NCBI GenBank assembly: GCA_020630715.1 | Contig: JAHDIQ010000003.1 | Location: 189,541 to 253,540 of the forward strand | Direction of reading: 5' to 3' | Source of the DNA: Nonlabens sp. | Lineage (GTDB): Bacteria; Bacteroidota; Bacteroidia; Flavobacteriales; Flavobacteriaceae | DNA length: 64,000 nt | Shown here: positions 1 to 64,000 of the stretch, piece by piece | How positions within the stretch are numbered: position 1 is the stretch's first letter | How the letters are laid out: each line of letters begins with the position of its first letter | Translations under genes and position numbers: made by a program | Notes under the pieces: model-generated | Database searches by the model: none | Told to the model about the DNA's origin: nothing | Seen by the model: only the letters and a program-made list of their open reading frames with translations

Positions 1-54
1 CATTAGTTCAAATGTATAATCCTTTTATGAATCGTCAAACCTTTTATCAATTTT

Positions 55-1716
55 TTAATATCCATCATCATGAACTCCTGCAACTGCGCGACCAGATGGG
101 TCATTCATGGTTGCAAATGCTGCGTCCCATTCTAGGGCTACAGGAGTACTACAAGCCACTGATTTTAAACTAGGAACACATGATGCTGCGGTATCGCTAG
201 GGAAATGGTTGTTAAAAATACTGCGGTAATAGTATTCTTCTTTATTCTGTGGTGGATTGATTTTAAATTTATAAACGGCAGATTCCATCATCTCATCTGT
301 TACTTCTTTTTCTACTACTTCTTTTAACGTGTCGATCCAGTTGTATCCTACACCATCGCTAAATTGTTCTTTCTGTCGCCATGCAACACTTTTAGGCAAG
401 TAATCTTCAAACGCTTCTCTTAAAATGTGTTTTTCCATTTTACCATTGCCACACATTTTATCTGCTGGATTTAGTCTCATGGCTACATCCATGAATTCTT
501 TATCTAAAAATGGGACACGACCTTCTATTCCCCATGCAGCAAGTGATTTATTTGCTCTAAGGTTATCGTAAAGATGAAGTGAATCTAATTTACGAACTGT
601 CTCCTTATGAAATTCTTGAGCATCTGGAGCTTTGTGAAAGTAGAGATATCCACCAAAAATCTCATCGCTTCCTTCACCAGAAAGCACCATTTTAATTCCC
701 ATAGATTTAATGACGCGAGCGAGTAGATACATAGGCGTGCTGGCTCTAATGGTAGTGACATCGTAAGTTTCTAAATGGTAAACCACATCTTTAATAGCGT
801 CTAGTCCTTCTTGAATCGTAAAATTGACTTCGTGATGAACGGTTCCTATATGATCTGCTACTTTTTGTGCAGCAGCAAGATCTGGACTACCATCTAATCC
901 TATGGCAAAACTATGTAGTTGTGGCCACCATGCATCTTTATGATCACCAGATTCTACACGACGAGCTGCGTATTTTTTTGCCACTGCAGAAACTATTGAA
1001 CTGTCTAATCCACCAGAAAGTAATACGCCATAAGGAACATCACTCATCATATGACTATGAACTGCTTTTTCCATTGCGGTTTTTAAGTCTGCAACAGATG
1101 AGGTGTTTTCTTTTACATTTTCATATTGATCCCAGTCACGTTGGTACCATTTAACAAACTCACGACTAGCACTATGATAGTAATGACCAGGTGGAAACGG
1201 ATGAATTTCATTACAAGTACCTTCCAGTGCTTTTAATTCTGACGCGACAAAAAATTGTCCTTTTTCATCTGTCCCATAGTATAAAGGAATAATTCCCTGA
1301 TGATCTCTAGCGATAAGAAATTCTTTTTTTGAATCATCATAAAGCGCAAATCCATACATACCTACTAGATCATCTAAAAAGTCCACGCCTTTATCCTGGT
1401 ATAGTGCTAGAATTACCTCACAATCAGAATTTGTTTTAAAGTTGTAGTTGCTGTACTCATCGCGCAGTTGTTTATGATTATAAATTTCTCCATTTACGGC
1501 TAGCACTACGCTTTTATCTTCATTATATAAAGGCTGACCACCGGACATAGGGTCAACAATGGCTAGTCGTTCATGGGATAGAATGGCATTTTCACCACTA
1601 TAAATTCCTGACCAGTCTGGTCCACGATGTCTTAATTTCTTAGACATTTCTAATACTTTTTCTCTTAATTGATCGCTTGATTGTTTTAAATCAAACATTG
1701 CTACAATACCGCACAT
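55..1716 (-). CDS. asnB: Asparagine synthase B (glutamine-hydrolysing)
   Basis: This cytoplasmic enzyme makes asparagine from aspartate, ATP and glutamine. The protein is 553 residues, the usual AsnB length. The start codon is followed directly by Cys2 (MCGIV), the glutaminase nucleophile exposed when Met1 is removed. NGEIYNH at residues 75-81 belongs to the N-terminal glutaminase domain. LSGGLDSS at residues 233-240 is the pyrophosphate-binding loop of the synthetase domain. The gene is preceded by a leader with a short Asn-rich reading frame and a terminator ending about 22 bases before its ATG, so expression is probably set by attenuation. It is the last minus-strand gene before the window edge. 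Confidence 0.97.
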   Translation of the reverse strand: MCGIVAMFDLKQSSDQLREKVLEMSKKLRHRGPDWSGIYSGENAILSHERLAIVDPMSGGQPLYNEDKSVVLAVNGEIYNHKQLRDEYSNYNFKTNSDCEVILALYQDKGVDFLDDLVGMYGFALYDDSKKEFLIARDHQGIIPLYYGTDEKGQFFVASELKALEGTCNEIHPFPPGHYYHSASREFVKWYQRDWDQYENVKENTSSVADLKTAMEKAVHSHMMSDVPYGVLLSGGLDSSIVSAVAKKYAARRVESGDHKDAWWPQLHSFAIGLDGSPDLAAAQKVADHIGTVHHEVNFTIQEGLDAIKDVVYHLETYDVTTIRASTPMYLLARVIKSMGIKMVLSGEGSDEIFGGYLYFHKAPDAQEFHKETVRKLDSLHLYDNLRANKSLAAWGIEGRVPFLDKEFMDVAMRLNPADKMCGNGKMEKHILREAFEDYLPKSVAWRQKEQFSDGVGYNWIDTLKEVVEKEVTDEMMESAVYKFKINPPQNKEEYYYRSIFNNHFPSDTAASCVPSLKSVACSTPVALEWDAAFATMNDPSGRAVAGVHDDGY

Positions 1717-1737
1717 AGTTTTAAAATTTACTCAATG

Positions 1738-1768
1738 AAAAAAGGTCTGCTTCATGAAGCAGACCTTT
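1738..1768 (-). terminator. Intrinsic terminator (attenuator) in the asnB leader
   Basis: Bases 1741-1768 form a perfect 28-base inverted repeat, giving a stem of about 12 bp with a 4-base loop. On the minus strand it is followed by six U residues (1743-1738). It lies between msrA and asnB and ends 22 bases before the asnB start, downstream of the Asn-rich leader frame. It could also end msrA transcripts, but its place after a leader peptide fits an attenuator. Confidence 0.85.
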
Positions 1769-1832
1769 TAAATATTTTCAATATCAGTTCTACTCCTTAC
1801 GTATGGCAAGAATTATTATTAGAATTGATATT
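1756..1832 (-). promoter_or_regulatory. asnB: Alternative hairpins of the asnB attenuator
   Basis: Two exclusive pairings can be drawn on the minus-strand RNA. Bases 1832-1821, within the Asn codons, pair with 1791-1780 (11 of 12 positions, one A-C mismatch). Bases 1796-1789 (GGAGUAGA), just after the leader stop codon, pair without a gap with 1763-1756 (UCUGCUUC) in the 5' arm of the terminator (six Watson-Crick and two G-U pairs). The second pairing would destroy the terminator. A ribosome stalled at Asn codons would free it, and a ribosome at the stop codon would cover it. The pairings are seen; the regulation is inference. Confidence 0.65.
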
Positions 1833-1847
1833 ATTATTTTTTATCAT
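1797..1847 (-). CDS. Asn-rich leader peptide of asnB
   Basis: A 16-codon frame with ATG start and TAA stop encodes MIKNNNINSNNNSCHT. Seven of 16 codons are AAT (Asn), in two runs of three plus one. It lies in the 189-bp gap between msrA and asnB, ahead of the terminator at 1768-1738 and a competing antiterminator pairing. This is the arrangement of leader peptides in amino-acid attenuators such as trp and his, with the codon bias matching the product of the downstream enzyme. The AT-rich setting makes AAT codons common, but the start, stop and hairpin placement together argue for a real leader. Confidence 0.7.
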   Translation of the reverse strand: MIKNNNINSNNNSCHT

Positions 1848-1854
1848 AACACTG

Positions 1855-1885
1855 TAAATGTAAACAAAATCTTAAAATTTACAAG
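1855..1885 (-). promoter_or_regulatory. Candidate Bacteroidota promoter for the asnB leader
   Basis: On the minus strand, CTTG (1885-1882) is followed after 19 bases by TACATTTA (1862-1855). This matches the Bacteroidota consensus TTTG-N19-TAnnTTTG except for the first base of the -33 box and the last base of the -7 box. It lies seven bases before the leader peptide ATG, so the leader mRNA would be nearly leaderless. Confidence 0.5.
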
Positions 1886-1905
1886 TTGATCGTTTTAAAA
1901 TTTGC

Positions 1906-2550
1906 TTAATGCTGTACGTTTTTCTTTAAAACTTCAGGCATTTTTGCGGCAAAGCGCTTAAATCTAGGTATCGAAACTCCTTGAATATAAGGTTGATTAG
2001 GATGGAGTCTAGCATAATCTTGATGATAATCTTCACCTACCCAGAATTTCTGAAATGGTTTAACCTCTGCAGCTACATCGTAACCGTCTTTTGTGAGTTG
2101 CCCGATTTTATCATCTATTATTTTCTTTTGTTCCTCGTTTTGATAAAAGATAATACTGCGGTAGGCTTTTCCTATGTCTGGACCTTGACCGTTTAATTGT
2201 TCAATGTTTTGGGAAGCAAAATATACGTCAACTAAAGTTGCAAAACTTACTACTTCTGGATCGTAGATGATCTCATTAGCTTCTGCATGGTTACCGTGAT
2301 TTCTATACGTCGGGTTTTCCATAATGCCACCAGCATAGCCAGATATAGATTCTTTAACACCTTTTACATTTTCATAAATTTCTTCTACACACCAGAAACA
2401 TCCACTAGAAAAATAAGCGCGTTCTAGTCCATCATTTGATGCAACTTCAACAGGTTGAGCAATCGCAATAGATTTTTCATCATCAGGCTGTTTTGCATCG
2501 TTACAACCACTAGCTAGGAAACTTAACAATAAAATACTTAGTAATTTCAT
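1906..2550 (-). CDS. msrA: Peptide-methionine (S)-S-oxide reductase MsrA, lipoprotein
   Basis: MsrA repairs methionine-S-sulfoxide in oxidised proteins. The 214-residue protein carries the active-site motif GCFWCVEE with catalytic Cys51 and the following conserved domain. The N-terminus (MKLLSILLLSFLASGC) is a lipoprotein signal with lipobox Cys16, so the enzyme probably sits in the periplasm on a membrane anchor rather than in the cytoplasm. It stands alone, upstream of the asnB leader on the same strand. Confidence 0.95.
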   Translation of the reverse strand: MKLLSILLLSFLASGCNDAKQPDDEKSIAIAQPVEVASNDGLERAYFSSGCFWCVEEIYENVKGVKESISGYAGGIMENPTYRNHGNHAEANEIIYDPEVVSFATLVDVYFASQNIEQLNGQGPDIGKAYRSIIFYQNEEQKKIIDDKIGQLTKDGYDVAAEVKPFQKFWVGEDYHQDYARLHPNQPYIQGVSIPRFKRFAAKMPEVLKKNVQH

Positions 2551-2711
2551 GATTTTTATTTTTACAAATAACTGATTATATAGTTGTACTTTTCATATTC
2601 ATTTTACCTTACAAATAGTATATTATTCATCTGGTAAATCGTATTCTTAAAATTCAATTTAAAGGTATGACCTAGTTACCAGCTGTAGGATTAAAAATGA
2701 GTTAAATAAAA

Positions 2712-2740
2712 AATCCCTTACTGCACTGCAATAAGGGATT
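2712..2740 (-). terminator. Intrinsic terminator after the coiled-coil protein gene
   Basis: AATCCCTTA (2712-2720) pairs exactly with TAAGGGATT (2732-2740) across an 11-base loop. On the minus strand the stem is followed by a T-rich run. It lies 22 bases past the stop codon of the gene at 2762-3541 and separates it from msrA. Confidence 0.85.
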
Positions 2741-2761
2741 CTAATAAGTCATTTGAAGTGT

Positions 2762-3541
2762 TTACAACTTTGCAAACACTTTTTCCATTGAGGCTACTTG
2801 TTCATCTGCTAGAGCAGCGTCTACAAGGATACGTCCAGAATGCTCATCTGTAATGATTTTTTTACGTGAAGCAATTTCAACTTGTACTTGTGGTGGTATG
2901 GTGAAATAAGATCCTCCAGATGCACCACGCTCAATAGGAACTACCGCTAGTCCGTTGCGCACGCTACCACGTATACGTTTATAGGCTTTAATCAGTCGCT
3001 CATCAATAGAAGTTGCGTGATCATCAGACATTTTAATTAGTGCTTGTTCTTCTTTTTCAGTTTCCTTTAGGATTTCTGCAAGCTCTGCTTTTTTATGTTT
3101 TAGGTGATCTGCACGATGTTTTAAACGCTCATCGCTTTCTTCAATAACGATTTTTTGTTGCTCTATCTGTGCTTTGAATTCTTTGATGTGCTTTTCTGCT
3201 AGTTGAATTTCTAGCTCTTGGAATTCAATTTCTTTACTTAAAGAATTAAATTCACGATTGTTACGCACGTTAGATTGTTGATCTGTGTATTTTTTGATCA
3301 GCCCTTTAGATTCTTCAATCTGATTTTTCTTAGTGCTGATTTGCTCGTTTAATTCTTCTAATTTAGAATTTAACTTGACAATTCTGGTGTTTAATCCTTC
3401 TACTTCATCTTCTAGATCTTCAACTTCTAGTGGTAATTCACCGCGTACGTTGCGTATCTCATCAATTCTAGAATCGATTAATTGTAGATTATAAAGTTCT
3501 CTTAGTTTATCTTCTACAGTCGCCTCAGTCTTTTTTGCCAT
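2762..3541 (-). CDS. Coiled-coil protein of the CT398/zinc-ribbon (zf-RING_7) type
   Basis: The 259-residue protein is mostly a long Glu/Lys-rich coiled coil (roughly residues 15-190) followed by a short C-terminal domain with IPPQVQVEIASRKK and SGRILVD. These match the C4 zinc-ribbon tail of a family often annotated as a zinc ribbon domain or putative regulatory protein. The four zinc cysteines are absent here, so zinc binding is unlikely. It lies four bases after the Nif3-family gene on the same strand, as is common in Flavobacteriia, so the two are probably co-transcribed. Its function is not known. Confidence 0.8.
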   Translation of the reverse strand: MAKKTEATVEDKLRELYNLQLIDSRIDEIRNVRGELPLEVEDLEDEVEGLNTRIVKLNSKLEELNEQISTKKNQIEESKGLIKKYTDQQSNVRNNREFNSLSKEIEFQELEIQLAEKHIKEFKAQIEQQKIVIEESDERLKHRADHLKHKKAELAEILKETEKEEQALIKMSDDHATSIDERLIKAYKRIRGSVRNGLAVVPIERGASGGSYFTIPPQVQVEIASRKKIITDEHSGRILVDAALADEQVASMEKVFAKL

Positions 3542-3545
3542 CTGT

Positions 3546-4637
3546 TTAATAATAGTTTACAGGGTTTGTTCGTGCATCTGCACAAAGGATTGCAAAACTA
3601 CTAAATTTTTTGCTAAGATATTCTTGTAAAAGGTTTTTTGTAAACTGCTCACTTTCATAATGTCCTACGTCGCAAAGCAGGATGTTTTCTCCTTGAAAAA
3701 AGTCATGGTATTTAAGGTCTGCAGTGACATAAGCGTCTGCACCAGCACGTATGGCATTTTGTATGGCAAACGCACCAGAGCCACCTAGTACTGCTACAGT
3801 TTTTATATTACGCTTTCGCGAAAGCGAATACCGTACAGCACCACTACCATAAACAGCTTTAAGTAATTTAAGAAAATCATCTACATTTAAGGTGTTTTCT
3901 AAAGTTCCTATGGCGCCCATTCCTATGTTTTGGTAAGTGTTTTCTAGCGTGGAAACTTCATAAGCGACCTGTTCATAAGGATGTGATGTGAATAAAGCTT
4001 TTAGAATTTTTGATTCCAGATGTGGTAAATAAGTGATGGAAAGTTGCTGTTCATTAACGGTACTGCGCGTTCCGGATTCTCCTATAACCGGTTCACTTTT
4101 TTCATTTCCCTTAAACGTGCCAGTTCCAGAAGTGCTAAAACTACACTCATCATAATTTCCTAAACTACCAGCTCCTGCATTAAATAATGCTTTTTTTACA
4201 TCATGGATATGATCATTAGGAACGTAGGTGATTAATTTCTTGATCAGCCCTTTTTTGGGCGTTAAGGTTGTGATGTTTTTTAGTCCTAATTCACTAGCCA
4301 TCAGGTAACTTACACCACCATTTGCAACATCTATTGCGGTGTGAACGGCATAAATAGCAATATCGTTTTTAATCGCTTTTACGACCGTTTTGCGCACATA
4401 GTCACTAGCTCTTAGGTGTTTTAAACCTTTGAAGATGATGGGATGAAAGGCAACGATAAGGTTGCAGTTTTTCTCAATCGCCTCATCTACAACATTCTCT
4501 AAACAGTCTAATGTCACTAAAATTCCATTTACGGGATCGTTATAATCGCCCGTAAGAAGACCTACATTATCAAAATCTTCTGCATAATGAAGTGGCGCTA
4601 ATTGTTCTAAATAATCTGTTACATCTTTAATAACCAT
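3546..4637 (-). CDS. Nif3-like dinuclear metal centre protein
   Basis: This belongs to the NIF3/YbgI family, sometimes labelled GTP cyclohydrolase I type 2 homolog; the true role is unclear. Motifs include AFHPIIFKGLKH near the N-terminus and DVGHYESE near the C-terminus, which supply the metal ligands. A middle PII-like insertion brings it to 363 residues, typical of the long form. I chose the ATG at 4637 (MVIKDVTDYLEQ), which matches family N-termini. An upstream start at 4691 would run into lpxK. A copy of the 16-bp palindrome (3811-3826) encodes LSRKR in this protein. Confidence 0.9.
   Translation of the reverse strand: MVIKDVTDYLEQLAPLHYAEDFDNVGLLTGDYNDPVNGILVTLDCLENVVDEAIEKNCNLIVAFHPIIFKGLKHLRASDYVRKTVVKAIKNDIAIYAVHTAIDVANGGVSYLMASELGLKNITTLTPKKGLIKKLITYVPNDHIHDVKKALFNAGAGSLGNYDECSFSTSGTGTFKGNEKSEPVIGESGTRSTVNEQQLSITYLPHLESKILKALFTSHPYEQVAYEVSTLENTYQNIGMGAIGTLENTLNVDDFLKLLKAVYGSGAVRYSLSRKRNIKTVAVLGGSGAFAIQNAIRAGADAYVTADLKYHDFFQGENILLCDVGHYESEQFTKNLLQEYLSKKFSSFAILCADARTNPVNYY
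3811..3826. repeat. 16-bp palindrome, copy in the Nif3-family gene
   Basis: Exact copy of CGCTTTCGCGAAAGCG. In the minus-strand Nif3-family frame it reads LSRKR. It is preceded by TTA and followed by AATACC on the plus strand. Confidence 0.95.
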
Positions 4638-4672
4638 AGTGTCGCTTAAAGTGCTAAAGATAAAATTTAACC

Positions 4673-4680
4673 TACTTTTG
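4673..4680 (+). promoter_or_regulatory. -7 promoter box of lpxK
   Basis: TACTTTTG fits the Bacteroidota -7 consensus TAnnTTTG and ends five bases before the lpxK ATG. No clear -33 TTG was seen. The transcript would begin at or very near the start codon. Confidence 0.5.
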
Positions 4681-4685
4681 AAGCT

Positions 4686-5648
4686 ATGCAATGGCTTAGA
4701 TTTTTACTTTTTCCGTTTGCGGTATGTTATGATGGTATTACGCGGTTGCGTAATTTAGCCTTTGATCGCGGTGTTTTAAAGCAACGAGTATATGATATAC
4801 CTGTTATTGCGGTAGGAAATCTATCTACTGGAGGAACTGGTAAAACACCTATGGTAGAATATTTAGTAAGACAGCTTAGAGGGAAAAAGATTGCCGTATT
4901 AAGTCGTGGATATGGCCGTAAGACCAAAGGTTATCTTGAATTACATTCAAATCATCGCACTGATGAAGTAGGTGATGAGCCATTACAGATCAAACTAAAA
5001 TTTCCTGACGTTACAGTTGCTGTTTGTGAAAAGCGCGTAGATGGTATTAATCAATTACTTAAAAATCATCAATTAGATCTGATCTTACTAGATGATGCTT
5101 ACCAGCATCGTTATGTAAAAGCATCCACCTATATCTTACTTACAGATTATAGTAAGCCTTATTTTAAAGATTTTGTTCTACCTACAGGGAATTTAAGAGA
5201 ATCCAGAAAAGGAGCAAAACGCGCTTCAACCATAGTGGTTACAAAATGTCCTAGTAATTTAAGTGATCATCTAAAGACAGGTTACGTCAATGCTATAAAG
5301 CCTCAACCAGATCAACAGGTATTGTTTTCTAGTATTTCTTATGACAATAAAGTTATAGGAATGCAAAAAACTATACAACTAAAAGATCTACCCAAAAATT
5401 TCACGGTAGTAACGGGTATTGCAAATGCAATTACCTTTATAGAGTTTCTATCTGATTATGGTAGCTTTAATCACTTGAATTATGGAGACCATCATCACTT
5501 TACAGATGCTGATATCGATACGATTGCAACATCTGATTTTGTAATTACTACAGAAAAGGATTATGTAAGACTTTTACCTTACCAACTAAAGAATTGCTAC
5601 TATTTACCTATCAAGACTGAGTTTATAGGTGATGATCTATTACTATAA
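4686..5648 (+). CDS. lpxK: Tetraacyldisaccharide 4'-kinase
   Basis: LpxK phosphorylates the 4' position of the lipid A precursor at the inner membrane. The 320-residue protein has a hydrophobic N-terminal segment and the Walker A loop GGTGKT at residues 49-54, then RGYGRK and DDAYQH, which are typical of the family. It is transcribed away from the Nif3-family gene. Its 3' end overlaps the convergent histidine kinase gene by six bases. Confidence 0.95.
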   Translation: MQWLRFLLFPFAVCYDGITRLRNLAFDRGVLKQRVYDIPVIAVGNLSTGGTGKTPMVEYLVRQLRGKKIAVLSRGYGRKTKGYLELHSNHRTDEVGDEPLQIKLKFPDVTVAVCEKRVDGINQLLKNHQLDLILLDDAYQHRYVKASTYILLTDYSKPYFKDFVLPTGNLRESRKGAKRASTIVVTKCPSNLSDHLKTGYVNAIKPQPDQQVLFSSISYDNKVIGMQKTIQLKDLPKNFTVVTGIANAITFIEFLSDYGSFNHLNYGDHHHFTDADIDTIATSDFVITTEKDYVRLLPYQLKNCYYLPIKTEFIGDDLLL

Positions 5649-7922
5649 AATCTCAAAGTTTGAGAATGCTTTTTGAATGGTTACAAAGAATTCATCTACC
5701 TTAAATGGTTTAGGAATAATGTCATCAAATCCTAGTGTATACAACTCCTTTTCCGTCTCTTTTAAAGCTACAGCGGTTAGTGCTATGATAGGAATTTCTC
5801 TATTGAATTTTCTGATTTCTTGAGTGGATTCCTTACCATCCATAACCGGCATGTGGATATCCATTAAAACCAAGTCAAATTCATTTTCGCGAACCATGTT
5901 AAGAGCCTCTAATCCATCATTTGCGACATCACAAATGAAGCCTTTTCCTTGTAAAATCTTTTTAGTGATCATTTGATTCACCTTGTTATCTTCAACGATC
6001 AATACTCTTTTATTTACAAGTTCAGATGGTTTTGCAGGTCTATTAGCGATGACTTCTTTAGGCGTTTCTGTTTCTGTAACAGACGGTTCTGGTTTTAACG
6101 GTTCAGTTTTAGAAACTGGAAGGACTGGTTTTATAGTTGTATTAGATAATTTCTTTTTATTCTCAAAGAACTGATTTGAATCTGGTAAATCAAACCATAC
6201 GTCAAAATGAAATAAACTACCTCTACCTAGTTTACTATCTAGATGGATTTCACTATTCATTAATTTGGTCAAGTTTTTTACAATTGCCAGACCTAATCCT
6301 GTTCCACCATATTCACGAGTAGTGCTGGTTTCTTCTTGAGAGAAATTTTCAAAAATCATCTCTTGTTTCTCCTTACCTATACCTTTACCGTTATCTTCAA
6401 TTTCAAAGTGAATCAAACATCTATTTCCTATACTTTTAACTTTACTAGCTCGTATCCAGATGTTACCATGTTCTGTAAACTTAATGGCATTACTCATTAA
6501 GTTAATGATGATCTGTGAGATTTTTACGGGATCACCTTTAATACGACTAGGGATGTCATTATCAAATTCTGTATAAATAGTGTTATTGCGTTTGCGAGCT
6601 TGTTCTGCTAGGGAAATTGTAAGGTCCTCAATTCGTTTCTTTAAGCTAAATGGAATACTCTCTAATTCCATTTTATTAGCTTCTAGTTTATTGAAATCTA
6701 ATATATTATCAATTAAAGAAAGTAAATATTCACCAGACGATTTTAAGGTTTCTAGATGTTCAATTTGCTCGTCTTTAGGATCACCTTCTAATAATAAATG
6801 AGTGAGACCAGTAACTGCGTACATAGGTGTACGTAATTCATGGGTAATGGTTGCTAGAAAATCTGATTTAATTTTTGCCGCGTCCGTGGCTCGATCTCTT
6901 TCTTCTGTAAGTGCAATATTGGCAGATTTTAAAACGTCATTACTTTTTGCCCTAAGCCTGTTATTCATATAAAATGATAAGGCTAGTAGAGAAAGTAAAG
7001 TGATGATACCAAAGAATAGGATATTCGTATAATCGTGTTGTGTGGCGTTTGCAGTGGCGATACCAAGTTTTTTTTCTAATTCGATAATTTCTGCAGAGGT
7101 TGAGTTGACTTCTTTTTTCTTAAGAAATAACTCTTCCTTTATTTCTGAATAAGAAAGCATATTTTCTAATGCGGCAGGTGTATTTCCTAATTCTTTCTGG
7201 ATTTGTGCAGCAGTATATAATGCCTCTTGCTGTATGCTTAAAAAACCTTGTTTATCACTTAGTTCTATTGCCTCAGCAATTACATTTTTTGCGTTTTCTA
7301 GATCATTCTGATCATAATAACAATTACCTAAAGTTAGAAGAGTTTGCGCTTCTAGGAGCTTATTTTGCGTTTTCCTGATTTTAGGTAGCGTATTTAAAAA
7401 TAGACTAGTAGATGCTGCACAAGAACCTGATCTATAAAGCGCCTCACCTTTTAAAAATTCGAGATCTAGAGCAAAGTCGGTTAAATCATTTGAAGTTGAT
7501 TGCTCCTTTTCTAATAGGTTAATTGCCTCAAGAGCTTTGTCATATTTCTTAAGAGCGAGATCTATTTGAATAGAAAGCAATTTTGCAGTTAAATAACTCG
7601 CCTTATCATTTTGAACTAATCCTTGAATATTCGTTAGATTCCTTTTAGCAGTATCCAGTTGACCACATTTGATTAGAAAAAGCACTTCTAAAAGTTGCGT
7701 GCGAGTAAAAAGAATAGGATCTGACGCTATTTCTGAAGCACTATCTATAAGGCGTCTAGATTCTACAAAATTCGTTTGATTTAATGCAGTTTCTGCCCCA
7801 GTAAGCATTGTATTTACCGCTATTTCTTGACTAGAAAAAGTAATAGAAGCCTGATCGTTTGATTGTGAAAAACACAACAACGGTATAAAAAATAATATGT
7901 AAATTATGTTCTTAATGCGCAT
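5643..7922 (-). CDS. TPR-containing hybrid sensor histidine kinase/response regulator
   Basis: A 759-residue protein starting at MRIKNIIYILFF, a signal peptide ending near CFSQS. An upstream start adds eight residues that do not fit a signal sequence. In order it has a periplasmic TPR-like helical region (about residues 30-270), one membrane segment (about 297-318), a HisKA domain with phospho-acceptor His361 in THELRTP, an HATPase domain with NAIKF, DNGKGIG and GTGLGL boxes, and a REC domain with DxxMPxMDG around Asp688. It is therefore a phosphorelay protein with its own receiver. No output regulator gene is adjacent, and its stimulus is unknown. Confidence 0.93.
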   Translation of the reverse strand: MRIKNIIYILFFIPLLCFSQSNDQASITFSSQEIAVNTMLTGAETALNQTNFVESRRLIDSASEIASDPILFTRTQLLEVLFLIKCGQLDTAKRNLTNIQGLVQNDKASYLTAKLLSIQIDLALKKYDKALEAINLLEKEQSTSNDLTDFALDLEFLKGEALYRSGSCAASTSLFLNTLPKIRKTQNKLLEAQTLLTLGNCYYDQNDLENAKNVIAEAIELSDKQGFLSIQQEALYTAAQIQKELGNTPAALENMLSYSEIKEELFLKKKEVNSTSAEIIELEKKLGIATANATQHDYTNILFFGIITLLSLLALSFYMNNRLRAKSNDVLKSANIALTEERDRATDAAKIKSDFLATITHELRTPMYAVTGLTHLLLEGDPKDEQIEHLETLKSSGEYLLSLIDNILDFNKLEANKMELESIPFSLKKRIEDLTISLAEQARKRNNTIYTEFDNDIPSRIKGDPVKISQIIINLMSNAIKFTEHGNIWIRASKVKSIGNRCLIHFEIEDNGKGIGKEKQEMIFENFSQEETSTTREYGGTGLGLAIVKNLTKLMNSEIHLDSKLGRGSLFHFDVWFDLPDSNQFFENKKKLSNTTIKPVLPVSKTEPLKPEPSVTETETPKEVIANRPAKPSELVNKRVLIVEDNKVNQMITKKILQGKGFICDVANDGLEALNMVRENEFDLVLMDIHMPVMDGKESTQEIRKFNREIPIIALTAVALKETEKELYTLGFDDIIPKPFKVDEFFVTIQKAFSNFEIL

Positions 7923-8075
7923 AAGTTTGAACGGTAAATGTATCAATCTACCGTATACAGATTCGAAATTATGCTTTATATCCCAGTAAAGAAGAAAAAT
8001 GTACGCTAAAAAGTCTATTTATTCGATGAAAAACACTATTCGAGTGAATTTCACCGATTAGGAAGCCCTAAAAGG

Positions 8076-9056
8076 CTATGATAATTGTTTTGCTAAATCA
8101 ATAAGTCTATTTGAATAGCCAGTTTCATTATCATACCAGCCTATCAATTTCACCATCTTACCTATGACACTAGTCATTTGAGAATCAAAGATGCAGGAAT
8201 AAGGACTGCCCGATATGTCAATAGAAACTAATGGTACGTTTGTGTAAGAGAATGTTGTAGGATTCGCTTTTGCAAAAGCGAGAAACGCATCATTTACCTC
8301 TTCAATAGAAGTATCACGTTTTACATTAATGGTCATATCTGTAAGACTACCATTAGGAACGGGAACGCGTATTCCACAACCACCTATGACATCACTTAAA
8401 TGTGGGAAAATTTTAGTTAACGCCTTTGCTGCTCCAGTTGTGGTAGGTACGATAGACTGTCCAGCCGCACGTGCACGACGTAAATCACGATGTGGTTGAT
8501 CGTGTAGACTCTGATCAGTAGTGTAGCTATGTACCGTAGTTATGTAAGCTTGTTCCACACCACATAATTCATCTAATACTTTTATCAATGGCGCTGCATT
8601 GTTTGTGGTACAACTCGCGTTAGAAATAATGGTGTCTGTAGTTTCTAGAATATGTTCATTAACGCCTAAAACTACCGTTTTAATATCGTCCTCTAGTGGC
8701 GGCGCGCTTAAGATTACCTTTTTTGCGCCGGCGTGAATATGCTTTTGAAGATCGGCATTAGTCTTAAACTTTCCGGTGGATTCTATAACGACGTCAATTC
8801 CAGACCAGTCTAGATCATCTAAACTTTTATGACTGCTGTATGCTACGATTTGATCTTCTATAGTTATGTGATCGCTATTAAATGAGACTTCTCGATCTAA
8901 AACACCATGAATAGAATCATACTTTAATAAATGCGACATGGTTTCAATAGAAGCAACATCATTAATCGCTACCACCTGAATATGTGGATCGTTTAAAGAT
9001 GTCCTTAAAAAAGTGCGTCCTATACGGCCAAAACCGTTGATGGCAATTTTAATCAT
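8076..9056 (-). CDS. gap: Glyceraldehyde-3-phosphate dehydrogenase
   Basis: This glycolytic/gluconeogenic enzyme converts glyceraldehyde-3-phosphate to 1,3-bisphosphoglycerate. The 326-residue protein has the Rossmann motif INGFGRIGR, catalytic Cys149 in SNASCTTN and catalytic His176 in TTVHSYT. The active-site block continues NAAP where most GAPDHs have a larger aliphatic residue, a small departure. The gene starts three bases after the lipA stop codon, so the two form an operon. A near copy of the 16-bp palindrome (8265-8280) encodes AFAKA. Confidence 0.94.
   Translation of the reverse strand: MIKIAINGFGRIGRTFLRTSLNDPHIQVVAINDVASIETMSHLLKYDSIHGVLDREVSFNSDHITIEDQIVAYSSHKSLDDLDWSGIDVVIESTGKFKTNADLQKHIHAGAKKVILSAPPLEDDIKTVVLGVNEHILETTDTIISNASCTTNNAAPLIKVLDELCGVEQAYITTVHSYTTDQSLHDQPHRDLRRARAAGQSIVPTTTGAAKALTKIFPHLSDVIGGCGIRVPVPNGSLTDMTINVKRDTSIEEVNDAFLAFAKANPTTFSYTNVPLVSIDISGSPYSCIFDSQMTSVIGKMVKLIGWYDNETGYSNRLIDLAKQLS
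8265..8280. repeat. Variant of the 16-bp palindrome in gap
   Basis: CGCTTTTGCAAAAGCG is still a perfect palindrome but has TGCA in the centre in place of CGCG. It is read as AFAKA in GAPDH. It may be a decayed or precursor form, or a chance match in a conserved protein segment. Confidence 0.5.
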
Positions 9057-9059
9057 TGA

Positions 9060-9935
9060 TTACAAAATATGCTTATGCGCTTTATAACTACTGCGCACTA
9101 AAGCACCACTTTCTACATGCCTAAAGCCCATTTCTAGACCTATCGTCTCGTACTTCTTGAATTGTTCTGGAGTAATAAATTCTTTAACCGGTAAATGTTT
9201 TTTAGATGGTTGCAAGTATTGACCTATTGTGACTACATCCACGTTGTTATCGCGTAAGTCTTGCATAGTTTGAATAACTTCTTCTTCTAACTCGCCTAAA
9301 CCTAGCATAATTCCAGATTTTGTACGATTGATTCCTTCTTGCTTTAAATAACGTAAAACTTCTAGACTGGTATCATACTTTGCCTGTATACGTACTTCAC
9401 GAGTAAGACGTCTTACGGTTTCCATATTGTGAGATACCACTTCTGGATTTGCTTCTACAATGCGGTCTATATTACGAGTGTTTCCTTGAAAATCAGGAAT
9501 TAAGGTTTCTAGAGTAGTTTCTGGATTCATACGGCGTATTGCTGCCACAGTTTCTTTCCAGATAATAGAACCCATATCTTTTAAATCGTCACGATCTACA
9601 CTGGTAATAACAGCATGTTTAATACCCATTAATTTGATAGAGCGTGCTACTTTTTCAGGCTCTGCCCAGTCTATAGCATCTGGTCGTCCTGTTTTTACAC
9701 CACAAAAACCGCAAGAACGCGTACAGGTATTTCCTAAGATCATGAACGTCGCCGTACCTTCTGTCCAGCATTCACCCATGTTAGGACAACTACCACTAGT
9801 ACAAATCGTATGTAAATCATACTTATCTACCAGACCGCGCAATTCTTTATACTTTTTCCCTACAGGAAGCTTAACGCGCAACCATTTAGGTTTGCCTTTT
9901 GCCGGTGGTGCTACAGATGCTGTTGATGTGTTCAT
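9060..9935 (-). CDS. lipA: Lipoyl synthase
   Basis: This radical SAM enzyme inserts two sulfurs into octanoyl groups on carrier proteins. The 291-residue protein carries both cluster motifs: Cys45, Cys50 and Cys56 (auxiliary cluster, [12 protein letters not shown]) and Cys71, Cys75 and Cys78 (radical SAM CxxxCxxC). The C-terminal RSSYKA supplies the conserved serine ligand. It is the first gene of a lipA-gap pair. A TAACTTTG box lies four bases upstream of the ATG. Confidence 0.97.
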
Positions 9936-9939
9936 ATCA

Positions 9940-9947
9940 CAAAGTTA
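9940..9947 (-). promoter_or_regulatory. -7 promoter box of lipA-gap
   Basis: On the minus strand this reads TAACTTTG, a full match to TAnnTTTG, four bases before the lipA start. The -33 element is weak. Confidence 0.45.
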
Positions 9948-10000
9948 CTAATTAGAGGTCTATCAGAATCCATGCAGTCGTTAAAAATGCGTGAAACTAA

Positions 10001-11104
10001 CTATTTCCATCGCTTTGGCGGATTTGTAGTATTACTAAAAAACAAACCTAGTTGTGTAAAAATTAATAAGAGTTCAAGGAATGGTAAAATGTAGATGATA
10101 CCGCTTTCGCGAAAGCGTAATAAACCTCTACCTACAACGATACACACGATCAAATATCTTAAGAGAACAATACCCAAAGCAATCATCCAGTTACCGAAAA
10201 TAAATGCCGTTATAGCACTCAATATAAACCCAATCTGGCTGAGGTAAAAAAGTCCTAATAAGAACTTGTGTTTTTTCTTATAGTGTTTTGAAGTATTGAC
10301 ATGGCGTCGTTTTTGCGTCCACCATGCAGACCATGTATTTTTTGCTTCACTAGTTGTAAAACTATCAGGATGTAAACTTACCGTCGTGTTTTTATGAGTC
10401 GCTGCTTGATTCACAAAAAGGTCATCATCACCGCCTAAAATATTCATGTGATTCATAAAACCACGCACGTCATAAAACTGTTTTGAAGTATAGGCTAGAT
10501 TACGACCTACGCCCATATAGGGATTACCATATAAGGCATAGCTCATATATTGTAACGCTGTCATTCCTGTTTCATAACGCACTAGCGCGTTAAGCAAGGA
10601 ATTCTTTTTTCTAGCATAACCACCATATCCTAAAACAATGGTTTTTTCCTGATGTAGATGAAATGCTATATGGCTAAGCCATTGATCGCTTGCTGGTCTA
10701 CAATCTGCATCAATAAATACTAGTTTGTTATGAATCGCTTTTTTAATTCCTAGCGTTAGTGCGTATTTTTTGTTTCCCCAGAAGCTTTCATTATTCTCTA
10801 CGTTGACTTTAACAACGCGAGAATCTTGTGCTTGAAATTCTTCAATGACATCTAGAGTATCGTCAATAGAAGCATCGTTGATGAGAATAATTTCAAAATT
10901 AGGGTGATCTTGTTGAAGTAATAAAGGGACGAGTTCTTTAAGATTTTCTTGTTCGTTTTTTGAACAAACGATAACAGATACAGGTTCCTTTGATGGAACT
11001 AAATCTACGATTTTTGAAAATCCTAATCGTGCAAAGAAGAAATAGTAGATAAGGTTAAGCAAGGTAAATCCCGCCAAAACCATCACAGCAATATCTAGCT
11101 CCAT
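10001..11104 (-). CDS. Family 2 glycosyltransferase, membrane-anchored
   Basis: A 367-residue GT-A type glycosyltransferase. After an N-terminal membrane segment come SVIVCSKNEQENL, INDASIDDT, FIDADCRPAS (metal-binding DxD-like) and later TQKRRH, matching the (Q/R)xxRW-type acceptor motif. Two to three membrane helices follow at the C-terminus. The substrate cannot be read from the sequence. It follows a small membrane/Cys protein gene by seven bases. A palindrome copy (10102-10117) encodes LLRFRESGI between the last helices. Confidence 0.88.
   Translation of the reverse strand: MELDIAVMVLAGFTLLNLIYYFFFARLGFSKIVDLVPSKEPVSVIVCSKNEQENLKELVPLLLQQDHPNFEIILINDASIDDTLDVIEEFQAQDSRVVKVNVENNESFWGNKKYALTLGIKKAIHNKLVFIDADCRPASDQWLSHIAFHLHQEKTIVLGYGGYARKKNSLLNALVRYETGMTALQYMSYALYGNPYMGVGRNLAYTSKQFYDVRGFMNHMNILGGDDDLFVNQAATHKNTTVSLHPDSFTTSEAKNTWSAWWTQKRRHVNTSKHYKKKHKFLLGLFYLSQIGFILSAITAFIFGNWMIALGIVLLRYLIVCIVVGRGLLRFRESGIIYILPFLELLLIFTQLGLFFSNTTNPPKRWK
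10102..10117. repeat. 16-bp palindrome, copy in the glycosyltransferase gene
   Basis: Exact copy, read as RFRES in the minus-strand frame and placed in a short loop between C-terminal membrane helices. It is followed by TAATAA on the plus strand, matching the TTA flank seen at other copies. Confidence 0.95.
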
Positions 11105-11111
11105 AAGTGAC

Positions 11112-11315
11112 TTATGATTCTAATTCTGGATTTTTACAGTCTTGTTCTTCTGGTAATTTACCACACATACCGCAGGCTTCACCATCTTTATTTAAGAAAG
11201 GATTTTGGCTGGCGCAAGTTCCTGCAAATTTACCGTCTTTTTTACCCCATATTTTTATGGCGATTCCAGCAAATCCTAATGCTAATAATGCTATTGTTAT
11301 TAATGCTAATTTCAT
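11112..11315 (-). CDS. Small membrane-anchored Cys-rich protein
   Basis: A 67-residue protein with one N-terminal hydrophobic helix (about residues 3-22) that ends in a basic stretch, then a short soluble part with TCASQNP and ACGMCGKLPEEQDC. The four cysteines could bind metal or form disulfides. Similar small membrane or secreted proteins occur in Flavobacteriia, with no known role. It is upstream of the glycosyltransferase and likely co-transcribed. A TAAATTTG box lies four bases before the ATG. Confidence 0.75.
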   Translation of the reverse strand: MKLALITIALLALGFAGIAIKIWGKKDGKFAGTCASQNPFLNKDGEACGMCGKLPEEQDCKNPELES

Positions 11316-11319
11316 GATG

Positions 11320-11327
11320 CAAATTTA
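11320..11327 (-). promoter_or_regulatory. -7 promoter box of the small Cys-rich protein gene
   Basis: The minus strand reads TAAATTTG (TAnnTTTG), four bases before the start codon of the 67-residue protein. Confidence 0.45.
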
Positions 11328-11375
11328 CAAAATAGGGATCATACTATGGTTGATCTTCACATAGATTTAGTTGAT

Positions 11376-12407
11376 CTACTCATTGATAAGATTCACCTCT
11401 GTATCGATTTCAATGCCATAACGATCTTTTACGGCTTGCTGTATGGTTCTAGCTACCTGTAAAACCTCGCTACCAGTCGCCTCACCATGATTTACTAACA
11501 CCAGCGCTTGTTTATCATGTATGCCAGCATCACCATAGCGTTTGCCTTTAAAACCGCAACGGTCTATTAGCCATCCAGCTGGTACTTTTACTAGTGAATC
11601 ATTTACTGGGTAATGTGGTAATTCTGGATGCATCCGCAATAGATCATCATAAATCTCTTTTTTAATAATTGGGTTTTTAAAGAAGCTACCACTGTTTCCT
11701 AAGATCTTAGAATCTGGTAGTTTACTACTGCGTATGTTAACGACAGCTCGTGCTACTTTTTCAATAGATAATGAACCGTCTAACTGTTCTAGTTCGTTTT
11801 GAATCGCACCATAGCTGGTTTTAAAATCGTAGTTATCCGTTTTATTTAAGTTGGTTAGTTTAAAAGTAACGGCAGTAATCACATACTGTCCACGAGCTTC
11901 ATTCTTAAAAATACTATCGCGGTAACCAAATTGACAGTCGGCTAGGGAAAGTTGTTTGTGTTCACCAGTTTTAATATCAATGACATCGCAGGAGTGAAAG
12001 ACATCTTTTAACTCTATGCCGTAAGCACCTATGTTTTGAATAGGTGAGGTGCCTACATTTCCTGGTATTAAAGCTAGATTTTCTATTCCAGCCCAGTTGT
12101 TTTCAATACAGTGCATCACAAACTCATGCCAGTTTTCACCAGCCATAGAGGTTACTAAAATATGATCCTTATTTTCTTCTAAGATTTCAATTCCCTTAAT
12201 ATTAAGATGTAGAACTGGTTTTTCAATATCTTTTAAGATCAACATGTTGCTTCCGCCACCTAGCAAGAACACTTCCTGGTCATGGTAGTAACTTAATGCA
12301 TCAGTTAATTGAGTAACTGTGGTGATGTTAGTATACGCTTTCGCGAAAGCGGAAATACCAAACGTATTGTGCTCTTTAAGATTGATCTGTGATTGAATAT
12401 GAATCAC
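11376..12407 (-). CDS. murB: UDP-N-acetylenolpyruvoylglucosamine reductase
   Basis: MurB reduces UDP-GlcNAc-enolpyruvate to UDP-MurNAc, a cytoplasmic step of peptidoglycan synthesis. The 343-residue protein has the FAD-binding LGGGSNMLI, IPGNVGTSPIQNIGAYG, GYRDSIFK and the active-site segment GNSGSFFKNP of type I MurB. It starts with GTG at 12407, in a GTGA overlap with the stop codon of the upstream aminotransferase gene, which suggests coupled translation. A palindrome copy near the N-terminus encodes AFAKA. Confidence 0.95.
   Translation of the reverse strand: MIHIQSQINLKEHNTFGISAFAKAYTNITTVTQLTDALSYYHDQEVFLLGGGSNMLILKDIEKPVLHLNIKGIEILEENKDHILVTSMAGENWHEFVMHCIENNWAGIENLALIPGNVGTSPIQNIGAYGIELKDVFHSCDVIDIKTGEHKQLSLADCQFGYRDSIFKNEARGQYVITAVTFKLTNLNKTDNYDFKTSYGAIQNELEQLDGSLSIEKVARAVVNIRSSKLPDSKILGNSGSFFKNPIIKKEIYDDLLRMHPELPHYPVNDSLVKVPAGWLIDRCGFKGKRYGDAGIHDKQALVLVNHGEATGSEVLQVARTIQQAVKDRYGIEIDTEVNLINE
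12336..12351. repeat. 16-bp palindrome, copy in murB
   Basis: Exact copy, read as AFAKA at about residues 20-24 of MurB. It is preceded by TATA and followed by GAAATACC, matching the flanks of other copies. Confidence 0.95.
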
Positions 12408-13594
12408 GAGTTATACACTTTTAAGGCTTCATCTAATATACGAACTGCTTTTAAAAGGGATTCTATTTCTAGGACGTAAGCGATGCGTATCTGGTTTTTT
12501 CCCATTCCTGGTGTGCTATAAAATCCTGCTGCTGGTGCTACCATTATGGTGGCGCCATCTAGTTCAAAATTCTCGAGCATCCATTGTGCAAATACATCTG
12601 TATCATCTACTGGTAATTGTGCGACGCAATAAAATGCACCACCTGGATTTGCTACCTTTACACCTTCAATGTTTTTAAGTCCGTTGATAAGAATGTCGCG
12701 ACGTTCTATGTATTCATGAATAACCTCATCAAAATATTGTTGAGTGGTATCCAGAGCAGCTTCTGCAGCTATTTGAGCAAACGTAGGCGGACTTAATCTG
12801 GCTTGTGCAAATTTCATGGCAGCTGCCATAACATCTTTGTTTTTTGAAACCATACATCCTATACGTGCACCGCACATACTGTAACGTTTTGAAACAGAAT
12901 CTATCATGATAGCGTGGTCTTCTAATCCTGGCTGATTCATAACAGATAAATGAACACGACCGTCATAAGCAAATTCACGATACACCTCATCTGCCACTAG
13001 GAAAAGATCATGTTTTTTAACTAGCGCTGCTAGTTGATCCATTTCTTCCTGAGTGTATAAATATCCTGTTGGATTTCCTGGATTACAAATTAATATGGCT
13101 TTAGTTTTATCGTTGATTAATTTTTCAAATTCGCTGATTGCAGGAAGGGAAAAATTAGAATCGATATCAGTAGGAATAGGTTTTACAGTTACACCACTAG
13201 CTGTTGCAAAACCATTATAGTTTGCATAAAAAGGTTCTGGAATAATAACTTCATCACCTGCGTCACAAATACTTCCCATCGTAAACAGTAGTGCTTCACT
13301 ACCACCAGTGGATACAATAATATCATCTACAGTAACGTCCATATTGATTTCATTATAATGAGCAGCTAGTTTTATGCGATAGCTTTCATTACCAGCACTA
13401 TGACTATACGCTAATACATCCATGTTTGTCTCCTTTACCGCATTAATGGCTTGTGCAGGTGTTTTAATATCTGGTTGTCCTATATTTAATTGAAAAATGT
13501 GAGTTCCTCTTTTCTTAGCAGCCTCTGCAAATGGCACTAACTTACGTACTGGAGAAGAAGGCATCGCGATACCTTTTTGAGAAATCTGTGGCAT
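12404..13594 (-). CDS. PLP-dependent aminotransferase, class I (aspartate-type)
   Basis: A 396-residue fold-type I aminotransferase. It has NPGNPTGYLYT (cofactor-binding Asn), VADEVYREF (Asp and Tyr contacts) and SVSKRYSMCGARIG with the PLP lysine in SVSKR. It resembles the aspartate/aromatic AspC group of Bacteroidota, but substrate specificity is not certain. It is the first gene of a two-gene unit with murB. A TACATTTG box (13618-13611, minus) lies 16 bases upstream. Confidence 0.9.
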   Translation of the reverse strand: MPQISQKGIAMPSSPVRKLVPFAEAAKKRGTHIFQLNIGQPDIKTPAQAINAVKETNMDVLAYSHSAGNESYRIKLAAHYNEINMDVTVDDIIVSTGGSEALLFTMGSICDAGDEVIIPEPFYANYNGFATASGVTVKPIPTDIDSNFSLPAISEFEKLINDKTKAILICNPGNPTGYLYTQEEMDQLAALVKKHDLFLVADEVYREFAYDGRVHLSVMNQPGLEDHAIMIDSVSKRYSMCGARIGCMVSKNKDVMAAAMKFAQARLSPPTFAQIAAEAALDTTQQYFDEVIHEYIERRDILINGLKNIEGVKVANPGGAFYCVAQLPVDDTDVFAQWMLENFELDGATIMVAPAAGFYSTPGMGKNQIRIAYVLEIESLLKAVRILDEALKVYNS

Positions 13595-13662
13595 GGTGTA
13601 ATTTTTGTTACAAATGTACTACGACTATGGTAGTTGTGAAAGCCCTTAAGAATACCTTATAT

Positions 13663-13670
13663 TAGGTTTG
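13663..13670 (+). promoter_or_regulatory. -7 promoter box of the aspartyl protease gene
   Basis: TAGGTTTG is a full TAnnTTTG match and ends two bases before the ATG at 13673, implying a leaderless transcript. Confidence 0.45.
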
Positions 13671-13672
13671 TA

Positions 13673-15010
13673 ATGAAATATGTTGTTTTAACTTTTGTTT
13701 GTTTTCTTGGATGTTGTTTTAGTGGTGCACAAAGCAATGGATTTACCTTGGTAGAAGGTGTTGATAAATTTCAGATACCGTTTCAAATACATGGTAATCA
13801 AATAATAGTACCAGTAAAAGTTAATGGTGTTCAGTTGAATTTTGCACTTGATTCAGGATCTTCTAAGTCAATTATTTTTGACTTTAATGGAATAGACTCT
13901 TTAAATATTCAAATGGGCAGAAAATTAAAATATGCGGGATTTGGAGAAAAAGAATATTTTGAAGCCTACTATAGTGAGAATAATTACTTAAGTATTTTTA
14001 ATAACTACATCAATTCTAATTCTGAAATTCTGGTAATGATTGATGATAATTTCAGTATTTCTGACAGAATAGGTTATCCAGTGAATGGAATTATAGGGAT
14101 GGATTTTTTTAAGGAGAATTTAGTTCATATTGATAATGAAAATTTTAAAATAACCATATATCGTCACGGTTCAAAACTACCTCGTAAAATCAAGCGATTA
14201 GAACCTTTTGATATCCGACTTATTGATGGAAAGCCTTATGTAAAAGTGATTCTCAATAATGAAGATACAAAATTAGAATTATCCACAATGCTGGATACTG
14301 GTAGTAGCGACGCGTTATTGCTTTTCAATTTGGGCGAGTCGAGTTTTAAGGTTCCAACTAAAGGATTTAGAGATTATCTAGGTTATGGGATGAATGGTAA
14401 AATTTTTGGAATGCGCACAAAATTAGACGCCTTAAATCTGTGGGGTCAAGTTCTTGCTAAAGTAACGCTCTCTATACCTTTTAATAATTACGTCTCTAAC
14501 GAAAAACAATTAGGTAAAAATTATGGTTCAATAGGCATGGAAATCATGAGAAGATTCAATCTTACTTTTGATTATAAAAATAATTTGATTTATGCTTATC
14601 CCTTAAACGGATTAAAAGATGGTTTTTTCTACAATATGACAGGTATAGCAGTTAAAAAGGATGGGTATGAAATCGATGCTAGATTAGAACAAACTACAGA
14701 AGAAAAAGCACAAGGTTTTTATAAAAGTCATGACGGTCAGGTTAGTTTAAATCTTTATGCCAAATTAAAATATAAAAAAATACCTAATTTAATTGTAGAA
14801 TCAGTAGCTCAAGGATCTATAGCTTTTAACAATGATATTTATGAAGGAGATCAAATTATAAAGGCTAATGGTTTTTTAAAACATCAATTATCTATTCAAA
14901 AGCTTAGTGATCTTTTCCATTCAAACCCATATTCAACCTTAAAGCTCACTATTTTAAGAGATGGCATTAAATTAAAAAAGGAACTAAAATTAGTTCCTTT
15001 AATAGATTGA
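13673..15010 (+). CDS. Secreted retropepsin-like aspartyl protease with PDZ domain
   Basis: A 445-residue protein with an N-terminal signal peptide ending near FSGAQS. Two aspartyl protease motifs, ALDSGSS (about residue 63) and LDTGSS (about residue 207), lie in two beta-rich halves. The last 90 residues (PNLIVESVAQGSIA to the end) look like a PDZ domain. This layout matches secreted flavobacterial proteins annotated as aspartyl protease family. It is probably periplasmic, with unknown substrate. Its 3' end contains the terminator hairpin of the convergent DUF1573 gene. Confidence 0.88.
   Translation: MKYVVLTFVCFLGCCFSGAQSNGFTLVEGVDKFQIPFQIHGNQIIVPVKVNGVQLNFALDSGSSKSIIFDFNGIDSLNIQMGRKLKYAGFGEKEYFEAYYSENNYLSIFNNYINSNSEILVMIDDNFSISDRIGYPVNGIIGMDFFKENLVHIDNENFKITIYRHGSKLPRKIKRLEPFDIRLIDGKPYVKVILNNEDTKLELSTMLDTGSSDALLLFNLGESSFKVPTKGFRDYLGYGMNGKIFGMRTKLDALNLWGQVLAKVTLSIPFNNYVSNEKQLGKNYGSIGMEIMRRFNLTFDYKNNLIYAYPLNGLKDGFFYNMTGIAVKKDGYEIDARLEQTTEEKAQGFYKSHDGQVSLNLYAKLKYKKIPNLIVESVAQGSIAFNNDIYEGDQIIKANGFLKHQLSIQKLSDLFHSNPYSTLKLTILRDGIKLKKELKLVPLID
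14971..15000 (-). terminator. Terminator of the DUF1573 gene, inside the protease coding end
   Basis: Arms 14977-14986 and 14991-15000 are exact inverted repeats with a 4-base loop. On the minus strand the stem is followed by a run of T. It lies 26 bases past the stop of the minus-strand DUF1573 gene and within the last codons of the plus-strand protease gene. It may act in both directions, although the plus strand has only a short T run. Confidence 0.75.
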
Positions 15011-15025
15011 TATGTAACCTGAATA

Positions 15026-15433
15026 TTATTCTTTAACCTCTGGTGCTAGAACTTCACCTTTAAGATTAAGTGGTATTAGTTTTTCTTTTGTATTTGCTAC
15101 TACGGTAATCGTTTTTACTATAGGACCTACTTTATTTGTGTCATATTTTACGTCAATATGTTCACTTTCACCTGGCATGATAGGTTCTTCAGGTTGATAC
15201 ACGATATCGCAACTACAAGCACTGTAAATAGAATATATTTTTAATGGATGCTCACCAGCATTAGTAAATTCAAAGGTTCTCACACCATCGCTTCCTTTGT
15301 CTATTTTACCATAATCTACGGTCGTTTCTTTAAATTCAATTACAGTGTCTTTATCTAGTGTTGAAGTGGTTTGTGCCACCGCAACAGAAGTAAAAGCTAT
15401 CGTTAATAAGAGTAAAATCCTTTTCATTGTCAT
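15026..15433 (-). CDS. DUF1573 domain-containing secreted protein
   Basis: A 135-residue protein with a signal peptide (MKRILLLLTIAFTSVAVA, from Met3) and a single Ig-like DUF1573 domain. Typical features are DYGKIDKGSDGVRTFEFTN, CSCDIVYQPEEPIMPGE and VKYDTNKVGP. These domains are common in Bacteroidota envelope proteins with no proven function. The true start may be the second ATG at 15427. It converges on the protease gene. Confidence 0.88.
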   Translation of the reverse strand: MTMKRILLLLTIAFTSVAVAQTTSTLDKDTVIEFKETTVDYGKIDKGSDGVRTFEFTNAGEHPLKIYSIYSACSCDIVYQPEEPIMPGESEHIDVKYDTNKVGPIVKTITVVANTKEKLIPLNLKGEVLAPEVKE

Positions 15434-15507
15434 TTATTTTGAACATTTAAAAGTAAATAATCACTTTTAAACCATGCGTTAATGTTAGGTATTATTTAAG
15501 TTAATAG

Positions 15508-15515
15508 TACTTTTG
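15508..15515 (+). promoter_or_regulatory. -7 promoter box of valS
   Basis: TACTTTTG matches TAnnTTTG and ends 29 bases before the valS ATG, leaving room for a short 5' leader. Confidence 0.5.
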
Positions 15516-15544
15516 TCGATGAAATTTCAAAAACTAAGCCAAAG

Positions 15545-18175
15545 ATGCCTTTAGCGACAAAATACGATTCAAAATCTGTAGAAAGTAAGTGGTACGATTA
15601 CTGGATGGAGCATGATTTTTTCTCATCAGTTCCAGATGAAAGAGAAAGTTATACGATTGTGATTCCGCCACCTAATGTTACTGGTGTCTTGCATATGGGA
15701 CACATGCTTAACAACACGATTCAGGATGTATTAATAAGACGTGCTAGATTAAAAGGCTACAATGCATGCTGGATTCCTGGTACAGATCACGCTAGCATCG
15801 CGACAGAGGCAAAAGTGGTAAAGAAATTAAAGGAACAAGGCATTGATAAAAATGATCTCTCTAGAGAAGAGTTTTTAGAACATGCCTGGGACTGGACTCA
15901 TGAATATGGTGGAATCATCCTAGAACAATTAAAGAAACTAGGAGCTAGTTGTGACTGGTCACGTACTAAGTTTACGATGGATGATGACATGAGTGCATCT
16001 GTGATTAACGTTTTTGTAGACTTATACAATAAAGGATTAATTTATCGCGGTTATCGCATGGTAAATTGGGATCCACAAGCGCAGACTACTTTAAGTGATG
16101 AGGAAGTAATTTATCAAGAACGCAACGGGCATTTATATCATTTAAAATATCAAATCGCTGGTAGTGATGAATTTGTTTCTATTGCAACTACACGTCCAGA
16201 AACCATCCTAGGTGACACAGCAATTTGTGTACATTCAGATGATGAGCGTTATACAAACCTAGTAGGTAAGACGGTAATTGTGCCTATCGTAAATCGCGAG
16301 ATTCCCGTAATTGCAGATGATTATGTGGATATGGAATTTGGTACCGGTGCGTTAAAGATCACACCAGCACATGATATCAATGATAAAGCCATAGGTGAAC
16401 GTCATGATCTAGAGGTGATCGATATTTTTAATGCAGATGGAACTTTGAATAGTTTTGGTTTGCATTATAATGGTAAGGATCGTTTTGAGGTACGGAAGGA
16501 AATCTCAAAGGAGCTAGAAGAAAAAGGCTTGTTGATAAAGAAAGAACCGCACATGCATAAAGTAGGAACCAGTGAGCGTACTGGTGCGGTGATAGAACCT
16601 AGACTTTCTGATCAGTGGTTTTTAAAGATGGAAGACCTGGCACAACCTGCGATAAAGGCTGTAAAAGAAGACATCGTAGAATTACTACCACCTAAATTTA
16701 AAAGTACCTATTTCCACTGGATGGAAAATGTACGCGACTGGAATATCTCTAGACAATTAATGTGGGGACAACGCATTCCAGCCTACTTCTATGGTGATGG
16801 TAAAGATGATTTTGTGGTGGCAAGTAATAAGGATGATGCTGTTACGCTTTCGCGAAAGCGTACTAATAACTACAATATACAAGCCGGTGACCTGCGTCAA
16901 GAAAACGACGTTCTAGACACGTGGTTTTCTAGCTGGTTATGGCCTATCAGTGTTTTTAATGGAATCTTAGATCCAGAAAATGAGGAGATTAATTATTATT
17001 ATCCTACTAGAGATCTAGTAACTGGACCGGATATTTTATTCTTCTGGGTAGCGCGTATGATCGTAGCAGGATATGAGTTTAGAGATGAGAAGCCATTTGA
17101 TAAAGTATATTTAACAGGTCTGGTACGTGATAAACAACGCCGTAAGATGTCTAAATCTTTAGGAAATTCCCCAGATGCGTTAGCATTAATAGAAAACTAT
17201 GGTGCAGATGGTGTACGTGTAGGATTACTGTTAAGTGCGGCTGCTGGAAATGACATCATGTTTGATGAAGATTTATGCCAGCAAGGAAAAGGATTTGTCA
17301 ATAAGATGTGGAATGCATTTAGACTGGTTAAAGGTTGGGAAGTTGATGAGAATTTAGAACAACCAGTTCACGCCGCACAAGGTATTGCATGGTATGAAAG
17401 TAAATTTGCACAAGCTATTAATGAGATAGAAGATCATTATTCTAAATATAGAATTAGTGATGTATTGATGACTAGTTATAAATTGATATACGATGATTTT
17501 TGTGGATGGTTGTTAGAAATTATCAAGCCAGAATATCAACAACCTATTGACCCTAAAACTTTGTCTCAAGTCATTGCTTTATTTGAAGATAACCTGCGAT
17601 TAATGCATCCATTTACACCTTTTATTACAGAGGAAATATGGCAAAGCATCACAGATCGCAAGGTCTCTGAAGCATTATGTGTGAACACCTGGCCAGTAAC
17701 AAAGGAGATGAATCAACAACTGCTTACTGATTTTGATTTTGTACAGCAAGCGATTTCTGGAATTAGAACCGTGCGCAAGGAAAAACAAATTGCGTTTAAA
17801 AATGAGATTACCTTACAGTACATCAATAATGAAAACAGCTCAACAGATTATGATGCATTGATCCAGAAAATGGGTAATGTAGCGAGCATAGAAGTGGTGA
17901 ATGAGCAGGTGAGTGGTGCGGCTAGTTATCGTGTAAAATCTAATGAGTATTTTATACCACTAGAAGGAAACATAGATGCTGAAGCAGAATTAGAAAAACT
18001 AGAAGCCGAATTAAAACGTGCGCAAGGTTTTCTACTAGGTGTGCAGAAAAAGTTAGGTAATGAACGTTTTGTGGCAAATGCACCAGATCAGGTTGTTGCC
18101 ATGGAAAAGAAAAAAGAAGCAGATGCACTGGCTAAAATTGAAACCATTGAGGCTAGTATGAATGCGTTGAGATAA
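15545..18175 (+). CDS. valS: Valine--tRNA ligase
   Basis: This class I aminoacyl-tRNA synthetase charges tRNA-Val. The 876-residue length is normal for ValS. Signature motifs are PPPNVTGVLHMGHML (HIGH-like, residues about 39-53), the editing-domain segment TTRPETILGD, DVLDTWFSSWLWP, and RRKMSKSLGN (KMSKS). The C-terminal coiled coil (AEAELEKLEAELKRAQG) is also typical. A palindrome copy at 16845-16860 is read as LSRKR. Two very small membrane-protein frames follow. Confidence 0.98.
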   Translation: MPLATKYDSKSVESKWYDYWMEHDFFSSVPDERESYTIVIPPPNVTGVLHMGHMLNNTIQDVLIRRARLKGYNACWIPGTDHASIATEAKVVKKLKEQGIDKNDLSREEFLEHAWDWTHEYGGIILEQLKKLGASCDWSRTKFTMDDDMSASVINVFVDLYNKGLIYRGYRMVNWDPQAQTTLSDEEVIYQERNGHLYHLKYQIAGSDEFVSIATTRPETILGDTAICVHSDDERYTNLVGKTVIVPIVNREIPVIADDYVDMEFGTGALKITPAHDINDKAIGERHDLEVIDIFNADGTLNSFGLHYNGKDRFEVRKEISKELEEKGLLIKKEPHMHKVGTSERTGAVIEPRLSDQWFLKMEDLAQPAIKAVKEDIVELLPPKFKSTYFHWMENVRDWNISRQLMWGQRIPAYFYGDGKDDFVVASNKDDAVTLSRKRTNNYNIQAGDLRQENDVLDTWFSSWLWPISVFNGILDPENEEINYYYPTRDLVTGPDILFFWVARMIVAGYEFRDEKPFDKVYLTGLVRDKQRRKMSKSLGNSPDALALIENYGADGVRVGLLLSAAAGNDIMFDEDLCQQGKGFVNKMWNAFRLVKGWEVDENLEQPVHAAQGIAWYESKFAQAINEIEDHYSKYRISDVLMTSYKLIYDDFCGWLLEIIKPEYQQPIDPKTLSQVIALFEDNLRLMHPFTPFITEEIWQSITDRKVSEALCVNTWPVTKEMNQQLLTDFDFVQQAISGIRTVRKEKQIAFKNEITLQYINNENSSTDYDALIQKMGNVASIEVVNEQVSGAASYRVKSNEYFIPLEGNIDAEAELEKLEAELKRAQGFLLGVQKKLGNERFVANAPDQVVAMEKKKEADALAKIETIEASMNALR
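16845..16860. repeat. 16-bp palindrome, copy in valS
   Basis: Exact copy in the plus-strand valS frame, read as LSRKR at about residues 434-438, in the segment between the GQRIPAYF and DVLDTWFSS motifs. Confidence 0.95.
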
Positions 18176-18185
18176 TATTTAAGTT

Positions 18186-18350
18186 ATGGATCAATTAATA
18201 TCAGATTTTAGATTAGGGATGTTTTTTTGGCAGGTAATAATGATTGCTTTTTGGATACTACTGGCAATAGGCGTATTCAAACTATATCGATTGATAACTA
18301 AGTATCTAAAGTTAAAAATTAAAGAGTTAGAGAATACCAATAATGACTAG
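18186..18350 (+). CDS. Small membrane protein (54 residues) after valS
   Basis: A 54-codon frame starts 10 bases after the valS stop codon. It encodes a charged N-terminus, one hydrophobic helix (about residues 12-31, VIMIAFWILLAIGVF) and a Lys/Glu-rich tail. The last eight bases overlap the start of a second small membrane frame. I do not recognise it. The clean overlap and shared single-helix design suggest real genes. Confidence 0.5.
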   Translation: MDQLISDFRLGMFFWQVIMIAFWILLAIGVFKLYRLITKYLKLKIKELENTNND

Positions 18351-18489
18351 TTCAGATTCACTTTTTGAAAATCCATTTTTCATTTTAATAGCTTCACTTA
18401 TTATCGTGGTGCTATTAGTTTATGGTAGTGTGAAGTTATTGACGTATTTATTGAATTCTACTAATCAAAAGAAAACACCTAAAGAGTAG
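18343..18489 (+). CDS. Second small membrane protein (48 residues) after valS
   Basis: A 48-codon frame overlapping the previous one by eight bases. It has a short polar N-terminus, a hydrophobic helix (about residues 12-30, FFILIASLIIVVLLVYG) and a short basic tail. It ends one base before the stop of the convergent ACBP gene. It is unrecognised, and being paired with the preceding frame raises its plausibility. Confidence 0.45.
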   Translation: MTSSDSLFENPFFILIASLIIVVLLVYGSVKLLTYLLNSTNQKKTPKE

Positions 18490-18490
18490 T

Positions 18491-18769
18491 TTACCACGGT
18501 CTAGGGTACAATTCTTCTATGATGTCGATGTATTTCTGGCGTGCTTCATTTTTAGTTAATTGTTGCACTTGGATCAATGCATTCATTTTAAAAGCACTGC
18601 GTAAATCATTAGTCTGGAAACTACGATTACTTACATACGGTTCATCGATCACCCTTTTGTAATAGGCATATAAATGTAGCTGTAGCTCTAGAGGAACCTG
18701 AGATTGTTCTTCTTGGCTTGCTTTTTCTACAGCCTCTTGGAATTTAATATGTAACTCTTCATCTGTCAT
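18491..18769 (-). CDS. Acyl-CoA-binding protein
   Basis: A 92-residue ACBP-type four-helix protein that would carry long-chain acyl-CoA. LELQLHLYAYYKRVID corresponds to the conserved (L/F)xLYxxYKQA helix. It starts one base inside the psd stop (TAATG), so it belongs to the cdsA-psd phospholipid unit. Bacterial ACBPs in this position are common in Flavobacteriia. Confidence 0.88.
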   Translation of the reverse strand: MTDEELHIKFQEAVEKASQEEQSQVPLELQLHLYAYYKRVIDEPYVSNRSFQTNDLRSAFKMNALIQVQQLTKNEARQKYIDIIEELYPRPW

Positions 18770-19419
18770 TAAAACCTTGCTAGGACTGATGTTCCTCCTT
18801 TTACTTTTTGGTTTAAAGATACTTCTACTGGCGTATCCACTGGTAGATAAATATCTACTCTTGAACCAAATTTAATAAAACCGCTTTCACTTCCTTGCAC
18901 TACATCCGTATTTTCTTCGGCATAATTCACGATGCGTTTTGCCAGAGCACCTGCTATTTGTCGGTGCATTACTTGTTCACCATTTTTATGGTCTACCACA
19001 ACCGTAGTGCGCTCGTTTTCTTCGCTAGCTTTAGGATGCCATGCTACTAGATATTTACCAGGATGATATTTACTATAACTTACTTTACCACCTACAGGAT
19101 ATCTGGTGACGTGTACGTTAATTGGTGACATAAAAACAGATATCATTAAGCGTTCTCCTTTGAAATATTCATTTTCTGTTACTTTTTCAATAACGACCAC
19201 TTTGCCATCTACAGGAGAAACAATGGAAGCGTCATCTAACACTACAACACGTTTAGGATTTCTAAAAAACTGAAGAATGATGATTAGAAAAACGACTCCT
19301 AATCCTAAAATAATATAAGATAACCATATTGGCATATCTATAAAGGTTGCTAAAAGATAGCAAGCAATTGCAACTGCTAGACCTATTAATATAGATGGAG
19401 TACCTTCTTTATGAAACAT
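18769..19419 (-). CDS. psd: Phosphatidylserine decarboxylase, short form
   Basis: Psd makes phosphatidylethanolamine from phosphatidylserine at the inner membrane. The 216-residue protein has two N-terminal membrane helices, PVDGKVV, SPINVHVTRYP and the self-cleavage segment KFGSRVDIYLP, in which the Gly-Ser bond yields the pyruvoyl group. This is the short family typical of Bacteroidota. It overlaps the end of cdsA by 11 bases and is followed by ACBP. Confidence 0.95.
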   Translation of the reverse strand: MFHKEGTPSILIGLAVAIACYLLATFIDMPIWLSYIILGLGVVFLIIILQFFRNPKRVVVLDDASIVSPVDGKVVVIEKVTENEYFKGERLMISVFMSPINVHVTRYPVGGKVSYSKYHPGKYLVAWHPKASEENERTTVVVDHKNGEQVMHRQIAGALAKRIVNYAEENTDVVQGSESGFIKFGSRVDIYLPVDTPVEVSLNQKVKGGTSVLARF

Positions 19420-20233
19420 AGTTAACGATTAAAAAAAATAAATAAGCAAATGGAGCTGCAAATATAATACTGTCCATGCGATCAAAGATACCACCATGAC
19501 CAGGCATAATACTACCGCTATCTTTAACCTTTGCTTGTCGTTTAAATTTAGACTGAATAAGATCTCCTATCGTGCCAAAAAACGCTACAATAAACGCTAA
19601 AATCACCCATTCCCACAAGCCATAAAGACCTACATAAAAATGTAAAACAATACCTGCGACTATTGCCATGATTAAACCGCCTAGAAAACCTTCAATGGTT
19701 TTCTTTGGAGAAATACGTTCTAGTAATTTGTGCTTACCAAAATTCTTTCCGGTCAAATAAGCAAAACTATCATTCACCCAAATAATACTAAATATACCGA
19801 TCAGAAGTTGTGGTTTATACGCTTCAACTACATCTGGAATGAGTGCAATAAATAAACTACTACCTATCAAATAGAGCAGTGCGATGACATGTTTTTTAGT
19901 ATTAAAAAGTGGGATTCTGTTTAAAAGTACTAAGTCTCTAATAAGATAGATATTTACTAACAAAGTAGCTCCTAATAGACCATAAATCACATACGTATAA
20001 TATGGTGCGATATACGCTGGCCACTCGTACCATACTAAAAGTAAATAACTAATAGGAAGAACTGGATAAATGAGCCATTGTTTTAAACGTATCATAGGCA
20101 TTAACTCTATGAGACATACAAAAGCAAAAACACAGAACAAAAGAATAAAAACATCTCTAGAGTATAGAGCACTTAATACTACTAATGAGACGTACATGAT
20201 CCCAGAAACAGATCTAACTATTAGTTCTTTCAT
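19409..20233 (-). CDS. cdsA: Phosphatidate cytidylyltransferase
   Basis: CdsA makes CDP-diacylglycerol, the precursor of phosphatidylserine and other phospholipids. The 274-residue protein has about eight membrane helices and the family signature near the C-terminus (GDLIQSKFKRQAKVKDSGSIMPGHGGIFDRMDS), with conserved Asp, Lys and PGHGG. It overlaps psd and follows the LUD gene by one base, giving a membrane-lipid operon downstream of ftsH. Confidence 0.96.
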   Translation of the reverse strand: MKELIVRSVSGIMYVSLVVLSALYSRDVFILLFCVFAFVCLIELMPMIRLKQWLIYPVLPISYLLLVWYEWPAYIAPYYTYVIYGLLGATLLVNIYLIRDLVLLNRIPLFNTKKHVIALLYLIGSSLFIALIPDVVEAYKPQLLIGIFSIIWVNDSFAYLTGKNFGKHKLLERISPKKTIEGFLGGLIMAIVAGIVLHFYVGLYGLWEWVILAFIVAFFGTIGDLIQSKFKRQAKVKDSGSIMPGHGGIFDRMDSIIFAAPFAYLFFLIVNYVS

Positions 20234-20234
20234 C

Positions 20235-20852
20235 TTAAAGATCTTCTAAAAGAAGTAGATAAACTCTTTTACTAGGCACGCCATAATTCATAAGATCTTT
20301 CTTCTCGTCTGCTTTTTGATTTTTAAAGTTCTTAAGCGTGGTGATATTAGATGGGATGTTAGAACCAGATCTTTTTTTAATACCTCTTAAACCTTCGCCT
20401 ATAGACTCTACCATCTGACTGGTGGTGGATAGTACGATTAAGGTTTCAGGAAAATCTGCTGGTTTTCTTTCTTTAAGCTGGTTAGATGAAAAAAGAATAG
20501 CGCCATTATTTGCGATAATGTATTCACAGGTAGTCAGGAAAAAGGCATTATCCGCAGCGTTATCATTATAATTGAGGTTGTAATCACTAAACCGGTCTCT
20601 CAATTGCTTATTAGTACACAGCACATTTTTTTCAAAGAAATCATGCTCTACTAGAATGTCTTCAAAATGTTGCTGTACTTCATTTTCATCAATACAGTAA
20701 AGGAATCTTCCTCCTTGTGTAGTGAAATTGTGTATAAAACGTTCATCCAGCGGAAGTTTTTCTTCCGGCATATATTTAGAGCGCTCTTCACTATTATCCT
20801 GTGAATCGTCAGAATTTGAGCCTTTAGGGAAGAGCTTTCTGAAAATACTCAT
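20235..20852 (-). CDS. LUD domain protein (LutC/YkgG-like)
   Basis: A 205-residue protein with a C-terminal LUD domain. The segment TTCEYIIANNGAILFSSNQL matches the domain's ADxxIAxTGTL-like core, and IVLSTTSQMVESIGEGL follows. LutC family members belong to lactate oxidation complexes, but this copy sits alone between ftsH and cdsA, a conserved flavobacterial order, so its role here is unclear. The N-terminal 35 residues are polar and low complexity. Confidence 0.82.
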   Translation of the reverse strand: MSIFRKLFPKGSNSDDSQDNSEERSKYMPEEKLPLDERFIHNFTTQGGRFLYCIDENEVQQHFEDILVEHDFFEKNVLCTNKQLRDRFSDYNLNYNDNAADNAFFLTTCEYIIANNGAILFSSNQLKERKPADFPETLIVLSTTSQMVESIGEGLRGIKKRSGSNIPSNITTLKNFKNQKADEKKDLMNYGVPSKRVYLLLLEDL

Positions 20853-20917
20853 CTAATTGATGTCCGTTTTAATTACAATTGACGTAAATATAGGTACTTC
20901 TTTATGTTATAACAAGA

Positions 20918-22930
20918 CTATTCTTCCTCGTCAGTAGCTTTCTGTTCAACAGTGCTTTTTCTCGTTGAAGATTTAAGAGCAACAGCTTCCTCTTTTACAA
21001 AAGGTCTTTTACCAAAAATATTCTCTAAATCATCTTTAAAAATCACTTCTTTTTCTAAAAGAACCTCTGCTAATTGTGTGAGTTTGTCTTTATTATCTTC
21101 TAGGATTTGAATAGCTCGTTGATACTGCTCTTCAATGATTCTTGAAATTTCTTTGTCAATGATTACCGCAGTTTCTTCACTATAAGGTTTGGTCATACTG
21201 TATTCTTGCTGTCCGCTAGAATCGTAATAGGTGACGTTACCTATTTTCTCATTAAGACCATAAATGGTAACCATAGCTTTTGCCTGTCTGGTAACTTTTT
21301 CAAGATCACTTAATGCACCAGTAGATATTTTGTCAAAAATCACTTTTTCTGCAGCACGTCCACCCATAGTAGCACACATTTCATCCAGCATTTGTTCTGG
21401 GCGTACAATTTGACGTTCTTCTGGTAAATACCATGCGGCACCTAGTGATTGTCCTCTAGGAACTATGGTTACTTTTACTAGTGGTGCTGCATGTTCAGTC
21501 ATCCAGCTTACGGTTGCGTGACCAGCTTCATGGTATGCAATGGTTTTCTTCTCTGATGGTGTAATCAGTTTATTTTTCTTTTCTAATCCACCTACGATGC
21601 GATCTACAGCATCTAGGAAGTCTTGTTTATTAACTGCTTTCTTACCTTTTCTTGCTGCGATTAATGCGGCCTCATTACACACGTTTGCAATGTCTGCTCC
21701 AGAGAATCCTGGTGTTTGTTTAGCCAGGAATTCTACGTCTAGCTCGTTATCTATCTTTTTTAAAGGTCTTAGGTGAACTTCAAAAATTTCTTCACGCTCT
21801 TTTACATCTGGTAAGTCCACGTAAATCTGTCTGTCAAAACGTCCCGCACGCATCAATGCCTTATCCAGTATATCTGCACGGTTAGTAGCTGCAAGTACAA
21901 TTACATTTGTGTTAGTGCCAAAACCATCCATCTCTGTCAATAGCTGGTTTAAGGTATTCTCACGTTCATCATTAGAACCAGAGAAGTTAGATTTTCCTCT
22001 AGCACGACCTATCGCATCTATTTCATCGATAAAGATGATCGCAGGAGACTTTTCCTTAGCTTGCTTAAATAAATCACGTACACGACTAGCACCTACACCT
22101 ACAAACATTTCTACAAAATCAGATCCACTTAAAGAAAAGAAAGGAACTTTTGCTTCTCCTGCTACTGCCTTTGCAAGTAATGTTTTACCAGTACCTGGTG
22201 ATCCTATTAATAGTGCACCTTTTGGGATTTTACCACCTAAAGAGGTATATTTTTCTGGGTTTTTTAGGAAATCTACAATTTCTTGTATTTCTTCTTTAGC
22301 ACCTTCTAATCCAGCAACATCTTTAAAAGTCGTTTTAATATCTGTCTTCTGGTCAAATAACTTTGCCTTACTTTTTCCTATATTGAAAATCTGGCCACCA
22401 GCGCCACCGCCACCGCCACCGCTCATGCGTCGCATAATGAAGATCCAGATACCTACAATTAATATTATAGGTAAAATACTCACTAGAATATCTACAAACG
22501 TAGTGTCCCTAGTATCATTGAACTTAATGGTCTGAAGACTTCTTTCTTTAATAATTCTGTCAAACTTTTCTTCAAAATTATCCAGATCACCTATTTGAAA
22601 CTCATACTGTGGTAATGGCTCTTTAGAGGCTATTTGAGTACCTTTTTTTGCCTTGCTATGCTTTTCTAAGTTAATGGCATCTTTAGTTAGAAATACATTA
22701 ACGGTACGATTATTCCAGATCTTGATTTTTTCAATCTCACCATCTTCTAGGTAGTTGAAAAACTCTGTTTCTGCAATTTCATTAGGTTCTGTAATAGAAT
22801 CGCTAATATAACTGTAGGCTAAAAACATAAGCATTAGGGGAACTATGATCCACCACATGCTGAATTTAGGTTTATTGCTACCAGGTATTAAATGCTTATT
22901 GTTTCCTGGTTTTTTATTTTCTTGAGACAT
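20918..22930 (-). CDS. ftsH: ATP-dependent zinc metalloprotease FtsH
   Basis: This membrane-bound AAA+ protease degrades damaged and regulatory membrane and cytosolic proteins. The 670-residue protein has an N-terminal membrane helix, a periplasmic domain, a second helix, a Gly-rich linker, a Walker A loop GSPGTGKT, Walker [10 protein letters not shown], the SRH region and the zinc motif HEAGH. Its length is normal for Bacteroidota. It lies between rsfS and the LUD gene on the same strand. Confidence 0.98.
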
Positions 22931-22951
22931 TAATTTCTGTTCTTTAAACTA

Positions 22952-23323
22952 TTAATAAGCACTTTCTATTTCGGTGATTTTTGCATCGCCCCATAATCCT
23001 TCTAGATCATAATACTCGCGTATGTGTTTCTGGAATACATGAACTACTACATTCACATAATCTATCAGCACCCATTCTGCCTGAGATTCACCTTCTACAT
23101 GCCATGCTTTTTCTTGTAAATTCTTACCTACTTTTTTCTGGACTGCATTGACTATTGCGTTAACCTGTGTATTAGAAGTACCATTGCAAATAATAAAATA
23201 GCTGGTGACAGTATTCTCTAATTCTCGTAAATCCATGATAGTGATATCATTACCCTTTACATCCTCGATTCCGTCAATGATTTGTGCGATGAGTTCATCG
23301 CTGGAGACTTGTTCTTTTGTCAT
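22952..23323 (-). CDS. rsfS: Ribosomal silencing factor RsfS
   Basis: RsfS binds ribosomal protein L14 and blocks subunit joining in slow growth. I chose the ATG at 23323 (MTKEQVSSDELIAQI), giving 123 residues, the usual length; an upstream start at 23410 would abut birA. Family features are DIKGxDI-like VKGNDITIMDL, YFIICNGTSNTQVNAI and EGESQAEWVLIDYVNVVVHVF. It is the first gene of the rsfS-ftsH-LUD-cdsA-psd-ACBP run. A TAAATTTG box (23351-23344, minus) lies 20 bases upstream. Confidence 0.94.
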   Translation of the reverse strand: MTKEQVSSDELIAQIIDGIEDVKGNDITIMDLRELENTVTSYFIICNGTSNTQVNAIVNAVQKKVGKNLQEKAWHVEGESQAEWVLIDYVNVVVHVFQKHIREYYDLEGLWGDAKITEIESAY

Positions 23324-23410
23324 TAAAACTTTATTGTTGACTACAAATTTATTCTTTTTTTTACTGCCGTTTATTAAATTACCTTTAAACTGCGGTATAA
23401 ATCTAATCAA

Positions 23411-24118
23411 TTGAATGTAGTCAAATTACATGCCACTGGTAGCACTAATGATGCTTTGAAATTACGCTTTCGCGAAATCGGAATACCTCACCTCACTGCT
23501 TTATACAGTCTATCGCAGTTACAAGGTCGTGGCCAGCGTGGCTCAACATGGCAATCAGAAGACGGCAAAAACCTTACATTCAGTGTTTTAGTGACCGAAA
23601 ATCTACAGGGCTTAACCGTGTTTCAACTGAATCAAATCGTAAGCGTTGCACTAGCTCAATGGCTTTTTAAAAATTATCAGATTCAGGCAAAAGTAAAATG
23701 GCCTAACGACATCCTGTCAGTAAAAAAGAAACTGGCTGGAATTTTAATAGAAACTGTTTTTAAAAAGCAACAATTAGATCATGCGATTATAGGCATAGGT
23801 CTTAACGTAAATCAAACTGAATTTCAAGATTTGCCTAATGCCGTTTCTATGTCACTACTCACGGGAAAAGTGTATGAATTAGAAGAATTACTTTTTTCTT
23901 TCTTACTGCATTTAAAGCATGCCTTAAAACATTCTAGCGAAGTCTTAAATCAATACAATACCTATTTATTCAAATACAATCAAACCGCAGATTTTCAAAT
24001 TGAAGATCGCACGTTTAGCGCACTAGTAAAAGGTGTGGATCACAACGGTAACTTACTGCTTATTCATGATGATGCACAGCATGCTTATGAAATTAAAACC
24101 ATTAAATGGTGTTTATAA
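23411..24118 (+). CDS. birA: Biotin--[acetyl-CoA-carboxylase] ligase
   Basis: This enzyme attaches biotin to the carboxyl carrier protein of acetyl-CoA carboxylase. The 235-residue protein has GRGQRGSTW (biotinyl-AMP loop), KWPNDI and KLAGILIE. It lacks a DNA-binding domain, so it is an enzyme only. The start is a TTG at 23411, since no in-frame ATG lies before the conserved GSTND motif. It diverges from rsfS, and its end overlaps the convergent SRPBCC gene. An imperfect palindrome copy encodes LRFREIGIP. Confidence 0.94.
   Translation: MNVVKLHATGSTNDALKLRFREIGIPHLTALYSLSQLQGRGQRGSTWQSEDGKNLTFSVLVTENLQGLTVFQLNQIVSVALAQWLFKNYQIQAKVKWPNDILSVKKKLAGILIETVFKKQQLDHAIIGIGLNVNQTEFQDLPNAVSMSLLTGKVYELEELLFSFLLHLKHALKHSSEVLNQYNTYLFKYNQTADFQIEDRTFSALVKGVDHNGNLLLIHDDAQHAYEIKTIKWCL
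23465..23480. repeat. Near copy of the 16-bp palindrome in birA
   Basis: CGCTTTCGCGAAATCG differs from the consensus at one base. The flanks (ATTA before, GAATACC after) match other copies well, so it is probably a mutated member. It is read as RFREI in BirA. Confidence 0.85.
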
Positions 24119-24499
24119 TTTCTCTAAACCGTTAGCTAGTTGTTCTAGGAATTTATTGATGGGTCCTTTAATCATCATCGCCATCATCGGGTTAAAATCA
24201 CCATCAAATTTAAGTTGAGCACTGGATCCAGCATCTGCATTTTCAATATTGCAAGTAAGTGTGAACGCCAGTTTATCACTAGTAGAACCTAAAACAACCT
24301 GACTATGTGGTGTTTGTTCTTTTAAACCTAATTTTATTTCTGGCATTCCTTTTAAACCAAAAAGGAATTTATCATCACCATGAGTTTCAAATTTAGTATC
24401 CTCAGGCATTAATTGCTGGTAGTTTGAAACAGAAGTTAAGAATTCAAATAATTCTTCTGGTGATTTAGTAGTAGTTACGGTACGGCTTTCTAGATTCAT
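24113..24499 (-). CDS. SRPBCC-fold protein (START-like)
   Basis: A 128-residue protein of the SRPBCC/polyketide cyclase-like fold, with ESRTVTTTKSPEELFEFLTSVSNYQQLMP at the N-terminus and a C-terminal amphipathic helix after GDFNPMMAMMIKGPI. Such proteins bind hydrophobic ligands; no ligand is known here. It lies five bases downstream of pyrE on the same strand, as is common in this family of bacteria, and converges on birA with a six-base overlap. Confidence 0.8.
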   Translation of the reverse strand: MNLESRTVTTTKSPEELFEFLTSVSNYQQLMPEDTKFETHGDDKFLFGLKGMPEIKLGLKEQTPHSQVVLGSTSDKLAFTLTCNIENADAGSSAQLKFDGDFNPMMAMMIKGPINKFLEQLANGLEKL

Positions 24500-24504
24500 G
24501 TGTT

Positions 24505-25149
24505 TTATTTTCCTGTCCAGGCGCTAGGATCTTTTCTCCAGCTTTTTAGTAATTCAATATCAGTATCATTAAAATGACCATACTGTTGTGCCTGCTCTAT
24601 GAGATGATCATAGTCGCTTAATGTATTTAGGCTTACGTTATGTTCCTTAAAATTATCTGCAGCAAAATTAAAGCCATAAGAGAATAAAGCCAGCATTCCT
24701 TTTACTTGCGCTCCATTTTCTCTTAACGCCGCTACTGCATTTAAACTGCTTTTTCCAGTGCTTATTAAATCTTCAATCACCACCACAGTTTGTCCAGCAT
24801 CTAGATGTCCTTCTATTTGATTTTTACGACCGTGTTTTTTTGCTTCTGGTCGTACGTATATGAAAGGAAGGTTAAGGTAATCTGCTACTAGCATTCCTAT
24901 TCCTATGGCACCAGTCGCTACACCAGCAATGACATCTGGTTTACCATACAATTCTTCTACCTGATTTGCGATTTGCTCTCTTAAGTAGTTTCTAATCACA
25001 GGATAAGATAAGGTAACTCTATTATCGCAATAGATAGGAGATTTCCAGCCACTAGCCCATGTAAATGGTTCTTGTGGTTGCAATTTTATTGCTTTAATTT
25101 GCAATAATAATTCTGCAGTTTTAATTGCGATTTCTTTGTTTATGACCAT
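24505..25149 (-). CDS. pyrE: Orotate phosphoribosyltransferase
   Basis: PyrE joins orotate to PRPP in pyrimidine synthesis. The 214-residue protein has FTWASGWKSPIYCDNR at the N-terminus and VVVIEDLISTGKSS, the PRPP-binding loop. The start is well fixed by the family N-terminus. Its ATG lies within a few bases of the divergent NUDIX gene start, and a TACATTTG box (25161-25154, minus) lies four bases upstream, inside the NUDIX start region. Confidence 0.96.
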   Translation of the reverse strand: MVINKEIAIKTAELLLQIKAIKLQPQEPFTWASGWKSPIYCDNRVTLSYPVIRNYLREQIANQVEELYGKPDVIAGVATGAIGIGMLVADYLNLPFIYVRPEAKKHGRKNQIEGHLDAGQTVVVIEDLISTGKSSLNAVAALRENGAQVKGMLALFSYGFNFAADNFKEHNVSLNTLSDYDHLIEQAQQYGHFNDTDIELLKSWRKDPSAWTGK

Positions 25150-25153
25150 GGCA

Positions 25154-25161
25154 CAAATGTA
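25154..25161 (-). promoter_or_regulatory. -7 promoter box of pyrE overlapping the NUDIX gene start
   Basis: The minus strand reads TACATTTG (TAnnTTTG), four bases before the pyrE ATG. On the plus strand the same bases include the likely NUDIX start codon, so the two genes share their promoter and start region. Confidence 0.45.
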
Positions 25162-25768
25162 TAAAGTTTTTATTAAAGATGTTGCGATTCTAGTGACTAC
25201 TGATCGGGATGCTTATCCAGATTATGAGTCCTTTTCTTTAAAGAAAATTGATTTTACTCAACTTATAGAAGACATTGAGAATGGTAAGCTTAAAAAAGTG
25301 TTGCTTTATGCAAAGTCAGAAGATAAGTTACTCAAAAGATTACATAAAAAACTACCACTAGTAAAAGCCGCTGGCGGTATGGCAATTAATAATAGAAATG
25401 AATACTTATTTATTCACCGCAATGGTAAATGGGATCTTCCTAAAGGTAAAAAGGAGCGCAAGGAGTCAATGAAAAAAGCCGCCGTGCGCGAGGTAGAGGA
25501 AGAAACAGGTGTAAAAGGTTTAAAAATCACCCATCAATTAGGTCGCACGTATCACGTTTACAACTGGAACTCTAAGTTAAAATTAAAACTTACTAAGTGG
25601 TACATCATGGAAACTGACTATGATGGTAAGTTAAAGCCTCAAAAAAAGGAAGGAATTGATAAAGCAGTATGGCTTACTAAAAAGAAAGCGGTACTTGCTT
25701 TACAATCTAGTTATGCAAATATTAAAGAGCTATTCCCTGATGGAATGTTATCCACCTACGATAGATAG
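25157..25768 (+). CDS. NUDIX hydrolase
   Basis: A NUDIX-fold protein of about 203 residues. The Nudix box GX5EX7REVxEETG is present as GKKERKESMKKAAVREVEEETGV, in the C-terminal half. The N-terminal half (MYKVFIKDVAILV onward) is a family-specific extension seen in Bacteroidota. Substrate is not known. I prefer the ATG at 25157; in-frame ATGs at 25142 and 25148 are alternatives that overlap the pyrE start. The 3' end overlaps the convergent lipoprotein gene by 21 bases. Confidence 0.9.
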   Translation: MYKVFIKDVAILVTTDRDAYPDYESFSLKKIDFTQLIEDIENGKLKKVLLYAKSEDKLLKRLHKKLPLVKAAGGMAINNRNEYLFIHRNGKWDLPKGKKERKESMKKAAVREVEEETGVKGLKITHQLGRTYHVYNWNSKLKLKLTKWYIMETDYDGKLKPQKKEGIDKAVWLTKKKAVLALQSSYANIKELFPDGMLSTYDR

Positions 25769-26596
25769 GTTCAAATAATAAGCCATTTGCTGTGCTTCTA
25801 TTTCAATATTTATGTCACCGTTAAGCTCTGGATACTCCTTAGGTAATTCAACTGTTTTAGGAAATTGCAACATCATTTTACCTTCTTTATTCATATGTAC
25901 ACCCATAGGAATTTCATTCTCTAGAATGTTGTCATAAGTAAAAGCCGTATTCATAGAAAAGTCTCTAAATACTTGTTGATTTTCACTAGGGATTTGAAGA
26001 GCCAGATCAATAACTCCATTTTGAGTATTAATATCCATGATGCGCTGTACATCAGACATACGTTCTTTCTTTACCAGATTTTTTAAGGTTAATAAAGAAA
26101 GATCTGGTTTTTTATAGGCTCGCATAATTCTACGTGGCGTATCATCTAATTTATAGGTGATTTCATAACTTAAAATAGCATCATTTTGCGTGATGTGAAC
26201 TACCTTAATATCGCTAATTCCTTGCTTAGTGTTATCGCACAAGCTTTTCTTTCTTGCAGATACAAAATCAGAAAAGATATCTTCAAAATTGCGATCTTCA
26301 GTAATGGTATTTTCAGAGATATAAGGACTAATAAGGTCGATTAATTCATTATGAATGATCGCTTCTTGAGATGGTGTTGCTTTAAAATAAGGCATCTCAA
26401 AGTTGTAGGTCTCGCCATTACAGTTGATGGATTCTGTTAGTGTTTTGCTCGTTAGTGTTTCTAAGACCATTTCTTTTTCAGAAAGCGCAACAGGATCCTT
26501 TTTACAACTGCTTAGTACTAGCATTAAGGCTAATAATAATATTGATTTATTTATTGAAAAGTCTGTAAATAGGGTAGTTAAGGTGTGCTTTTTCAT
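25748..26596 (-). CDS. Hypothetical lipoprotein, possibly DUF3298-like
   Basis: A 282-residue protein with a hydrophobic stretch ending in the lipobox LSSC (Cys31), so probably an outer-membrane or periplasmic lipoprotein. The body (FEMPYFKATPSQEAIIHNELIDLI early, later a beta-rich half) loosely recalls DUF3298/RsiV-type domains; this is a weak guess. The chosen ATG overlaps the end of the upstream M14 peptidase gene by 50 bases, longer than usual, but a later start would remove the signal sequence. Confidence 0.65.
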   Translation of the reverse strand: MKKHTLTTLFTDFSINKSILLLALMLVLSSCKKDPVALSEKEMVLETLTSKTLTESINCNGETYNFEMPYFKATPSQEAIIHNELIDLISPYISENTITEDRNFEDIFSDFVSARKKSLCDNTKQGISDIKVVHITQNDAILSYEITYKLDDTPRRIMRAYKKPDLSLLTLKNLVKKERMSDVQRIMDINTQNGVIDLALQIPSENQQVFRDFSMNTAFTYDNILENEIPMGVHMNKEGKMMLQFPKTVELPKEYPELNGDINIEIEAQQMAYYLNLSIVGG

Positions 26597-28295
26597 AGTT
26601 TTTTGATCTTTTATGTAGCCATTCTAGTTGTGCGTAATTGCTATTTGCAAATTTAGAATCTGTTTCTTTTTTATTAAAAAATTCTTCTGCCAGTTTCGGG
26701 TTTTTTTCTATGAGTTCTTTGGCAGTTTGTTCAAAGACATAAGAGCTAAAACCTTCTTTCTGTTGCAAAATTGTGTCAAAGAAATTCCATTTAAAAAAGG
26801 AATCCTGACCTTGTGGTTCAAGTGTTTCCAGTAAATATCTGATTCCTGGTTGATCAGTAGATACGAGAATATCGCTTTCGCGAAAGCGTAATTCCACATC
26901 CTTACTACTTAATTCAATACCACGATGAGGAAAATGACCTTCATAAGAGCTCGTGCTGGATTTGAAATTTTCAATGCGGTAGCGATTCACAACTAGCGTA
27001 GTATCGCTAGATAGATATTCAATTTTTATCTTATTACGGCGTAATAAATCCTCAATGCGCCACCATCCTTTTGGGATGATATAATAATCTGGAATGGTAA
27101 TACTATCTGTAGGTGTAAAATGATTGCGGTAGGTTACTTTTTTTGTAAAAGGTTGATCACGATCATAAGATAACAGTGGTTTCCCTGTTAAATCACTAAT
27201 GTTATTTACAGCCTCATATCCTTTAAAGTCTAAGGTGTCTGCCTTGTTTTTATTAGTTGTGTGATTTAGTGCGTAGTGAGTGGCATTACGGTAATGATCA
27301 AAGGATTTTTTTCTAGCATTTTTAATGGCATCTAGATGTACGGTTCCTATCTGGATCATTTCTTCCATGATGGCTTGTGTTCCTGTAACACGATCTTGAT
27401 ATGGTTTTAGCATATGTGTTTCTACCATCATTCCCATGGTATTCCATAGCGCGGTATAACCCGTGCTATATCTAGGGTGATCCATAAATTGGGTGAATCC
27501 AGTTTCTGGTGATCTGCCCCAAACGTTTACATAAGGCGTAATATCTAATTCACGTTCTAAGAGACGTTTTTCTAATTCTGGCTGGATGGTGTTGTATAAA
27601 AAGTCACCTGATGCATTACCTAACTTATTATGCTGGGTAAAGAGATGTGTAAGCGTATACTGATAATCTGCACCATTGCTTACGTGATTGTCTATGAATA
27701 GATCTGGATTAATACGGTGAAATACTTCATAAAAAGCCTGGGCATTGCGCGTATCTGCTTTAATGAAATCTCTATTAAGGTCATAATTTCTAGCATTACC
27801 TCTGAATCCGTAGGCTTCTGGACCGTTTTGGTTAGTTCTAGAATGACTGTTTCTATTGATAGCACCACCTACATTGTATACTGCAATAGCGCTAAAGATG
27901 ACGTTTTCTGAAACTTCATATCTACCAGTAGCTAGATCACGCATTAACATCATGGTGGCGTCGATACCATCGCTTTCACCAGGATGAATCCCATTATTAA
28001 TTAAAATTTTGATGCGATCTGGATAGGCTTTATTCCATTTTACGGGTTTCTTTGAAAAGGTAATCACATGTAACGGATTGCCATAATCTGTCGTACCTAT
28101 TTCATCTATGGTTACGGTAGAAAAAGCGCTTGCTAATTCTTCATAATAGTTAATGACTTCCTCATAGGTTGCAGTTTGATTTCCATTTCCTTTTTCAAAT
28201 GGTGTTTTCCATTCTGTAGGATTTGATTTGTTTTCTGTACTGTTGTTACATGATGTAAAAGCAACTAGAATACATAAGGCAATTAGAATTCTCAT
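26547..28295 (-). CDS. M14 family zinc carboxypeptidase, lipoprotein
   Basis: A 582-residue secreted peptidase. The N-terminus MRILIALCILVAFTSC is a lipoprotein signal. INNGIHPGESDGID contains the HxxE zinc ligands of M14 enzymes, and FIDNHVSNGAD the third His. NRDFIKADTRN matches the substrate-binding Asn-Arg region. It overlaps coaD by four bases (ATGA). A palindrome copy is read as LRFRESDIL near residue 470. The substrate is unknown. Confidence 0.9.
   Translation of the reverse strand: MRILIALCILVAFTSCNNSTENKSNPTEWKTPFEKGNGNQTATYEEVINYYEELASAFSTVTIDEIGTTDYGNPLHVITFSKKPVKWNKAYPDRIKILINNGIHPGESDGIDATMMLMRDLATGRYEVSENVIFSAIAVYNVGGAINRNSHSRTNQNGPEAYGFRGNARNYDLNRDFIKADTRNAQAFYEVFHRINPDLFIDNHVSNGADYQYTLTHLFTQHNKLGNASGDFLYNTIQPELEKRLLERELDITPYVNVWGRSPETGFTQFMDHPRYSTGYTALWNTMGMMVETHMLKPYQDRVTGTQAIMEEMIQIGTVHLDAIKNARKKSFDHYRNATHYALNHTTNKNKADTLDFKGYEAVNNISDLTGKPLLSYDRDQPFTKKVTYRNHFTPTDSITIPDYYIIPKGWWRIEDLLRRNKIKIEYLSSDTTLVVNRYRIENFKSSTSSYEGHFPHRGIELSSKDVELRFRESDILVSTDQPGIRYLLETLEPQGQDSFFKWNFFDTILQQKEGFSSYVFEQTAKELIEKNPKLAEEFFNKKETDSKFANSNYAQLEWLHKRSKNYEKAHLNYPIYRLFNK
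26873..26888. repeat. 16-bp palindrome, copy in the M14 peptidase gene
   Basis: Exact copy, read as RFRES on the minus strand. The plus-strand right flank is TAATTCC, matching the TTA side of other copies in inverted orientation. Confidence 0.95.
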
Positions 28296-28744
28296 AATCT
28301 TACGGTATCTGGTACAAGACCTGTGTAATCACCATTATTGCGTATGACGTCTCTCACGATAGAAGATGATATGTATGATTTACCAGAACTGGTTAGTAAG
28401 AAAACGGTTTCTATTTCTGATAGTTTACGATTTGTATGAGCGATAGCTTTTTCAAATTCAAAATCTGCTGGGTTGCGCAAACCACGCAAGATAAAACCAG
28501 CCTGTTGTTGCTGGCAAAAGTCTATAGTAAGTCCAGAATAGGACATAACTTTTATTTTAGGCTCGTTTTGAAATGCATCACTTATAAAACGCATACGGTC
28601 TTCTAACGTAAACATGTATTTTTTATCTGCATTAACACCTATCGCAATGATGATCTCATCAAATAATCCTAGTCCACGTTCTATAATATCATAGTGTCCT
28701 AAAGTGATAGGATCAAAGCTTCCTGGAAAAACGGCTTTTTTCAT
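28292..28744 (-). CDS. coaD: Pantetheine-phosphate adenylyltransferase
   Basis: CoaD makes dephospho-CoA from 4'-phosphopantetheine and ATP. The 150-residue protein has FPGSFDPITLGHYDII with the (H/T)xGH nucleotidyltransferase motif, RGLRNPADFEFE and TSSGKSYISSSIVRD. It sits between ddl and the M14 gene with four-base overlaps on both sides, so all three are translated together. Confidence 0.97.
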   Translation of the reverse strand: MKKAVFPGSFDPITLGHYDIIERGLGLFDEIIIAIGVNADKKYMFTLEDRMRFISDAFQNEPKIKVMSYSGLTIDFCQQQQAGFILRGLRNPADFEFEKAIAHTNRKLSEIETVFLLTSSGKSYISSSIVRDVIRNNGDYTGLVPDTVRL

Positions 28745-29724
28745 GATGCATGATTTTTTAAAGTATCTTCAATGATCAAAGTTAACACATCTGTAAGCTT
28801 ATGGTTTGTAGCCGTGATTTGTTGTGGAATAATGCTTTCTTCACTCATTCCTGGCGTGGTATTAATTTCTATAAAATGTGGCGTGCCTTCATGAAAAATA
28901 AAATCTGCTCTGGCGATTCCTTTACATTTTAAAATACTGTAAATACGTTTACTTTGTTCTTGAACGGCTAGCGTTAATCGGTCTGATATTCTGGCTGGTG
29001 TGATTTCTTGGGATTTGCCTAGGTATTTTGCCTCGTAGTCAAAGAAATCATTTTCGCTCACAATTTCTGTAGGTGGCAACGCAATCACATCATCACCTAT
29101 TTGATAAACGCCTACAGATACTTCTATACCATCTAGAAAAGATTCAATGATAATTTCATCGTCTACGGCAAAGGCATCTGCTATCGCTTGATCTAGTTGA
29201 GAAGCTTCATAAACTTTTGAAACGCCAAAACTACTACCACTGCGATTTGCTTTTACAAAAAAGGGTAATCCCATGCGTTTTACGATATCATTTATGTTAT
29301 AGTCTGCTCCTTTATTAAGGTAGATGTGTTTACCGGTATGAATTCCCCATGGTTTTAAAACTGCGATACAATCACGTTTATTAAAAGTGACAGCACTTAC
29401 ATAGGAATTACATGAAGTTTGTGGTAAATGGAGTAATTCAAAGTATGCTTGTAATATTCCATCTTCTCCAGGATTGCCATGTACGGTATTGTAAATACAA
29501 TCAAATGTAATGTGACTATCATCTATGGTAATACTAAAGTCATTCTTATCAATAGGATGTCTCTTGTTATGAGAATCTACATGATACCATCCATCTTTCA
29601 AAATATGAACAGGATACACCACATACTTAGATCGATCTAAATTTCGTGCGATGACTTCGCCACTTTTAAGGGAAATTTGCCACTCGCTAGAGTAACCGCC
29701 CATAAGTACCGCAATGTTTTTCAT
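28741..29724 (-). CDS. ddl: D-alanine--D-alanine ligase
   Basis: Ddl makes the D-Ala-D-Ala dipeptide for peptidoglycan. The 327-residue ATP-grasp protein has NIAVLMGGYSSEWQIS, HGNPGEDGILQAYF, VKANRSGSSFGVSKV and EINTTPGMSEESIIP. It is the first gene of the ddl-coaD-M14 unit. A TAACTTTG box (29761-29754, minus) lies 29 bases upstream, and a degenerate palindrome-like stretch (29731-29746) lies between. Confidence 0.97.
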   Translation of the reverse strand: MKNIAVLMGGYSSEWQISLKSGEVIARNLDRSKYVVYPVHILKDGWYHVDSHNKRHPIDKNDFSITIDDSHITFDCIYNTVHGNPGEDGILQAYFELLHLPQTSCNSYVSAVTFNKRDCIAVLKPWGIHTGKHIYLNKGADYNINDIVKRMGLPFFVKANRSGSSFGVSKVYEASQLDQAIADAFAVDDEIIIESFLDGIEVSVGVYQIGDDVIALPPTEIVSENDFFDYEAKYLGKSQEITPARISDRLTLAVQEQSKRIYSILKCKGIARADFIFHEGTPHFIEINTTPGMSEESIIPQQITATNHKLTDVLTLIIEDTLKNHAS

Positions 29725-29795
29725 GAATTATCTTTTCGCGTAAGCGTGAACAACAAAGTTAAAAAAGTTGTCGTTCATTAATACATTTCAATCAT

Positions 29796-29803
29796 TATCT
29801 TTG
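29796..29803 (+). promoter_or_regulatory. -7 promoter box of the amidase gene
   Basis: TATCTTTG matches TAnnTTTG and ends 17 bases before the ATG at 29821. No clear -33 box was seen at the usual spacing. Confidence 0.5.
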
Positions 29804-29820
29804 AACAAAATCGAGAACGA

Positions 29821-30414
29821 ATGAAATTTAAGCTAGTTATTATCTTAATCTTATGGAGCTTTGTGAACCAGTTGCAAGCGCAAACTGACGTATTTACCGT
29901 AGTGCTGGATAGAGGTCATAGTGAAGTAGATAAAGGAGTTACGGCTGGTAATACTACAGAATATGATTTACTTAAATCTGTGGTGGCACAAATTGCGGGT
30001 GATGTAAAAACTAACGTAAAGGTGGTTTATTATAATGAAAGTGGTGCTTTTTTAAGCATAGATGATCGTGCTAAGGCGATTAACGATTTGAATCCAGATC
30101 TAGTTATTTCATTCCACATGGGTGCTGGTAAATTACCTAGACAAGGAACGATTTATTTCAACTCAAAAAATCCAAAGTATACCGCAAGTGAAAAATATGC
30201 ACAAGAGTTAATACAGTATCTCACAAAAGACGCGTATTACGCTACTATTTTAACCGAAACTGCTGGTTTTAAATTGCTAGAGAAAGTAAATGCACCAGCG
30301 ATTATGTTAGAAATAGGTAATATGAATGCGGTAAGAGACGTTTACTACTTGCAAACTAATGGTGCAGAACGATTACAATCTAATTTCACTGCATTTTTAA
30401 ATTCGCTCAATTAA
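29821..30414 (+). CDS. Putative N-acetylmuramoyl-L-alanine amidase (Amidase_3-like)
   Basis: A 197-residue protein with a signal peptide ending near LQAQ. VVLDRGHSEVDKG carries the first His of the Amidase_3 zinc site (usual form LDxGHGGxDxG), ISFHMGA the second His, and MLEIGNM the catalytic Glu. It is short for the family and departs from the GHGG consensus, so activity is likely but not certain. The next gene (PASTA protein) follows three bases after, suggesting a cell-wall unit. Confidence 0.75.
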   Translation: MKFKLVIILILWSFVNQLQAQTDVFTVVLDRGHSEVDKGVTAGNTTEYDLLKSVVAQIAGDVKTNVKVVYYNESGAFLSIDDRAKAINDLNPDLVISFHMGAGKLPRQGTIYFNSKNPKYTASEKYAQELIQYLTKDAYYATILTETAGFKLLEKVNAPAIMLEIGNMNAVRDVYYLQTNGAERLQSNFTAFLNSLN

Positions 30415-30417
30415 CCT

Positions 30418-31011
30418 ATGAATTTTTTCAGATTTCTTTTTACTAAAACCTTTTTAAAACATGCCTTGCTGTCTGTTGCACTGGTAGTGGTATTGTGTTT
30501 TGTGTATTTGTTTTGGTTAGATTATTATACAAATCACGATCAACGTATTAAGGTTCCTAATCTTGCAAAAATGGATGTGAACCAAGTTCAAAATACTTTA
30601 GAAGAATTAGACTTGCGTATGAAAATGATCGATAGTACGAGTTACAATCCTAATTTCCCGCCTAAAACGGTGATAGAGCAAGATCCTACTCCAGGTAAAT
30701 TTGTAAAAGAAAACAGACAGATTTATATCAAATTAAATCCATCGGGTTATGGGAATGTATCTGTTCCTAATTTAGTTTACAAAACACGCCGTCAGGCAGA
30801 ACCTACCTTAAAAGCATTAGGTTTTAAAGTAGGGAAAATCACCTATCAGCCTAATATTGCTCGTGATATGGTGTTAGAGTTACGTTATAAAGGTGAAAAA
30901 CTGAATGCTGGTACACCACTTAAAAAAACTTCTACCATTGATCTAGTTTTAGGTGATGGGAATAGACCTGGATCTACTAGCGATACAAATACGGATGCCA
31001 CAGATAACTAA
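30418..31011 (+). CDS. PASTA domain membrane protein
   Basis: A 197-residue protein with one N-terminal membrane helix (about residues 15-35) and two PASTA-like repeats (from KVPNLAKMDVNQVQNTLEEL and VSVPNLVYKTRRQAEPTLKAL). PASTA domains bind peptidoglycan or muropeptides, and there is no kinase or transpeptidase domain. It lies between an amidase-like gene and a pseudouridine synthase gene, overlapping the latter by 17 bases. Confidence 0.88.
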   Translation: MNFFRFLFTKTFLKHALLSVALVVVLCFVYLFWLDYYTNHDQRIKVPNLAKMDVNQVQNTLEELDLRMKMIDSTSYNPNFPPKTVIEQDPTPGKFVKENRQIYIKLNPSGYGNVSVPNLVYKTRRQAEPTLKALGFKVGKITYQPNIARDMVLELRYKGEKLNAGTPLKKTSTIDLVLGDGNRPGSTSDTNTDATDN

Positions 31012-32044
31012 TCCAGATAAGGCAGATGCGTTAAATGATGATCATTTACATGAACACCATCACTTTACGGCTGGCGATGGACAGGAACCATTGCGAGTGG
31101 ATAAATTCTTAATGAATTTTATTGAAAATGCCACACGCAGTAAAATACAACAGTCTATAAAGGACGGTTATGTGCGTGTAAATGATCAAGTGGTTAAAGC
31201 AAATTATAAGGTAAAAGCTGGTGATCAGGTACGCGTGCTTTTTAAGCATCCTACTCATGAACAATTACTGGTAGCTCAAGATATTCCGTTGAACATTGTT
31301 TATGAAGATGATGCCGTAGTGGTAGTTCATAAACCAGCAGGAATGGTAGTGCATCCTGGACATGGTAATTATGAAGGTACTTTAATCAATGCCTTGATTC
31401 ATCATTTTGATAACTTGCCTAATAATACCAGTAATAGACCTGGATTAGTACATCGTATTGATAAAGACACCAGTGGTTTATTAGTAGTCGCAAAAACAGA
31501 GCAAGCAATGGCGCATTTAAGCGCTCAATTTGCTGCCAAAACTAGTGAACGTGAATATGTCGCTATCGTCTGGGGAAATTTTAATGAAGAATCTGGAACC
31601 GTAGAAGGAAACATAGGTAGACATCCTAAAAACAGACTCCAAAACTACGTCTGGAGTGGTGAAGATGCAGACAAAGGAAAACCTGCTGTCACGCACTGGA
31701 AGGTGTTAGAAAATCTAGGATATGTAACGGTGATCTCTTGCCGTCTAGAAACTGGAAGAACACACCAGATACGTGTGCACATGAAACATATAGGTCACAC
31801 TTTATTTAATGATGAGCGTTATGGTGGTGATAAGATTTTAAAAGGAACTAGTTTTACTAAATATAGGCAGTTTGTAGATAATTGCATGAAGATTTTACCT
31901 AGGCAAGCCTTACACGCTAGGACTTTAGGATTTGAACATCCAGTTACTAAAGAATGGATGTCTTTCTCTACAGATATTCCAGAGGATATGCAGGCTTGCA
32001 TAGAAAAATGGCGTGTTTATGCCACTAATTCAAAGGATTTATAG
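30995..32044 (+). CDS. RluA-family pseudouridine synthase (RluD-like)
   Basis: A 349-residue RNA pseudouridine synthase. After a short His-rich tail comes an S4 RNA-binding domain ([22 protein letters not shown]), then the RluA active site [16 protein letters not shown] with catalytic Asp, and later [15 protein letters not shown]. It is probably RluD, modifying helix 69 of 23S rRNA. I chose the ATG at 30995. It overlaps the PASTA gene at the start and the convergent rnhB at the end. Confidence 0.93.
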
Positions 32045-32638
32045 ATCCAGCTCTAATTGATCTGGTAGTAATTTAAACGTCATGCGGTGATACGGTGTAG
32101 TGCCGTGTTTTCTAATCGCATCGCGATGTTGCTTTGTAGGATAACCTTGATTTTTCACCCATCCATAATCAGGATATTCTTGATGAATACGCTCCATAAA
32201 ATCATCACGGTAGGTTTTTGCGAGTACAGATGCTGCGGCAATATGCAAGAATTTCCCATCACCTTTTATAACCGTAGTGCTAGAAATTTTGTTATAAGGT
32301 TTAAACCTATTGCCATCTACCGCGATATGTTCTGGTTGAATTTTTAATCCAGCAATTGCTTTATGCATAGCAAGAATACTAGCGTTAAGAATGTTGATTT
32401 CGTCTATTTTTTCCATCATCACATGAGCCACATGGTAAGCTATAGCATGTTTTTCTATGATAGGACGCAGTTGATATCTACGCTTTCGCGAAAGCTTCTT
32501 ACTATCATCTAATAGCTCACTTTTAAAACCTAGTGGTAAAATGACCGCAGCGGCTGTAACTGGACCTGCAAGACAACCACGTCCAGCCTCATCTGTACCG
32601 CATTCAAGTATATCAGGATGTATTTGCGGTAGTAGCAT
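32039..32638 (-). CDS. rnhB: Ribonuclease HII
   Basis: RnhB removes RNA from RNA-DNA hybrids and misinserted ribonucleotides. The 199-residue protein has [20 protein letters not shown] with the first catalytic Asp and Glu, DDSKKLS, and [23 protein letters not shown]. The start is the ATG at 32638; an upstream TTG is less likely. A TACTTTTG box (32649-32642, minus) lies three bases upstream. A near palindrome copy is read as KLSRKR. Confidence 0.95.
32481..32496. repeat. Near copy of the 16-bp palindrome in rnhB
   Basis: CGCTTTCGCGAAAGCT differs only at the last base. It is read as LSRKR just after the DDSKK motif of RnhB. A lysine codon overlaps the changed base, which suggests selection to keep DDSKKLS. 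Confidence 0.8.
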
Positions 32639-32664
32639 GGTCAAAAGTAATCAAATGCTTTGTT

Positions 32665-32745
32665 TTAGGTAAAATCAAAATCAAAGTTTCAAATTTCAAA
32701 TTTCAAATTCCAAATCACAATTTCCAAAATTCAAGATCCAAACCT
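32665..32745. repeat. AT-rich imperfect tandem repeat (CAAATTT-like)
   Basis: The gap between rnhB and the porin gene holds a run of short units such as TTTCAAA and CCAAA repeated with small changes. It resembles low-complexity spacers found between flavobacterial genes. No reading frame or hairpin of note was seen. Confidence 0.5.
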
Positions 32746-32853
32746 ATAATCTCATCGTTCATAACTCACTGTAAAAAGCTCGTTCTAGTTTCGTACAACA
32801 AAAGTCCTTGAAAATGGTTATAATACTTACATTTGCCTACCGCAGTTTTATCT

Positions 32854-34851
32854 ATGAAGCGTTATTTAATCATATTTTTAATACCATTGTTTGCGCTAGC
32901 TCAAACGCCTACTAAGATACCTACCCGAGAACGTGGTGCTACACCTACAAATAACCAACAACAAGATCAACAACCTGAAAGCAAACTGCTAGAAGTTTCT
33001 GGTGAAAAACCACCCATCACAGATTATTTAATCATCTCACAAGATCGTGATACCACTTATGTAGACACGACACTTTCTATGGTAAAGGATTACAAATTCA
33101 ATTACCTACGCAAGGATGATTTTGAACTCATGCCACTGCATAATGTAGGTAGACCTTATAATGAATTAGGTAAATCATCTGACCTAGACGTTTTAATGCC
33201 ATCCATTGGTGCGCAAGGTAGACAGATCGCCTATTTGGGCATTGATGATATATACGATTATCATGTTCCTACACCGCTAACAGAGCTTTACTTTAGAACA
33301 GCAATCAACCAAGGACAGCAATTAGACGCTTTTTTTGCAAATAATATCTCGCCTGGTTTTAATTTTACCATAGGATATAAAGGTATACGTAGTGCAGGAG
33401 ATTATGTCAACACCTTAACCAGCACTGGGATATTTAAATTCACCTCTAGCTATGTTTCAAAATCAGAACGCTATCGCATGCGATTGCACACTATTTTTCA
33501 TCAATTAGAGCAACAAGAAAATGCAGGACTCGATCCAGCATCGCTTCAGGGATTTATAGATGGTGATGATGATTTTAACGATCGTGGTCGTCTAGAACCT
33601 AATACAGATGATGCCATCTCTATGCTGGATGGAAAACGTATTTATATAGATCATGATTATGAATTAATAGGTCATAAAGACAGTACCTCGTATGCTAGCT
33701 TACGTCTTTATAACACCATGTTTTTTGAAGATCAGTTTTATCGATATGATGAAAGTAGCGCTAGCAATCAGTATTACGGTGAATCATTTACCACTAGCGG
33801 TTTAAAAGATCAAAGCGATCTAGAGCAAGGCAAGATAGAAGTAGGAGCAAGTTTTGACCATCATATTCTAGGATATTTTAAAGCTGGACTAGCACGACAA
33901 GCTTATAACTATGGATATGATCGCGTGATCAATTTATCTAATGGTGATCAAATCACAAATAGGCTAGTAGGTGAGTTGTACCAGTTTAACGGAAGCTTTG
34001 AGAAGCGCATAGGTGCTTTTGACGTTAAAGCAAACACAGGAATTAATATCGCAGGTGATTTAACAGGTCAGTTTATCAATGGAACCGCTAGTTATCAATT
34101 AAAAGATGCTACGGTAAATGCAGGATTAGAAATTAGTTCTAGAGCACCAGATTTTAACTACTTATTGTTTCAAAGTGATTATGTGAATTACAATTGGCAA
34201 AATTCATTCAATAATATAGAGACACAACGCCTTAGTTTTAACATAGAATCAGATAAATGGATTGATGCATCTGTAAGTTTAACCACGATTCAAGATCACG
34301 TTTATTTTTCACAACAAGAAGTCACAGAAGATGATGGTTCTGGTGGTGTAACCGTAACCGGTTTTAATGCCACACCAGTTCAGTTTGAAGAAGATATTGC
34401 TTACTTAAAAGTAAAACTACATAAGGATGTGAAAATCTGGAGGAACTTTGGTCTAGATAATACTATCATGTATCAAAGCGTCGCCCAAAATCAGGATGTC
34501 TTTAATGTACCTGATCTTACGGTGAGACATAGTTTGTATTATAAAGATGAGCTATTTAAAAAAGCATTAAAGCTACAAACGGGAATAACCGTAAAGTACT
34601 TTACTGAATATTATATGGATGCTTATGATCCTGTTCTAGGTTCATTCATTACCCAAAACACAGATGAATTAGGTGGTTTTCCCATGGTAGATTTCTTTGT
34701 AAACGCAAAAATCAGACAGACCAGAATCTTTTTTAAACTAGAGCATTTGAATCAGTTAATTGCTAGTGGTGATAATTACTTTAGTGCGCCACGCATGCCG
34801 TATCGAGATTTCTCTTTGCGTTTCGGGATTGTGTGGAATTTCTTCTTGTAA
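32854..34851 (+). CDS. Putative porin (Porin_10-like outer membrane protein)
   Basis: A 665-residue protein with signal peptide MKRYLIIFLIPLFALAQ, a Gln/Pro/Thr-rich linker, then alternating aromatic-rich beta strands to a C-terminal aromatic end (FGIVWNFFL), as expected of an outer-membrane barrel. It matches the Bacteroidota putative porin family in order and length. The start is the ATG at 32854 at the signal sequence; an upstream TTG is unlikely. No substrate can be assigned. Confidence 0.82.
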   Translation: MKRYLIIFLIPLFALAQTPTKIPTRERGATPTNNQQQDQQPESKLLEVSGEKPPITDYLIISQDRDTTYVDTTLSMVKDYKFNYLRKDDFELMPLHNVGRPYNELGKSSDLDVLMPSIGAQGRQIAYLGIDDIYDYHVPTPLTELYFRTAINQGQQLDAFFANNISPGFNFTIGYKGIRSAGDYVNTLTSTGIFKFTSSYVSKSERYRMRLHTIFHQLEQQENAGLDPASLQGFIDGDDDFNDRGRLEPNTDDAISMLDGKRIYIDHDYELIGHKDSTSYASLRLYNTMFFEDQFYRYDESSASNQYYGESFTTSGLKDQSDLEQGKIEVGASFDHHILGYFKAGLARQAYNYGYDRVINLSNGDQITNRLVGELYQFNGSFEKRIGAFDVKANTGINIAGDLTGQFINGTASYQLKDATVNAGLEISSRAPDFNYLLFQSDYVNYNWQNSFNNIETQRLSFNIESDKWIDASVSLTTIQDHVYFSQQEVTEDDGSGGVTVTGFNATPVQFEEDIAYLKVKLHKDVKIWRNFGLDNTIMYQSVAQNQDVFNVPDLTVRHSLYYKDELFKKALKLQTGITVKYFTEYYMDAYDPVLGSFITQNTDELGGFPMVDFFVNAKIRQTRIFFKLEHLNQLIASGDNYFSAPRMPYRDFSLRFGIVWNFFL

Positions 34852-34894
34852 ATTTTTGGCAAATTTTTAAAAGTTTCAGATCGTTAGAGATTAC

Positions 34895-34902
34895 TATCTT
34901 TG
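34895..34902 (+). promoter_or_regulatory. -7 promoter box upstream of the TonB receptor unit
   Basis: TATCTTTG matches TAnnTTTG and ends four bases before the GTG at 34907. Confidence 0.45.
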
Positions 34903-34906
34903 AATC

Positions 34907-35194
34907 GTGAACAGTTATAAGCAACTTATCGCTTCTCTATTTCTAACCTTGATGTTAGGTATGCAACTTAGTGCGCTTCATCATGCGACTCATGATGATG
35001 ATAGTACTGAGTGTGAGATCTGTTTATATTCAGAAAATGTGGCTCAATTAGAATGGCAACCAGCAACTACTAGCGCTGTTGTTGTTACGATTCCAGTTGA
35101 GGTAGAGCAAATGGATGTGGATTATTACGCTTTCGCGAAAGCGGATTCCTTCTCCGTCTATTATCCTACACGACCACCACCAGTTACTAGCTAA
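34907..35194 (+). CDS. Small secreted His/Cys protein upstream of TonB receptor
   Basis: A 95-residue frame starting with GTG. It has a signal-like N-terminus (residues 1-22), then LHHATHDDDSTECEICLYSEN, with two vicinal His, another His and a CxxC pair, resembling the metal-site pattern of DUF2946-type proteins. It lies 53 bases before a TonB-dependent receptor gene. A palindrome copy encodes AFAKA. Metal handling is inference only. Confidence 0.65.
   Translation: MNSYKQLIASLFLTLMLGMQLSALHHATHDDDSTECEICLYSENVAQLEWQPATTSAVVVTIPVEVEQMDVDYYAFAKADSFSVYYPTRPPPVTS
35128..35143. repeat. 16-bp palindrome, copy in the small His/Cys gene
   Basis: Exact copy, read as AFAKA. The flanks ATTA (left) and GATTCC (right) match the extended form. 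Confidence 0.95.
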
Positions 35195-35247
35195 TACTTC
35201 ATAAGCCTGACGCGATGTGCGTCCAGATAGTAACAAAATAAAACAAC

Positions 35248-37698
35248 ATGTTTCAAAAGTATTTGTGGTTACTGCTATTGTGTAGTGCTACATTACTCGC
35301 TCAGGATAATCCGTGCGAGTACCGATTGCATGGTAAGGTGATCGATTTTCACGATGCTCAACCGCTTGCTCTCGCCCAAATTTATGTGTACCAGTTACAA
35401 CGTACGTTTACCACTAATGATAGTGGCGAATATGCAATAGATGACCTATGCGCTGGTGAATACCGCTTGCGTGTGAGTCACCTGGATTGTGATGTGAAAG
35501 AGTTTACGATAGTCATTAATCGCGATACTAAAAAAGATTTTCTATTAGAACATCACGTGGATGAATTAGACCAGATTCAAGTCACTGCAGATGTGCATGA
35601 TGATCATGAAAGTACGCAATCCAGCACGAGAATTAGTAAAGAAACCATAGAAAGCTATAGTGGTGCCACTTTAGGCGATGCGCTTAACAGCGTAGCTGGA
35701 GTGAGTGCGCTAAAAACGGGAAATAGTGTCGTAAAACCAGTGATTCATGGTTTACATAGTAGTAGAGTAGTGCTAGTGAATGATGGATTGCGACAGCAAG
35801 ATCAAGAATGGGGCGTGGAACATGCTCCTAATATTGATGTGAATACAGCCAGTTCTATAGAGGTGATTAAAGGAGCAAATGCATTGCGTTATGGTGGCGA
35901 TGCTATAGGTGGAACTATCGTCATCAGTCCAGAACGTATACTGGTAAAAGATACCTTAATGGGTAAAGTAATTCTTAATGGACAATCTAATGGTCGTGGT
36001 GGTAGCGTTAGTTCTACTTTTAGTAAATATCGGGATTCTGGATGGTATCAACGTGGTACATTCACCTATAAAAGATTAGGAGATTATGAGGCACCAGATT
36101 ATGTGCTTAGTAATACCGGTAGTGAATTAGGAGCGGTAAATGTAGCCACAGGATTTAAGAAATTTGAATATGGATTCAATATCAATTATAGTTTTTATCA
36201 AACAGAATTAGGAATCTTAAGAGCTTCTCATATAGGGAATGCATCAGATTTAGTGCGCAGTATTAATTCTGGACAACCTACGGTGATTAGACCATTTACG
36301 TATGAGGTGAATGAACCTAAACAAGCCGTTGTTCACCATGGACTACGATTAGATGGATACAGACGAATTGCCGGTTTAGGTAAATTAGAATTAGATTATT
36401 CTCTGCAATTTAACAATAGACAAGAGTTTGACATACGTCGTGGTGAAAATTCAGGTAGAGCCTCTTTGGATATTGATTTACTAACGCAAACTGCTAGTGC
36501 GTTTTTGAATATAGATCGCTATGAGAATACAGATCTAGAAGTAGGAATCGATGGTATGTTCCAGATCAATAAACCAGATGCTAGTACTGGTGTGAGGCGT
36601 TTGATACCAGATTATAATTCTTATAGAATAGGAGCTTTTGCAAGCTGGATGCATCAACCTAGCGACCAGTGGATTCTGGATGCAGGTTTGCGTTATGATC
36701 GTTTTACTATCGATGCCCAAAAATTCTACATTCAATCACGATGGGAAGACTTAGGCTATGATGAGCAATTTCCAGATTTTGAAGTGTCAGAAACCGGTAA
36801 CCAGATCCTTACTAATCCGCAATTAGATTATAATCTGCTTGCTTTTACCATGGGAGCAAAACATATCTTTAATGATCATTATGATGTTGCCATTAACTTA
36901 AGTAGTGCAAATCGTGCGCCTAATGCTAGTGAGCTATTTAGCGATGGTTTACACCATGCACTTGCGACTATCGAATTAGGACAGCTGGATTTAAAACAAG
37001 AGCGATCTTACAAGTTAAATACCACTTTTCACGTGAATAAGAATCAGCTAGATGTTGAAGTTAATCCATATTTCAATCATATTACAGATTTCATACAGTT
37101 GATTCCTACTGGAATTGAAACTACCACTAGAGGTGCGTTTCCTGTATGGCAATACCAGCAGTTAGATGCGAGATTACTAGGAGTAGATGTAAGTTACAGT
37201 TATGATTTTATAAGTAAGAAGATTGAGGAGCTGTCTAGGGATGATTTGTTAGTTACAATTAAAAAGATAGCAAGGCTAGACGGTCATGCATCCTACATTT
37301 ATGGTGATGATCTTACGGGAGATCAACCGCTTATTGATATGCCACCAGCACAATTTACAAACCGATTAACGTGGTATCAATTAGGATTGAAAAACTTCAG
37401 TGCTTTTGTGTCTAATCAAACGGTTCTTGCTCAAAACCGTTTTCCTGATAATGATTACATCGTTACCGTACCTGCGGATAATGGACAGTTTGAAGATGCG
37501 CTAGTGCGTATATCACAGCCTCCTAGTGCATTTAGTTTGTGGGATGTAGGAGTGGATTACGCTTTCGCGAAAGCGAAATTAGCTCTAACCGTATCAAATG
37601 TATTCAATACTCGATATAGAAATTACCTAAACAGGCAACGATTCTATGCAGATGAAATAGGAACCAACATTCAATTACAATTTATATATAACCTTTAA
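35248..37698 (+). CDS. TonB-dependent outer membrane receptor
   Basis: An 816-residue outer-membrane receptor that would import a ligand using TonB energy. After a signal peptide comes a carboxypeptidase-like beta domain (about residues 22-100), a plug domain with SVAGVSALKTGNSVVKPVIHG and VEHAPNIDVNTASSIEVIKGANALRYGGDAIGG, and a long barrel ending with VSNVFNTRYRNYLNRQRFYADEIGTNIQLQFIYNL. The His/Asp stretch DVHDDHES before the plug and the neighbouring His/Cys protein hint at a metal ligand. A palindrome copy encodes AFAKA near the C-terminus. Confidence 0.93.
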   Translation: MFQKYLWLLLLCSATLLAQDNPCEYRLHGKVIDFHDAQPLALAQIYVYQLQRTFTTNDSGEYAIDDLCAGEYRLRVSHLDCDVKEFTIVINRDTKKDFLLEHHVDELDQIQVTADVHDDHESTQSSTRISKETIESYSGATLGDALNSVAGVSALKTGNSVVKPVIHGLHSSRVVLVNDGLRQQDQEWGVEHAPNIDVNTASSIEVIKGANALRYGGDAIGGTIVISPERILVKDTLMGKVILNGQSNGRGGSVSSTFSKYRDSGWYQRGTFTYKRLGDYEAPDYVLSNTGSELGAVNVATGFKKFEYGFNINYSFYQTELGILRASHIGNASDLVRSINSGQPTVIRPFTYEVNEPKQAVVHHGLRLDGYRRIAGLGKLELDYSLQFNNRQEFDIRRGENSGRASLDIDLLTQTASAFLNIDRYENTDLEVGIDGMFQINKPDASTGVRRLIPDYNSYRIGAFASWMHQPSDQWILDAGLRYDRFTIDAQKFYIQSRWEDLGYDEQFPDFEVSETGNQILTNPQLDYNLLAFTMGAKHIFNDHYDVAINLSSANRAPNASELFSDGLHHALATIELGQLDLKQERSYKLNTTFHVNKNQLDVEVNPYFNHITDFIQLIPTGIETTTRGAFPVWQYQQLDARLLGVDVSYSYDFISKKIEELSRDDLLVTIKKIARLDGHASYIYGDDLTGDQPLIDMPPAQFTNRLTWYQLGLKNFSAFVSNQTVLAQNRFPDNDYIVTVPADNGQFEDALVRISQPPSAFSLWDVGVDYAFAKAKLALTVSNVFNTRYRNYLNRQRFYADEIGTNIQLQFIYNL
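37560..37575. repeat. 16-bp palindrome, copy in the TonB receptor gene
   Basis: Exact copy, read as AFAKA near the C-terminal barrel strands. It is preceded by ATTA, as at other copies. Confidence 0.95.
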
Positions 37699-37699
37699 A

Positions 37700-37730
37700 C
37701 AAAAACAAAAACAAAAACAAAAACAAAAAA
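37700..37730 (+). repeat. Five-copy CAAAAA tandem repeat
   Basis: Five tandem CAAAAA units lie in the 95-bp gap between the receptor stop and the lipoprotein start. A six-base unit would not shift a reading frame, but length change could alter spacing of expression signals. Confidence 0.85.
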
Positions 37731-37793
37731 TCAAATTAAAACCTAGTAACAACAATTAAAACAACAACTATGAAAACAGTTAAAATAACAATT

Positions 37794-38345
37794 ATGAAAA
37801 ACAATTTATTCAAAGTAGCATTTTTAGCAACCGCAGCAGTATTCATCTCTTGTGAGGATGACGATCCACAAGCAGTTAATGAAGAAGAAGTGATCACAAC
37901 AGTAGAGTACAAACTAGTAAATAGTGCAGACCCTAATGATGAGGTAACGTTTACCTCTACAGATAATGATGGTGAAGGTCCTAATGCACCAGTTCTTAAT
38001 GTTTCTGGGCCATTAACAGCAGGAGCAACTTATACGGGTACGGTGGAGTTTTTGAACGAATTAGAAACTCCAGTAGAAGACATCACAGAAGAAGTATTAG
38101 AGGAAGCAGATGAGCATGAAGTATTCTATGTGGTAAATACAGCAGATGTTTCTATTGCAAAAACAGATACAGATGATGATGGTAATCCACTAGGATTAGA
38201 TACTACGGTAACAGTAGGAACAGCTGGTGCTGGTACTTTGACTGTTGTATTACGTCACGAGCCTAATAAGCCTAATGATGGATCTTTAACAGATGCAGGC
38301 GGTGAGACTGATGTAGAAGTTACTTTTTCAGTAACGGTACAGTAA
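37794..38345 (+). CDS. Secreted lipoprotein downstream of TonB receptor
   Basis: A protein of 183 residues (start at MKNNLFK; an upstream ATG adds eight). The N-terminal segment ends in a lipobox (FISC), followed by an acidic stretch (EDDDPQAVNEEE) and a beta-rich Thr/Val-rich body. Similar small lipoproteins follow TonB receptors in flavobacteria and may capture ligand at the surface. I see no fold or ligand motif. It ends 28 bases before a strong terminator. Confidence 0.75.
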   Translation: MKNNLFKVAFLATAAVFISCEDDDPQAVNEEEVITTVEYKLVNSADPNDEVTFTSTDNDGEGPNAPVLNVSGPLTAGATYTGTVEFLNELETPVEDITEEVLEEADEHEVFYVVNTADVSIAKTDTDDDGNPLGLDTTVTVGTAGAGTLTVVLRHEPNKPNDGSLTDAGGETDVEVTFSVTVQ

Positions 38346-38370
38346 GGATCTAGATTACATTTTGTTTTTA

Positions 38371-38405
38371 AAGCCTCTAAGGAAATATTCTTTAGAGGTT
38401 TTTTT
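38371..38405 (+). terminator. Terminator of the TonB receptor/lipoprotein unit
   Basis: CCTCTAAGGA pairs with TCTTTAGAGG (one G-U pair) across a short AT loop, followed by seven T. It lies between the convergent lipoprotein and FAD-oxidoreductase genes and may also stop the minus-strand transcript. Confidence 0.88.
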
Positions 38406-39960
38406 ATGAAGATTGCTTTTCTAGTATACGATCCATACAATTAATACCATCTATAGCAGCACTTATAATTCCACCGGCATAACCTGCACCTTCTGCACAA
38501 GGATATAATCCTTTGATTTTTATATGTTCTAAAGAGATAGGATCTCTAGGTATTTGAACTGGTGAGCTCGTGCGGCTTTCTGGCGCATGTAGCACTGCAT
38601 CATTAGTATAATATCCTTTCATTTTTTTACCAAATGCTACAAAGGCCGCACGTAACCTACTAGCGAGCATTTCTGGTAATACTTTATTCAAATCTACACT
38701 GGTTAATCCTGGAAAATAGGATGTTTTAGGAAAGTCAGTAGATATTATTCCTTCAACAAAATCTACCATGCGTTGTGCAGGTACTTTTTGAGTTTTTCCT
38801 GCTGCCACCCAACAATCATATTCTACTATTTTTTGAAAATTAAGAGATACAAACGGATCGTTAGGATCATAATTAGGAAGGTCTTCTGGAGAAACACTTA
38901 CTACAATACCGCTATTAGAATAAGGATTATTACGTTTACTAGGACTCCAGCCGTTTGTCACGACTTCATTTGTATCTGTTGCGCAAGGTGCTATAATTCC
39001 GCCAGGACACATACAAAAGGAATAAACACCCATGCCGTCCACTTGTTCTACAAGACTATAACTAGCTGGTGGTAAATACGGATTTTGATCATCTCCATGA
39101 TATTGAATTTGATCTATGAGTTCTTGCTGGTGTTCTATACGCACACCTATAGCAAATGGCTTTGCTTGTATTGTGATTCCTCTTTTATGTAGTAAATAAA
39201 AAATATCTCTAGCACTATGACCTGTAGCGAGAATGACGTTCTTATATTCTTTCCACTCTTTATGGTTAATTTGGATCGCATTTATTTGATTGTTTTCATG
39301 AAGTATATCTGTCATTTTCGATTCAAAGAGAACTTTGCCACCTGCTTTTTCTATCGCTTCTCTCATAGAAGTAATAATTTGAGGTAGTTTATTAGTTCCT
39401 ATATGTGGATGTGCATCTACTAGGATATCTGGAGTAGCGCCAAAATCTACAAACCATTCCATCGCCTTAAGCACATTACCTCTTTTTTTAGATCGAGTAT
39501 ATAATTTACCATCACTGTAGGTTCCTGCGCCGCCTTCTCCATAACAATAGTTAGACTCTGGATTAACTACATGATTTTTATTTATAGCCGCAAGATCGCG
39601 TCTTCTAGATCGTACATCTTTGCCACGTTCATAAACGATAGGTTTCATTCCGCCTTCTATAGCGCGTAAAGCAGCATACAATCCTGCTGGACCAGCACCT
39701 ATGATGGCAACTTCTCTAGATTGGGAAACATCTTGAATTTTGTATGTTTTTCTTTGAGGCGTCTCTTCTCCTTTGAGCCATAATTCTACTTGTAGATTAT
39801 ATTTTACTTTCTTCTGGCGCGCATCAATGGATCGTTTCCTGATGTTCCATTTTTGAACATCATCCATACGGAAATCTACCTTTTCAAAAACTTTGGCAAG
39901 AATATGTTCTTTGTCCTCTAGAGAATGAGGTAAAATGGCAATTTGTACTAATTGACTCAT
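38404..39960 (-). CDS. FAD-dependent dehydrogenase (NAD(P)/FAD oxidoreductase)
   Basis: A 518-residue flavoprotein of the uncharacterised COG2509-like group. EVAIIGAGPAGLYAALRAIEGG (about residues 88-109) is the FAD dinucleotide fold, and the C-terminal GLYPCAEGAGYAGGIISAAIDGI closes the FAD site. The N-terminal domain before the fold is typical of this group. The reaction is not known. A TACATTTG box (39972-39965, minus) lies four bases upstream. Confidence 0.88.
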   Translation of the reverse strand: MSQLVQIAILPHSLEDKEHILAKVFEKVDFRMDDVQKWNIRKRSIDARQKKVKYNLQVELWLKGEETPQRKTYKIQDVSQSREVAIIGAGPAGLYAALRAIEGGMKPIVYERGKDVRSRRRDLAAINKNHVVNPESNYCYGEGGAGTYSDGKLYTRSKKRGNVLKAMEWFVDFGATPDILVDAHPHIGTNKLPQIITSMREAIEKAGGKVLFESKMTDILHENNQINAIQINHKEWKEYKNVILATGHSARDIFYLLHKRGITIQAKPFAIGVRIEHQQELIDQIQYHGDDQNPYLPPASYSLVEQVDGMGVYSFCMCPGGIIAPCATDTNEVVTNGWSPSKRNNPYSNSGIVVSVSPEDLPNYDPNDPFVSLNFQKIVEYDCWVAAGKTQKVPAQRMVDFVEGIISTDFPKTSYFPGLTSVDLNKVLPEMLASRLRAAFVAFGKKMKGYYTNDAVLHAPESRTSSPVQIPRDPISLEHIKIKGLYPCAEGAGYAGGIISAAIDGINCMDRILEKQSS

Positions 39961-40139
39961 GCCACAAATGTAATTGGAAAAAAAGACAAATTGCCTATTA
40001 TAAATTTAGTGTTTGGTAGTGGTTTTGATGAGATTATAGATCCTTAAAAACTCCATCTTGCAAATACAATCCCAACCCTATCGGGTCATCGCGATTTTCT
40101 ATATGTTCACTTTCAAGAATGAGTTCTTGGCGTTTCCAT

Positions 40140-40176
40140 ATAAAAAATCCCGAACGCTATCGCGTTTCGGGATTGT
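40140..40176 (-). terminator. Terminator at the edge of the metal-resistance block
   Basis: AATCCCGAACGC (40146-40157) pairs with GCGTTTCGGGATT (one bulged base). On the minus strand a T-rich run follows. It lies about 280 bases past the stop of the P-ATPase gene and could end the metal-resistance transcript. Confidence 0.75.
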
Positions 40177-40303
40177 AAGTGATTGTGACCTCGATGGAAC
40201 AGAGTTCAAACTTTTTATATAAAGATATTAATCTTATAAATAAATTCACGAACAGGATTCGCTAACGCGCATCCCTCAAAGCTCTGCTTTGAAAATAGAA
40301 AAA

Positions 40304-40348
40304 CCGAAAACAAAATTTTGAGTAAACTCAATTTCGTTTCCGGTTTTT
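40304..40348. terminator. Second hairpin downstream of the metal block
   Basis: CCGAAAACAAAATTTTGAGT (40304-40323) pairs with bases 40326-40343 over most of its length, with two bulged bases and some G-U pairs. T-runs follow on both strands, so it could act in either direction. Confidence 0.6.
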
Positions 40349-40455
40349 CCATTTATTCGTGAACTCAACGGGACAGAGTTCGAACTTTTTGAAGGAAGAT
40401 ATTAGCTTAATTCTCTCAAAATCAATGATTATGAATAATGCTTCCTCGCAAAGAT

Positions 40456-42423
40456 TTAATCCCACTTCATCTTCTGTAATCTAACAGCATTTAAAATAGC
40501 AAGCAAGGCAACACCAACATCTGCAAAAACAGCTTCCCACATTGTGGCAAGACCACCAGCTCCCAAAATGAGGACTATGATTTTAACTCCAAAGGCTAAT
40601 ACAATATTTTGCCAAACAATACTTCTGGTAGAACGACCTATTTTTATGGAACGTGCAATCTTTGAAGGTTGGTCATTTTGAATGATAACATCTGCAGTTT
40701 CTATAGCAACGTCACTTCCTAGACCACCCATTGCCATACCAACATCACTTGCTGCCAAAACTGGTGCATCGTTGATACCATCGCCTATAAAAGCGACTGT
40801 TGTATCTGGTTGTGCTTTGAGTTTTTCTACTTCGTTAAGTTTATCTTCTGGCAACAAACCACCTTTTGCCCAATCAATACCTAATTCTTTGGCTACTTGT
40901 TGGGTAATGGAATCTTTATCGCCCGACAACATTATGATTTTAGAAATACCAGCCTCGCGAATTTGCTTAATCGCCTGATGGGCATCTTCCTTCAGCTCAT
41001 CTGCAATGGTTACGTAACCTGCAAATTTGCCATCTATTCCTACCATTACTATGGATTCAACAATAGTATCAGTTTCTGATGGGACGTCAATAGTGTTTGA
41101 AGTCATTAAAGCTTTGTTTCCTACTAGCACGGTTTTCCCATTTACACTTCCTTTTAATCCCTTACCAGCAATTTCAGATACTTCTGTAGCTTCATAGTCG
41201 GCACCTTCTGCCTTGTATTCCAGAATTGCTTTTGCAATAGGATGTGTAGATTGCTCTTCCATCGCCATCAGGTACTGCATAAATTCAGCTTCCGCAAAAA
41301 TGGATTTATTTACCACTTCCTTAATCTTAAAAACACCTTTGGTCACCGTTCCCGTCTTATCCATTACCACGGTATTCACCTTAGTCATTGCATCCAAAAA
41401 TGATGCGCCTTTAAACAGGATTCCGTTGCGAGATGCAGCACCCAATCCACCAAAATATCCTAGCGGAATGGATATTACCAAAGCACAAGGACAAGAGATA
41501 ACTAGAAAGATTAAAGCTCGATATAGCCAGTCTCTGAACACATAATCATCTACAACGAAATACGGTAAAAAGGTCAGACCTATGGCTAAGAAAACTACAA
41601 TAGGCGTGTAAACACGAGCAAATTTTCTAATAAACAACTCGGTTTTAGATTTACGAGCGGTGGCATTCTGCACCATATCTAGAATACGTGCGATAGAGCT
41701 GTCCTTGAACTCCTTAGTAGTTTCTACCTCAATAACTCCATCAAGATTGATACTTCCTGCAAATACAGATGCTCCTTTCTGGACGGTATCCGGTTTACTT
41801 TCTCCGGTAAGAGCAGCGGTATTGAAAGAACCTTTATCTGAAAGTAATATTCCATCAAGAGGCACTTTTTCTCCTACGCGTACTTGAATTTTTTCGCCTA
41901 TCTCAACCGTCTCAGGATTAACCGAAATGAAGTCGCCATTTCGATATACTAACGCCTCATTAGGTCGCACATCTAATAAAGCCTTGATATTTCCTTTTGC
42001 TCGGTTAACCGCTGCTTGTTGAAATAATTCGCCCACGGCATAAAACAACATTACAGCTACACCTTCTGGGTATTCTCCTATGGCAAATGCGCCCAAAGTT
42101 GCAATGGACATTAAAAAGAACTCCGTAAAGAAATCTCCATTCTTAATACTGTTCCAACCTTCTTTTATTACAGGGAAGCCAACAGGGATATAAGCTACGG
42201 TGTACCATACGATTCTTACCCATCCTTTAAAGAAGGGAAAAGTGTCAAAATAATCAACTGCAATACCTATTATAAGCATTACAAAACTGAAAATCGCCGG
42301 TAGATAAGTTTTCAAATTAGACACTTCGTCTGGACTACTGTGATTGTGTCCATCATCGTGACTGTGCTCGCCCTTATGTTCTTTAGGGTCTATGTCCCGT
42401 AAATTTATTTTTTTCTTTTTCAT
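40456..42423 (-). CDS. Heavy-metal P-type ATPase, Zn/Cd-type
   Basis: A 655-residue P1B ATPase that would pump metal out of the cytoplasm. The N-terminus is Lys-rich then His-rich (GEHSHDDGHNHSS), with no CxxC HMA domain. It has TGESKP, the ion-binding SCPCALVIS, the phosphorylation site DKTGTVT, HPIAKAI and GDGINDAPVLAASDVG. The His-rich tail and lack of HMA fit a Zn/Cd/Co exporter better than Cu. It overlaps the DUF3703 gene by four bases at its start. Confidence 0.9.
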   Translation of the reverse strand: MKKKKINLRDIDPKEHKGEHSHDDGHNHSSPDEVSNLKTYLPAIFSFVMLIIGIAVDYFDTFPFFKGWVRIVWYTVAYIPVGFPVIKEGWNSIKNGDFFTEFFLMSIATLGAFAIGEYPEGVAVMLFYAVGELFQQAAVNRAKGNIKALLDVRPNEALVYRNGDFISVNPETVEIGEKIQVRVGEKVPLDGILLSDKGSFNTAALTGESKPDTVQKGASVFAGSINLDGVIEVETTKEFKDSSIARILDMVQNATARKSKTELFIRKFARVYTPIVVFLAIGLTFLPYFVVDDYVFRDWLYRALIFLVISCPCALVISIPLGYFGGLGAASRNGILFKGASFLDAMTKVNTVVMDKTGTVTKGVFKIKEVVNKSIFAEAEFMQYLMAMEEQSTHPIAKAILEYKAEGADYEATEVSEIAGKGLKGSVNGKTVLVGNKALMTSNTIDVPSETDTIVESIVMVGIDGKFAGYVTIADELKEDAHQAIKQIREAGISKIIMLSGDKDSITQQVAKELGIDWAKGGLLPEDKLNEVEKLKAQPDTTVAFIGDGINDAPVLAASDVGMAMGGLGSDVAIETADVIIQNDQPSKIARSIKIGRSTRSIVWQNIVLAFGVKIIVLILGAGGLATMWEAVFADVGVALLAILNAVRLQKMKWD

Positions 42424-42788
42424 TGACTATTGAATAAGTTAATTATGTCATTTGGTATAGGCATACGTTTTAATGGTGGCACATTTGAACCTCCTGTATT
42501 TCCTAGTGGAACGTGATTAATAAACGACTTCCAACCACCAACAACTAATCTGATTATTTGACCAAATACTTCTTTAGTATTCTTTTGCATAAACCCAAAT
42601 TTCAACATTAACCAATGTGAATAGGTATGCTCAATTGGATACGATTGACCTATAATATGACTCCTTTCTAAATGATACCAAGCAATTGCAAATTGTTCCA
42701 TTTTCAAATTATTGCGGTACAACTCTAATTCTTTACTATATGCCTGTCTTAGATGTCTTGGTATTTTAATATTAAACCTCATATCCAT
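42420..42788 (-). CDS. DUF3703 domain protein
   Basis: A 122-residue protein matching DUF3703, seen next to metal efflux genes. Features are a helix-rich body with WYHLERSHIIGQSYPIEHTYSHWLMLKFG and a C-terminal GNTGGSNVPPLKRMPIP. No activity is known. It is four bases overlapped with the P-ATPase gene downstream and lies 47 bases after the Fur-family regulator, so it is likely part of that unit. Confidence 0.82.
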   Translation of the reverse strand: MDMRFNIKIPRHLRQAYSKELELYRNNLKMEQFAIAWYHLERSHIIGQSYPIEHTYSHWLMLKFGFMQKNTKEVFGQIIRLVVGGWKSFINHVPLGNTGGSNVPPLKRMPIPNDIINLFNSQ

Positions 42789-42835
42789 TGATTTTGAATA
42801 AAAGTAGTTTAATAACTAGTGCAACAGAAGTGCAT

Positions 42836-43252
42836 TTATTGACCACTACATTTATCACATATTCCTTTTACGACCAGATTCACATTTTCTGAAACAAACC
42901 CATCAGGCACTTTTATTTGAGGGATTTTATGTTCCGTAAGACACACCGTTTCATTGCAATTATTACAATGAAAATGCAAGTGTAAATCTTGGTCAATCTC
43001 ACAGTTACAGCCACTTTCGCATAGCGCATATTTTGAAATGCCAGTACCATCATCTATTTGATGAACAATTTTCTTTTCTTCAAAGGTTTTGAGTGTACGA
43101 TATAATGTGGTGCGTTCCGCTTTCGCGAAAGCGGACTCAATATCTGTTAGTGCTACTGCAATTTCCTTTTCTGCCAAATATTTATAAATCAAAATGCGCA
43201 TCGCTGTAGGACGTACTTGATGATTTTCTAATGTTTTTTCTATTTCGGTCAT
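42836..43252 (-). CDS. Fur-family transcriptional regulator
   Basis: A 138-residue Fur-type metal-dependent repressor. The N-terminal winged helix contains RPTAMRILIYKYL and ERTTLYRTLKTFEEKKIVHQI. The C-terminal half has HLHFHCNNCNETVCL and a terminal CDKC, giving His and paired Cys metal sites. Within a Zn/Cd efflux cluster it may sense zinc, but Fur, Zur and others cannot be told apart here. A palindrome copy encodes AFAKA before the recognition helix. Confidence 0.88.
   Translation of the reverse strand: MTEIEKTLENHQVRPTAMRILIYKYLAEKEIAVALTDIESAFAKAERTTLYRTLKTFEEKKIVHQIDDGTGISKYALCESGCNCEIDQDLHLHFHCNNCNETVCLTEHKIPQIKVPDGFVSENVNLVVKGICDKCSGQ
43118..43133. repeat. 16-bp palindrome, copy in the Fur-family gene
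   Basis: Exact copy, read as AFAKA in the turn before the recognition helix (SAFAKAERTTLYRT). The flanks are GTTC and GACTC. Confidence 0.95.
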
Positions 43253-43254
43253 TG

Positions 43255-43887
43255 TTATTTCAGATTACTTTTTATTTTTTTTGCCTTCGATAAAGCTTCC
43301 CATCCTTCTTTTGCTGCGTATGGAACAATCAGCAGCGCAGCAATTGGGTCTGCCCACCACCAGCCTAACCAATTCACAAGTAGTAATCCTAATAAAACTA
43401 CTACCGTTTGATAAAGGCAAATAAATGTATCCTTTGCATCAGCTTTTAGAGCTGGACTGTCCAATCTGTTACCATATTTCCTTTTGTAATAAATCAAAAT
43501 GGGATTTACGATTAAGGATATTACTAATATCACAACCCCAATAGTTGACCAAGATGCGGTTTCTTGACTTATTAATTTAGATATGTAATCATAGGATATA
43601 AAGGCACAGATGAGCGCAAAAGAGATTGCAATGACATAAAGCGTTATCATTTTTCGCTTTTCTACACGTTTCTCATCTATTCCTTTGATTTCGCCGTGCA
43701 ACCGCCAGCCCAATGTTCCAGCACTTATTACCTCGATGGTGCTGTCAAGTCCCCAGCCAATTAAGGCAGAGCTGTTTGATGTAAATCCTGCGATAAGCGA
43801 TACGACCACTTCAATGATGTCATAGATGACGTTCCATACCTGAAGTGTGCGTGCTTCTTTTAAATTTTGTTGTCTTGTAGCTTCCAT
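43255..43887 (-). CDS. Cation transporter, CDF-like
   Basis: A 210-residue membrane protein with about six helices. NSSALIGWGLDSTIEV resembles the metal-site segment of CDF transporters (SxALxADxxHxxxD), and the fifth helix has ALKADAKDTFICLYQT, matching the second HxxxD-like site in part. It lacks the cytoplasmic C-terminal domain, so it is a short variant. It sits between Fur-family and CzcB-like genes in a tight run, so Zn or similar efflux is likely. Confidence 0.8.
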   Translation of the reverse strand: MEATRQQNLKEARTLQVWNVIYDIIEVVVSLIAGFTSNSSALIGWGLDSTIEVISAGTLGWRLHGEIKGIDEKRVEKRKMITLYVIAISFALICAFISYDYISKLISQETASWSTIGVVILVISLIVNPILIYYKRKYGNRLDSPALKADAKDTFICLYQTVVVLLGLLLVNWLGWWWADPIAALLIVPYAAKEGWEALSKAKKIKSNLK

Positions 43888-43891
43888 AAAT

Positions 43892-45118
43892 TTAGTGTTC
43901 GTGTTCTGTTTCTCCTTTTTTCATTTCTGCCATTAGGTAGTAGGCGTTATTAAATGCAAAAGGTGTGTTTAGACTTGGGGTTTCAAAAAAACGTATCGCT
44001 ATCCAGTCACCATCTTTTTCGCCAGTTTTAACCTCTATTGGTGTAAAACTCCACGCTTCACCTTCCCTTTGCGCTGTAAATACATACGTCTTTCCTGCTT
44101 CTGTAACTACGGCACTTTCTGGTAGTGCTATAGTCTGCTGGTTGTCAACTTCAATTTTACCTTTAATGTACATTCCAGGTATAAGACCGCCTTCTTTGTT
44201 CTCAATTTCAGCGTGAACGTGCACTGCTTTGGGATCTTGTTCAAAGGTCTGGCTGACCGAATAAATTTCGGCTTGCAGTTCTTTTCCTGGACGCGATTGA
44301 ATACTGAAGCGCACTTTTTGTCCTTTTATTACTTTATCTACATCTTTTTCAAAAACCATTAAATCTGCGTGTACGTGGTCTGTATCTACTATTTCCATCA
44401 GATTGGTCTGTGGCTCTACATACTGCCCAGTTTTTATAAATACCTTTTCTACAACACCTGCAATGGGACTGCGTAATGCCACACGCTGGTAAATCGTACC
44501 ATCGCGCACGCCACTTGCATTGATGTTGTACTGTTGCAATTGCGCTTCAAGGCCTTTTACCATTGCCGTAGATGCCTGATAGTCTGCGGTGGCTTTTTGA
44601 TAATTCAAACCAGATGCCACGCCAGCTTCATAAAGTCTTTTTTGACGTTCATATTCTTGTTTTAAAAAAAGACTGTTGCTGTAGGCATTTAGGTAATCAC
44701 TCTGTATCTGAATAATACTGGGATGTGAGAGGTATGCAACCGCCTGGTTTTTTTTAACCTCGTCGCCTTCAATTACTTCTATTGAAGCCACATTTGCTCC
44801 CGCGAGCGTGGTAATATTAGCTTCGTTTTGTGGTGGCACTTCAAGCGTTCCGTTTGCTTCTACATAACCGCTCATATTGCGCTGTGCAAGAGTGTCAATT
44901 TCCATTTGTAAGGCTACAAACTGTTCTTGCGTAAGCATTACTTCTCGAGCCTCGCCTTCGGTATGGTTTTCTCCATCAGTTTCACCTTCAGAATGGTTTT
45001 TTTCTGTTTCAGAATGGGTGGCTTCATCGTGGCCATCTTCAGTTTTTGAGTCGCCACAACTGGTCAATAATAATGCTAGTAGCATTGTTGTAACAGGTAT
45101 ATATTTTATCGTTTTCAT
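43892..45118 (-). CDS. RND efflux periplasmic adaptor, CzcB-like lipoprotein
   Basis: The membrane-fusion subunit linking an RND pump to the outer membrane. I chose the ATG at 45118 (MKTIKYIPV), giving 408 residues; an upstream start would overlap the pump gene. The signal ends in a lipobox (LTSC), followed by a His/Glu/Asp-rich tail (DGHDEATHSETEKNHSEGE). Then come a biotinyl-lipoyl-like hairpin (ALRSPIAGVVEKVFIKTGQYVEP) and beta-barrel domains. The His-rich tail may bind metal. It follows the pump gene by four bases. Confidence 0.9.
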   Translation of the reverse strand: MKTIKYIPVTTMLLALLLTSCGDSKTEDGHDEATHSETEKNHSEGETDGENHTEGEAREVMLTQEQFVALQMEIDTLAQRNMSGYVEANGTLEVPPQNEANITTLAGANVASIEVIEGDEVKKNQAVAYLSHPSIIQIQSDYLNAYSNSLFLKQEYERQKRLYEAGVASGLNYQKATADYQASTAMVKGLEAQLQQYNINASGVRDGTIYQRVALRSPIAGVVEKVFIKTGQYVEPQTNLMEIVDTDHVHADLMVFEKDVDKVIKGQKVRFSIQSRPGKELQAEIYSVSQTFEQDPKAVHVHAEIENKEGGLIPGMYIKGKIEVDNQQTIALPESAVVTEAGKTYVFTAQREGEAWSFTPIEVKTGEKDGDWIAIRFFETPSLNTPFAFNNAYYLMAEMKKGETEHEH

Positions 45119-45122
45119 CTTT

Positions 45123-48100
45123 TTAGTTTTGGAAATATTGTAGTTCAAACAAGGCTATTAAATAATTATCGAGTGCGTCCAGCGCATCCATTTCAGTCTG
45201 GATGGCATCCCTGATTATTTGTGTGAATGCCGCATAGTCCAGCGCTCCTTCTTTATATGCCAGCAACGCGCCCTTTCGCTGGTCTATGGCAAGCGGCAGC
45301 GCTTCAGTTTTATAGAAAAACCAAGTGTCCCGCCATCGCACATAATTTTGCATCGCTTGTGTATATTCAGATTGTAACTCACGCTGTTTATAGGCTGCAT
45401 TGGTTTCTGCAATCTGTGCATCCAGTTTTGCAGCTTTTGCACGGCTGCGGTCTGGGCCAGAAAACAGCGGAACGGTAATGCCCGCTTGATAGGTGTAGAA
45501 ACCGCTATCGCCATTTACTCGTTGCAGACCACCTTGCAGATTGAACTTGGGCAATAGATTTGCCCTTGCTGCATCATAGTTTGCCTGTGCTTCATCAATA
45601 CGCTTTCGCGAAAGCGATAATTCGGGATGATCATTCAATATTTCAACTGTCTCTGAAATCGAAATTTCATCAGCTTCCAATTCATCAGTAACGGTGTACA
45701 TCGTATCTGGTGTCAACCATAGGTTGAGTTTTTGAAGAGCGATGAAATAGTCTGTTTCTGCCTGTTGAAATTTATTATTGACCCGCAAAGCTTGATTGCG
45801 CGCAGCATCATATTCCAGTCTTGAAATGGCTTCCACTTCATAATTGAGTTCTACAGACCGTGCAAACTGATTGTAAATACTGTCCAATTCTCGGTACAAG
45901 AAGAACTTCTTTTTTGCCTGAAAACCTTCTGACCAGGCTTTTTTAACTTCCCGTTCTACCCGGATTTTAGAAAGGTCAAATGCCGTTTGTGCCAACTCGA
46001 TCCGTTGTTGTTGCAAACGTTCTTTGGCACCTATTCCCAGTAGATCAATATTCTGCTGTCCGATGCCTATCAAGGTATAAATGCCTTGACCATTGGCTAC
46101 TTCCTCACCACCAGTAAATACCTGTGTATTTCCGAAATCATAAGCATTGCCTGTGAGTGCATTCTGTCTTTCAATTTCGAGTTGGCTCGTCTTAAGTACA
46201 GGGTAATTCTCTTTGGCAATTTCAACCGCTCGTGATAGTGTGATGGGTATGATACTGTCCTGAACAATACTATCCTGCAAAGGTGCTTGTGATTGTTTCT
46301 CTTTTTCTTCGACTGCTCTCTGGGCAGATGCCGAAGCGGTACCACCTAACATAAAACCAAGTATCAAAATTGTAGTCAACGCTTGCGTATTAAACGAACC
46401 AATCTTTTTCTGGTCTTTGCGCTCGCGTCTCTTTTCTATAAACGTATAGAGCACGGGAAGAACGACCAACGTGAGTAGCGTAGCTGTAAGCATCCCACCG
46501 ATGACCACTGTTGCTAGTGGTTGCTGCACCTCTGCACCGGCAGATGTGGAAAACGCCATAGGTAAAAAGCCAAAGATATCTGTAGTAGCCGTGAGCATAA
46601 TGGGACGAATACGTTCTTTAGTCCCTTTAAATATTCTATCCTTTATACTTACGACACCTTCTTCTTTTAAAGAATTGAATCGGTTAATAAGTACCAGCCC
46701 GTTGAGAACTGCGACACCGAATAGCACAATAAATCCTACACCCGCCGAAATACTAAAAGGCATATCTCTCAACCATAAGGCAAACACACCGCCGATGGCC
46801 GCCAAGGGTATCGCGATGTAAATCATTAAAGATTGTGAAAAGGATTTTAGAGCAAAGTACAGCAGTATGAATATTAAAAACAGAGCGATAGGCACAACGA
46901 TTATCAAACGATCCTTTGCACTTTGCAGATTCTCAAATTCGCCACCATAGGTAATATAATAGCCCGATGGCAGATCCAGTTCTTCATCTAATCTTTTCTG
47001 AATGTCTTTTACTACAGATTCCACATCCCTTCCTCGAGCATTTACACCTACATAGGTTCTTCTATACGTATTGTCACGTGAGATTTGCATAGGTCCAGGC
47101 ACGTATTCAATCTCGGCTATTTCGATAATGGGCACTTGATTTCCATCCTTAAGATCGATATACATATTGCGCAGGTCATCAATACTTTTTCTATGGCTTT
47201 CATCAAATCGTACCACGAGGTCAAATCGTTTCTCGCCCTCAAAAATGACACCAGCCGTACCACCTGCAAATGCAGTACTTATGTAATCATTTACTTTTTG
47301 AATATCCAGTCCATATTGCGCCATTTTATCTCGCCTAAATTTTACGGTCATCTGTGGTAATCCAGCTGTACGTTCTGCACTCACATCGCCAGCACCAGGA
47401 ACAGTCTGTATAATAGCTGCCATTTCCTGAACCTTTTTTGACAATACCTCTAAATCTTCGCCATAAAGCTTTACCGCAATGTCTTCTCTCACACCTTCTA
47501 AAAGCTCGTTAAACCGCAGCTCTACAGGTTGAGTAAATACTAAATTCACACCCACGAGTTCTTCATTCAATTTATCTCTAATGGCATCTATCAAAGCTTC
47601 TTTAGTAGAGGCGGTTGTCCAGTCATCCATATCCTTATTAAGGATGATGTACATATCTGCAATGTCCATAGGCATAGGATCTGTAGGAATATCTGCTACA
47701 CCTATACGTGCTGTGACTGTTTTAATTTCAGAGAAATTATCTAATAGAATGTTTTCTATTTTTTTGGAAACTTCAATGGATTCTGACAGCGAACTTCCTG
47801 GTCTTATGAGGGCCTGCATTGCTAGATCTCCTTCATCGAGCTGCGGCACAAATTCTCCACCCATATTAGAAAAGATAAAACCTGCGATGACAAGTAAAAC
47901 TGCCGCGGCTGATAAAACGATTAGTTTCAGCTTAAGTGCTCCCTTTAACAATGGCATATATGCACTATGAACAGCACCTATTATTTTATCACTTATTTTT
48001 TCGAGCCAGCGCTCAAACCTACCGAACCAGTTTTTGGTATTTTGTACTGGTTTCATAAAAAGCGCAGACATCATAGGCACATAAGTAAGACAAAGAATAA

Positions 48101-49568
48101 TGGCACCTATCATTGCAAACCCAAAGGTGTATGCCATAGGTTTGAACATTTTACCTTCTACACCTGTAAGAAAAAGTATGGGTGTAAAAACTATGAGAAT
48201 AATGATTTGTCCAAAAAAAGCAGAACCCATCATTGTGCTTCCCGCTTCATAGGCTACTTTATCCATTATGTCTTGATTGAATTTTAACTTGCCAGACCTA
48301 ATTCGTTTTTGGATCTCATACACCGTTCCTTCTATAATAATCACTGCACCATCTATGATGATTCCAAAATCAATAGCTCCCAAACTCATTAAGTTTGCCC
48401 ATACATTAAACTGCTTCATTAGGATAAAGGCAAAAAGTAAGGACAGTGGTATGGTCGTGGCTGTTATGATTCCGCCTCTTAAACTACCCAGCAATAAAAC
48501 AAGGGCAAAAATCACAATCAAGGCACCTTCTAGTAAATTGGTTTTAACCGTATCTGTAGTTCTCGCAATTAGTTCGCTACGATCAATTATTGGGGCGATG
48601 CTTAGTCCTTTTGGCAGGGATTTTTCAATTTCTGCCATACGATTCTTCACATTTTGAATGACTGCATTAGGATTAGAACCCTTAAGCATCATTATAATAC
48701 CGCCAACAGCTTCCTTACCGTCCTGTGTAAATGCACCATAACGCACTTGATTCCCAAAATGGACACGCGTTGCCACATCTCCAATAGTTATAGGAATATT
48801 ACCTTCATTAGTAATCGAGATATTCTTAATGTCCTCCAAAGAGCGAATTAGACCTTCGCCTCTTATGAAATTTGACATTTTATTTTTTTCTATATAGGCG
48901 CCACCAGTATTGACATTGTTCATAGCAAGAGATTCATACACTTGTGAAATGCTGATGCCCATACTGTTTAACTTCTCTGGATCTACAGCAACCTCGTACT
49001 GTTTAATACTACCGCCATAAGAGTTAACTTCTACCACACCTTCCAGCAAAGTAAGTTGTCTTTTGATAACCCAGTCCTGCACGGTGCGCAGTTCCATAGG
49101 CGAATACTTAGTTTCAAAACCTTCTTCTGGTTTTATGGTGTATTCATAAATTTGACCTAACCCAGTGGAAATAGGACCCATAGACGGACTTCCAAATTTT
49201 TCAGGAATGGATTCGCTCAATTCATTAAGTTTTTCCCCTACCAGCTGTCGAGGAAGATAAGTCCCCATATCGTCTTCAAAAACGATAGTTACTACAGAGA
49301 GTCCAAAACGTGAGATAGATCGTATTTCGGTAACGCCTGGCAAATTACCCATAGATAATTCTACCGGATAGGTTACAAACTGCTCGATATCTTCCGTTCC
49401 CAGATTGGGCGATTGTGTGATGACCTGTACCTGGTTATTAGTAATATCTGGCACAGATCCAAGATTTACTGTTGCCATAGACCAAATACCGACTCCTATA
49501 AGAGTTAAGGTAAACAAGCCAATAATAAATTTATTATTGATTGAAAAATCAATGATTTTATTAATCAT
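45123..49568 (-). CDS. CzcA/CusA-type RND metal pump fused to a TolC-like domain
   Basis: A 1481-residue protein. Residues 1 to about 1040 are a full heavy-metal RND pump with helix 1 at the start, GAIDFGIIIDGAVIIIE (the acidic helix of HME-RND proteins) and 12 membrane segments. After a basic linker (about 1040-1060) comes a hydrophobic, signal-like segment (TTILILGFMLGGTASASAQ), then about 390 residues of TolC/OEP coiled coil (ITLSRAVEIAKENYP onward). Fusions of this kind are seen in Bacteroidota. A palindrome copy encodes LSRKR in the TolC part. It is followed by the CzcB-like adaptor gene. Confidence 0.92.
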   Translation of the reverse strand: MINKIIDFSINNKFIIGLFTLTLIGVGIWSMATVNLGSVPDITNNQVQVITQSPNLGTEDIEQFVTYPVELSMGNLPGVTEIRSISRFGLSVVTIVFEDDMGTYLPRQLVGEKLNELSESIPEKFGSPSMGPISTGLGQIYEYTIKPEEGFETKYSPMELRTVQDWVIKRQLTLLEGVVEVNSYGGSIKQYEVAVDPEKLNSMGISISQVYESLAMNNVNTGGAYIEKNKMSNFIRGEGLIRSLEDIKNISITNEGNIPITIGDVATRVHFGNQVRYGAFTQDGKEAVGGIIMMLKGSNPNAVIQNVKNRMAEIEKSLPKGLSIAPIIDRSELIARTTDTVKTNLLEGALIVIFALVLLLGSLRGGIITATTIPLSLLFAFILMKQFNVWANLMSLGAIDFGIIIDGAVIIIEGTVYEIQKRIRSGKLKFNQDIMDKVAYEAGSTMMGSAFFGQIIILIVFTPILFLTGVEGKMFKPMAYTFGFAMIGAIILCLTYVPMMSALFMKPVQNTKNWFGRFERWLEKISDKIIGAVHSAYMPLLKGALKLKLIVLSAAAVLLVIAGFIFSNMGGEFVPQLDEGDLAMQALIRPGSSLSESIEVSKKIENILLDNFSEIKTVTARIGVADIPTDPMPMDIADMYIILNKDMDDWTTASTKEALIDAIRDKLNEELVGVNLVFTQPVELRFNELLEGVREDIAVKLYGEDLEVLSKKVQEMAAIIQTVPGAGDVSAERTAGLPQMTVKFRRDKMAQYGLDIQKVNDYISTAFAGGTAGVIFEGEKRFDLVVRFDESHRKSIDDLRNMYIDLKDGNQVPIIEIAEIEYVPGPMQISRDNTYRRTYVGVNARGRDVESVVKDIQKRLDEELDLPSGYYITYGGEFENLQSAKDRLIIVVPIALFLIFILLYFALKSFSQSLMIYIAIPLAAIGGVFALWLRDMPFSISAGVGFIVLFGVAVLNGLVLINRFNSLKEEGVVSIKDRIFKGTKERIRPIMLTATTDIFGFLPMAFSTSAGAEVQQPLATVVIGGMLTATLLTLVVLPVLYTFIEKRRERKDQKKIGSFNTQALTTILILGFMLGGTASASAQRAVEEKEKQSQAPLQDSIVQDSIIPITLSRAVEIAKENYPVLKTSQLEIERQNALTGNAYDFGNTQVFTGGEEVANGQGIYTLIGIGQQNIDLLGIGAKERLQQQRIELAQTAFDLSKIRVEREVKKAWSEGFQAKKKFFLYRELDSIYNQFARSVELNYEVEAISRLEYDAARNQALRVNNKFQQAETDYFIALQKLNLWLTPDTMYTVTDELEADEISISETVEILNDHPELSLSRKRIDEAQANYDAARANLLPKFNLQGGLQRVNGDSGFYTYQAGITVPLFSGPDRSRAKAAKLDAQIAETNAAYKQRELQSEYTQAMQNYVRWRDTWFFYKTEALPLAIDQRKGALLAYKEGALDYAAFTQIIRDAIQTEMDALDALDNYLIALFELQYFQN
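45601..45616. repeat. 16-bp palindrome, copy in the RND-TolC fusion gene
   Basis: Exact copy, read as LSRKR in the TolC-like part (ELSLSRKRIDEAQ). Confidence 0.95.
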
Positions 49569-49605
49569 TTAATTGTGGTATTAATTCAGTTAATAAATGG
49601 GTGTA

Positions 49606-49621
49606 CGCTTTCGCGAAAGCG
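49606..49621. repeat. 16-bp palindrome, intergenic copy
   Basis: The only exact copy outside a gene. It lies between the RND-TolC gene start (49568) and the stop of the small Cys/His gene (49668). It is preceded by GTGTA and followed by AAAAC. Confidence 0.95.
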
Positions 49622-49667
49622 AAAACAAATAATATCTCCCAAAGGGAAACATCACAACAGGATATAG

Positions 49668-50003
49668 CTATCCTATAAAAACTGAATTATCCCGTGGTGG
49701 TTGTAATAGGGAAAGGGAAATATCCTTGCCTATACTGTCAAAATAAACCGTAGAAAGTTTATAGTCTGCTGGATGGTAAAGGTCTAAGACATTTAACCCA
49801 AAATCCAACGTGTGAACGTGACAGCAGTGACAATGACAAAAAGGGGAACACATATCAAGTAGATTGTGGTCGTGATCGCCTGTATCACTTTGTGAAAATT
49901 CTATTTGCGTGCTATCCTCAGAAGAGTCAACATTTGCATCACTGCAAGGCGCAAAATTAAGCGCAAGCAGATAAAATGAGAATATGAGCGTAAAGATTTT
50001 CAC
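49668..50003 (-). CDS. Small secreted Cys/His protein (DUF6660-like)
   Basis: A 111-residue protein starting with GTG at 50003. It has a signal peptide (FSFYLLALNFAPC), an acidic middle, then CSPFCHCHCCHVH, a dense Cys/His cluster that suits metal binding. Similar proteins occur upstream of efflux pumps in Bacteroidota and are labelled DUF6660. A TATCTTTG box (50015-50008, minus) lies four bases upstream, so it may start a transcript that includes the RND-TolC gene. Confidence 0.75.
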   Translation of the reverse strand: MKIFTLIFSFYLLALNFAPCSDANVDSSEDSTQIEFSQSDTGDHDHNLLDMCSPFCHCHCCHVHTLDFGLNVLDLYHPADYKLSTVYFDSIGKDISLSLLQPPRDNSVFIG

Positions 50004-50007
50004 AATA

Positions 50008-50015
50008 CAAAGATA
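50008..50015 (-). promoter_or_regulatory. -7 promoter box upstream of the Cys/His gene
   Basis: The minus strand reads TATCTTTG (TAnnTTTG), four bases before the GTG start. It could also drive the RND-TolC unit downstream. Confidence 0.45.
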
Positions 50016-50049
50016 ACAGAATTACAATGCAACTGGTGTGCAAAGGTTT

Positions 50050-51792
50050 TTATTTGATTTCCTCAATCACACTACCACAAGTAAGCATTGCATCGCCATA
50101 ATAGGGATTGCGTATATCCTTCTCAGCGCTTAGCCAAACTGCGCCTTTATTATTATTTGCCATTGGGCATTTCTGAACGTATAGCATCTCATCGGTTCCA
50201 TTTACATTTATCGCAATGGGCACCATATTTTCATTTAATATCACAAAATGGTCACGTTGATTTTCCAGAATATCGTTCGCTGCAATGGCATCGAGCATTT
50301 CGATACTTTTCTTGATATGTGATTGTTCCATACTACCGAGACTTTTAATATCAGCGGATTTTAAAGATGTTGATGTTGCTTTCGCGAAAGCGGAAACTTG
50401 ACTGACATCGCTCGCTACCAATGCATCTTTCATCTGCAAATAAGGCTTGAGGGCCTTTTTAAATTGCTTTTGAAAATTCTCTGTAAATTCCATTTTCATT
50501 TGAGACATAGGCATCTCAGATGCCTGTTTTTTTCCCTGATTCATCATAGATTTTTTCCCTTGTAGCTGTGCTGCTGCATCTACCGTAAAGGTTCCGTTGG
50601 TCACAATCTCATCGCCATTTTGTAAACCTTTAGTGATTGTATAATTTTCGCCATTTCGGTTTCCGATGGTTACTTCACGCATTTCAAAAACGGGTTCGTT
50701 GGGATTGGTTTTTATATATACCAATGAGCGTTCGCCCGTCCACATTACAGCACTTGCTGGAACTGAAATAACTTCGTTATTCATCTTCATTTCCCCTTTG
50801 AGTTTGCCTGTTACAAACATTCCTGGTTTAAAGAGGTTATCTGTATTTTTTAGTGTTGCTCTTACGATAACCGTTCTCGTTGCATTGTTAAGTATGGGGT
50901 CAATAAACGAAACCGTGGCGTCAAATTCTTTATTAGCGTAGGCATTGGTTACTACTATTATTTTCTGACCCACTCTTAAATCTGAAATCTGATTTTCATA
51001 GGCATCAAATTCTGCCCAGACCGAATTCAAATTGCTTACTTTCAAAATGGGCTGACCTTGTTTTACATAGTCGCCTTCTCGTGACATCACTTCTGAAACC
51101 GTTCCTGAAACGGTGGCATAAATGGGGAAATTATCACGCACTTTTCCTGAAGTTTCAATCGCATTAATTTGGGCTTCTGAAAGTTTCCATAGCTTCAATT
51201 TGTTTCGCACTGCCTTGTATAGTTCAGGCTGCGATTCTTTTAATGAAGCTGTTGTGAGCAATTCTTGCTGTGCAGCGACCAAATTTGGTGCATAAATGGT
51301 GGCCAGTAATTGACCACGATTTACTTTTTGGCCTTCATAATTAACATTCAAACGCTCGATACGCCCATCAAAATAGCTTGCTTGTACAGCATTGTTTTCT
51401 TCGTTGGTGGCGATTTTGCCAGAAAGCGTAATCATTCCATCATCTTCTGACATACTGCTATTACCTACAATAGTAGTTTGAATGTTTGCCAGTGCCATTG
51501 CATTTTCTGTCATTTTAATCTCATTAACTGCAAGACCATCTGCACCAGATTCAGCAGGTATCAAGTCCATTCCACATATAGGGCAGTCGCCTGGTTCGGG
51601 CTGCATAATCTGTGGGTGCATTGAGCAGGTCCACATTTGGTTTGGCGACTCGCCAGAATGGTCGTGGGTATCTGACATTTCAGAAACGTCCTTGTTTGCC
51701 TTGGCATCACTACCTGAACTACCAAAAATGAGCCATCCACCTAGTAGTCCCACGATTAGTGCAAGTGCTATATATAAAATGTTCTTGTTCAT
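50050..51792 (-). CDS. CusB-like RND adaptor with metal-binding and DUF3347 domains
   Basis: A 580-residue periplasmic adaptor. After one N-terminal membrane helix comes a heavy-metal-binding domain (WTCSMHPQIMQPEPGDCPICGMDLIP, residues about 52-78), the adaptor core (YATVSGTVSEVMSREGDYVKQG), and a C-terminal DUF3347 domain (about residues 430-580) ending with QKCPMANNNKGAVWLS and NPYYGDAMLTCG. The Cys/Met content suits copper or silver. A near palindrome copy encodes AFAKA in the DUF3347 part. It follows the DUF305-like gene by four bases. Confidence 0.9.
   Translation of the reverse strand: MNKNILYIALALIVGLLGGWLIFGSSGSDAKANKDVSEMSDTHDHSGESPNQMWTCSMHPQIMQPEPGDCPICGMDLIPAESGADGLAVNEIKMTENAMALANIQTTIVGNSSMSEDDGMITLSGKIATNEENNAVQASYFDGRIERLNVNYEGQKVNRGQLLATIYAPNLVAAQQELLTTASLKESQPELYKAVRNKLKLWKLSEAQINAIETSGKVRDNFPIYATVSGTVSEVMSREGDYVKQGQPILKVSNLNSVWAEFDAYENQISDLRVGQKIIVVTNAYANKEFDATVSFIDPILNNATRTVIVRATLKNTDNLFKPGMFVTGKLKGEMKMNNEVISVPASAVMWTGERSLVYIKTNPNEPVFEMREVTIGNRNGENYTITKGLQNGDEIVTNGTFTVDAAAQLQGKKSMMNQGKKQASEMPMSQMKMEFTENFQKQFKKALKPYLQMKDALVASDVSQVSAFAKATSTSLKSADIKSLGSMEQSHIKKSIEMLDAIAANDILENQRDHFVILNENMVPIAINVNGTDEMLYVQKCPMANNNKGAVWLSAEKDIRNPYYGDAMLTCGSVIEEIK
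50377..50392. repeat. Near copy of the 16-bp palindrome in the adaptor gene
   Basis: TGCTTTCGCGAAAGCG differs from consensus at the first base. It is read as AFAKA in the DUF3347 domain and lies within 800 bases of another copy. Confidence 0.85.
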
Positions 51793-51796
51793 ACTA

Positions 51797-52285
51797 TTAT
51801 TTCTCGTTTTGTAAACGTTCGATCATCGCATTCATTTCTTCAATCTCTTTTCGTTGTGCTTTGATAATTTCCTCTGCAAGTTTTTTTACTTTTGGATCTT
51901 GTATATCTGCACGCTCACTGGTTAAAATTGCTATGGAATGGTGTGGTATCATTGCTTTCATCCAGAGTATATCGCCTACGGTAGATTTTTGCTCACGCAC
52001 TAATCCTAAAGCTCCAAGAAACAACACAACACTACCTACTAGAATAGCAATATTCTTCTTCTTATTTTTATACATATTAAGCATAAATAATAGCATTATT
52101 ACAGCCATAGTAGAAATACCTAAACAGACCATATAAAATCGAGTAAGACTAAATCTTACGTGATCAAATTCATAAGTATTTAAATACATTGTAATGTACA
52201 TTGCTATAAATGATGCTCCCAGCATCAAGAAAAACTTAGTGTACTGGCTCATTCCTTCTTTGTTGTTGTGTTCGTTTGAATTCAT
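51797..52285 (-). CDS. DUF305-like membrane protein
   Basis: A 162-residue protein with three membrane helices and a C-terminal soluble helix region containing MIPHHSIAILTSERA, the DUF305 signature (MxxHHxxAI). Such proteins accompany copper-resistance genes and may bind metal through His and Met. It lies 23 bases after CopA and before the CusB-like adaptor. Confidence 0.85.
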   Translation of the reverse strand: MNSNEHNNKEGMSQYTKFFLMLGASFIAMYITMYLNTYEFDHVRFSLTRFYMVCLGISTMAVIMLLFMLNMYKNKKKNIAILVGSVVLFLGALGLVREQKSTVGDILWMKAMIPHHSIAILTSERADIQDPKVKKLAEEIIKAQRKEIEEMNAMIERLQNEK

Positions 52286-52308
52286 AATTTTTGGTTTTTA
52301 AGTTATTT

Positions 52309-54831
52309 TTAATTAATCGATTCTGTTCTTAATCTAAGTGCGTTTGCTATTACTGAAACTGAACTAAAACTCATTGCCAGCGCCGCAATCATAGGCGATA
52401 ACAGAATTCCGAAAAATGGGAATAATACACCTGCCGCAATCGGTACACCCAGCGTGTTGTATATCATAGCAAAAAATAGATTTTGTTTTATGTTACGCAT
52501 AACTTTGTGGCTAAGGTTTCTTGCTTTTACGATACCGTGCAAATCGCCCTTTACCAAGGTTATCATAGCGCTTTCTATAGCGACATCAGTTCCTGTGCCC
52601 ATTGCAATACCCACATCACTTTTTGCCAGTGCTGGTGCATCATTGATACCATCGCCTGCCATTGCGACTACTTTGCCTTGCTGTTGTAGTTTTTTAACCT
52701 CATCCAGTTTGTTTTCAGGTAACATTCCTGCTTTGAAGTCAGCGAGATTGAGTTCGCTCGCCACAGCTTGGGCGGTGTCGTGATTATCTCCTGTGAGCAT
52801 TATTACTTCGATGCCTTTATCCTGTAATTCTTTGATTGCCTTAGCACTCGTTTCTTTTATTTTATCGCCTATGACCACGTAGCCTGAAACTTCGCCATCA
52901 ATGGATAAGTAGGAAACCGTTTTTCCCTGTTTCTGAAAGGATTGTGCTTCGGTTTCCATTTCAGGTGATAGCTTGGCATTTGCATACTCCATCATTTTGG
53001 CATTTCCCAAATCGAGCTTCTTGCCATCAACTGTTCCTTCTACGCCTTTTCCGGTTACTGCGCTAAAGTTTTCGGTTTTTGATATTTCGACCTTCTGCTC
53101 CTTTCCATATTTCACGGTAGCTTCGGCAAGGGGATGCTCGCTGGAACTGTTTAGGGATGCGATAAGATGTAGAATTTCGCTTTCGCGAAAGCGAGATTCA
53201 TCAAACGACCCAATTTTCTCAACCGTCGGTTTGCCTTCGGTAATGGTTCCTGTTTTATCCACGATAAGTGTGTCCACTTTGTCCATTTTCTCAAGAGCTT
53301 CGGCATTTTTAATCAACACACCATTTTGGGCGCCTTTACCAACACCTACCATAACGGACATAGGCGTTGCCAATCCCAATGCACACGGACAGGCTATAAT
53401 CAATACGGCAATGGCATTTACCAACGCATAGACATAAGCTGGCTCTGGACCCCAAATTGCCCACACAATGAAAGTGATAACCGCAATGATAACCACCACA
53501 GGAACAAAATAGCCTGAAACCGTATCTGCCAATTTCTGGATAGGGGCGCGACTGCGACTGGCATCGTTGACCATATGTATGATTTGGGAAAGCAAGGTTT
53601 CGCTACCTACTTTTTCGGCTTCCATCAAGAACGATTGATTCCCGTTAATTGTGCCGCTACTTACTTTATCATCTACAGATTTATTGACTGGGATAGGCTC
53701 TCCCGAAATCATTGATTCATCTACGGTAGTTTCGCCTTCGGTAATTTTGCCATCCACAGGAATTTTATCTCCTGGCTTTACTCGTAGCACATCGCCTTTT
53801 TCAATCTGGTCGATGGAAACTTCTTCTTCGTTTCCATCGACTACGCGTACTGCTTTATTGGGTGCAAGTTTCAATAATTCTTTGACGGCAGAGTTAGTTT
53901 TACTATGTGCACGTGCTTCTAAAACCTGACCCATCAATACCAGCGTGAGGATAACAGTAGCGGCTTCAAAATACACGTGAACCGCACCAGATTCTGTTTT
54001 AAATTGTTCAGGAAAAAAGTCTGGAAACAACATCCCGAAAACACTAAAGAGCCAAGCCACGCCTGCACCTATACCGATTAGTGTGAACATATTGAGATTC
54101 CAGGTTTTAATACTTCGATAAGCACGTTCAAAGAACATCCAAGTGGCATAAAACACCACAGGAATTGATAGCCCAAATTGAATCCAGTTCCACCATTTCT
54201 GCTCCATTACATCATAAAGTGGATTGTTGGGAATCATCTCGCTCATAGCGATTAGGAAAATAGGAAGCGTAAAGGCTACTGCTATCCAAAATTTCTTAAT
54301 CAGCTTATTATATGATTTTTCTTCGGCAGATAAATCAGGTTCCATCGGCACTAAATCCATTCCGCAAATAGGACAGCTTCCCGGCTCGTCCTTTACGATT
54401 TCAGGATGCATTGGGCAGGTCCACTGTTCAGTAGTAGTTGTAGCTGACAAATTTTGCTCTTCGACCAAATCCATTCCACAAACGGGACAATCGCCTGGTT
54501 TGTCATAGGTTTTATCGCCCTCGCAGTGCATTGGGCAATAAAACGTTCCCGTTCCCTTGCCTTCTGGTTTCGCTTTTTTCGGTTTTGCTGAAGCGGAATC
54601 ATCATCGTGATAATGTTCGCCTGATTTGTGGATGCTATACGAACCACCATCTTGCTTTAGAGCTTTTTGAAATGTTTCGATAGAAATATGAGATTCCATT
54701 TCGATGGTCGCCTCTTCTTTTTCTAAATTAACTGAAGCATCGGTCACACCTTCCACTTTAGAAAGTGTCTGCTCAACGTGATTTCGGCAACCGTTGCAGG
54801 TCATTCCTTGTATGTGATAGGTGTGTTTCAT
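52309..54831 (-). CDS. copA: Copper-translocating P-type ATPase
   Basis: CopA exports Cu(I) from the cytoplasm. I chose the ATG at 54831 (MKHTYHIQGM), giving 840 residues; an upstream start overlaps the permease gene. Domains: HMA with GMTCNGC (residues about 8-14), two metal-binding segments (FYCPMHCEGDK...CPVCGMDLV and WTCPMHPEIVK...CPICGMDLV), the ion site CPCALGLATP, DKTGTITEG, SEHPLAEA and GDGINDAPALAKSDVG. Two heavy-metal-binding repeats plus HMA is an elaborate N-terminus. A palindrome copy encodes RFRES. Confidence 0.96.
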   Translation of the reverse strand: MKHTYHIQGMTCNGCRNHVEQTLSKVEGVTDASVNLEKEEATIEMESHISIETFQKALKQDGGSYSIHKSGEHYHDDDSASAKPKKAKPEGKGTGTFYCPMHCEGDKTYDKPGDCPVCGMDLVEEQNLSATTTTEQWTCPMHPEIVKDEPGSCPICGMDLVPMEPDLSAEEKSYNKLIKKFWIAVAFTLPIFLIAMSEMIPNNPLYDVMEQKWWNWIQFGLSIPVVFYATWMFFERAYRSIKTWNLNMFTLIGIGAGVAWLFSVFGMLFPDFFPEQFKTESGAVHVYFEAATVILTLVLMGQVLEARAHSKTNSAVKELLKLAPNKAVRVVDGNEEEVSIDQIEKGDVLRVKPGDKIPVDGKITEGETTVDESMISGEPIPVNKSVDDKVSSGTINGNQSFLMEAEKVGSETLLSQIIHMVNDASRSRAPIQKLADTVSGYFVPVVVIIAVITFIVWAIWGPEPAYVYALVNAIAVLIIACPCALGLATPMSVMVGVGKGAQNGVLIKNAEALEKMDKVDTLIVDKTGTITEGKPTVEKIGSFDESRFRESEILHLIASLNSSSEHPLAEATVKYGKEQKVEISKTENFSAVTGKGVEGTVDGKKLDLGNAKMMEYANAKLSPEMETEAQSFQKQGKTVSYLSIDGEVSGYVVIGDKIKETSAKAIKELQDKGIEVIMLTGDNHDTAQAVASELNLADFKAGMLPENKLDEVKKLQQQGKVVAMAGDGINDAPALAKSDVGIAMGTGTDVAIESAMITLVKGDLHGIVKARNLSHKVMRNIKQNLFFAMIYNTLGVPIAAGVLFPFFGILLSPMIAALAMSFSSVSVIANALRLRTESIN
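53178..53193. repeat. 16-bp palindrome, copy in copA
   Basis: Exact copy, read as RFRES (SRFRESEILHLI) in the nucleotide-binding part of CopA, between DKTGT and SEHPLAEA. Confidence 0.95.
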
Positions 54832-54833
54832 TT

Positions 54834-56060
54834 TTATTGAATTATGAATTTTATAATCAAACCTCCTGCAAGCCATACATAACAAATGAATGCTGCATAT
54901 TTTAAGATGGTTTCCAGCAATTGGCTTTTTGGTGCCATCTCGCTCATAGAATGCTCAACGTCTTTTTTCTTGTAAAAGCCCAAGTAAATCAGGTAGGCGG
55001 AAATAGCAAGAAAGGCAATGTTCAAAAAGAAGGTGTAGTCAATCTTAAAATGTTCTTTATCCTGAATTTTTACCTGCGATGGGTCTGGCAGTATACTAAG
55101 CAAGTCGAAACTATAGTGTAGTGCCAGTGATGTACCAATCAAAGCTGTAAACAGCAGGAATAATATGAACAATGACATCTTCCATCCGTAGTATTTTGCA
55201 TTGATTCGCAATACGGGAAAAACGACCAAATCGCTAAAAATAAATGCCATAACCCCTGCAAAACTTACGCCCTTACCAAAGAGTAAAGCTGCCAAAGGAA
55301 TATTACCCATTGAGCCGATAAACGTCAAAAACGCAGCAACAGGTCCGACCACGATATGTTCCAGAATTTCGAAAAAAGTAAAATCTGTATTGCCTTGACC
55401 ACTATTGATAAACAAGGTCTGAAAAAAGGAATCGGGAACGAATGCCGCTACGATTCCAGCGATGGTAAAGCCTACGGTTACGTCCTTCCAGACCATCTGC
55501 CATTCCATCTTATATTTTTTAGCTACACGTGCCCAGCTATCTTCCTTCTTAATCTGTTTTTTCCAATCCTTGGAATCGTCCATTGCATCATCCTCTTCAC
55601 TTTCAAGATTTTTTCGTGCTTTCTCAATAAGCTTCTTAGGGTTGATGATGCGTATCAATATCCAACAAATAATAATTAGCAATATGCCGCCTACATACTC
55701 GCCCACAACAAATTGCCATCCCAGAAAAATGGAAATGATGATTCCCAGTTCTATAACCAAATTAGTAGATGCCAGTAGATACGCTATGGAAGATGAAAAA
55801 CTTGCTCCTTTCTTGAAGATGGATTTAGTTCCTGCCAGCGCGGCAAAACTGCAAGAGCTACTTATAAAGCCAAAAAATGTACCCAAGAGCATACTTTTGC
55901 CTTCCTTTTCTCCCATTGCTTTTTGCATCCGCTTTTCGGTTACAAAAATCTGTATCATACTACTGATGATGTAACCCAATATAAACGCCCATAGTGCCAT
56001 CCAGAAAAATCCGGTAGTCGTATAGGCCGCTTCGCCCCATTGTTTTAAAAAATCATTCAT
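54834..56060 (-). CDS. Permease (YraQ/ArsP-type, DUF318-like)
   Basis: A 408-residue membrane protein with about eight to ten helices. GFISSSCSFAALAGTKSIFKKGAS near residue 65 and GSMGNIPLAALLFGKG later match the twin repeats of the permease family that includes ArsP/YraQ. The substrate is unknown. In this place, two bases upstream of copA, it could move a metal or metalloid compound, or support copper export. Confidence 0.85.
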   Translation of the reverse strand: MNDFLKQWGEAAYTTTGFFWMALWAFILGYIISSMIQIFVTEKRMQKAMGEKEGKSMLLGTFFGFISSSCSFAALAGTKSIFKKGASFSSSIAYLLASTNLVIELGIIISIFLGWQFVVGEYVGGILLIIICWILIRIINPKKLIEKARKNLESEEDDAMDDSKDWKKQIKKEDSWARVAKKYKMEWQMVWKDVTVGFTIAGIVAAFVPDSFFQTLFINSGQGNTDFTFFEILEHIVVGPVAAFLTFIGSMGNIPLAALLFGKGVSFAGVMAFIFSDLVVFPVLRINAKYYGWKMSLFILFLLFTALIGTSLALHYSFDLLSILPDPSQVKIQDKEHFKIDYTFFLNIAFLAISAYLIYLGFYKKKDVEHSMSEMAPKSQLLETILKYAAFICYVWLAGGLIIKFIIQ

Positions 56061-56085
56061 ACCTCATTATCTTTGTGCCTGAAAT

Positions 56086-56133
56086 GGGAAGGGGTTCTAA
56101 CTAACCAACCATCAATGAAAAAATTCCCTTCCC
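56086..56133. other. Stem-loop between the permease and haem-binding genes
   Basis: GGGAAGGG (56086-56093) and CCCTTCCC (56126-56133) form an 8-bp stem with a 32-base loop. No T-run follows on either strand, so it is not a standard terminator. It may shape the mRNA between two genes. Confidence 0.4.
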
Positions 56134-56144
56134 GCATCAGGACT

Positions 56145-56600
56145 TTACTCTAAATCATCTTTTAAAGTTTTCATATAATTCAATACTGCTTCCTTTTCCT
56201 TCTCTGAAAAAATAGCATCTCTATGAATAAGCGTGTAGCTATCCAAGGGCATCTCGCCGCTTTCTATCTGCTTAATGATAGAGCGCAGTTTACTCTTCTT
56301 TCTTCTGTCTGAATAGTTGTCCCATTCGTTAAAATTTAATTCTGCTTTTCCTTCTTTAATATGGTCTTCCAAAAACCAAGCTGCTGGCTGAATTTTGCTG
56401 TACCAAGGATAAACTGTGTTATTGCTATGGCAATCATAGCAGGACTGCATTAATTGATTCTCAATTTCAGACGGCACTTTATTTACCAAGACAAAATCAG
56501 TTTCAGGTGTCGTATAGCTTTCATTTTTATCCGTCGGAAAAAACTGAATTACAACAAGAGCACCTAATGCTATCCACGCTATGATTTTTAAAACTTTCAA
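56145..56600 (-). CDS. Haem-binding domain protein (c-type motif)
   Basis: A 151-residue protein with an N-terminal membrane helix and CYDCHSNNTVYPWYSK, a CxxCH haem motif within a domain usually called haem-binding domain. The start is TTG at 56600, directly after the stop of the DUF3347 gene. It would face the periplasm. It may serve electron transfer linked to copper oxidation; this is inference. Confidence 0.85.
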   Translation of the reverse strand: MKVLKIIAWIALGALVVIQFFPTDKNESYTTPETDFVLVNKVPSEIENQLMQSCYDCHSNNTVYPWYSKIQPAAWFLEDHIKEGKAELNFNEWDNYSDRRKKSKLRSIIKQIESGEMPLDSYTLIHRDAIFSEKEKEAVLNYMKTLKDDLE

Positions 56601-57191
56601 TTAGTTTATTTCTCGTTGTACTTTACCGCATTTTAACATCTGGCTACCATAATAGGGATTACGCACTTCCTCTTTTGTACTCAACCAAGCTGTACCACCA
56701 TCATACATTGGGCAAAATTGTTCGTAGAGCTTTTTATCCGTTCCGGTAATGGCTACCATATCGGTAACGTCCTTACTCAAAATCTTAAAATGCTCTCGTT
56801 GATGCTTGATATCGCTTTCGCCAATATGCTCTGCGTGCTCTGTGGCATCTTCAATAATGTCTTTCAATTCACTTTGTTCATTATCAGAATAGTTGGATGC
56901 ATCAAAAGCTTTCAGTGATTTCGCTAATGTGTTACCAAGCTCTTTTGCTTTGCCATTGTCATCGTTTACAAGCGCATCTTTTAAGTTGAAATAATCATTC
57001 AGGATTGCTTCTGCTTTTGCGTCTTGGTTGTCACTCATCGGCATATCGTCCTTGTCATCCATAGATTCTTGGTGCATCTCATTGCTCATCGGCGCAGCAG
57101 CCTCTTCTTTGTTTCCGTCTTTACAGGAAGCTGTTAAAATCATTGTGGCAGCCAGTGCCATTGTACTCATTGTTCTTTTTACTGTTTTCAT
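56601..57191 (-). CDS. DUF3347 domain protein, secreted
   Basis: A 196-residue protein with a signal/lipoprotein N-terminus ([12 protein letters not shown]), an acidic Met-rich linker (residues 35-65), and a DUF3347 domain (about 65-196) containing [30 protein letters not shown] and [14 protein letters not shown]. The domain is also the tail of the CusB-like adaptor (50050-51792). Cys and Met residues suggest copper binding. It sits between the multicopper oxidase and haem-binding genes. Confidence 0.88.
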
Positions 57192-57216
57192 TTTCTTTGT
57201 TTTAAATTATTACTTT

Positions 57217-59583
57217 TTAAAATCGGGCTAAAAGGCCGCCACCCCAGCCATATCGGTTATTGTAATTTGCCTGTAACGAAAAGTTTCGGGATACGATATA
57301 TGAGGCTCCCACCAGCCATTGCGTTTCCCCCTGATAGGATGTGTCTCCAATATCGTTCACCCAACCAAAGTCAGCTCGGTATTCGTATTCGCCTTCCAGA
57401 AAAATTCTCGGAAAAATCAAGAATTCCCTGTCCAGACGAATTCTTGGCCTTAGTTGGTGGTCCATACTGACATCCACATTAAAACGGTACGGTGTAAAAT
57501 ATTTTACACCCACCAAACCTACTGTATTGAAGGTATCATAAGAATCGGGTGTTGAAGTTTCTGTATTTACCCCTACATACAGGCGCACCCAATCATTCAG
57601 GTATCTGTTATAGTTTACTTCTGCTTCAAGATTTTTGTCATAATCAAACTCTGCCCTTAAACCAAAGCCATTTCGGATATTGCTTGACATCAAAAAGAGT
57701 TCATTAAAATTTGAGCCTGCACGCAACAATCCCCAAGAATAGTAATGGTCTGTCTCATTGATAAGTTTCTGCATTGGATAATCTTTCATTCTTTCGTCCC
57801 TTGGGGTATCGTAACTAAACACTCGCGCCATACCACCCATCATATGGTATAATACGTGGCAATGAAAGAACCAATCGCCATATTCTTCGTTATAAAATTC
57901 TATGACCACTTTCTGCATTGGTGGTACATTGACAGTATGTTTTAATGGGGAACGTTCACCATTTTCGTTGATGACCCTAAAGTAATGGCCGTGCAAGTGC
58001 ATAGGGTGGTGCATCATTGTGAGGTTATTAAGTGTAATTCTGGTTACTTCACCTCCTTTTATATTTATCTTGTCAGTTTCTGATAATGGCACACCATTCA
58101 TACTCCAAACATATCGTTGCATATTGCCGGTCAGGTTCAACAGGATGTCATTTACTGGCAAATCAGCATTGTAGGTGGTATTTTCCTTTGCTTTTAAGAA
58201 ATCATAGTTGAAGTAGGTTTTACGGGTATCATAATTAAAGGATGAAGTGTCTTTCATCATCATAGACATATTGTGACCCATATCGCCATTCATTTTATCA
58301 GTAGGTTCAGTGGATTTAATTGGCATTGAATCCTTTTTCATTCCTATCGTATCATCCATCTTCATCTGGTCGTTCATTTTGCTATCTTTCATTGACATAT
58401 TATCGTGCATCCCCATTTTCATTTGGCCGTCCTTCATATCCATCTTCATTCCATAATTCTCCTTCAAATATTCTGGTGTTTTCTTCTTTTTGTTACCTAC
58501 CATTGCAGGTGCGCCCATTTTCATATCCATTTTAGCCATTTGCTTCATCATCTCCACTTTATCAGGTCTGTCAATTCTTTTAGCTGGATAGAGAGTCCCG
58601 CTCCCTAATTGTATAGAGGTATGACCAGAGCCATCTTGTGCCGTAGCGGTAACCTCTATAGCACCTTCGGGAATAGTAACGATAACATCATACGTCTCAG
58701 CTATACCAAAGAGAAATCTGTTTTTAGAAACGGGCTGCACATCAACACCGTCACTTGCAACTAACAATGGATTACCACCACCGAAATCCACCCAGTAGTA
58801 AGTAGAAGCCGAGGCATTGATAAAGCGAAGACGTACTTTTTCCCCTGGTTTAAATTCTGGATATTCGGCAAGTGATTTACCATTGCTCAAGAATGCGGGA
58901 TAATAAATATCTGCTATATCAGCACCTTCCATTCTATCTCTCCAGAACTTAAATTGTGCTCCCAAGGCACCTTCTTTTATGACTCTACTTAATGGTACTG
59001 CTGTTCCTTTTTTAACTTGATACCACTCGTTTCCCCTTTTAAGGTTTCGCAATACATTCATTGGGTCCTCGTTGGTCCAATCAGATAGAACAACTACTAA
59101 ATCTTTGTCATAATCCAATGTTTTTTCTTTAGGTTGAATGACTATTGAACCATAAACACCGCTTTGCTCCTGTAGCATCGTATGGGAATGGTACCAATAG
59201 GTTCCTGATTGATTAATAGGAATTCTATATTGAAATGTTGTACCGGGCTTTATTGGCGGTGTTGTTAAATACGGTACGCCATCATAAAAGTTGGGAAGTA
59301 TCAACCCGTGCCAGTGTACTGAGGTTTCTTCATCCATTTTATTGGTTACATTAATGATGGCAAGGTCGCCTTCGTTAAATTCCAAAACTGGTCCAGGGAT
59401 ACCACCATTGATGGTCATTCCCTTAGCGCTTACACCAGCGAGCGTCACTTCATTTTCTTCAATCGTAAGATTGTATTCCTTAACTGGTCTTCCTTCTTCT
59501 TTTCTGTCTTGTCCGTTAGTTCCCACTTGGGCAAATACTGTTGAAGAAAATAGCAGTAGTGTAATAATTCTTAGCATTTTCAT
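57217..59583 (-). CDS. Multicopper oxidase fused to a CopB-like outer-membrane barrel
   Basis: A 788-residue secreted protein (start at MKMLRIITLLLFSSTVFA). The oxidase part has SVHWHGLILPNFYDGVP, GTYWYHSHTMLQEQ, MHHPMHLHGHYFRV and DWFFHCHVLYHMMGGM, giving the copper ligands. Between them lies a Met/Lys/Asp-rich insert of about 100 residues. After the oxidase, about 160 residues (from HYYSWGLLRAGSNFNELFL to the Phe end) look like beta strands of CopB, the outer-membrane partner in other bacteria. So CopA(PcoA) and CopB functions seem joined. Its start has a TATTTTTG box (59615-59608, minus). Confidence 0.88.
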   Translation of the reverse strand: MKMLRIITLLLFSSTVFAQVGTNGQDRKEEGRPVKEYNLTIEENEVTLAGVSAKGMTINGGIPGPVLEFNEGDLAIINVTNKMDEETSVHWHGLILPNFYDGVPYLTTPPIKPGTTFQYRIPINQSGTYWYHSHTMLQEQSGVYGSIVIQPKEKTLDYDKDLVVVLSDWTNEDPMNVLRNLKRGNEWYQVKKGTAVPLSRVIKEGALGAQFKFWRDRMEGADIADIYYPAFLSNGKSLAEYPEFKPGEKVRLRFINASASTYYWVDFGGGNPLLVASDGVDVQPVSKNRFLFGIAETYDVIVTIPEGAIEVTATAQDGSGHTSIQLGSGTLYPAKRIDRPDKVEMMKQMAKMDMKMGAPAMVGNKKKKTPEYLKENYGMKMDMKDGQMKMGMHDNMSMKDSKMNDQMKMDDTIGMKKDSMPIKSTEPTDKMNGDMGHNMSMMMKDTSSFNYDTRKTYFNYDFLKAKENTTYNADLPVNDILLNLTGNMQRYVWSMNGVPLSETDKINIKGGEVTRITLNNLTMMHHPMHLHGHYFRVINENGERSPLKHTVNVPPMQKVVIEFYNEEYGDWFFHCHVLYHMMGGMARVFSYDTPRDERMKDYPMQKLINETDHYYSWGLLRAGSNFNELFLMSSNIRNGFGLRAEFDYDKNLEAEVNYNRYLNDWVRLYVGVNTETSTPDSYDTFNTVGLVGVKYFTPYRFNVDVSMDHQLRPRIRLDREFLIFPRIFLEGEYEYRADFGWVNDIGDTSYQGETQWLVGASYIVSRNFSLQANYNNRYGWGGGLLARF

Positions 59584-59607
59584 AGTTTTCTTAATGTTTT
59601 TGTTTAA

Positions 59608-59615
59608 CAAAAATA
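59608..59615 (-). promoter_or_regulatory. -7 promoter box of the multicopper oxidase unit
   Basis: The minus strand reads TATTTTTG (TAnnTTTG), 24 bases before the chosen start of the oxidase gene. It could drive the oxidase, DUF3347 and haem-binding genes. Confidence 0.4.
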
Positions 59616-59657
59616 TTATTGATATTCAGTTTGTTGTGTTATAATTCTGGTTCATAT

Positions 59658-60224
59658 CTATATAATCTTGTCTAAAGGATTTCTAAAATTTTTATGCCCA
59701 TCCTTATAATCGCTAAGGCTCATCCCGGTTTCACTTTTAAACTGTTTGCTTAGATGATTGACATTGCTGTAATCGAGCAATTGGCTCATTTCTGTGAAAT
59801 TATAATCGGGTGTTTGGATAAGTTCCTTGACCTTTTCTATCTTCAGTTTGATAAAATATTTTTCAATAGTGATGCCCTCGGTAATGGAAAACACCTTGCT
59901 GATTTTTGAATAGTCCTTTTGTAATTTATCAGCAAGAAAATCTGATAACTTTCCTTCAATTTCAAGGGGCGTTACATTCAATAACTTTATCAATTCAATT
60001 TTTACTTGCTCGGTCAATTTATCCTCGGTAGAAGTGATGAGTGCAAATCCATTTCTGTCTAAAATTTCGATTAGTGTGTTCAATTGTTCTTTTTCATCGA
60101 TATCCAATCGAAGTCTTCCCAACTCAATATCCAACAGACTAATATTTGCCTTATACAATTCATCTTTTAAGACCTTGATGCAACGGTCGCACACCATATT
60201 TTTTATGTAAAAATCTTTTACCAT
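59658..60224 (-). CDS. AraC-type regulator with N-terminal HMA-like metal domain
   Basis: A 188-residue protein. The first 70 residues look like a heavy-metal-associated domain: YIKNMVCDRCIKVLKDEL carries CxxC in the usual MxCxxC setting. The C-terminal half is an AraC HTH (PDYNFTEMSQLLDYSNVNHLSKQFKSETGMSLSDYKDG). The metal domain probably senses copper or silver directly. It is the last gene of the RND-TolC-regulator run, two bases after tolC, upstream of the oxidase unit. Confidence 0.88.
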   Translation of the reverse strand: MVKDFYIKNMVCDRCIKVLKDELYKANISLLDIELGRLRLDIDEKEQLNTLIEILDRNGFALITSTEDKLTEQVKIELIKLLNVTPLEIEGKLSDFLADKLQKDYSKISKVFSITEGITIEKYFIKLKIEKVKELIQTPDYNFTEMSQLLDYSNVNHLSKQFKSETGMSLSDYKDGHKNFRNPLDKII

Positions 60225-60226
60225 TG

Positions 60227-61525
60227 CTATTGAATTAAATAATTGATTATGGATTGTTGCACGTAATACATCTGAACCGATTCTATCTGATTCATCTGAA
60301 ATTTCAATTGCAGTTCTTGTATATCAAGCACATCGTTAAAATCGATGGTTCCCGTTTCGTAATTCTTGATAAGAATTTGCTCGGCATCTTTGGCGTGCTT
60401 TAAATTCGTAGTTTGGGTATTGAATTTAATTCGGGCTTGGTTGCGTTGGGATATCGCTTTCGCGAAAGCGGATTCCAACACATTTAATTGTTGCTCTTTT
60501 TGGGTTTCAATTTCCTGTTGGCGTAGTTCATTTTGCCTTGAAATTGACTTATATCGATTATTAAAAATTGGAATAGAAACCGAAACCATAGGCATCAATA
60601 CATCTTTTCCATTGTCTATAGGGTTCATATCGGTACGCTCGCTTACCGGTAAATAATCCACACCAAAGCCAACCATAGGTAGGCTCTCGCGTTGATTGAG
60701 CAATTCTGATTGTGCTACGGATTCGTAAAGTTTGTCGTATTTGAGCAGTTCGGGATTGAGCGATAGTGCGTCTGTTCCGTATATGGGGTCATCCTCTGGG
60801 ATTTCCATTATTGCAACTATCTCAACCGTGCTATTTTCATCCCGATTTAGAAGATTATTAAAGGTTGTTTGTTCTGAATTGAATTCCTCTTCCAATACCT
60901 CTTTTTGCTGTTGCAATTCATTTTGACGAATCTGCAACCGCAATACATCTACCGCAGATGCTTTGCCTACTTCTACCGAAGTCAGGGCAAGACGCTCATA
61001 AGTTTTTAATAGTTGGATGTTCTCGTCGAGTACCTTTTGCTTTGCTCTTGTTTCATACAATCGATAATAGGATTGCGCTACTGAAAGCGCCAATTTTCGT
61101 TTGGCGATTGTGATTCCCACGTATTCAGCTTCGGCCATTGAAGTCGCATAATTTTCACGTGCGGTAACGGTACCAAACCAGGGCAACATCTGTTTTACGC
61201 CTATCCGTGCTCGTTGTGCGCCCACCCTTGTTTCTGGCTCACTTACAAAATAGCCTGCGCTGACTTCCGTATTAGGTAGCCAGTTTGCTTCATTGACCTT
61301 TTCTTCCGCAATATTGTAGCGCAATTCAAAAGCCTGAATTTCTGGATTGTTACTTACGGCTTCTTCAATATAGCTTTGTAGTTGTTGCGCCTGCCCGCTG
61401 ATTGAAATCAGTCCAATGCTCATTATTAGTAGTGCGTTCAGATGGGCTTTCGCACTTCGTCTTCGCTCAGCATAAACTTCAGCGGAAACAAACAAAAGAC
61501 AGATTATGATTTTAATATTTTTCAT
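60227..61525 (-). CDS. TolC family outer-membrane efflux protein (CusC-like)
   Basis: A 432-residue outer-membrane channel. The body has the repeated coiled-coil pattern of TolC, with EEAVSNNPEIQAFELRYN and GKASAVDVLRLQIRQNELQQQKEVLEEE. The N-terminus is odd: a first signal-like segment (MKNIKIIICLLFVSAEVYA), then RRRSAKAHLN, then a second hydrophobic segment ending SGQAQ. It overlaps the RND pump gene start by four bases. A palindrome copy encodes AFAKA near the C-terminus. Confidence 0.88.
   Translation of the reverse strand: MKNIKIIICLLFVSAEVYAERRRSAKAHLNALLIMSIGLISISGQAQQLQSYIEEAVSNNPEIQAFELRYNIAEEKVNEANWLPNTEVSAGYFVSEPETRVGAQRARIGVKQMLPWFGTVTARENYATSMAEAEYVGITIAKRKLALSVAQSYYRLYETRAKQKVLDENIQLLKTYERLALTSVEVGKASAVDVLRLQIRQNELQQQKEVLEEEFNSEQTTFNNLLNRDENSTVEIVAIMEIPEDDPIYGTDALSLNPELLKYDKLYESVAQSELLNQRESLPMVGFGVDYLPVSERTDMNPIDNGKDVLMPMVSVSIPIFNNRYKSISRQNELRQQEIETQKEQQLNVLESAFAKAISQRNQARIKFNTQTTNLKHAKDAEQILIKNYETGTIDFNDVLDIQELQLKFQMNQIESVQMYYVQQSIINYLIQ
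60455..60470. repeat. 16-bp palindrome, copy in the tolC-like gene
   Basis: Exact copy, read as AFAKA in a coiled-coil stretch (LESAFAKAISQRN). The right flank GATTCC matches the extended form. Confidence 0.95.
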
Positions 61526-64000
61526 TTGTTTGCTCTTTTAAGTTGGTATTCTTTTTTCCAGCTATATAGAACTGGTAAAAGGAAATAAGATGTGACGTCG
61601 ATTATCATTCCGCCAAAAATGGGGATGGCCATCGGTATCATAATGTCGCTTCCTTTTCCTGTAGATGTGAGTACTGGCAACAATGCCAAAACTGTGGTCA
61701 CGGTGGTCATCAAGCAAGGACGTATTCTTTTTCCTGCGGCTTCTAATGTGGCGAGACGTATGCCTTTTTTACTGTCTGGCTCGTTGCTTTTAAATGATTG
61801 GTCTAAATAGGTTGCCATTACAACACCATCATCAGTCGCAATACCGAAAAGGGCAATAAAACCGACCCAAACGGCCACACTTAAATTGATGGTTTTCATA
61901 TTGAACAAGTCCCGTAGGTTCTCGCCAAAAAAGCTGAAATTGAAAAACCAATCCTGACCGTATAACCATATCATTATAAAACCACCTGCAAAGGCTACAG
62001 CGATGGCAGTAAAAACCATTAGCGACGTAGAAACCGACCTGAACTGGAAATACAAAATCAAGAAAATGACCAGCAAGCAAAGTGGCACAACTACCGATAA
62101 CGTTTTTTCTGCTCGCAATTGATTTTCGTATGTTCCTGTAAATCGGTAACTGATTCCTTGTGGCACGACCAAATCGCCATTATCGATTTTCTGTTGAATG
62201 AGCGCTTGTGCATTTTCCACCACATCGACTTCGGCAAAGCCATCGAGCTTATCAAACAGCACATACCCAATCAAGAAGGTGTCTTCACTTTTAATGACCT
62301 GTGGGCCTTGCTCGTAACGAATATCGACCAGTTCGCCCAAAGGAACCGGACTTCCAGTTGACACAGGAACATAGATACTTTTTAAATCTTCTGGATTTGC
62401 ACGCAGCTCACGTGGATAGCGTACACGCACACCATAGCGCTCACGTCCTTCTACTGTTTGGGTAAGTGGCATACCGCCCACAGCTACTTGAAGCACTTCC
62501 TGAACATCCATAATAGAAATTCCGTAGCGTGCCAGTTGGTCTCTCTTAATGTCAATCAATAAATAGGGTTTCCCCACTATGCGGTCTGCAAAAACGGCTT
62601 GTTCTTTGACACCTTCGGCTTGTTTTAGGATGTCTTCGAGTTGCAGACCAAAGTTTTCTATGGTTTTTAAATCTGGTCCTTTTACCTTGATGCCCATTGG
62701 TGCTCGCATACCCGTTTGTAGCATTACGAGTCGCGTCTCGATGGGTTGCAGCTTGGGCGCAGAAGTCACGCCTGGAAACTTGGTCACTTTTACGATTTCA
62801 TTCCAAATGTCATCAGGACTGCTTATTTCGGGTCGCCAGTTTCGATAATATTCCCCATCGTTATCTTCAATCAAATCATTGCGTGTTGCACTTGTTTTGA
62901 GTTGTGACGCTTCATAGTTTGCATCATCATCGATTTCATTATTTGGGTTGATAATGAACTTGTCATTTTTCAGCACAAATAGACCATCGTCGTTTACACG
63001 GTAGCGTTGTCTCTCGCCATTTTCATTTCGCATATATTCAGACTTGTACTGAATTACATTTTCATACATCGAGAGTGGCGCAGGGTCGAGAGCAGATTCT
63101 GTTCTACCCGCTTTTCCTACTACCGTTTCAATTTCAGGAATGCTCGCCACAGCCATATCCAGTTGTTGTAGCACCCGTTTATTTTCTTCCACACCGGCGT
63201 GCGGTAAGGATGTAGGCATTAATAAGAATGAACCTTCATTAAGTGCTGGCATAAATTCCTTTCCCGTGTTTCGCATTATGACCACACCTAAAATCAGCAC
63301 CGTGGTTGGAATGATTAAAAACAGGTATCGGTTTTGAAGTGCCCAGCGCAAAATCCTGTCATAGTATCTTCGGAAAACTGTAAACACACCAAGCAGTCCA
63401 AAGCAGATAATCGCTACAAAAATCAAATTCATTAGAATGCTGCGGTCAAAACCAAGTGGTCGCCAGTATTCGGCGAGTAGGAAAACAATAGCAACACAGG
63501 AAATAATAATATGGATGAGATTAGCTCGTTTTTCTGTAATTCTATCCCTTACGCTCAAAAGCGCAACAACACCGTAGGCAATCAAAATGAGACCAAGCCA
63601 ATAGCCATAAAAGATGGCTGTGATACCAAGGACAATGAGAACACCATTAATAATGTACTTTGAGCGTTCCATTAGGTTACTTTTCTTAAAAAGAAACGCG
63701 GCAAAAGGCGGTATTAAAAACAGCGCGATTACAAGCGATGCAGCAAGTGCCATTGTTTTTGTAAAGGCGAGTGGTCTGAATAGTTTTCCCTCAGCACCTA
63801 TCATTGTAAACACAGGTAGAAAACTGATAATCGTTGTGAGAACTGCGGTCAAAATTGCACCAGAAACTTCCGCAGTTGCGTTGTAGATAATTTCGTTTGT
63901 GGTGTATTCTATTCCGCTTTCGCGAAAGCGTAATTTTTTATCTTCCAGATGCCTAATCATATTCTCGGCGAGTATGACGCCCACGTCAACCATTGTACCG
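61522..64000 (-). CDS. CusA/CzcA-type RND metal pump, cut by window end
   Basis: The C-terminal 823-plus residues of a heavy-metal RND pump; the 5' part lies beyond base 64000. Visible parts include VDVGVILAENMIRH, the periplasmic porter domains with SLPHAGVEENKRVL, and the last six membrane helices (WVGFIALFGIATDDGVVMATYLDQ). A long insert of charged repeats (residues about 330-400, with NENGERQRYRVNDDG) is unlike the pump at 45123. With the TolC gene just after, it forms a second efflux system. A palindrome copy encodes LRFRESGIEY. Confidence 0.92.
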   Translation of the reverse strand, partial: GTMVDVGVILAENMIRHLEDKKLRFRESGIEYTTNEIIYNATAEVSGAILTAVLTTIISFLPVFTMIGAEGKLFRPLAFTKTMALAASLVIALFLIPPFAAFLFKKSNLMERSKYIINGVLIVLGITAIFYGYWLGLILIAYGVVALLSVRDRITEKRANLIHIIISCVAIVFLLAEYWRPLGFDRSILMNLIFVAIICFGLLGVFTVFRRYYDRILRWALQNRYLFLIIPTTVLILGVVIMRNTGKEFMPALNEGSFLLMPTSLPHAGVEENKRVLQQLDMAVASIPEIETVVGKAGRTESALDPAPLSMYENVIQYKSEYMRNENGERQRYRVNDDGLFVLKNDKFIINPNNEIDDDANYEASQLKTSATRNDLIEDNDGEYYRNWRPEISSPDDIWNEIVKVTKFPGVTSAPKLQPIETRLVMLQTGMRAPMGIKVKGPDLKTIENFGLQLEDILKQAEGVKEQAVFADRIVGKPYLLIDIKRDQLARYGISIMDVQEVLQVAVGGMPLTQTVEGRERYGVRVRYPRELRANPEDLKSIYVPVSTGSPVPLGELVDIRYEQGPQVIKSEDTFLIGYVLFDKLDGFAEVDVVENAQALIQQKIDNGDLVVPQGISYRFTGTYENQLRAEKTLSVVVPLCLLVIFLILYFQFRSVSTSLMVFTAIAVAFAGGFIMIWLYGQDWFFNFSFFGENLRDLFNMKTINLSVAVWVGFIALFGIATDDGVVMATYLDQSFKSNEPDSKKGIRLATLEAAGKRIRPCLMTTVTTVLALLPVLTSTGKGSDIMIPMAIPIFGGMIIDVTSYFLLPVLYSWKKEYQLKRANK
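63915..63930. repeat. 16-bp palindrome, copy in the second RND pump gene
   Basis: Exact copy, read as RFRES. ATTC before and TAATTT after give the inverted form of the extended flank. Confidence 0.95.

What the first reader, a model, noticed from the sequence alone, without database searches (positions are those of the whole stretch)
3811..63930. Dispersed 16-bp perfect palindrome, 13 exact copies in 64 kb
CGCTTTCGCGAAAGCG occurs exactly at 3811, 10102, 12336, 16845, 26873, 35128, 37560, 43118, 45601, 49606, 53178, 60455 and 63915, with near copies at 8265, 23465, 32481 and 50377. Chance would give far less than one copy. Flanks are partly conserved (TTA before, GAAT or GATTCC after, in one orientation), which points to a longer element of about 25 bp that was copied, not just a selected binding site. 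It could be a recognition signal (uptake, segregation, repair) or a remnant of a small mobile repeat.
Basis: seen in the sequence. Interest (0 to 1): 0.85.

Follow-up and report, generated by a model that had tools for sequence, protein, structure and literature searches.

The report
Evenly spaced 16-base genome signal
A group of marine bacteria carries the same 16-letter mirror-image DNA word hundreds of times across its chromosome at regular intervals, even inside essential genes; it behaves like a self-recognition tag, most likely for taking up DNA from its own kind, though that use is inferred and not tested.

Summary
Observation confirmed: 13 exact and 4 near copies in the window, 0.14 expected. 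The genome has 448 exact copies; the 23 genomes searched in its genus, probably Nonlabens, have 180-737 each. Of 397 family genomes searched, only two outside the genus exceed 13 copies (153 and 630).

It is not an inserted repeat. Against orthologues in other genera the palindrome replaces codons without a gap inside it, in all three reading frames. It is kept in place: third-base identity is 0.88 inside, 0.50 outside. In the own genome copies are regularly spaced (mean 4.2 kb, CV 0.43 against 0.98 at random), enriched outside ORFs, and flanked symmetrically by about 30 bp of C-poor, T/G-rich DNA.

This resembles known DNA uptake sequences. My best explanation is a palindromic uptake (self-recognition) sequence for pilus-less flavobacterial transformation. 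Function is inferred: no receptor was found and competence of the genus was not tested. Rivals: a chromosome-organising site, a Chi-like site, a HIP1-like word of other function. A phage, and a metal-efflux cluster shared with other genera, also carry the word.

The parts
3811..3826 (.). exact palindrome CGCTTTCGCGAAAGCG, inside ORF 3546-4691 (-)
8265..8280 (.). near copy, 2 mismatches (CGCTTTTGCAAAAGCG), frame A-F-A-K-A; exact 16-mer in 9 of 20 genus rows
10102..10117 (.). exact palindrome, frame R-F-R-E-S; exact in 16 of 19 genus rows
12336..12351 (.). exact palindrome, frame A-F-A-K-A; exact in 13 of 19 genus rows
16845..16860 (.). exact palindrome in gene 15545-18175 (+), which I take for valyl-tRNA synthetase (valS; name recalled from length and conservation), frame T-L-S-R-K-R; present in all 22 genus loci with this gene (19 exact, 3 with one mismatch) and at the same codon in G227 of g206
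23465..23480 (.). near copy, 1 mismatch, frame R-F-R-E-[I/S]; exact in 14 of 18 genus rows
26873..26888 (.). exact palindrome in ORF 26547-28295 (-)
32481..32496 (.). near copy, 1 mismatch, in ORF 32039-32644 (-)
35128..35143 (.). exact palindrome between ORFs 32833-34851 and 35248-37698 (only a 95-aa ORF, 34907-35194, covers it)
37560..37575 (.). exact palindrome in ORF 35248-37698 (+)
43118..43133 (.). exact palindrome in ORF 42836-43252 (-)
45601..45616 (.). exact palindrome in a CusA/CzcA-family gene (45123-49568, -)
49606..49621 (.). exact palindrome between ORFs, just upstream of the CusA/CzcA-family gene
50377..50392 (.). near copy, 1 mismatch, in an RND-efflux adaptor gene (50050-51792, -)
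53178..53193 (.). exact palindrome in a copper-type P-type ATPase gene (52309-54885, -)
60455..60470 (.). exact palindrome in a TolC-like gene; 3460 bp from the next, a spacing also seen in G122 and G305
63915..63930 (.). exact palindrome in a CusA/CzcA-like gene (61522-63993, -)
40456..64000 (-). copper/heavy-metal efflux cluster, also found with palindromes in other genera

Best explanation
The palindrome is a chromosome-wide self-recognition word, most likely a DNA uptake sequence. A dimeric surface or periplasmic receptor of the pilus-less flavobacterial transformation machinery would bind the 16-bp core, helped by the C-poor, T/G-rich flanks of about 30 bp on each side, and favour import of DNA that carries it. 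Homologous recombination of imported DNA of the same kind would keep copies intact and spread new ones formed by substitution. Copies closer together than a typical imported tract would add little, which gives the regular spacing of about 4 kb. Shown: abundance, lineage restriction, origin by substitution, core conservation, symmetric flanks, regular spacing in two of three genera tested, enrichment outside ORFs. Inferred: binding, uptake, the receptor, drive by recombination, and an origin older than the genera.
For: Copy number and restriction to Nonlabens and two further sampled genera. No gap inside the word; all three reading frames. Mismatch counts are bimodal: 70, 40, 6, 8, 8 copies with 0-4 mismatches in 464 kb. 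Core identity 0.961 against 0.66-0.75 over the next 60 bp, lowest at 16-30 bp; Neisseria uptake sequences are likewise more conserved than average and lie in permissive regions (PMC2397512, passages). Third-base identity 0.88 against 0.50. Regular spacing; in Neisseria, spacing matches conversion-fragment size. C content 0.088 in the 30 nt 5' of sites against 0.183 at random places; AT-rich flanks contribute, to a smaller degree than the core, to the Haemophilus signal (PMC7811141, passages). The ComEC domain is in all 19 palindrome genomes searched (22 of 22 in all) and DUF5689, a competence gene family of Riemerella, in all 10 (29 of 30 in all; PMC8459023, passages). Riemerella columbina takes up its own DNA in preference (PMC7965970, passages).
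Against: The uptake sequences I know of are not palindromic (recalled). Competence of Nonlabens was not tested and I found no receptor. ComEC and DUF5689 also occur in the genera without the word, ComEC even in 10 of 14 control genomes, and the DUF5689 tree does not set the palindrome genera apart. Of 10 palindrome genomes 9 have no T2SSE (PF00437) match over the cut-off; the one in G001 lies in a palindrome-poor stretch: the pilus/ComP route is not supported. Density (one per 4.2-6.7 kb) is lower than about 1 per kb in Haemophilus. g190 is not regular (CV 0.98, 18 gaps), and exact copies alone are less regular (own CV 0.64; G001 CV 0.87 over 93 gaps, though with 2 gaps under 1 kb against 16.3 expected). 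An efflux cluster and phages carry the word, whereas Neisseria uptake sequences are rare in acquired regions.
Confidence: 0.45

Rival explanations
1. Binding site of a dimeric chromosome-organising protein (nucleoid-associated, Noc- or MatP-like, or a condensin loader) that needs an anchor every few kilobases.
For: Perfect palindrome, regular spacing, presence all round a closed chromosome (0-7 copies with up to 1 mismatch in each of 20 samples of 20 kb of G004), recurrence at corresponding places across the genus, enrichment outside ORFs.
Against: Known systems of this kind have tens of sites, often confined to part of the chromosome (recalled). Phages and a transferred gene cluster carry the word too. 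The TTTC/GAAA spacing differs by 2 bp from parS (motif recalled). No candidate protein was identified; ParB-family copy number was not searched.
Confidence: 0.2
2. HIP1-like iterated palindrome kept for another DNA-level reason, such as methylation-directed repair or DNA structure.
For: Palindromic, abundant, inside coding DNA, kept at synonymous positions, as I recall for HIP1. The core contains CGCG and TCGCGA.
Against: 16 fixed bases and about 30 bp of biased flank on each side are much longer than HIP1 or a usual methylase site (recalled). Methylation was not testable here.
Confidence: 0.15
3. Chi-like site: a palindromic, hence two-way, signal that turns the end-resection nuclease from DNA destruction to recombination and so protects self DNA.
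For: One copy per about 4 kb; the strand 5' of each site, which would be the 3' tail after resection, is T/G-rich and C-poor; phage DNA carries copies, as expected if unmarked DNA is degraded.
Against: Known Chi sites are 5-8 nt and directional (recalled). The near-absence of gaps under 1 kb (1 against 22.8 expected) is not required. The nuclease of this genus was not examined.
Confidence: 0.13
4. RNA element such as a transcription terminator.
For: The palindrome can form a 6-bp stem with a 4-nt loop, and the copy at 35128 is scored terminator-like.
Against: The 3' side is A-rich, not T-rich, on both strands. 128 of 199 copies lie inside ORFs. Of 66 copies outside ORFs with neighbours on both sides, 40 lie between co-directed, 16 between divergent and 10 between convergent ORFs, close to the share of spacer DNA of each kind. 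Folding around one site is ordinary (z -1.43).
Confidence: 0.03
5. Remnants of a small mobile or copied repeat (REP/MITE-like).
For: Hundreds of identical copies.
Against: No gap inside the word against outgroups or in 502 well-aligned comparisons within the genus; flanks share composition, not sequence; copies recur at orthologous places.
Confidence: 0.02

Closest known systems
DNA uptake sequences (DUS, Neisseriaceae) and uptake signal sequences (USS, Pasteurellaceae)
   Same: Hundreds of near-perfect, lineage-specific copies, core more conserved than its surroundings, permissive surroundings, non-random spacing, biased flanks
   Different: 16-bp perfect palindrome with symmetric flanks; different phylum; no type IV pilus ATPase in 9 of 10 genomes searched; uptake untested; lower density
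HIP1, highly iterated palindrome of cyanobacteria (recalled; only search listings seen)
   Same: Palindrome iterated through genes and spacers, function debated
   Different: HIP1 is 8 bp and denser; here 16 fixed bases, symmetric C-poor flanks of about 30 bp and few close neighbours
Chi recombination sites (recalled)
   Same: About one per 4-5 kb; T/G-rich strand on the side that would be the resected tail
   Different: Chi is short and directional; no nuclease test here
parS/NBS palindromes of ParB and Noc (recalled)
   Same: 16-bp-class palindromes with TTTC/GAAA half-sites
   Different: Half-site spacing differs by 2 bp; tens of sites rather than hundreds
REP/BIME/MITE repeats (recalled)
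   Same: Many dispersed palindromic copies
   Different: Here no insertion, often inside genes, no longer unit

Membership tests
DUS/USS | Strong genomic over-representation limited to a lineage | tested here: met
DUS/USS | Core kept by selection or drive, surroundings permissive | tested here: met
DUS/USS | Regular spacing at the scale of conversion tracts | tested here: inconclusive
   Regular in own genome and g206, not in g190; tract length not measured
DUS/USS | Rare in recently acquired DNA | tested here: inconclusive
   G001 C4:297970-352821 holds one exact copy between its ends (332468) and a T2SSE-family ATPase at 336408; G004 sample L155 has none; but the efflux cluster and phages carry copies
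DUS/USS | Carrier has genes for DNA import | tested here: met
   ComEC domain in 19 of 19 palindrome genomes searched, DUF5689 in 10 of 10; neither is specific to them, and competence itself was not shown
DUS/USS | Type IV pilus with a sequence-reading minor pilin (as in Neisseria) | tested here: not met
   PF00437 over the cut-off in 1 of 10 palindrome genomes searched (G001); pilins were not searched
DUS/USS | The word raises DNA uptake | not testable with these tools
   needs an uptake assay
HIP1 | Core GCGATCGC (recalled) | tested here: not met
   the word is CGCTTTCGCGAAAGCG
Chi | Modulates the resection nuclease | not testable with these tools
   needs biochemistry
ParB/Noc site | Cognate ParB-family protein | not tested
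   ParB-family proteins were not searched
REP/MITE | Insertion into pre-existing sequence | tested here: not met

The most novel reading that the evidence does not exclude
A DNA uptake (self-recognition) sequence in Bacteroidota and a palindromic one, both firsts as far as I know, read by a pilus-free import machine, already present before Nonlabens and two distant genera parted, scarce in their relative Leeuwenhoekiella, and carried along by phages in their own structural genes and by a travelling metal-efflux cluster.
Probability: 0.4. Interest if true: 0.92.

Novelty: new variant of a known kind. Interest (0 to 1): 0.77.

Why it matters
Uptake sequences with known receptors come, as far as I recall, from two proteobacterial families only. 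An independent, palindromic case would show that genome-wide self-tags evolve repeatedly and would give a handle on the unknown DNA receptor of flavobacterial transformation. If the function is another one, a regularly spaced 16-bp word kept through amino-acid changes inside a tRNA synthetase is a strong DNA-level constraint in need of explanation. It also marks origin: DNA that left a palindrome lineage can be recognised in other genera.

Tried and rejected
Copied or mobile element: rejected. Terminator or RNA hairpin: rejected as the main role. Type IV pilus/ComP route: not supported. DUF5689 as specificity factor: its tree groups G007 (Nonlabens), g206 and g190 (97/91) apart from the other 7 Nonlabens rows, so it neither tracks the word nor is excluded. 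Dialects: samples of g144 (120 kb), g42 (97 kb), g76 (80 kb) and g127 (80 kb) show no other iterated palindrome; g76 has 3 exact copies. A decayed system in Leeuwenhoekiella: g144 genomes have 22-31 near copies (up to 2 mismatches), but so do some genomes of g42 (42, 19, 2), g76 (26, 29, 8) and g127 (G337, 22), and part of the g144 copies sit on the efflux cluster, so this is only a possibility. Macrodomain limit: copies occur all round G004; ori and ter were not mapped. Phages as prophages: no match over 400 bp between the viral stretches and the cell stretches held.

Literature: the 16-mer string is in no held open-access paper. Searches for a highly iterated palindrome with flavobacteria, a palindromic uptake sequence with flavobacteria and Nonlabens with Dokdonia and overrepresented gave no paper; uptake sequence with Bacteroidetes gave 3 and Nonlabens with palindrom- gave 7, none about this by title and abstract start. 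Searches served the background; listings only except PMC7811141, PMC2397512, PMC8459023 and PMC7965970, of which I saw passages. PMC7965970 did count k-mers up to 10 bp in Riemerella and Flavobacterium johnsoniae and left open whether any is an uptake sequence.

Limits: comparisons share ancestry, so P values overstate; exact palindromes can seed blastn hits, which inflates the low-identity bins, so I rely on flank identity of at least 0.75. ORF calls are mechanical (at least 90 aa), and the G004 coding share is lowered by 7.5 kb of masked bases in one sample. The 14 loci were chosen by me, mostly where copies cluster. One search covers 395 genomes, drawn with a floor of 90% completeness. The valS tree used 25 of the 27 loci (G089 and G431, which has an internal stop, left out) plus 6 further Nonlabens, the window and 6 named genera; the DUF5689 tree used 29 of 30 genomes, one locus each. 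Motifs of HIP1, Chi and parS are recalled.
Full report
WHAT IS THERE. The word CGCTTTCGCGAAAGCG occurs 13 times exactly and 4 times with 1-2 mismatches at the stated places. The window's genome has 448 exact copies in 2.98 Mb, and the control word (the pattern read backwards) has none. The 23 genomes searched in the genus have 180-737 copies each. Of 397 genomes searched in the family 48 have at least one copy; outside the genus only G211 (genus g190, 153) and G227 (g206, 630), one genome of each genus sampled, have more than 13. Of 392 genomes searched in the phylum 12 have a copy, none more than 2 except the window's own.

WHOSE GENOME. Named relatives of a conserved window protein (15545-18175, which I take for valyl-tRNA synthetase, valS) are Flavobacteriaceae at up to 71% identity. 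A chloride-pump rhodopsin of genus member G006 is identical over 272 residues to PDB 5fjg/5b2n. I recall that protein as coming from Nonlabens marinus, so the genus is probably Nonlabens; the tool prints no organism.

ANATOMY. In 464 kb of the own genome, copies with 0, 1, 2, 3 and 4 mismatches number 70, 40, 6, 8 and 8: nearly perfect or absent. The preference extends symmetrically: A-T-T-[A/T/C] before the core and its mirror image after it. About 30 bp 5' of the core on either strand are C-poor and T/G-rich: mean C content 0.088 at 110 sites against 0.183 at 11,995 random places, fading to background by about 40-60 bp. The bias is seen on both sides in gene direction and outside ORFs, so it is a DNA-level property. 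It is weaker in g190 and around the viral copies.

POSITION. Own-genome copies with up to 1 mismatch are 4.2 kb apart on average with CV 0.43 (random 0.98 +- 0.09; none of 2000 random sets as low). One gap of 107 is under 1 kb against 22.8 expected, and the longest is 9.6 kb. Exact copies alone have CV 0.64 (random 0.99 +- 0.12). g206 is regular too (CV 0.56 against 0.96 +- 0.15); g190 is not (0.98, 18 gaps); 93 gaps between exact copies of G001 have CV 0.87, with 2 under 1 kb against 16.3 expected. Twenty 20-kb samples all round the closed chromosome of G004 hold 0-7 copies (all). 34 of 110 copies in the own genome and 37 of 89 in G004 are outside ORFs, although ORFs cover 92% and 84% of those samples; copies inside ORFs use all three frames, most often A-F-A-K-A.

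ORIGIN AND CONSERVATION. Around valS, copies recur at corresponding places in 19 genus genomes, the valS copy in each, the others in part of them. At five genes aligned with 7-29 outgroup sequences each, the exact word is in none of the outgroup rows shown (two Leeuwenhoekiella rows at valS come close), and in Nonlabens it stands in place of existing codons with no gap inside it. The valS copy is in all 22 genus loci with that gene, 19 exact and 3 with one mismatch; 20 of these are shown aligned at one codon. G227 (g206) has it at that codon too. G211 (g190) has a copy with one mismatch two bases upstream in another frame, and Leeuwenhoekiella a degenerate copy in the g190 position. In the valS tree G211, G227 and Leeuwenhoekiella with G468 (g144) form one group (100/99), while Nonlabens is separate and its place unresolved. 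g144 genomes have only 22-31 copies with up to 2 mismatches. An older shared system that decayed in Leeuwenhoekiella would fit, but some genomes of g42, g76 and g127 have as many near copies, and separate origins are not excluded. Third-base identity among codons for the same residue is 0.88 inside the word (24 codons) and 0.50 outside (2054 codons). Core identity is 0.961 against 0.66-0.75 over the next 60 bp. At flank identity 0.75-0.85 the word is exactly kept in 340 of 445 comparisons, where neutrality predicts 2-4%.

TRAVELLING DNA. The right part of the window is a copper/heavy-metal efflux cluster: P-type ATPases, CusA/CzcA-family pumps, adaptors, a TolC-like protein and a multicopper oxidase. 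Of 14 loci that I chose in other genera around their few copies, mostly where copies cluster, 12 (from 10 genera) match this cluster at 67-96% identity and carry the word, several at the places of 60455 and 63915; two do not match. A scan of viral contigs gave 41 stretches from 30 contigs, with 49 exact copies in 373 kb held. One 37.4-kb contig has 6 exact copies in three non-overlapping stretches totalling 27.9 kb, and the same phage recurs in two further contigs. It encodes portal, large terminase, head protease, sheath and baseplate proteins, and one copy lies in the portal gene and one in the terminase gene. Its host is unknown; the viral stretches have GC 0.435, above the window's genome. 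The Winogradskyella phage Peternella, annotated with Mu-like features, has a terminase 54.5% identical and no copy with up to 3 mismatches; the five Winogradskyella loci held have none either.

HOW IT MOST LIKELY WORKS. Sharp core conservation, permissive surroundings, non-random spacing and abundance are what DNA uptake sequences show in Neisseria and Haemophilus (PMC2397512 and PMC7811141, passages). Riemerella, placed in this family by those authors, takes up DNA without a known pilus, and R. columbina prefers its own DNA (PMC8459023 and PMC7965970, passages). The palindrome genomes searched have the ComEC domain and the DUF5689 family, as do genera without the word, and 9 of 10 lack a pilus-type ATPase. 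I therefore favour a palindromic uptake sequence spread and kept by uptake-biased recombination (0.45). A chromosome-organising site (0.2), a HIP1-like word of other function (0.15) and a Chi-like protective site (0.13) remain. Phage carriage fits the Chi-like and generic self-tag readings at least as well as uptake. No result here separates these by mechanism; a receptor or binding protein would.

NOVELTY. The string is in no held open-access paper and targeted searches gave nothing on it. I file it as a new variant of a known kind: an iterated genomic signal word.

Noticed in passing
window 40456-64000: Copper/heavy-metal efflux cluster shared at 67-96% nucleotide identity with loci from 10 other genera of the family (12 of 14 loci chosen), with Nonlabens-type palindromes in them: probable horizontal transfer out of a palindrome lineage.
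   Followed up: partly
L266:4125 and 5885; L262; L283: A tailed phage of unknown host, related to the Mu-like phage Peternella, carries the word inside its portal and terminase genes; Peternella itself (L386, host Winogradskyella) has none.
   Followed up: partly
L063 (Robertkochia sp.): A different imperfect palindromic 12-mer, AGCTTGTCGAAG, occurs 4 times in 22.6 kb: possibly another iterated word.
   Followed up: no
L049 and L052, position 11302 (valS): Leeuwenhoekiella keeps a degenerate palindrome (GCTTCCGCGAAAGCG) in valS two bases from the Nonlabens position, in the g190 frame.
   Followed up: yes
L352 (G007): The DUF5689 protein of one Nonlabens groups with those of g206 and g190 rather than with other Nonlabens: possible exchange of a competence gene. 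G007 also has the lowest palindrome count (255) of the genus genomes that are at least 90% complete.
   Followed up: no
G001 C4:297970-352821: 55 kb with a single exact palindrome between its ends (332468) and a T2SSE-family ATPase hit at 336408: probably recently acquired DNA.
   Followed up: no
L155 (G004:C1:200001-220000): Three ORFs of about 1850-2120 codons in tandem fill most of a 20-kb sample without any copy of the word.
   Followed up: no
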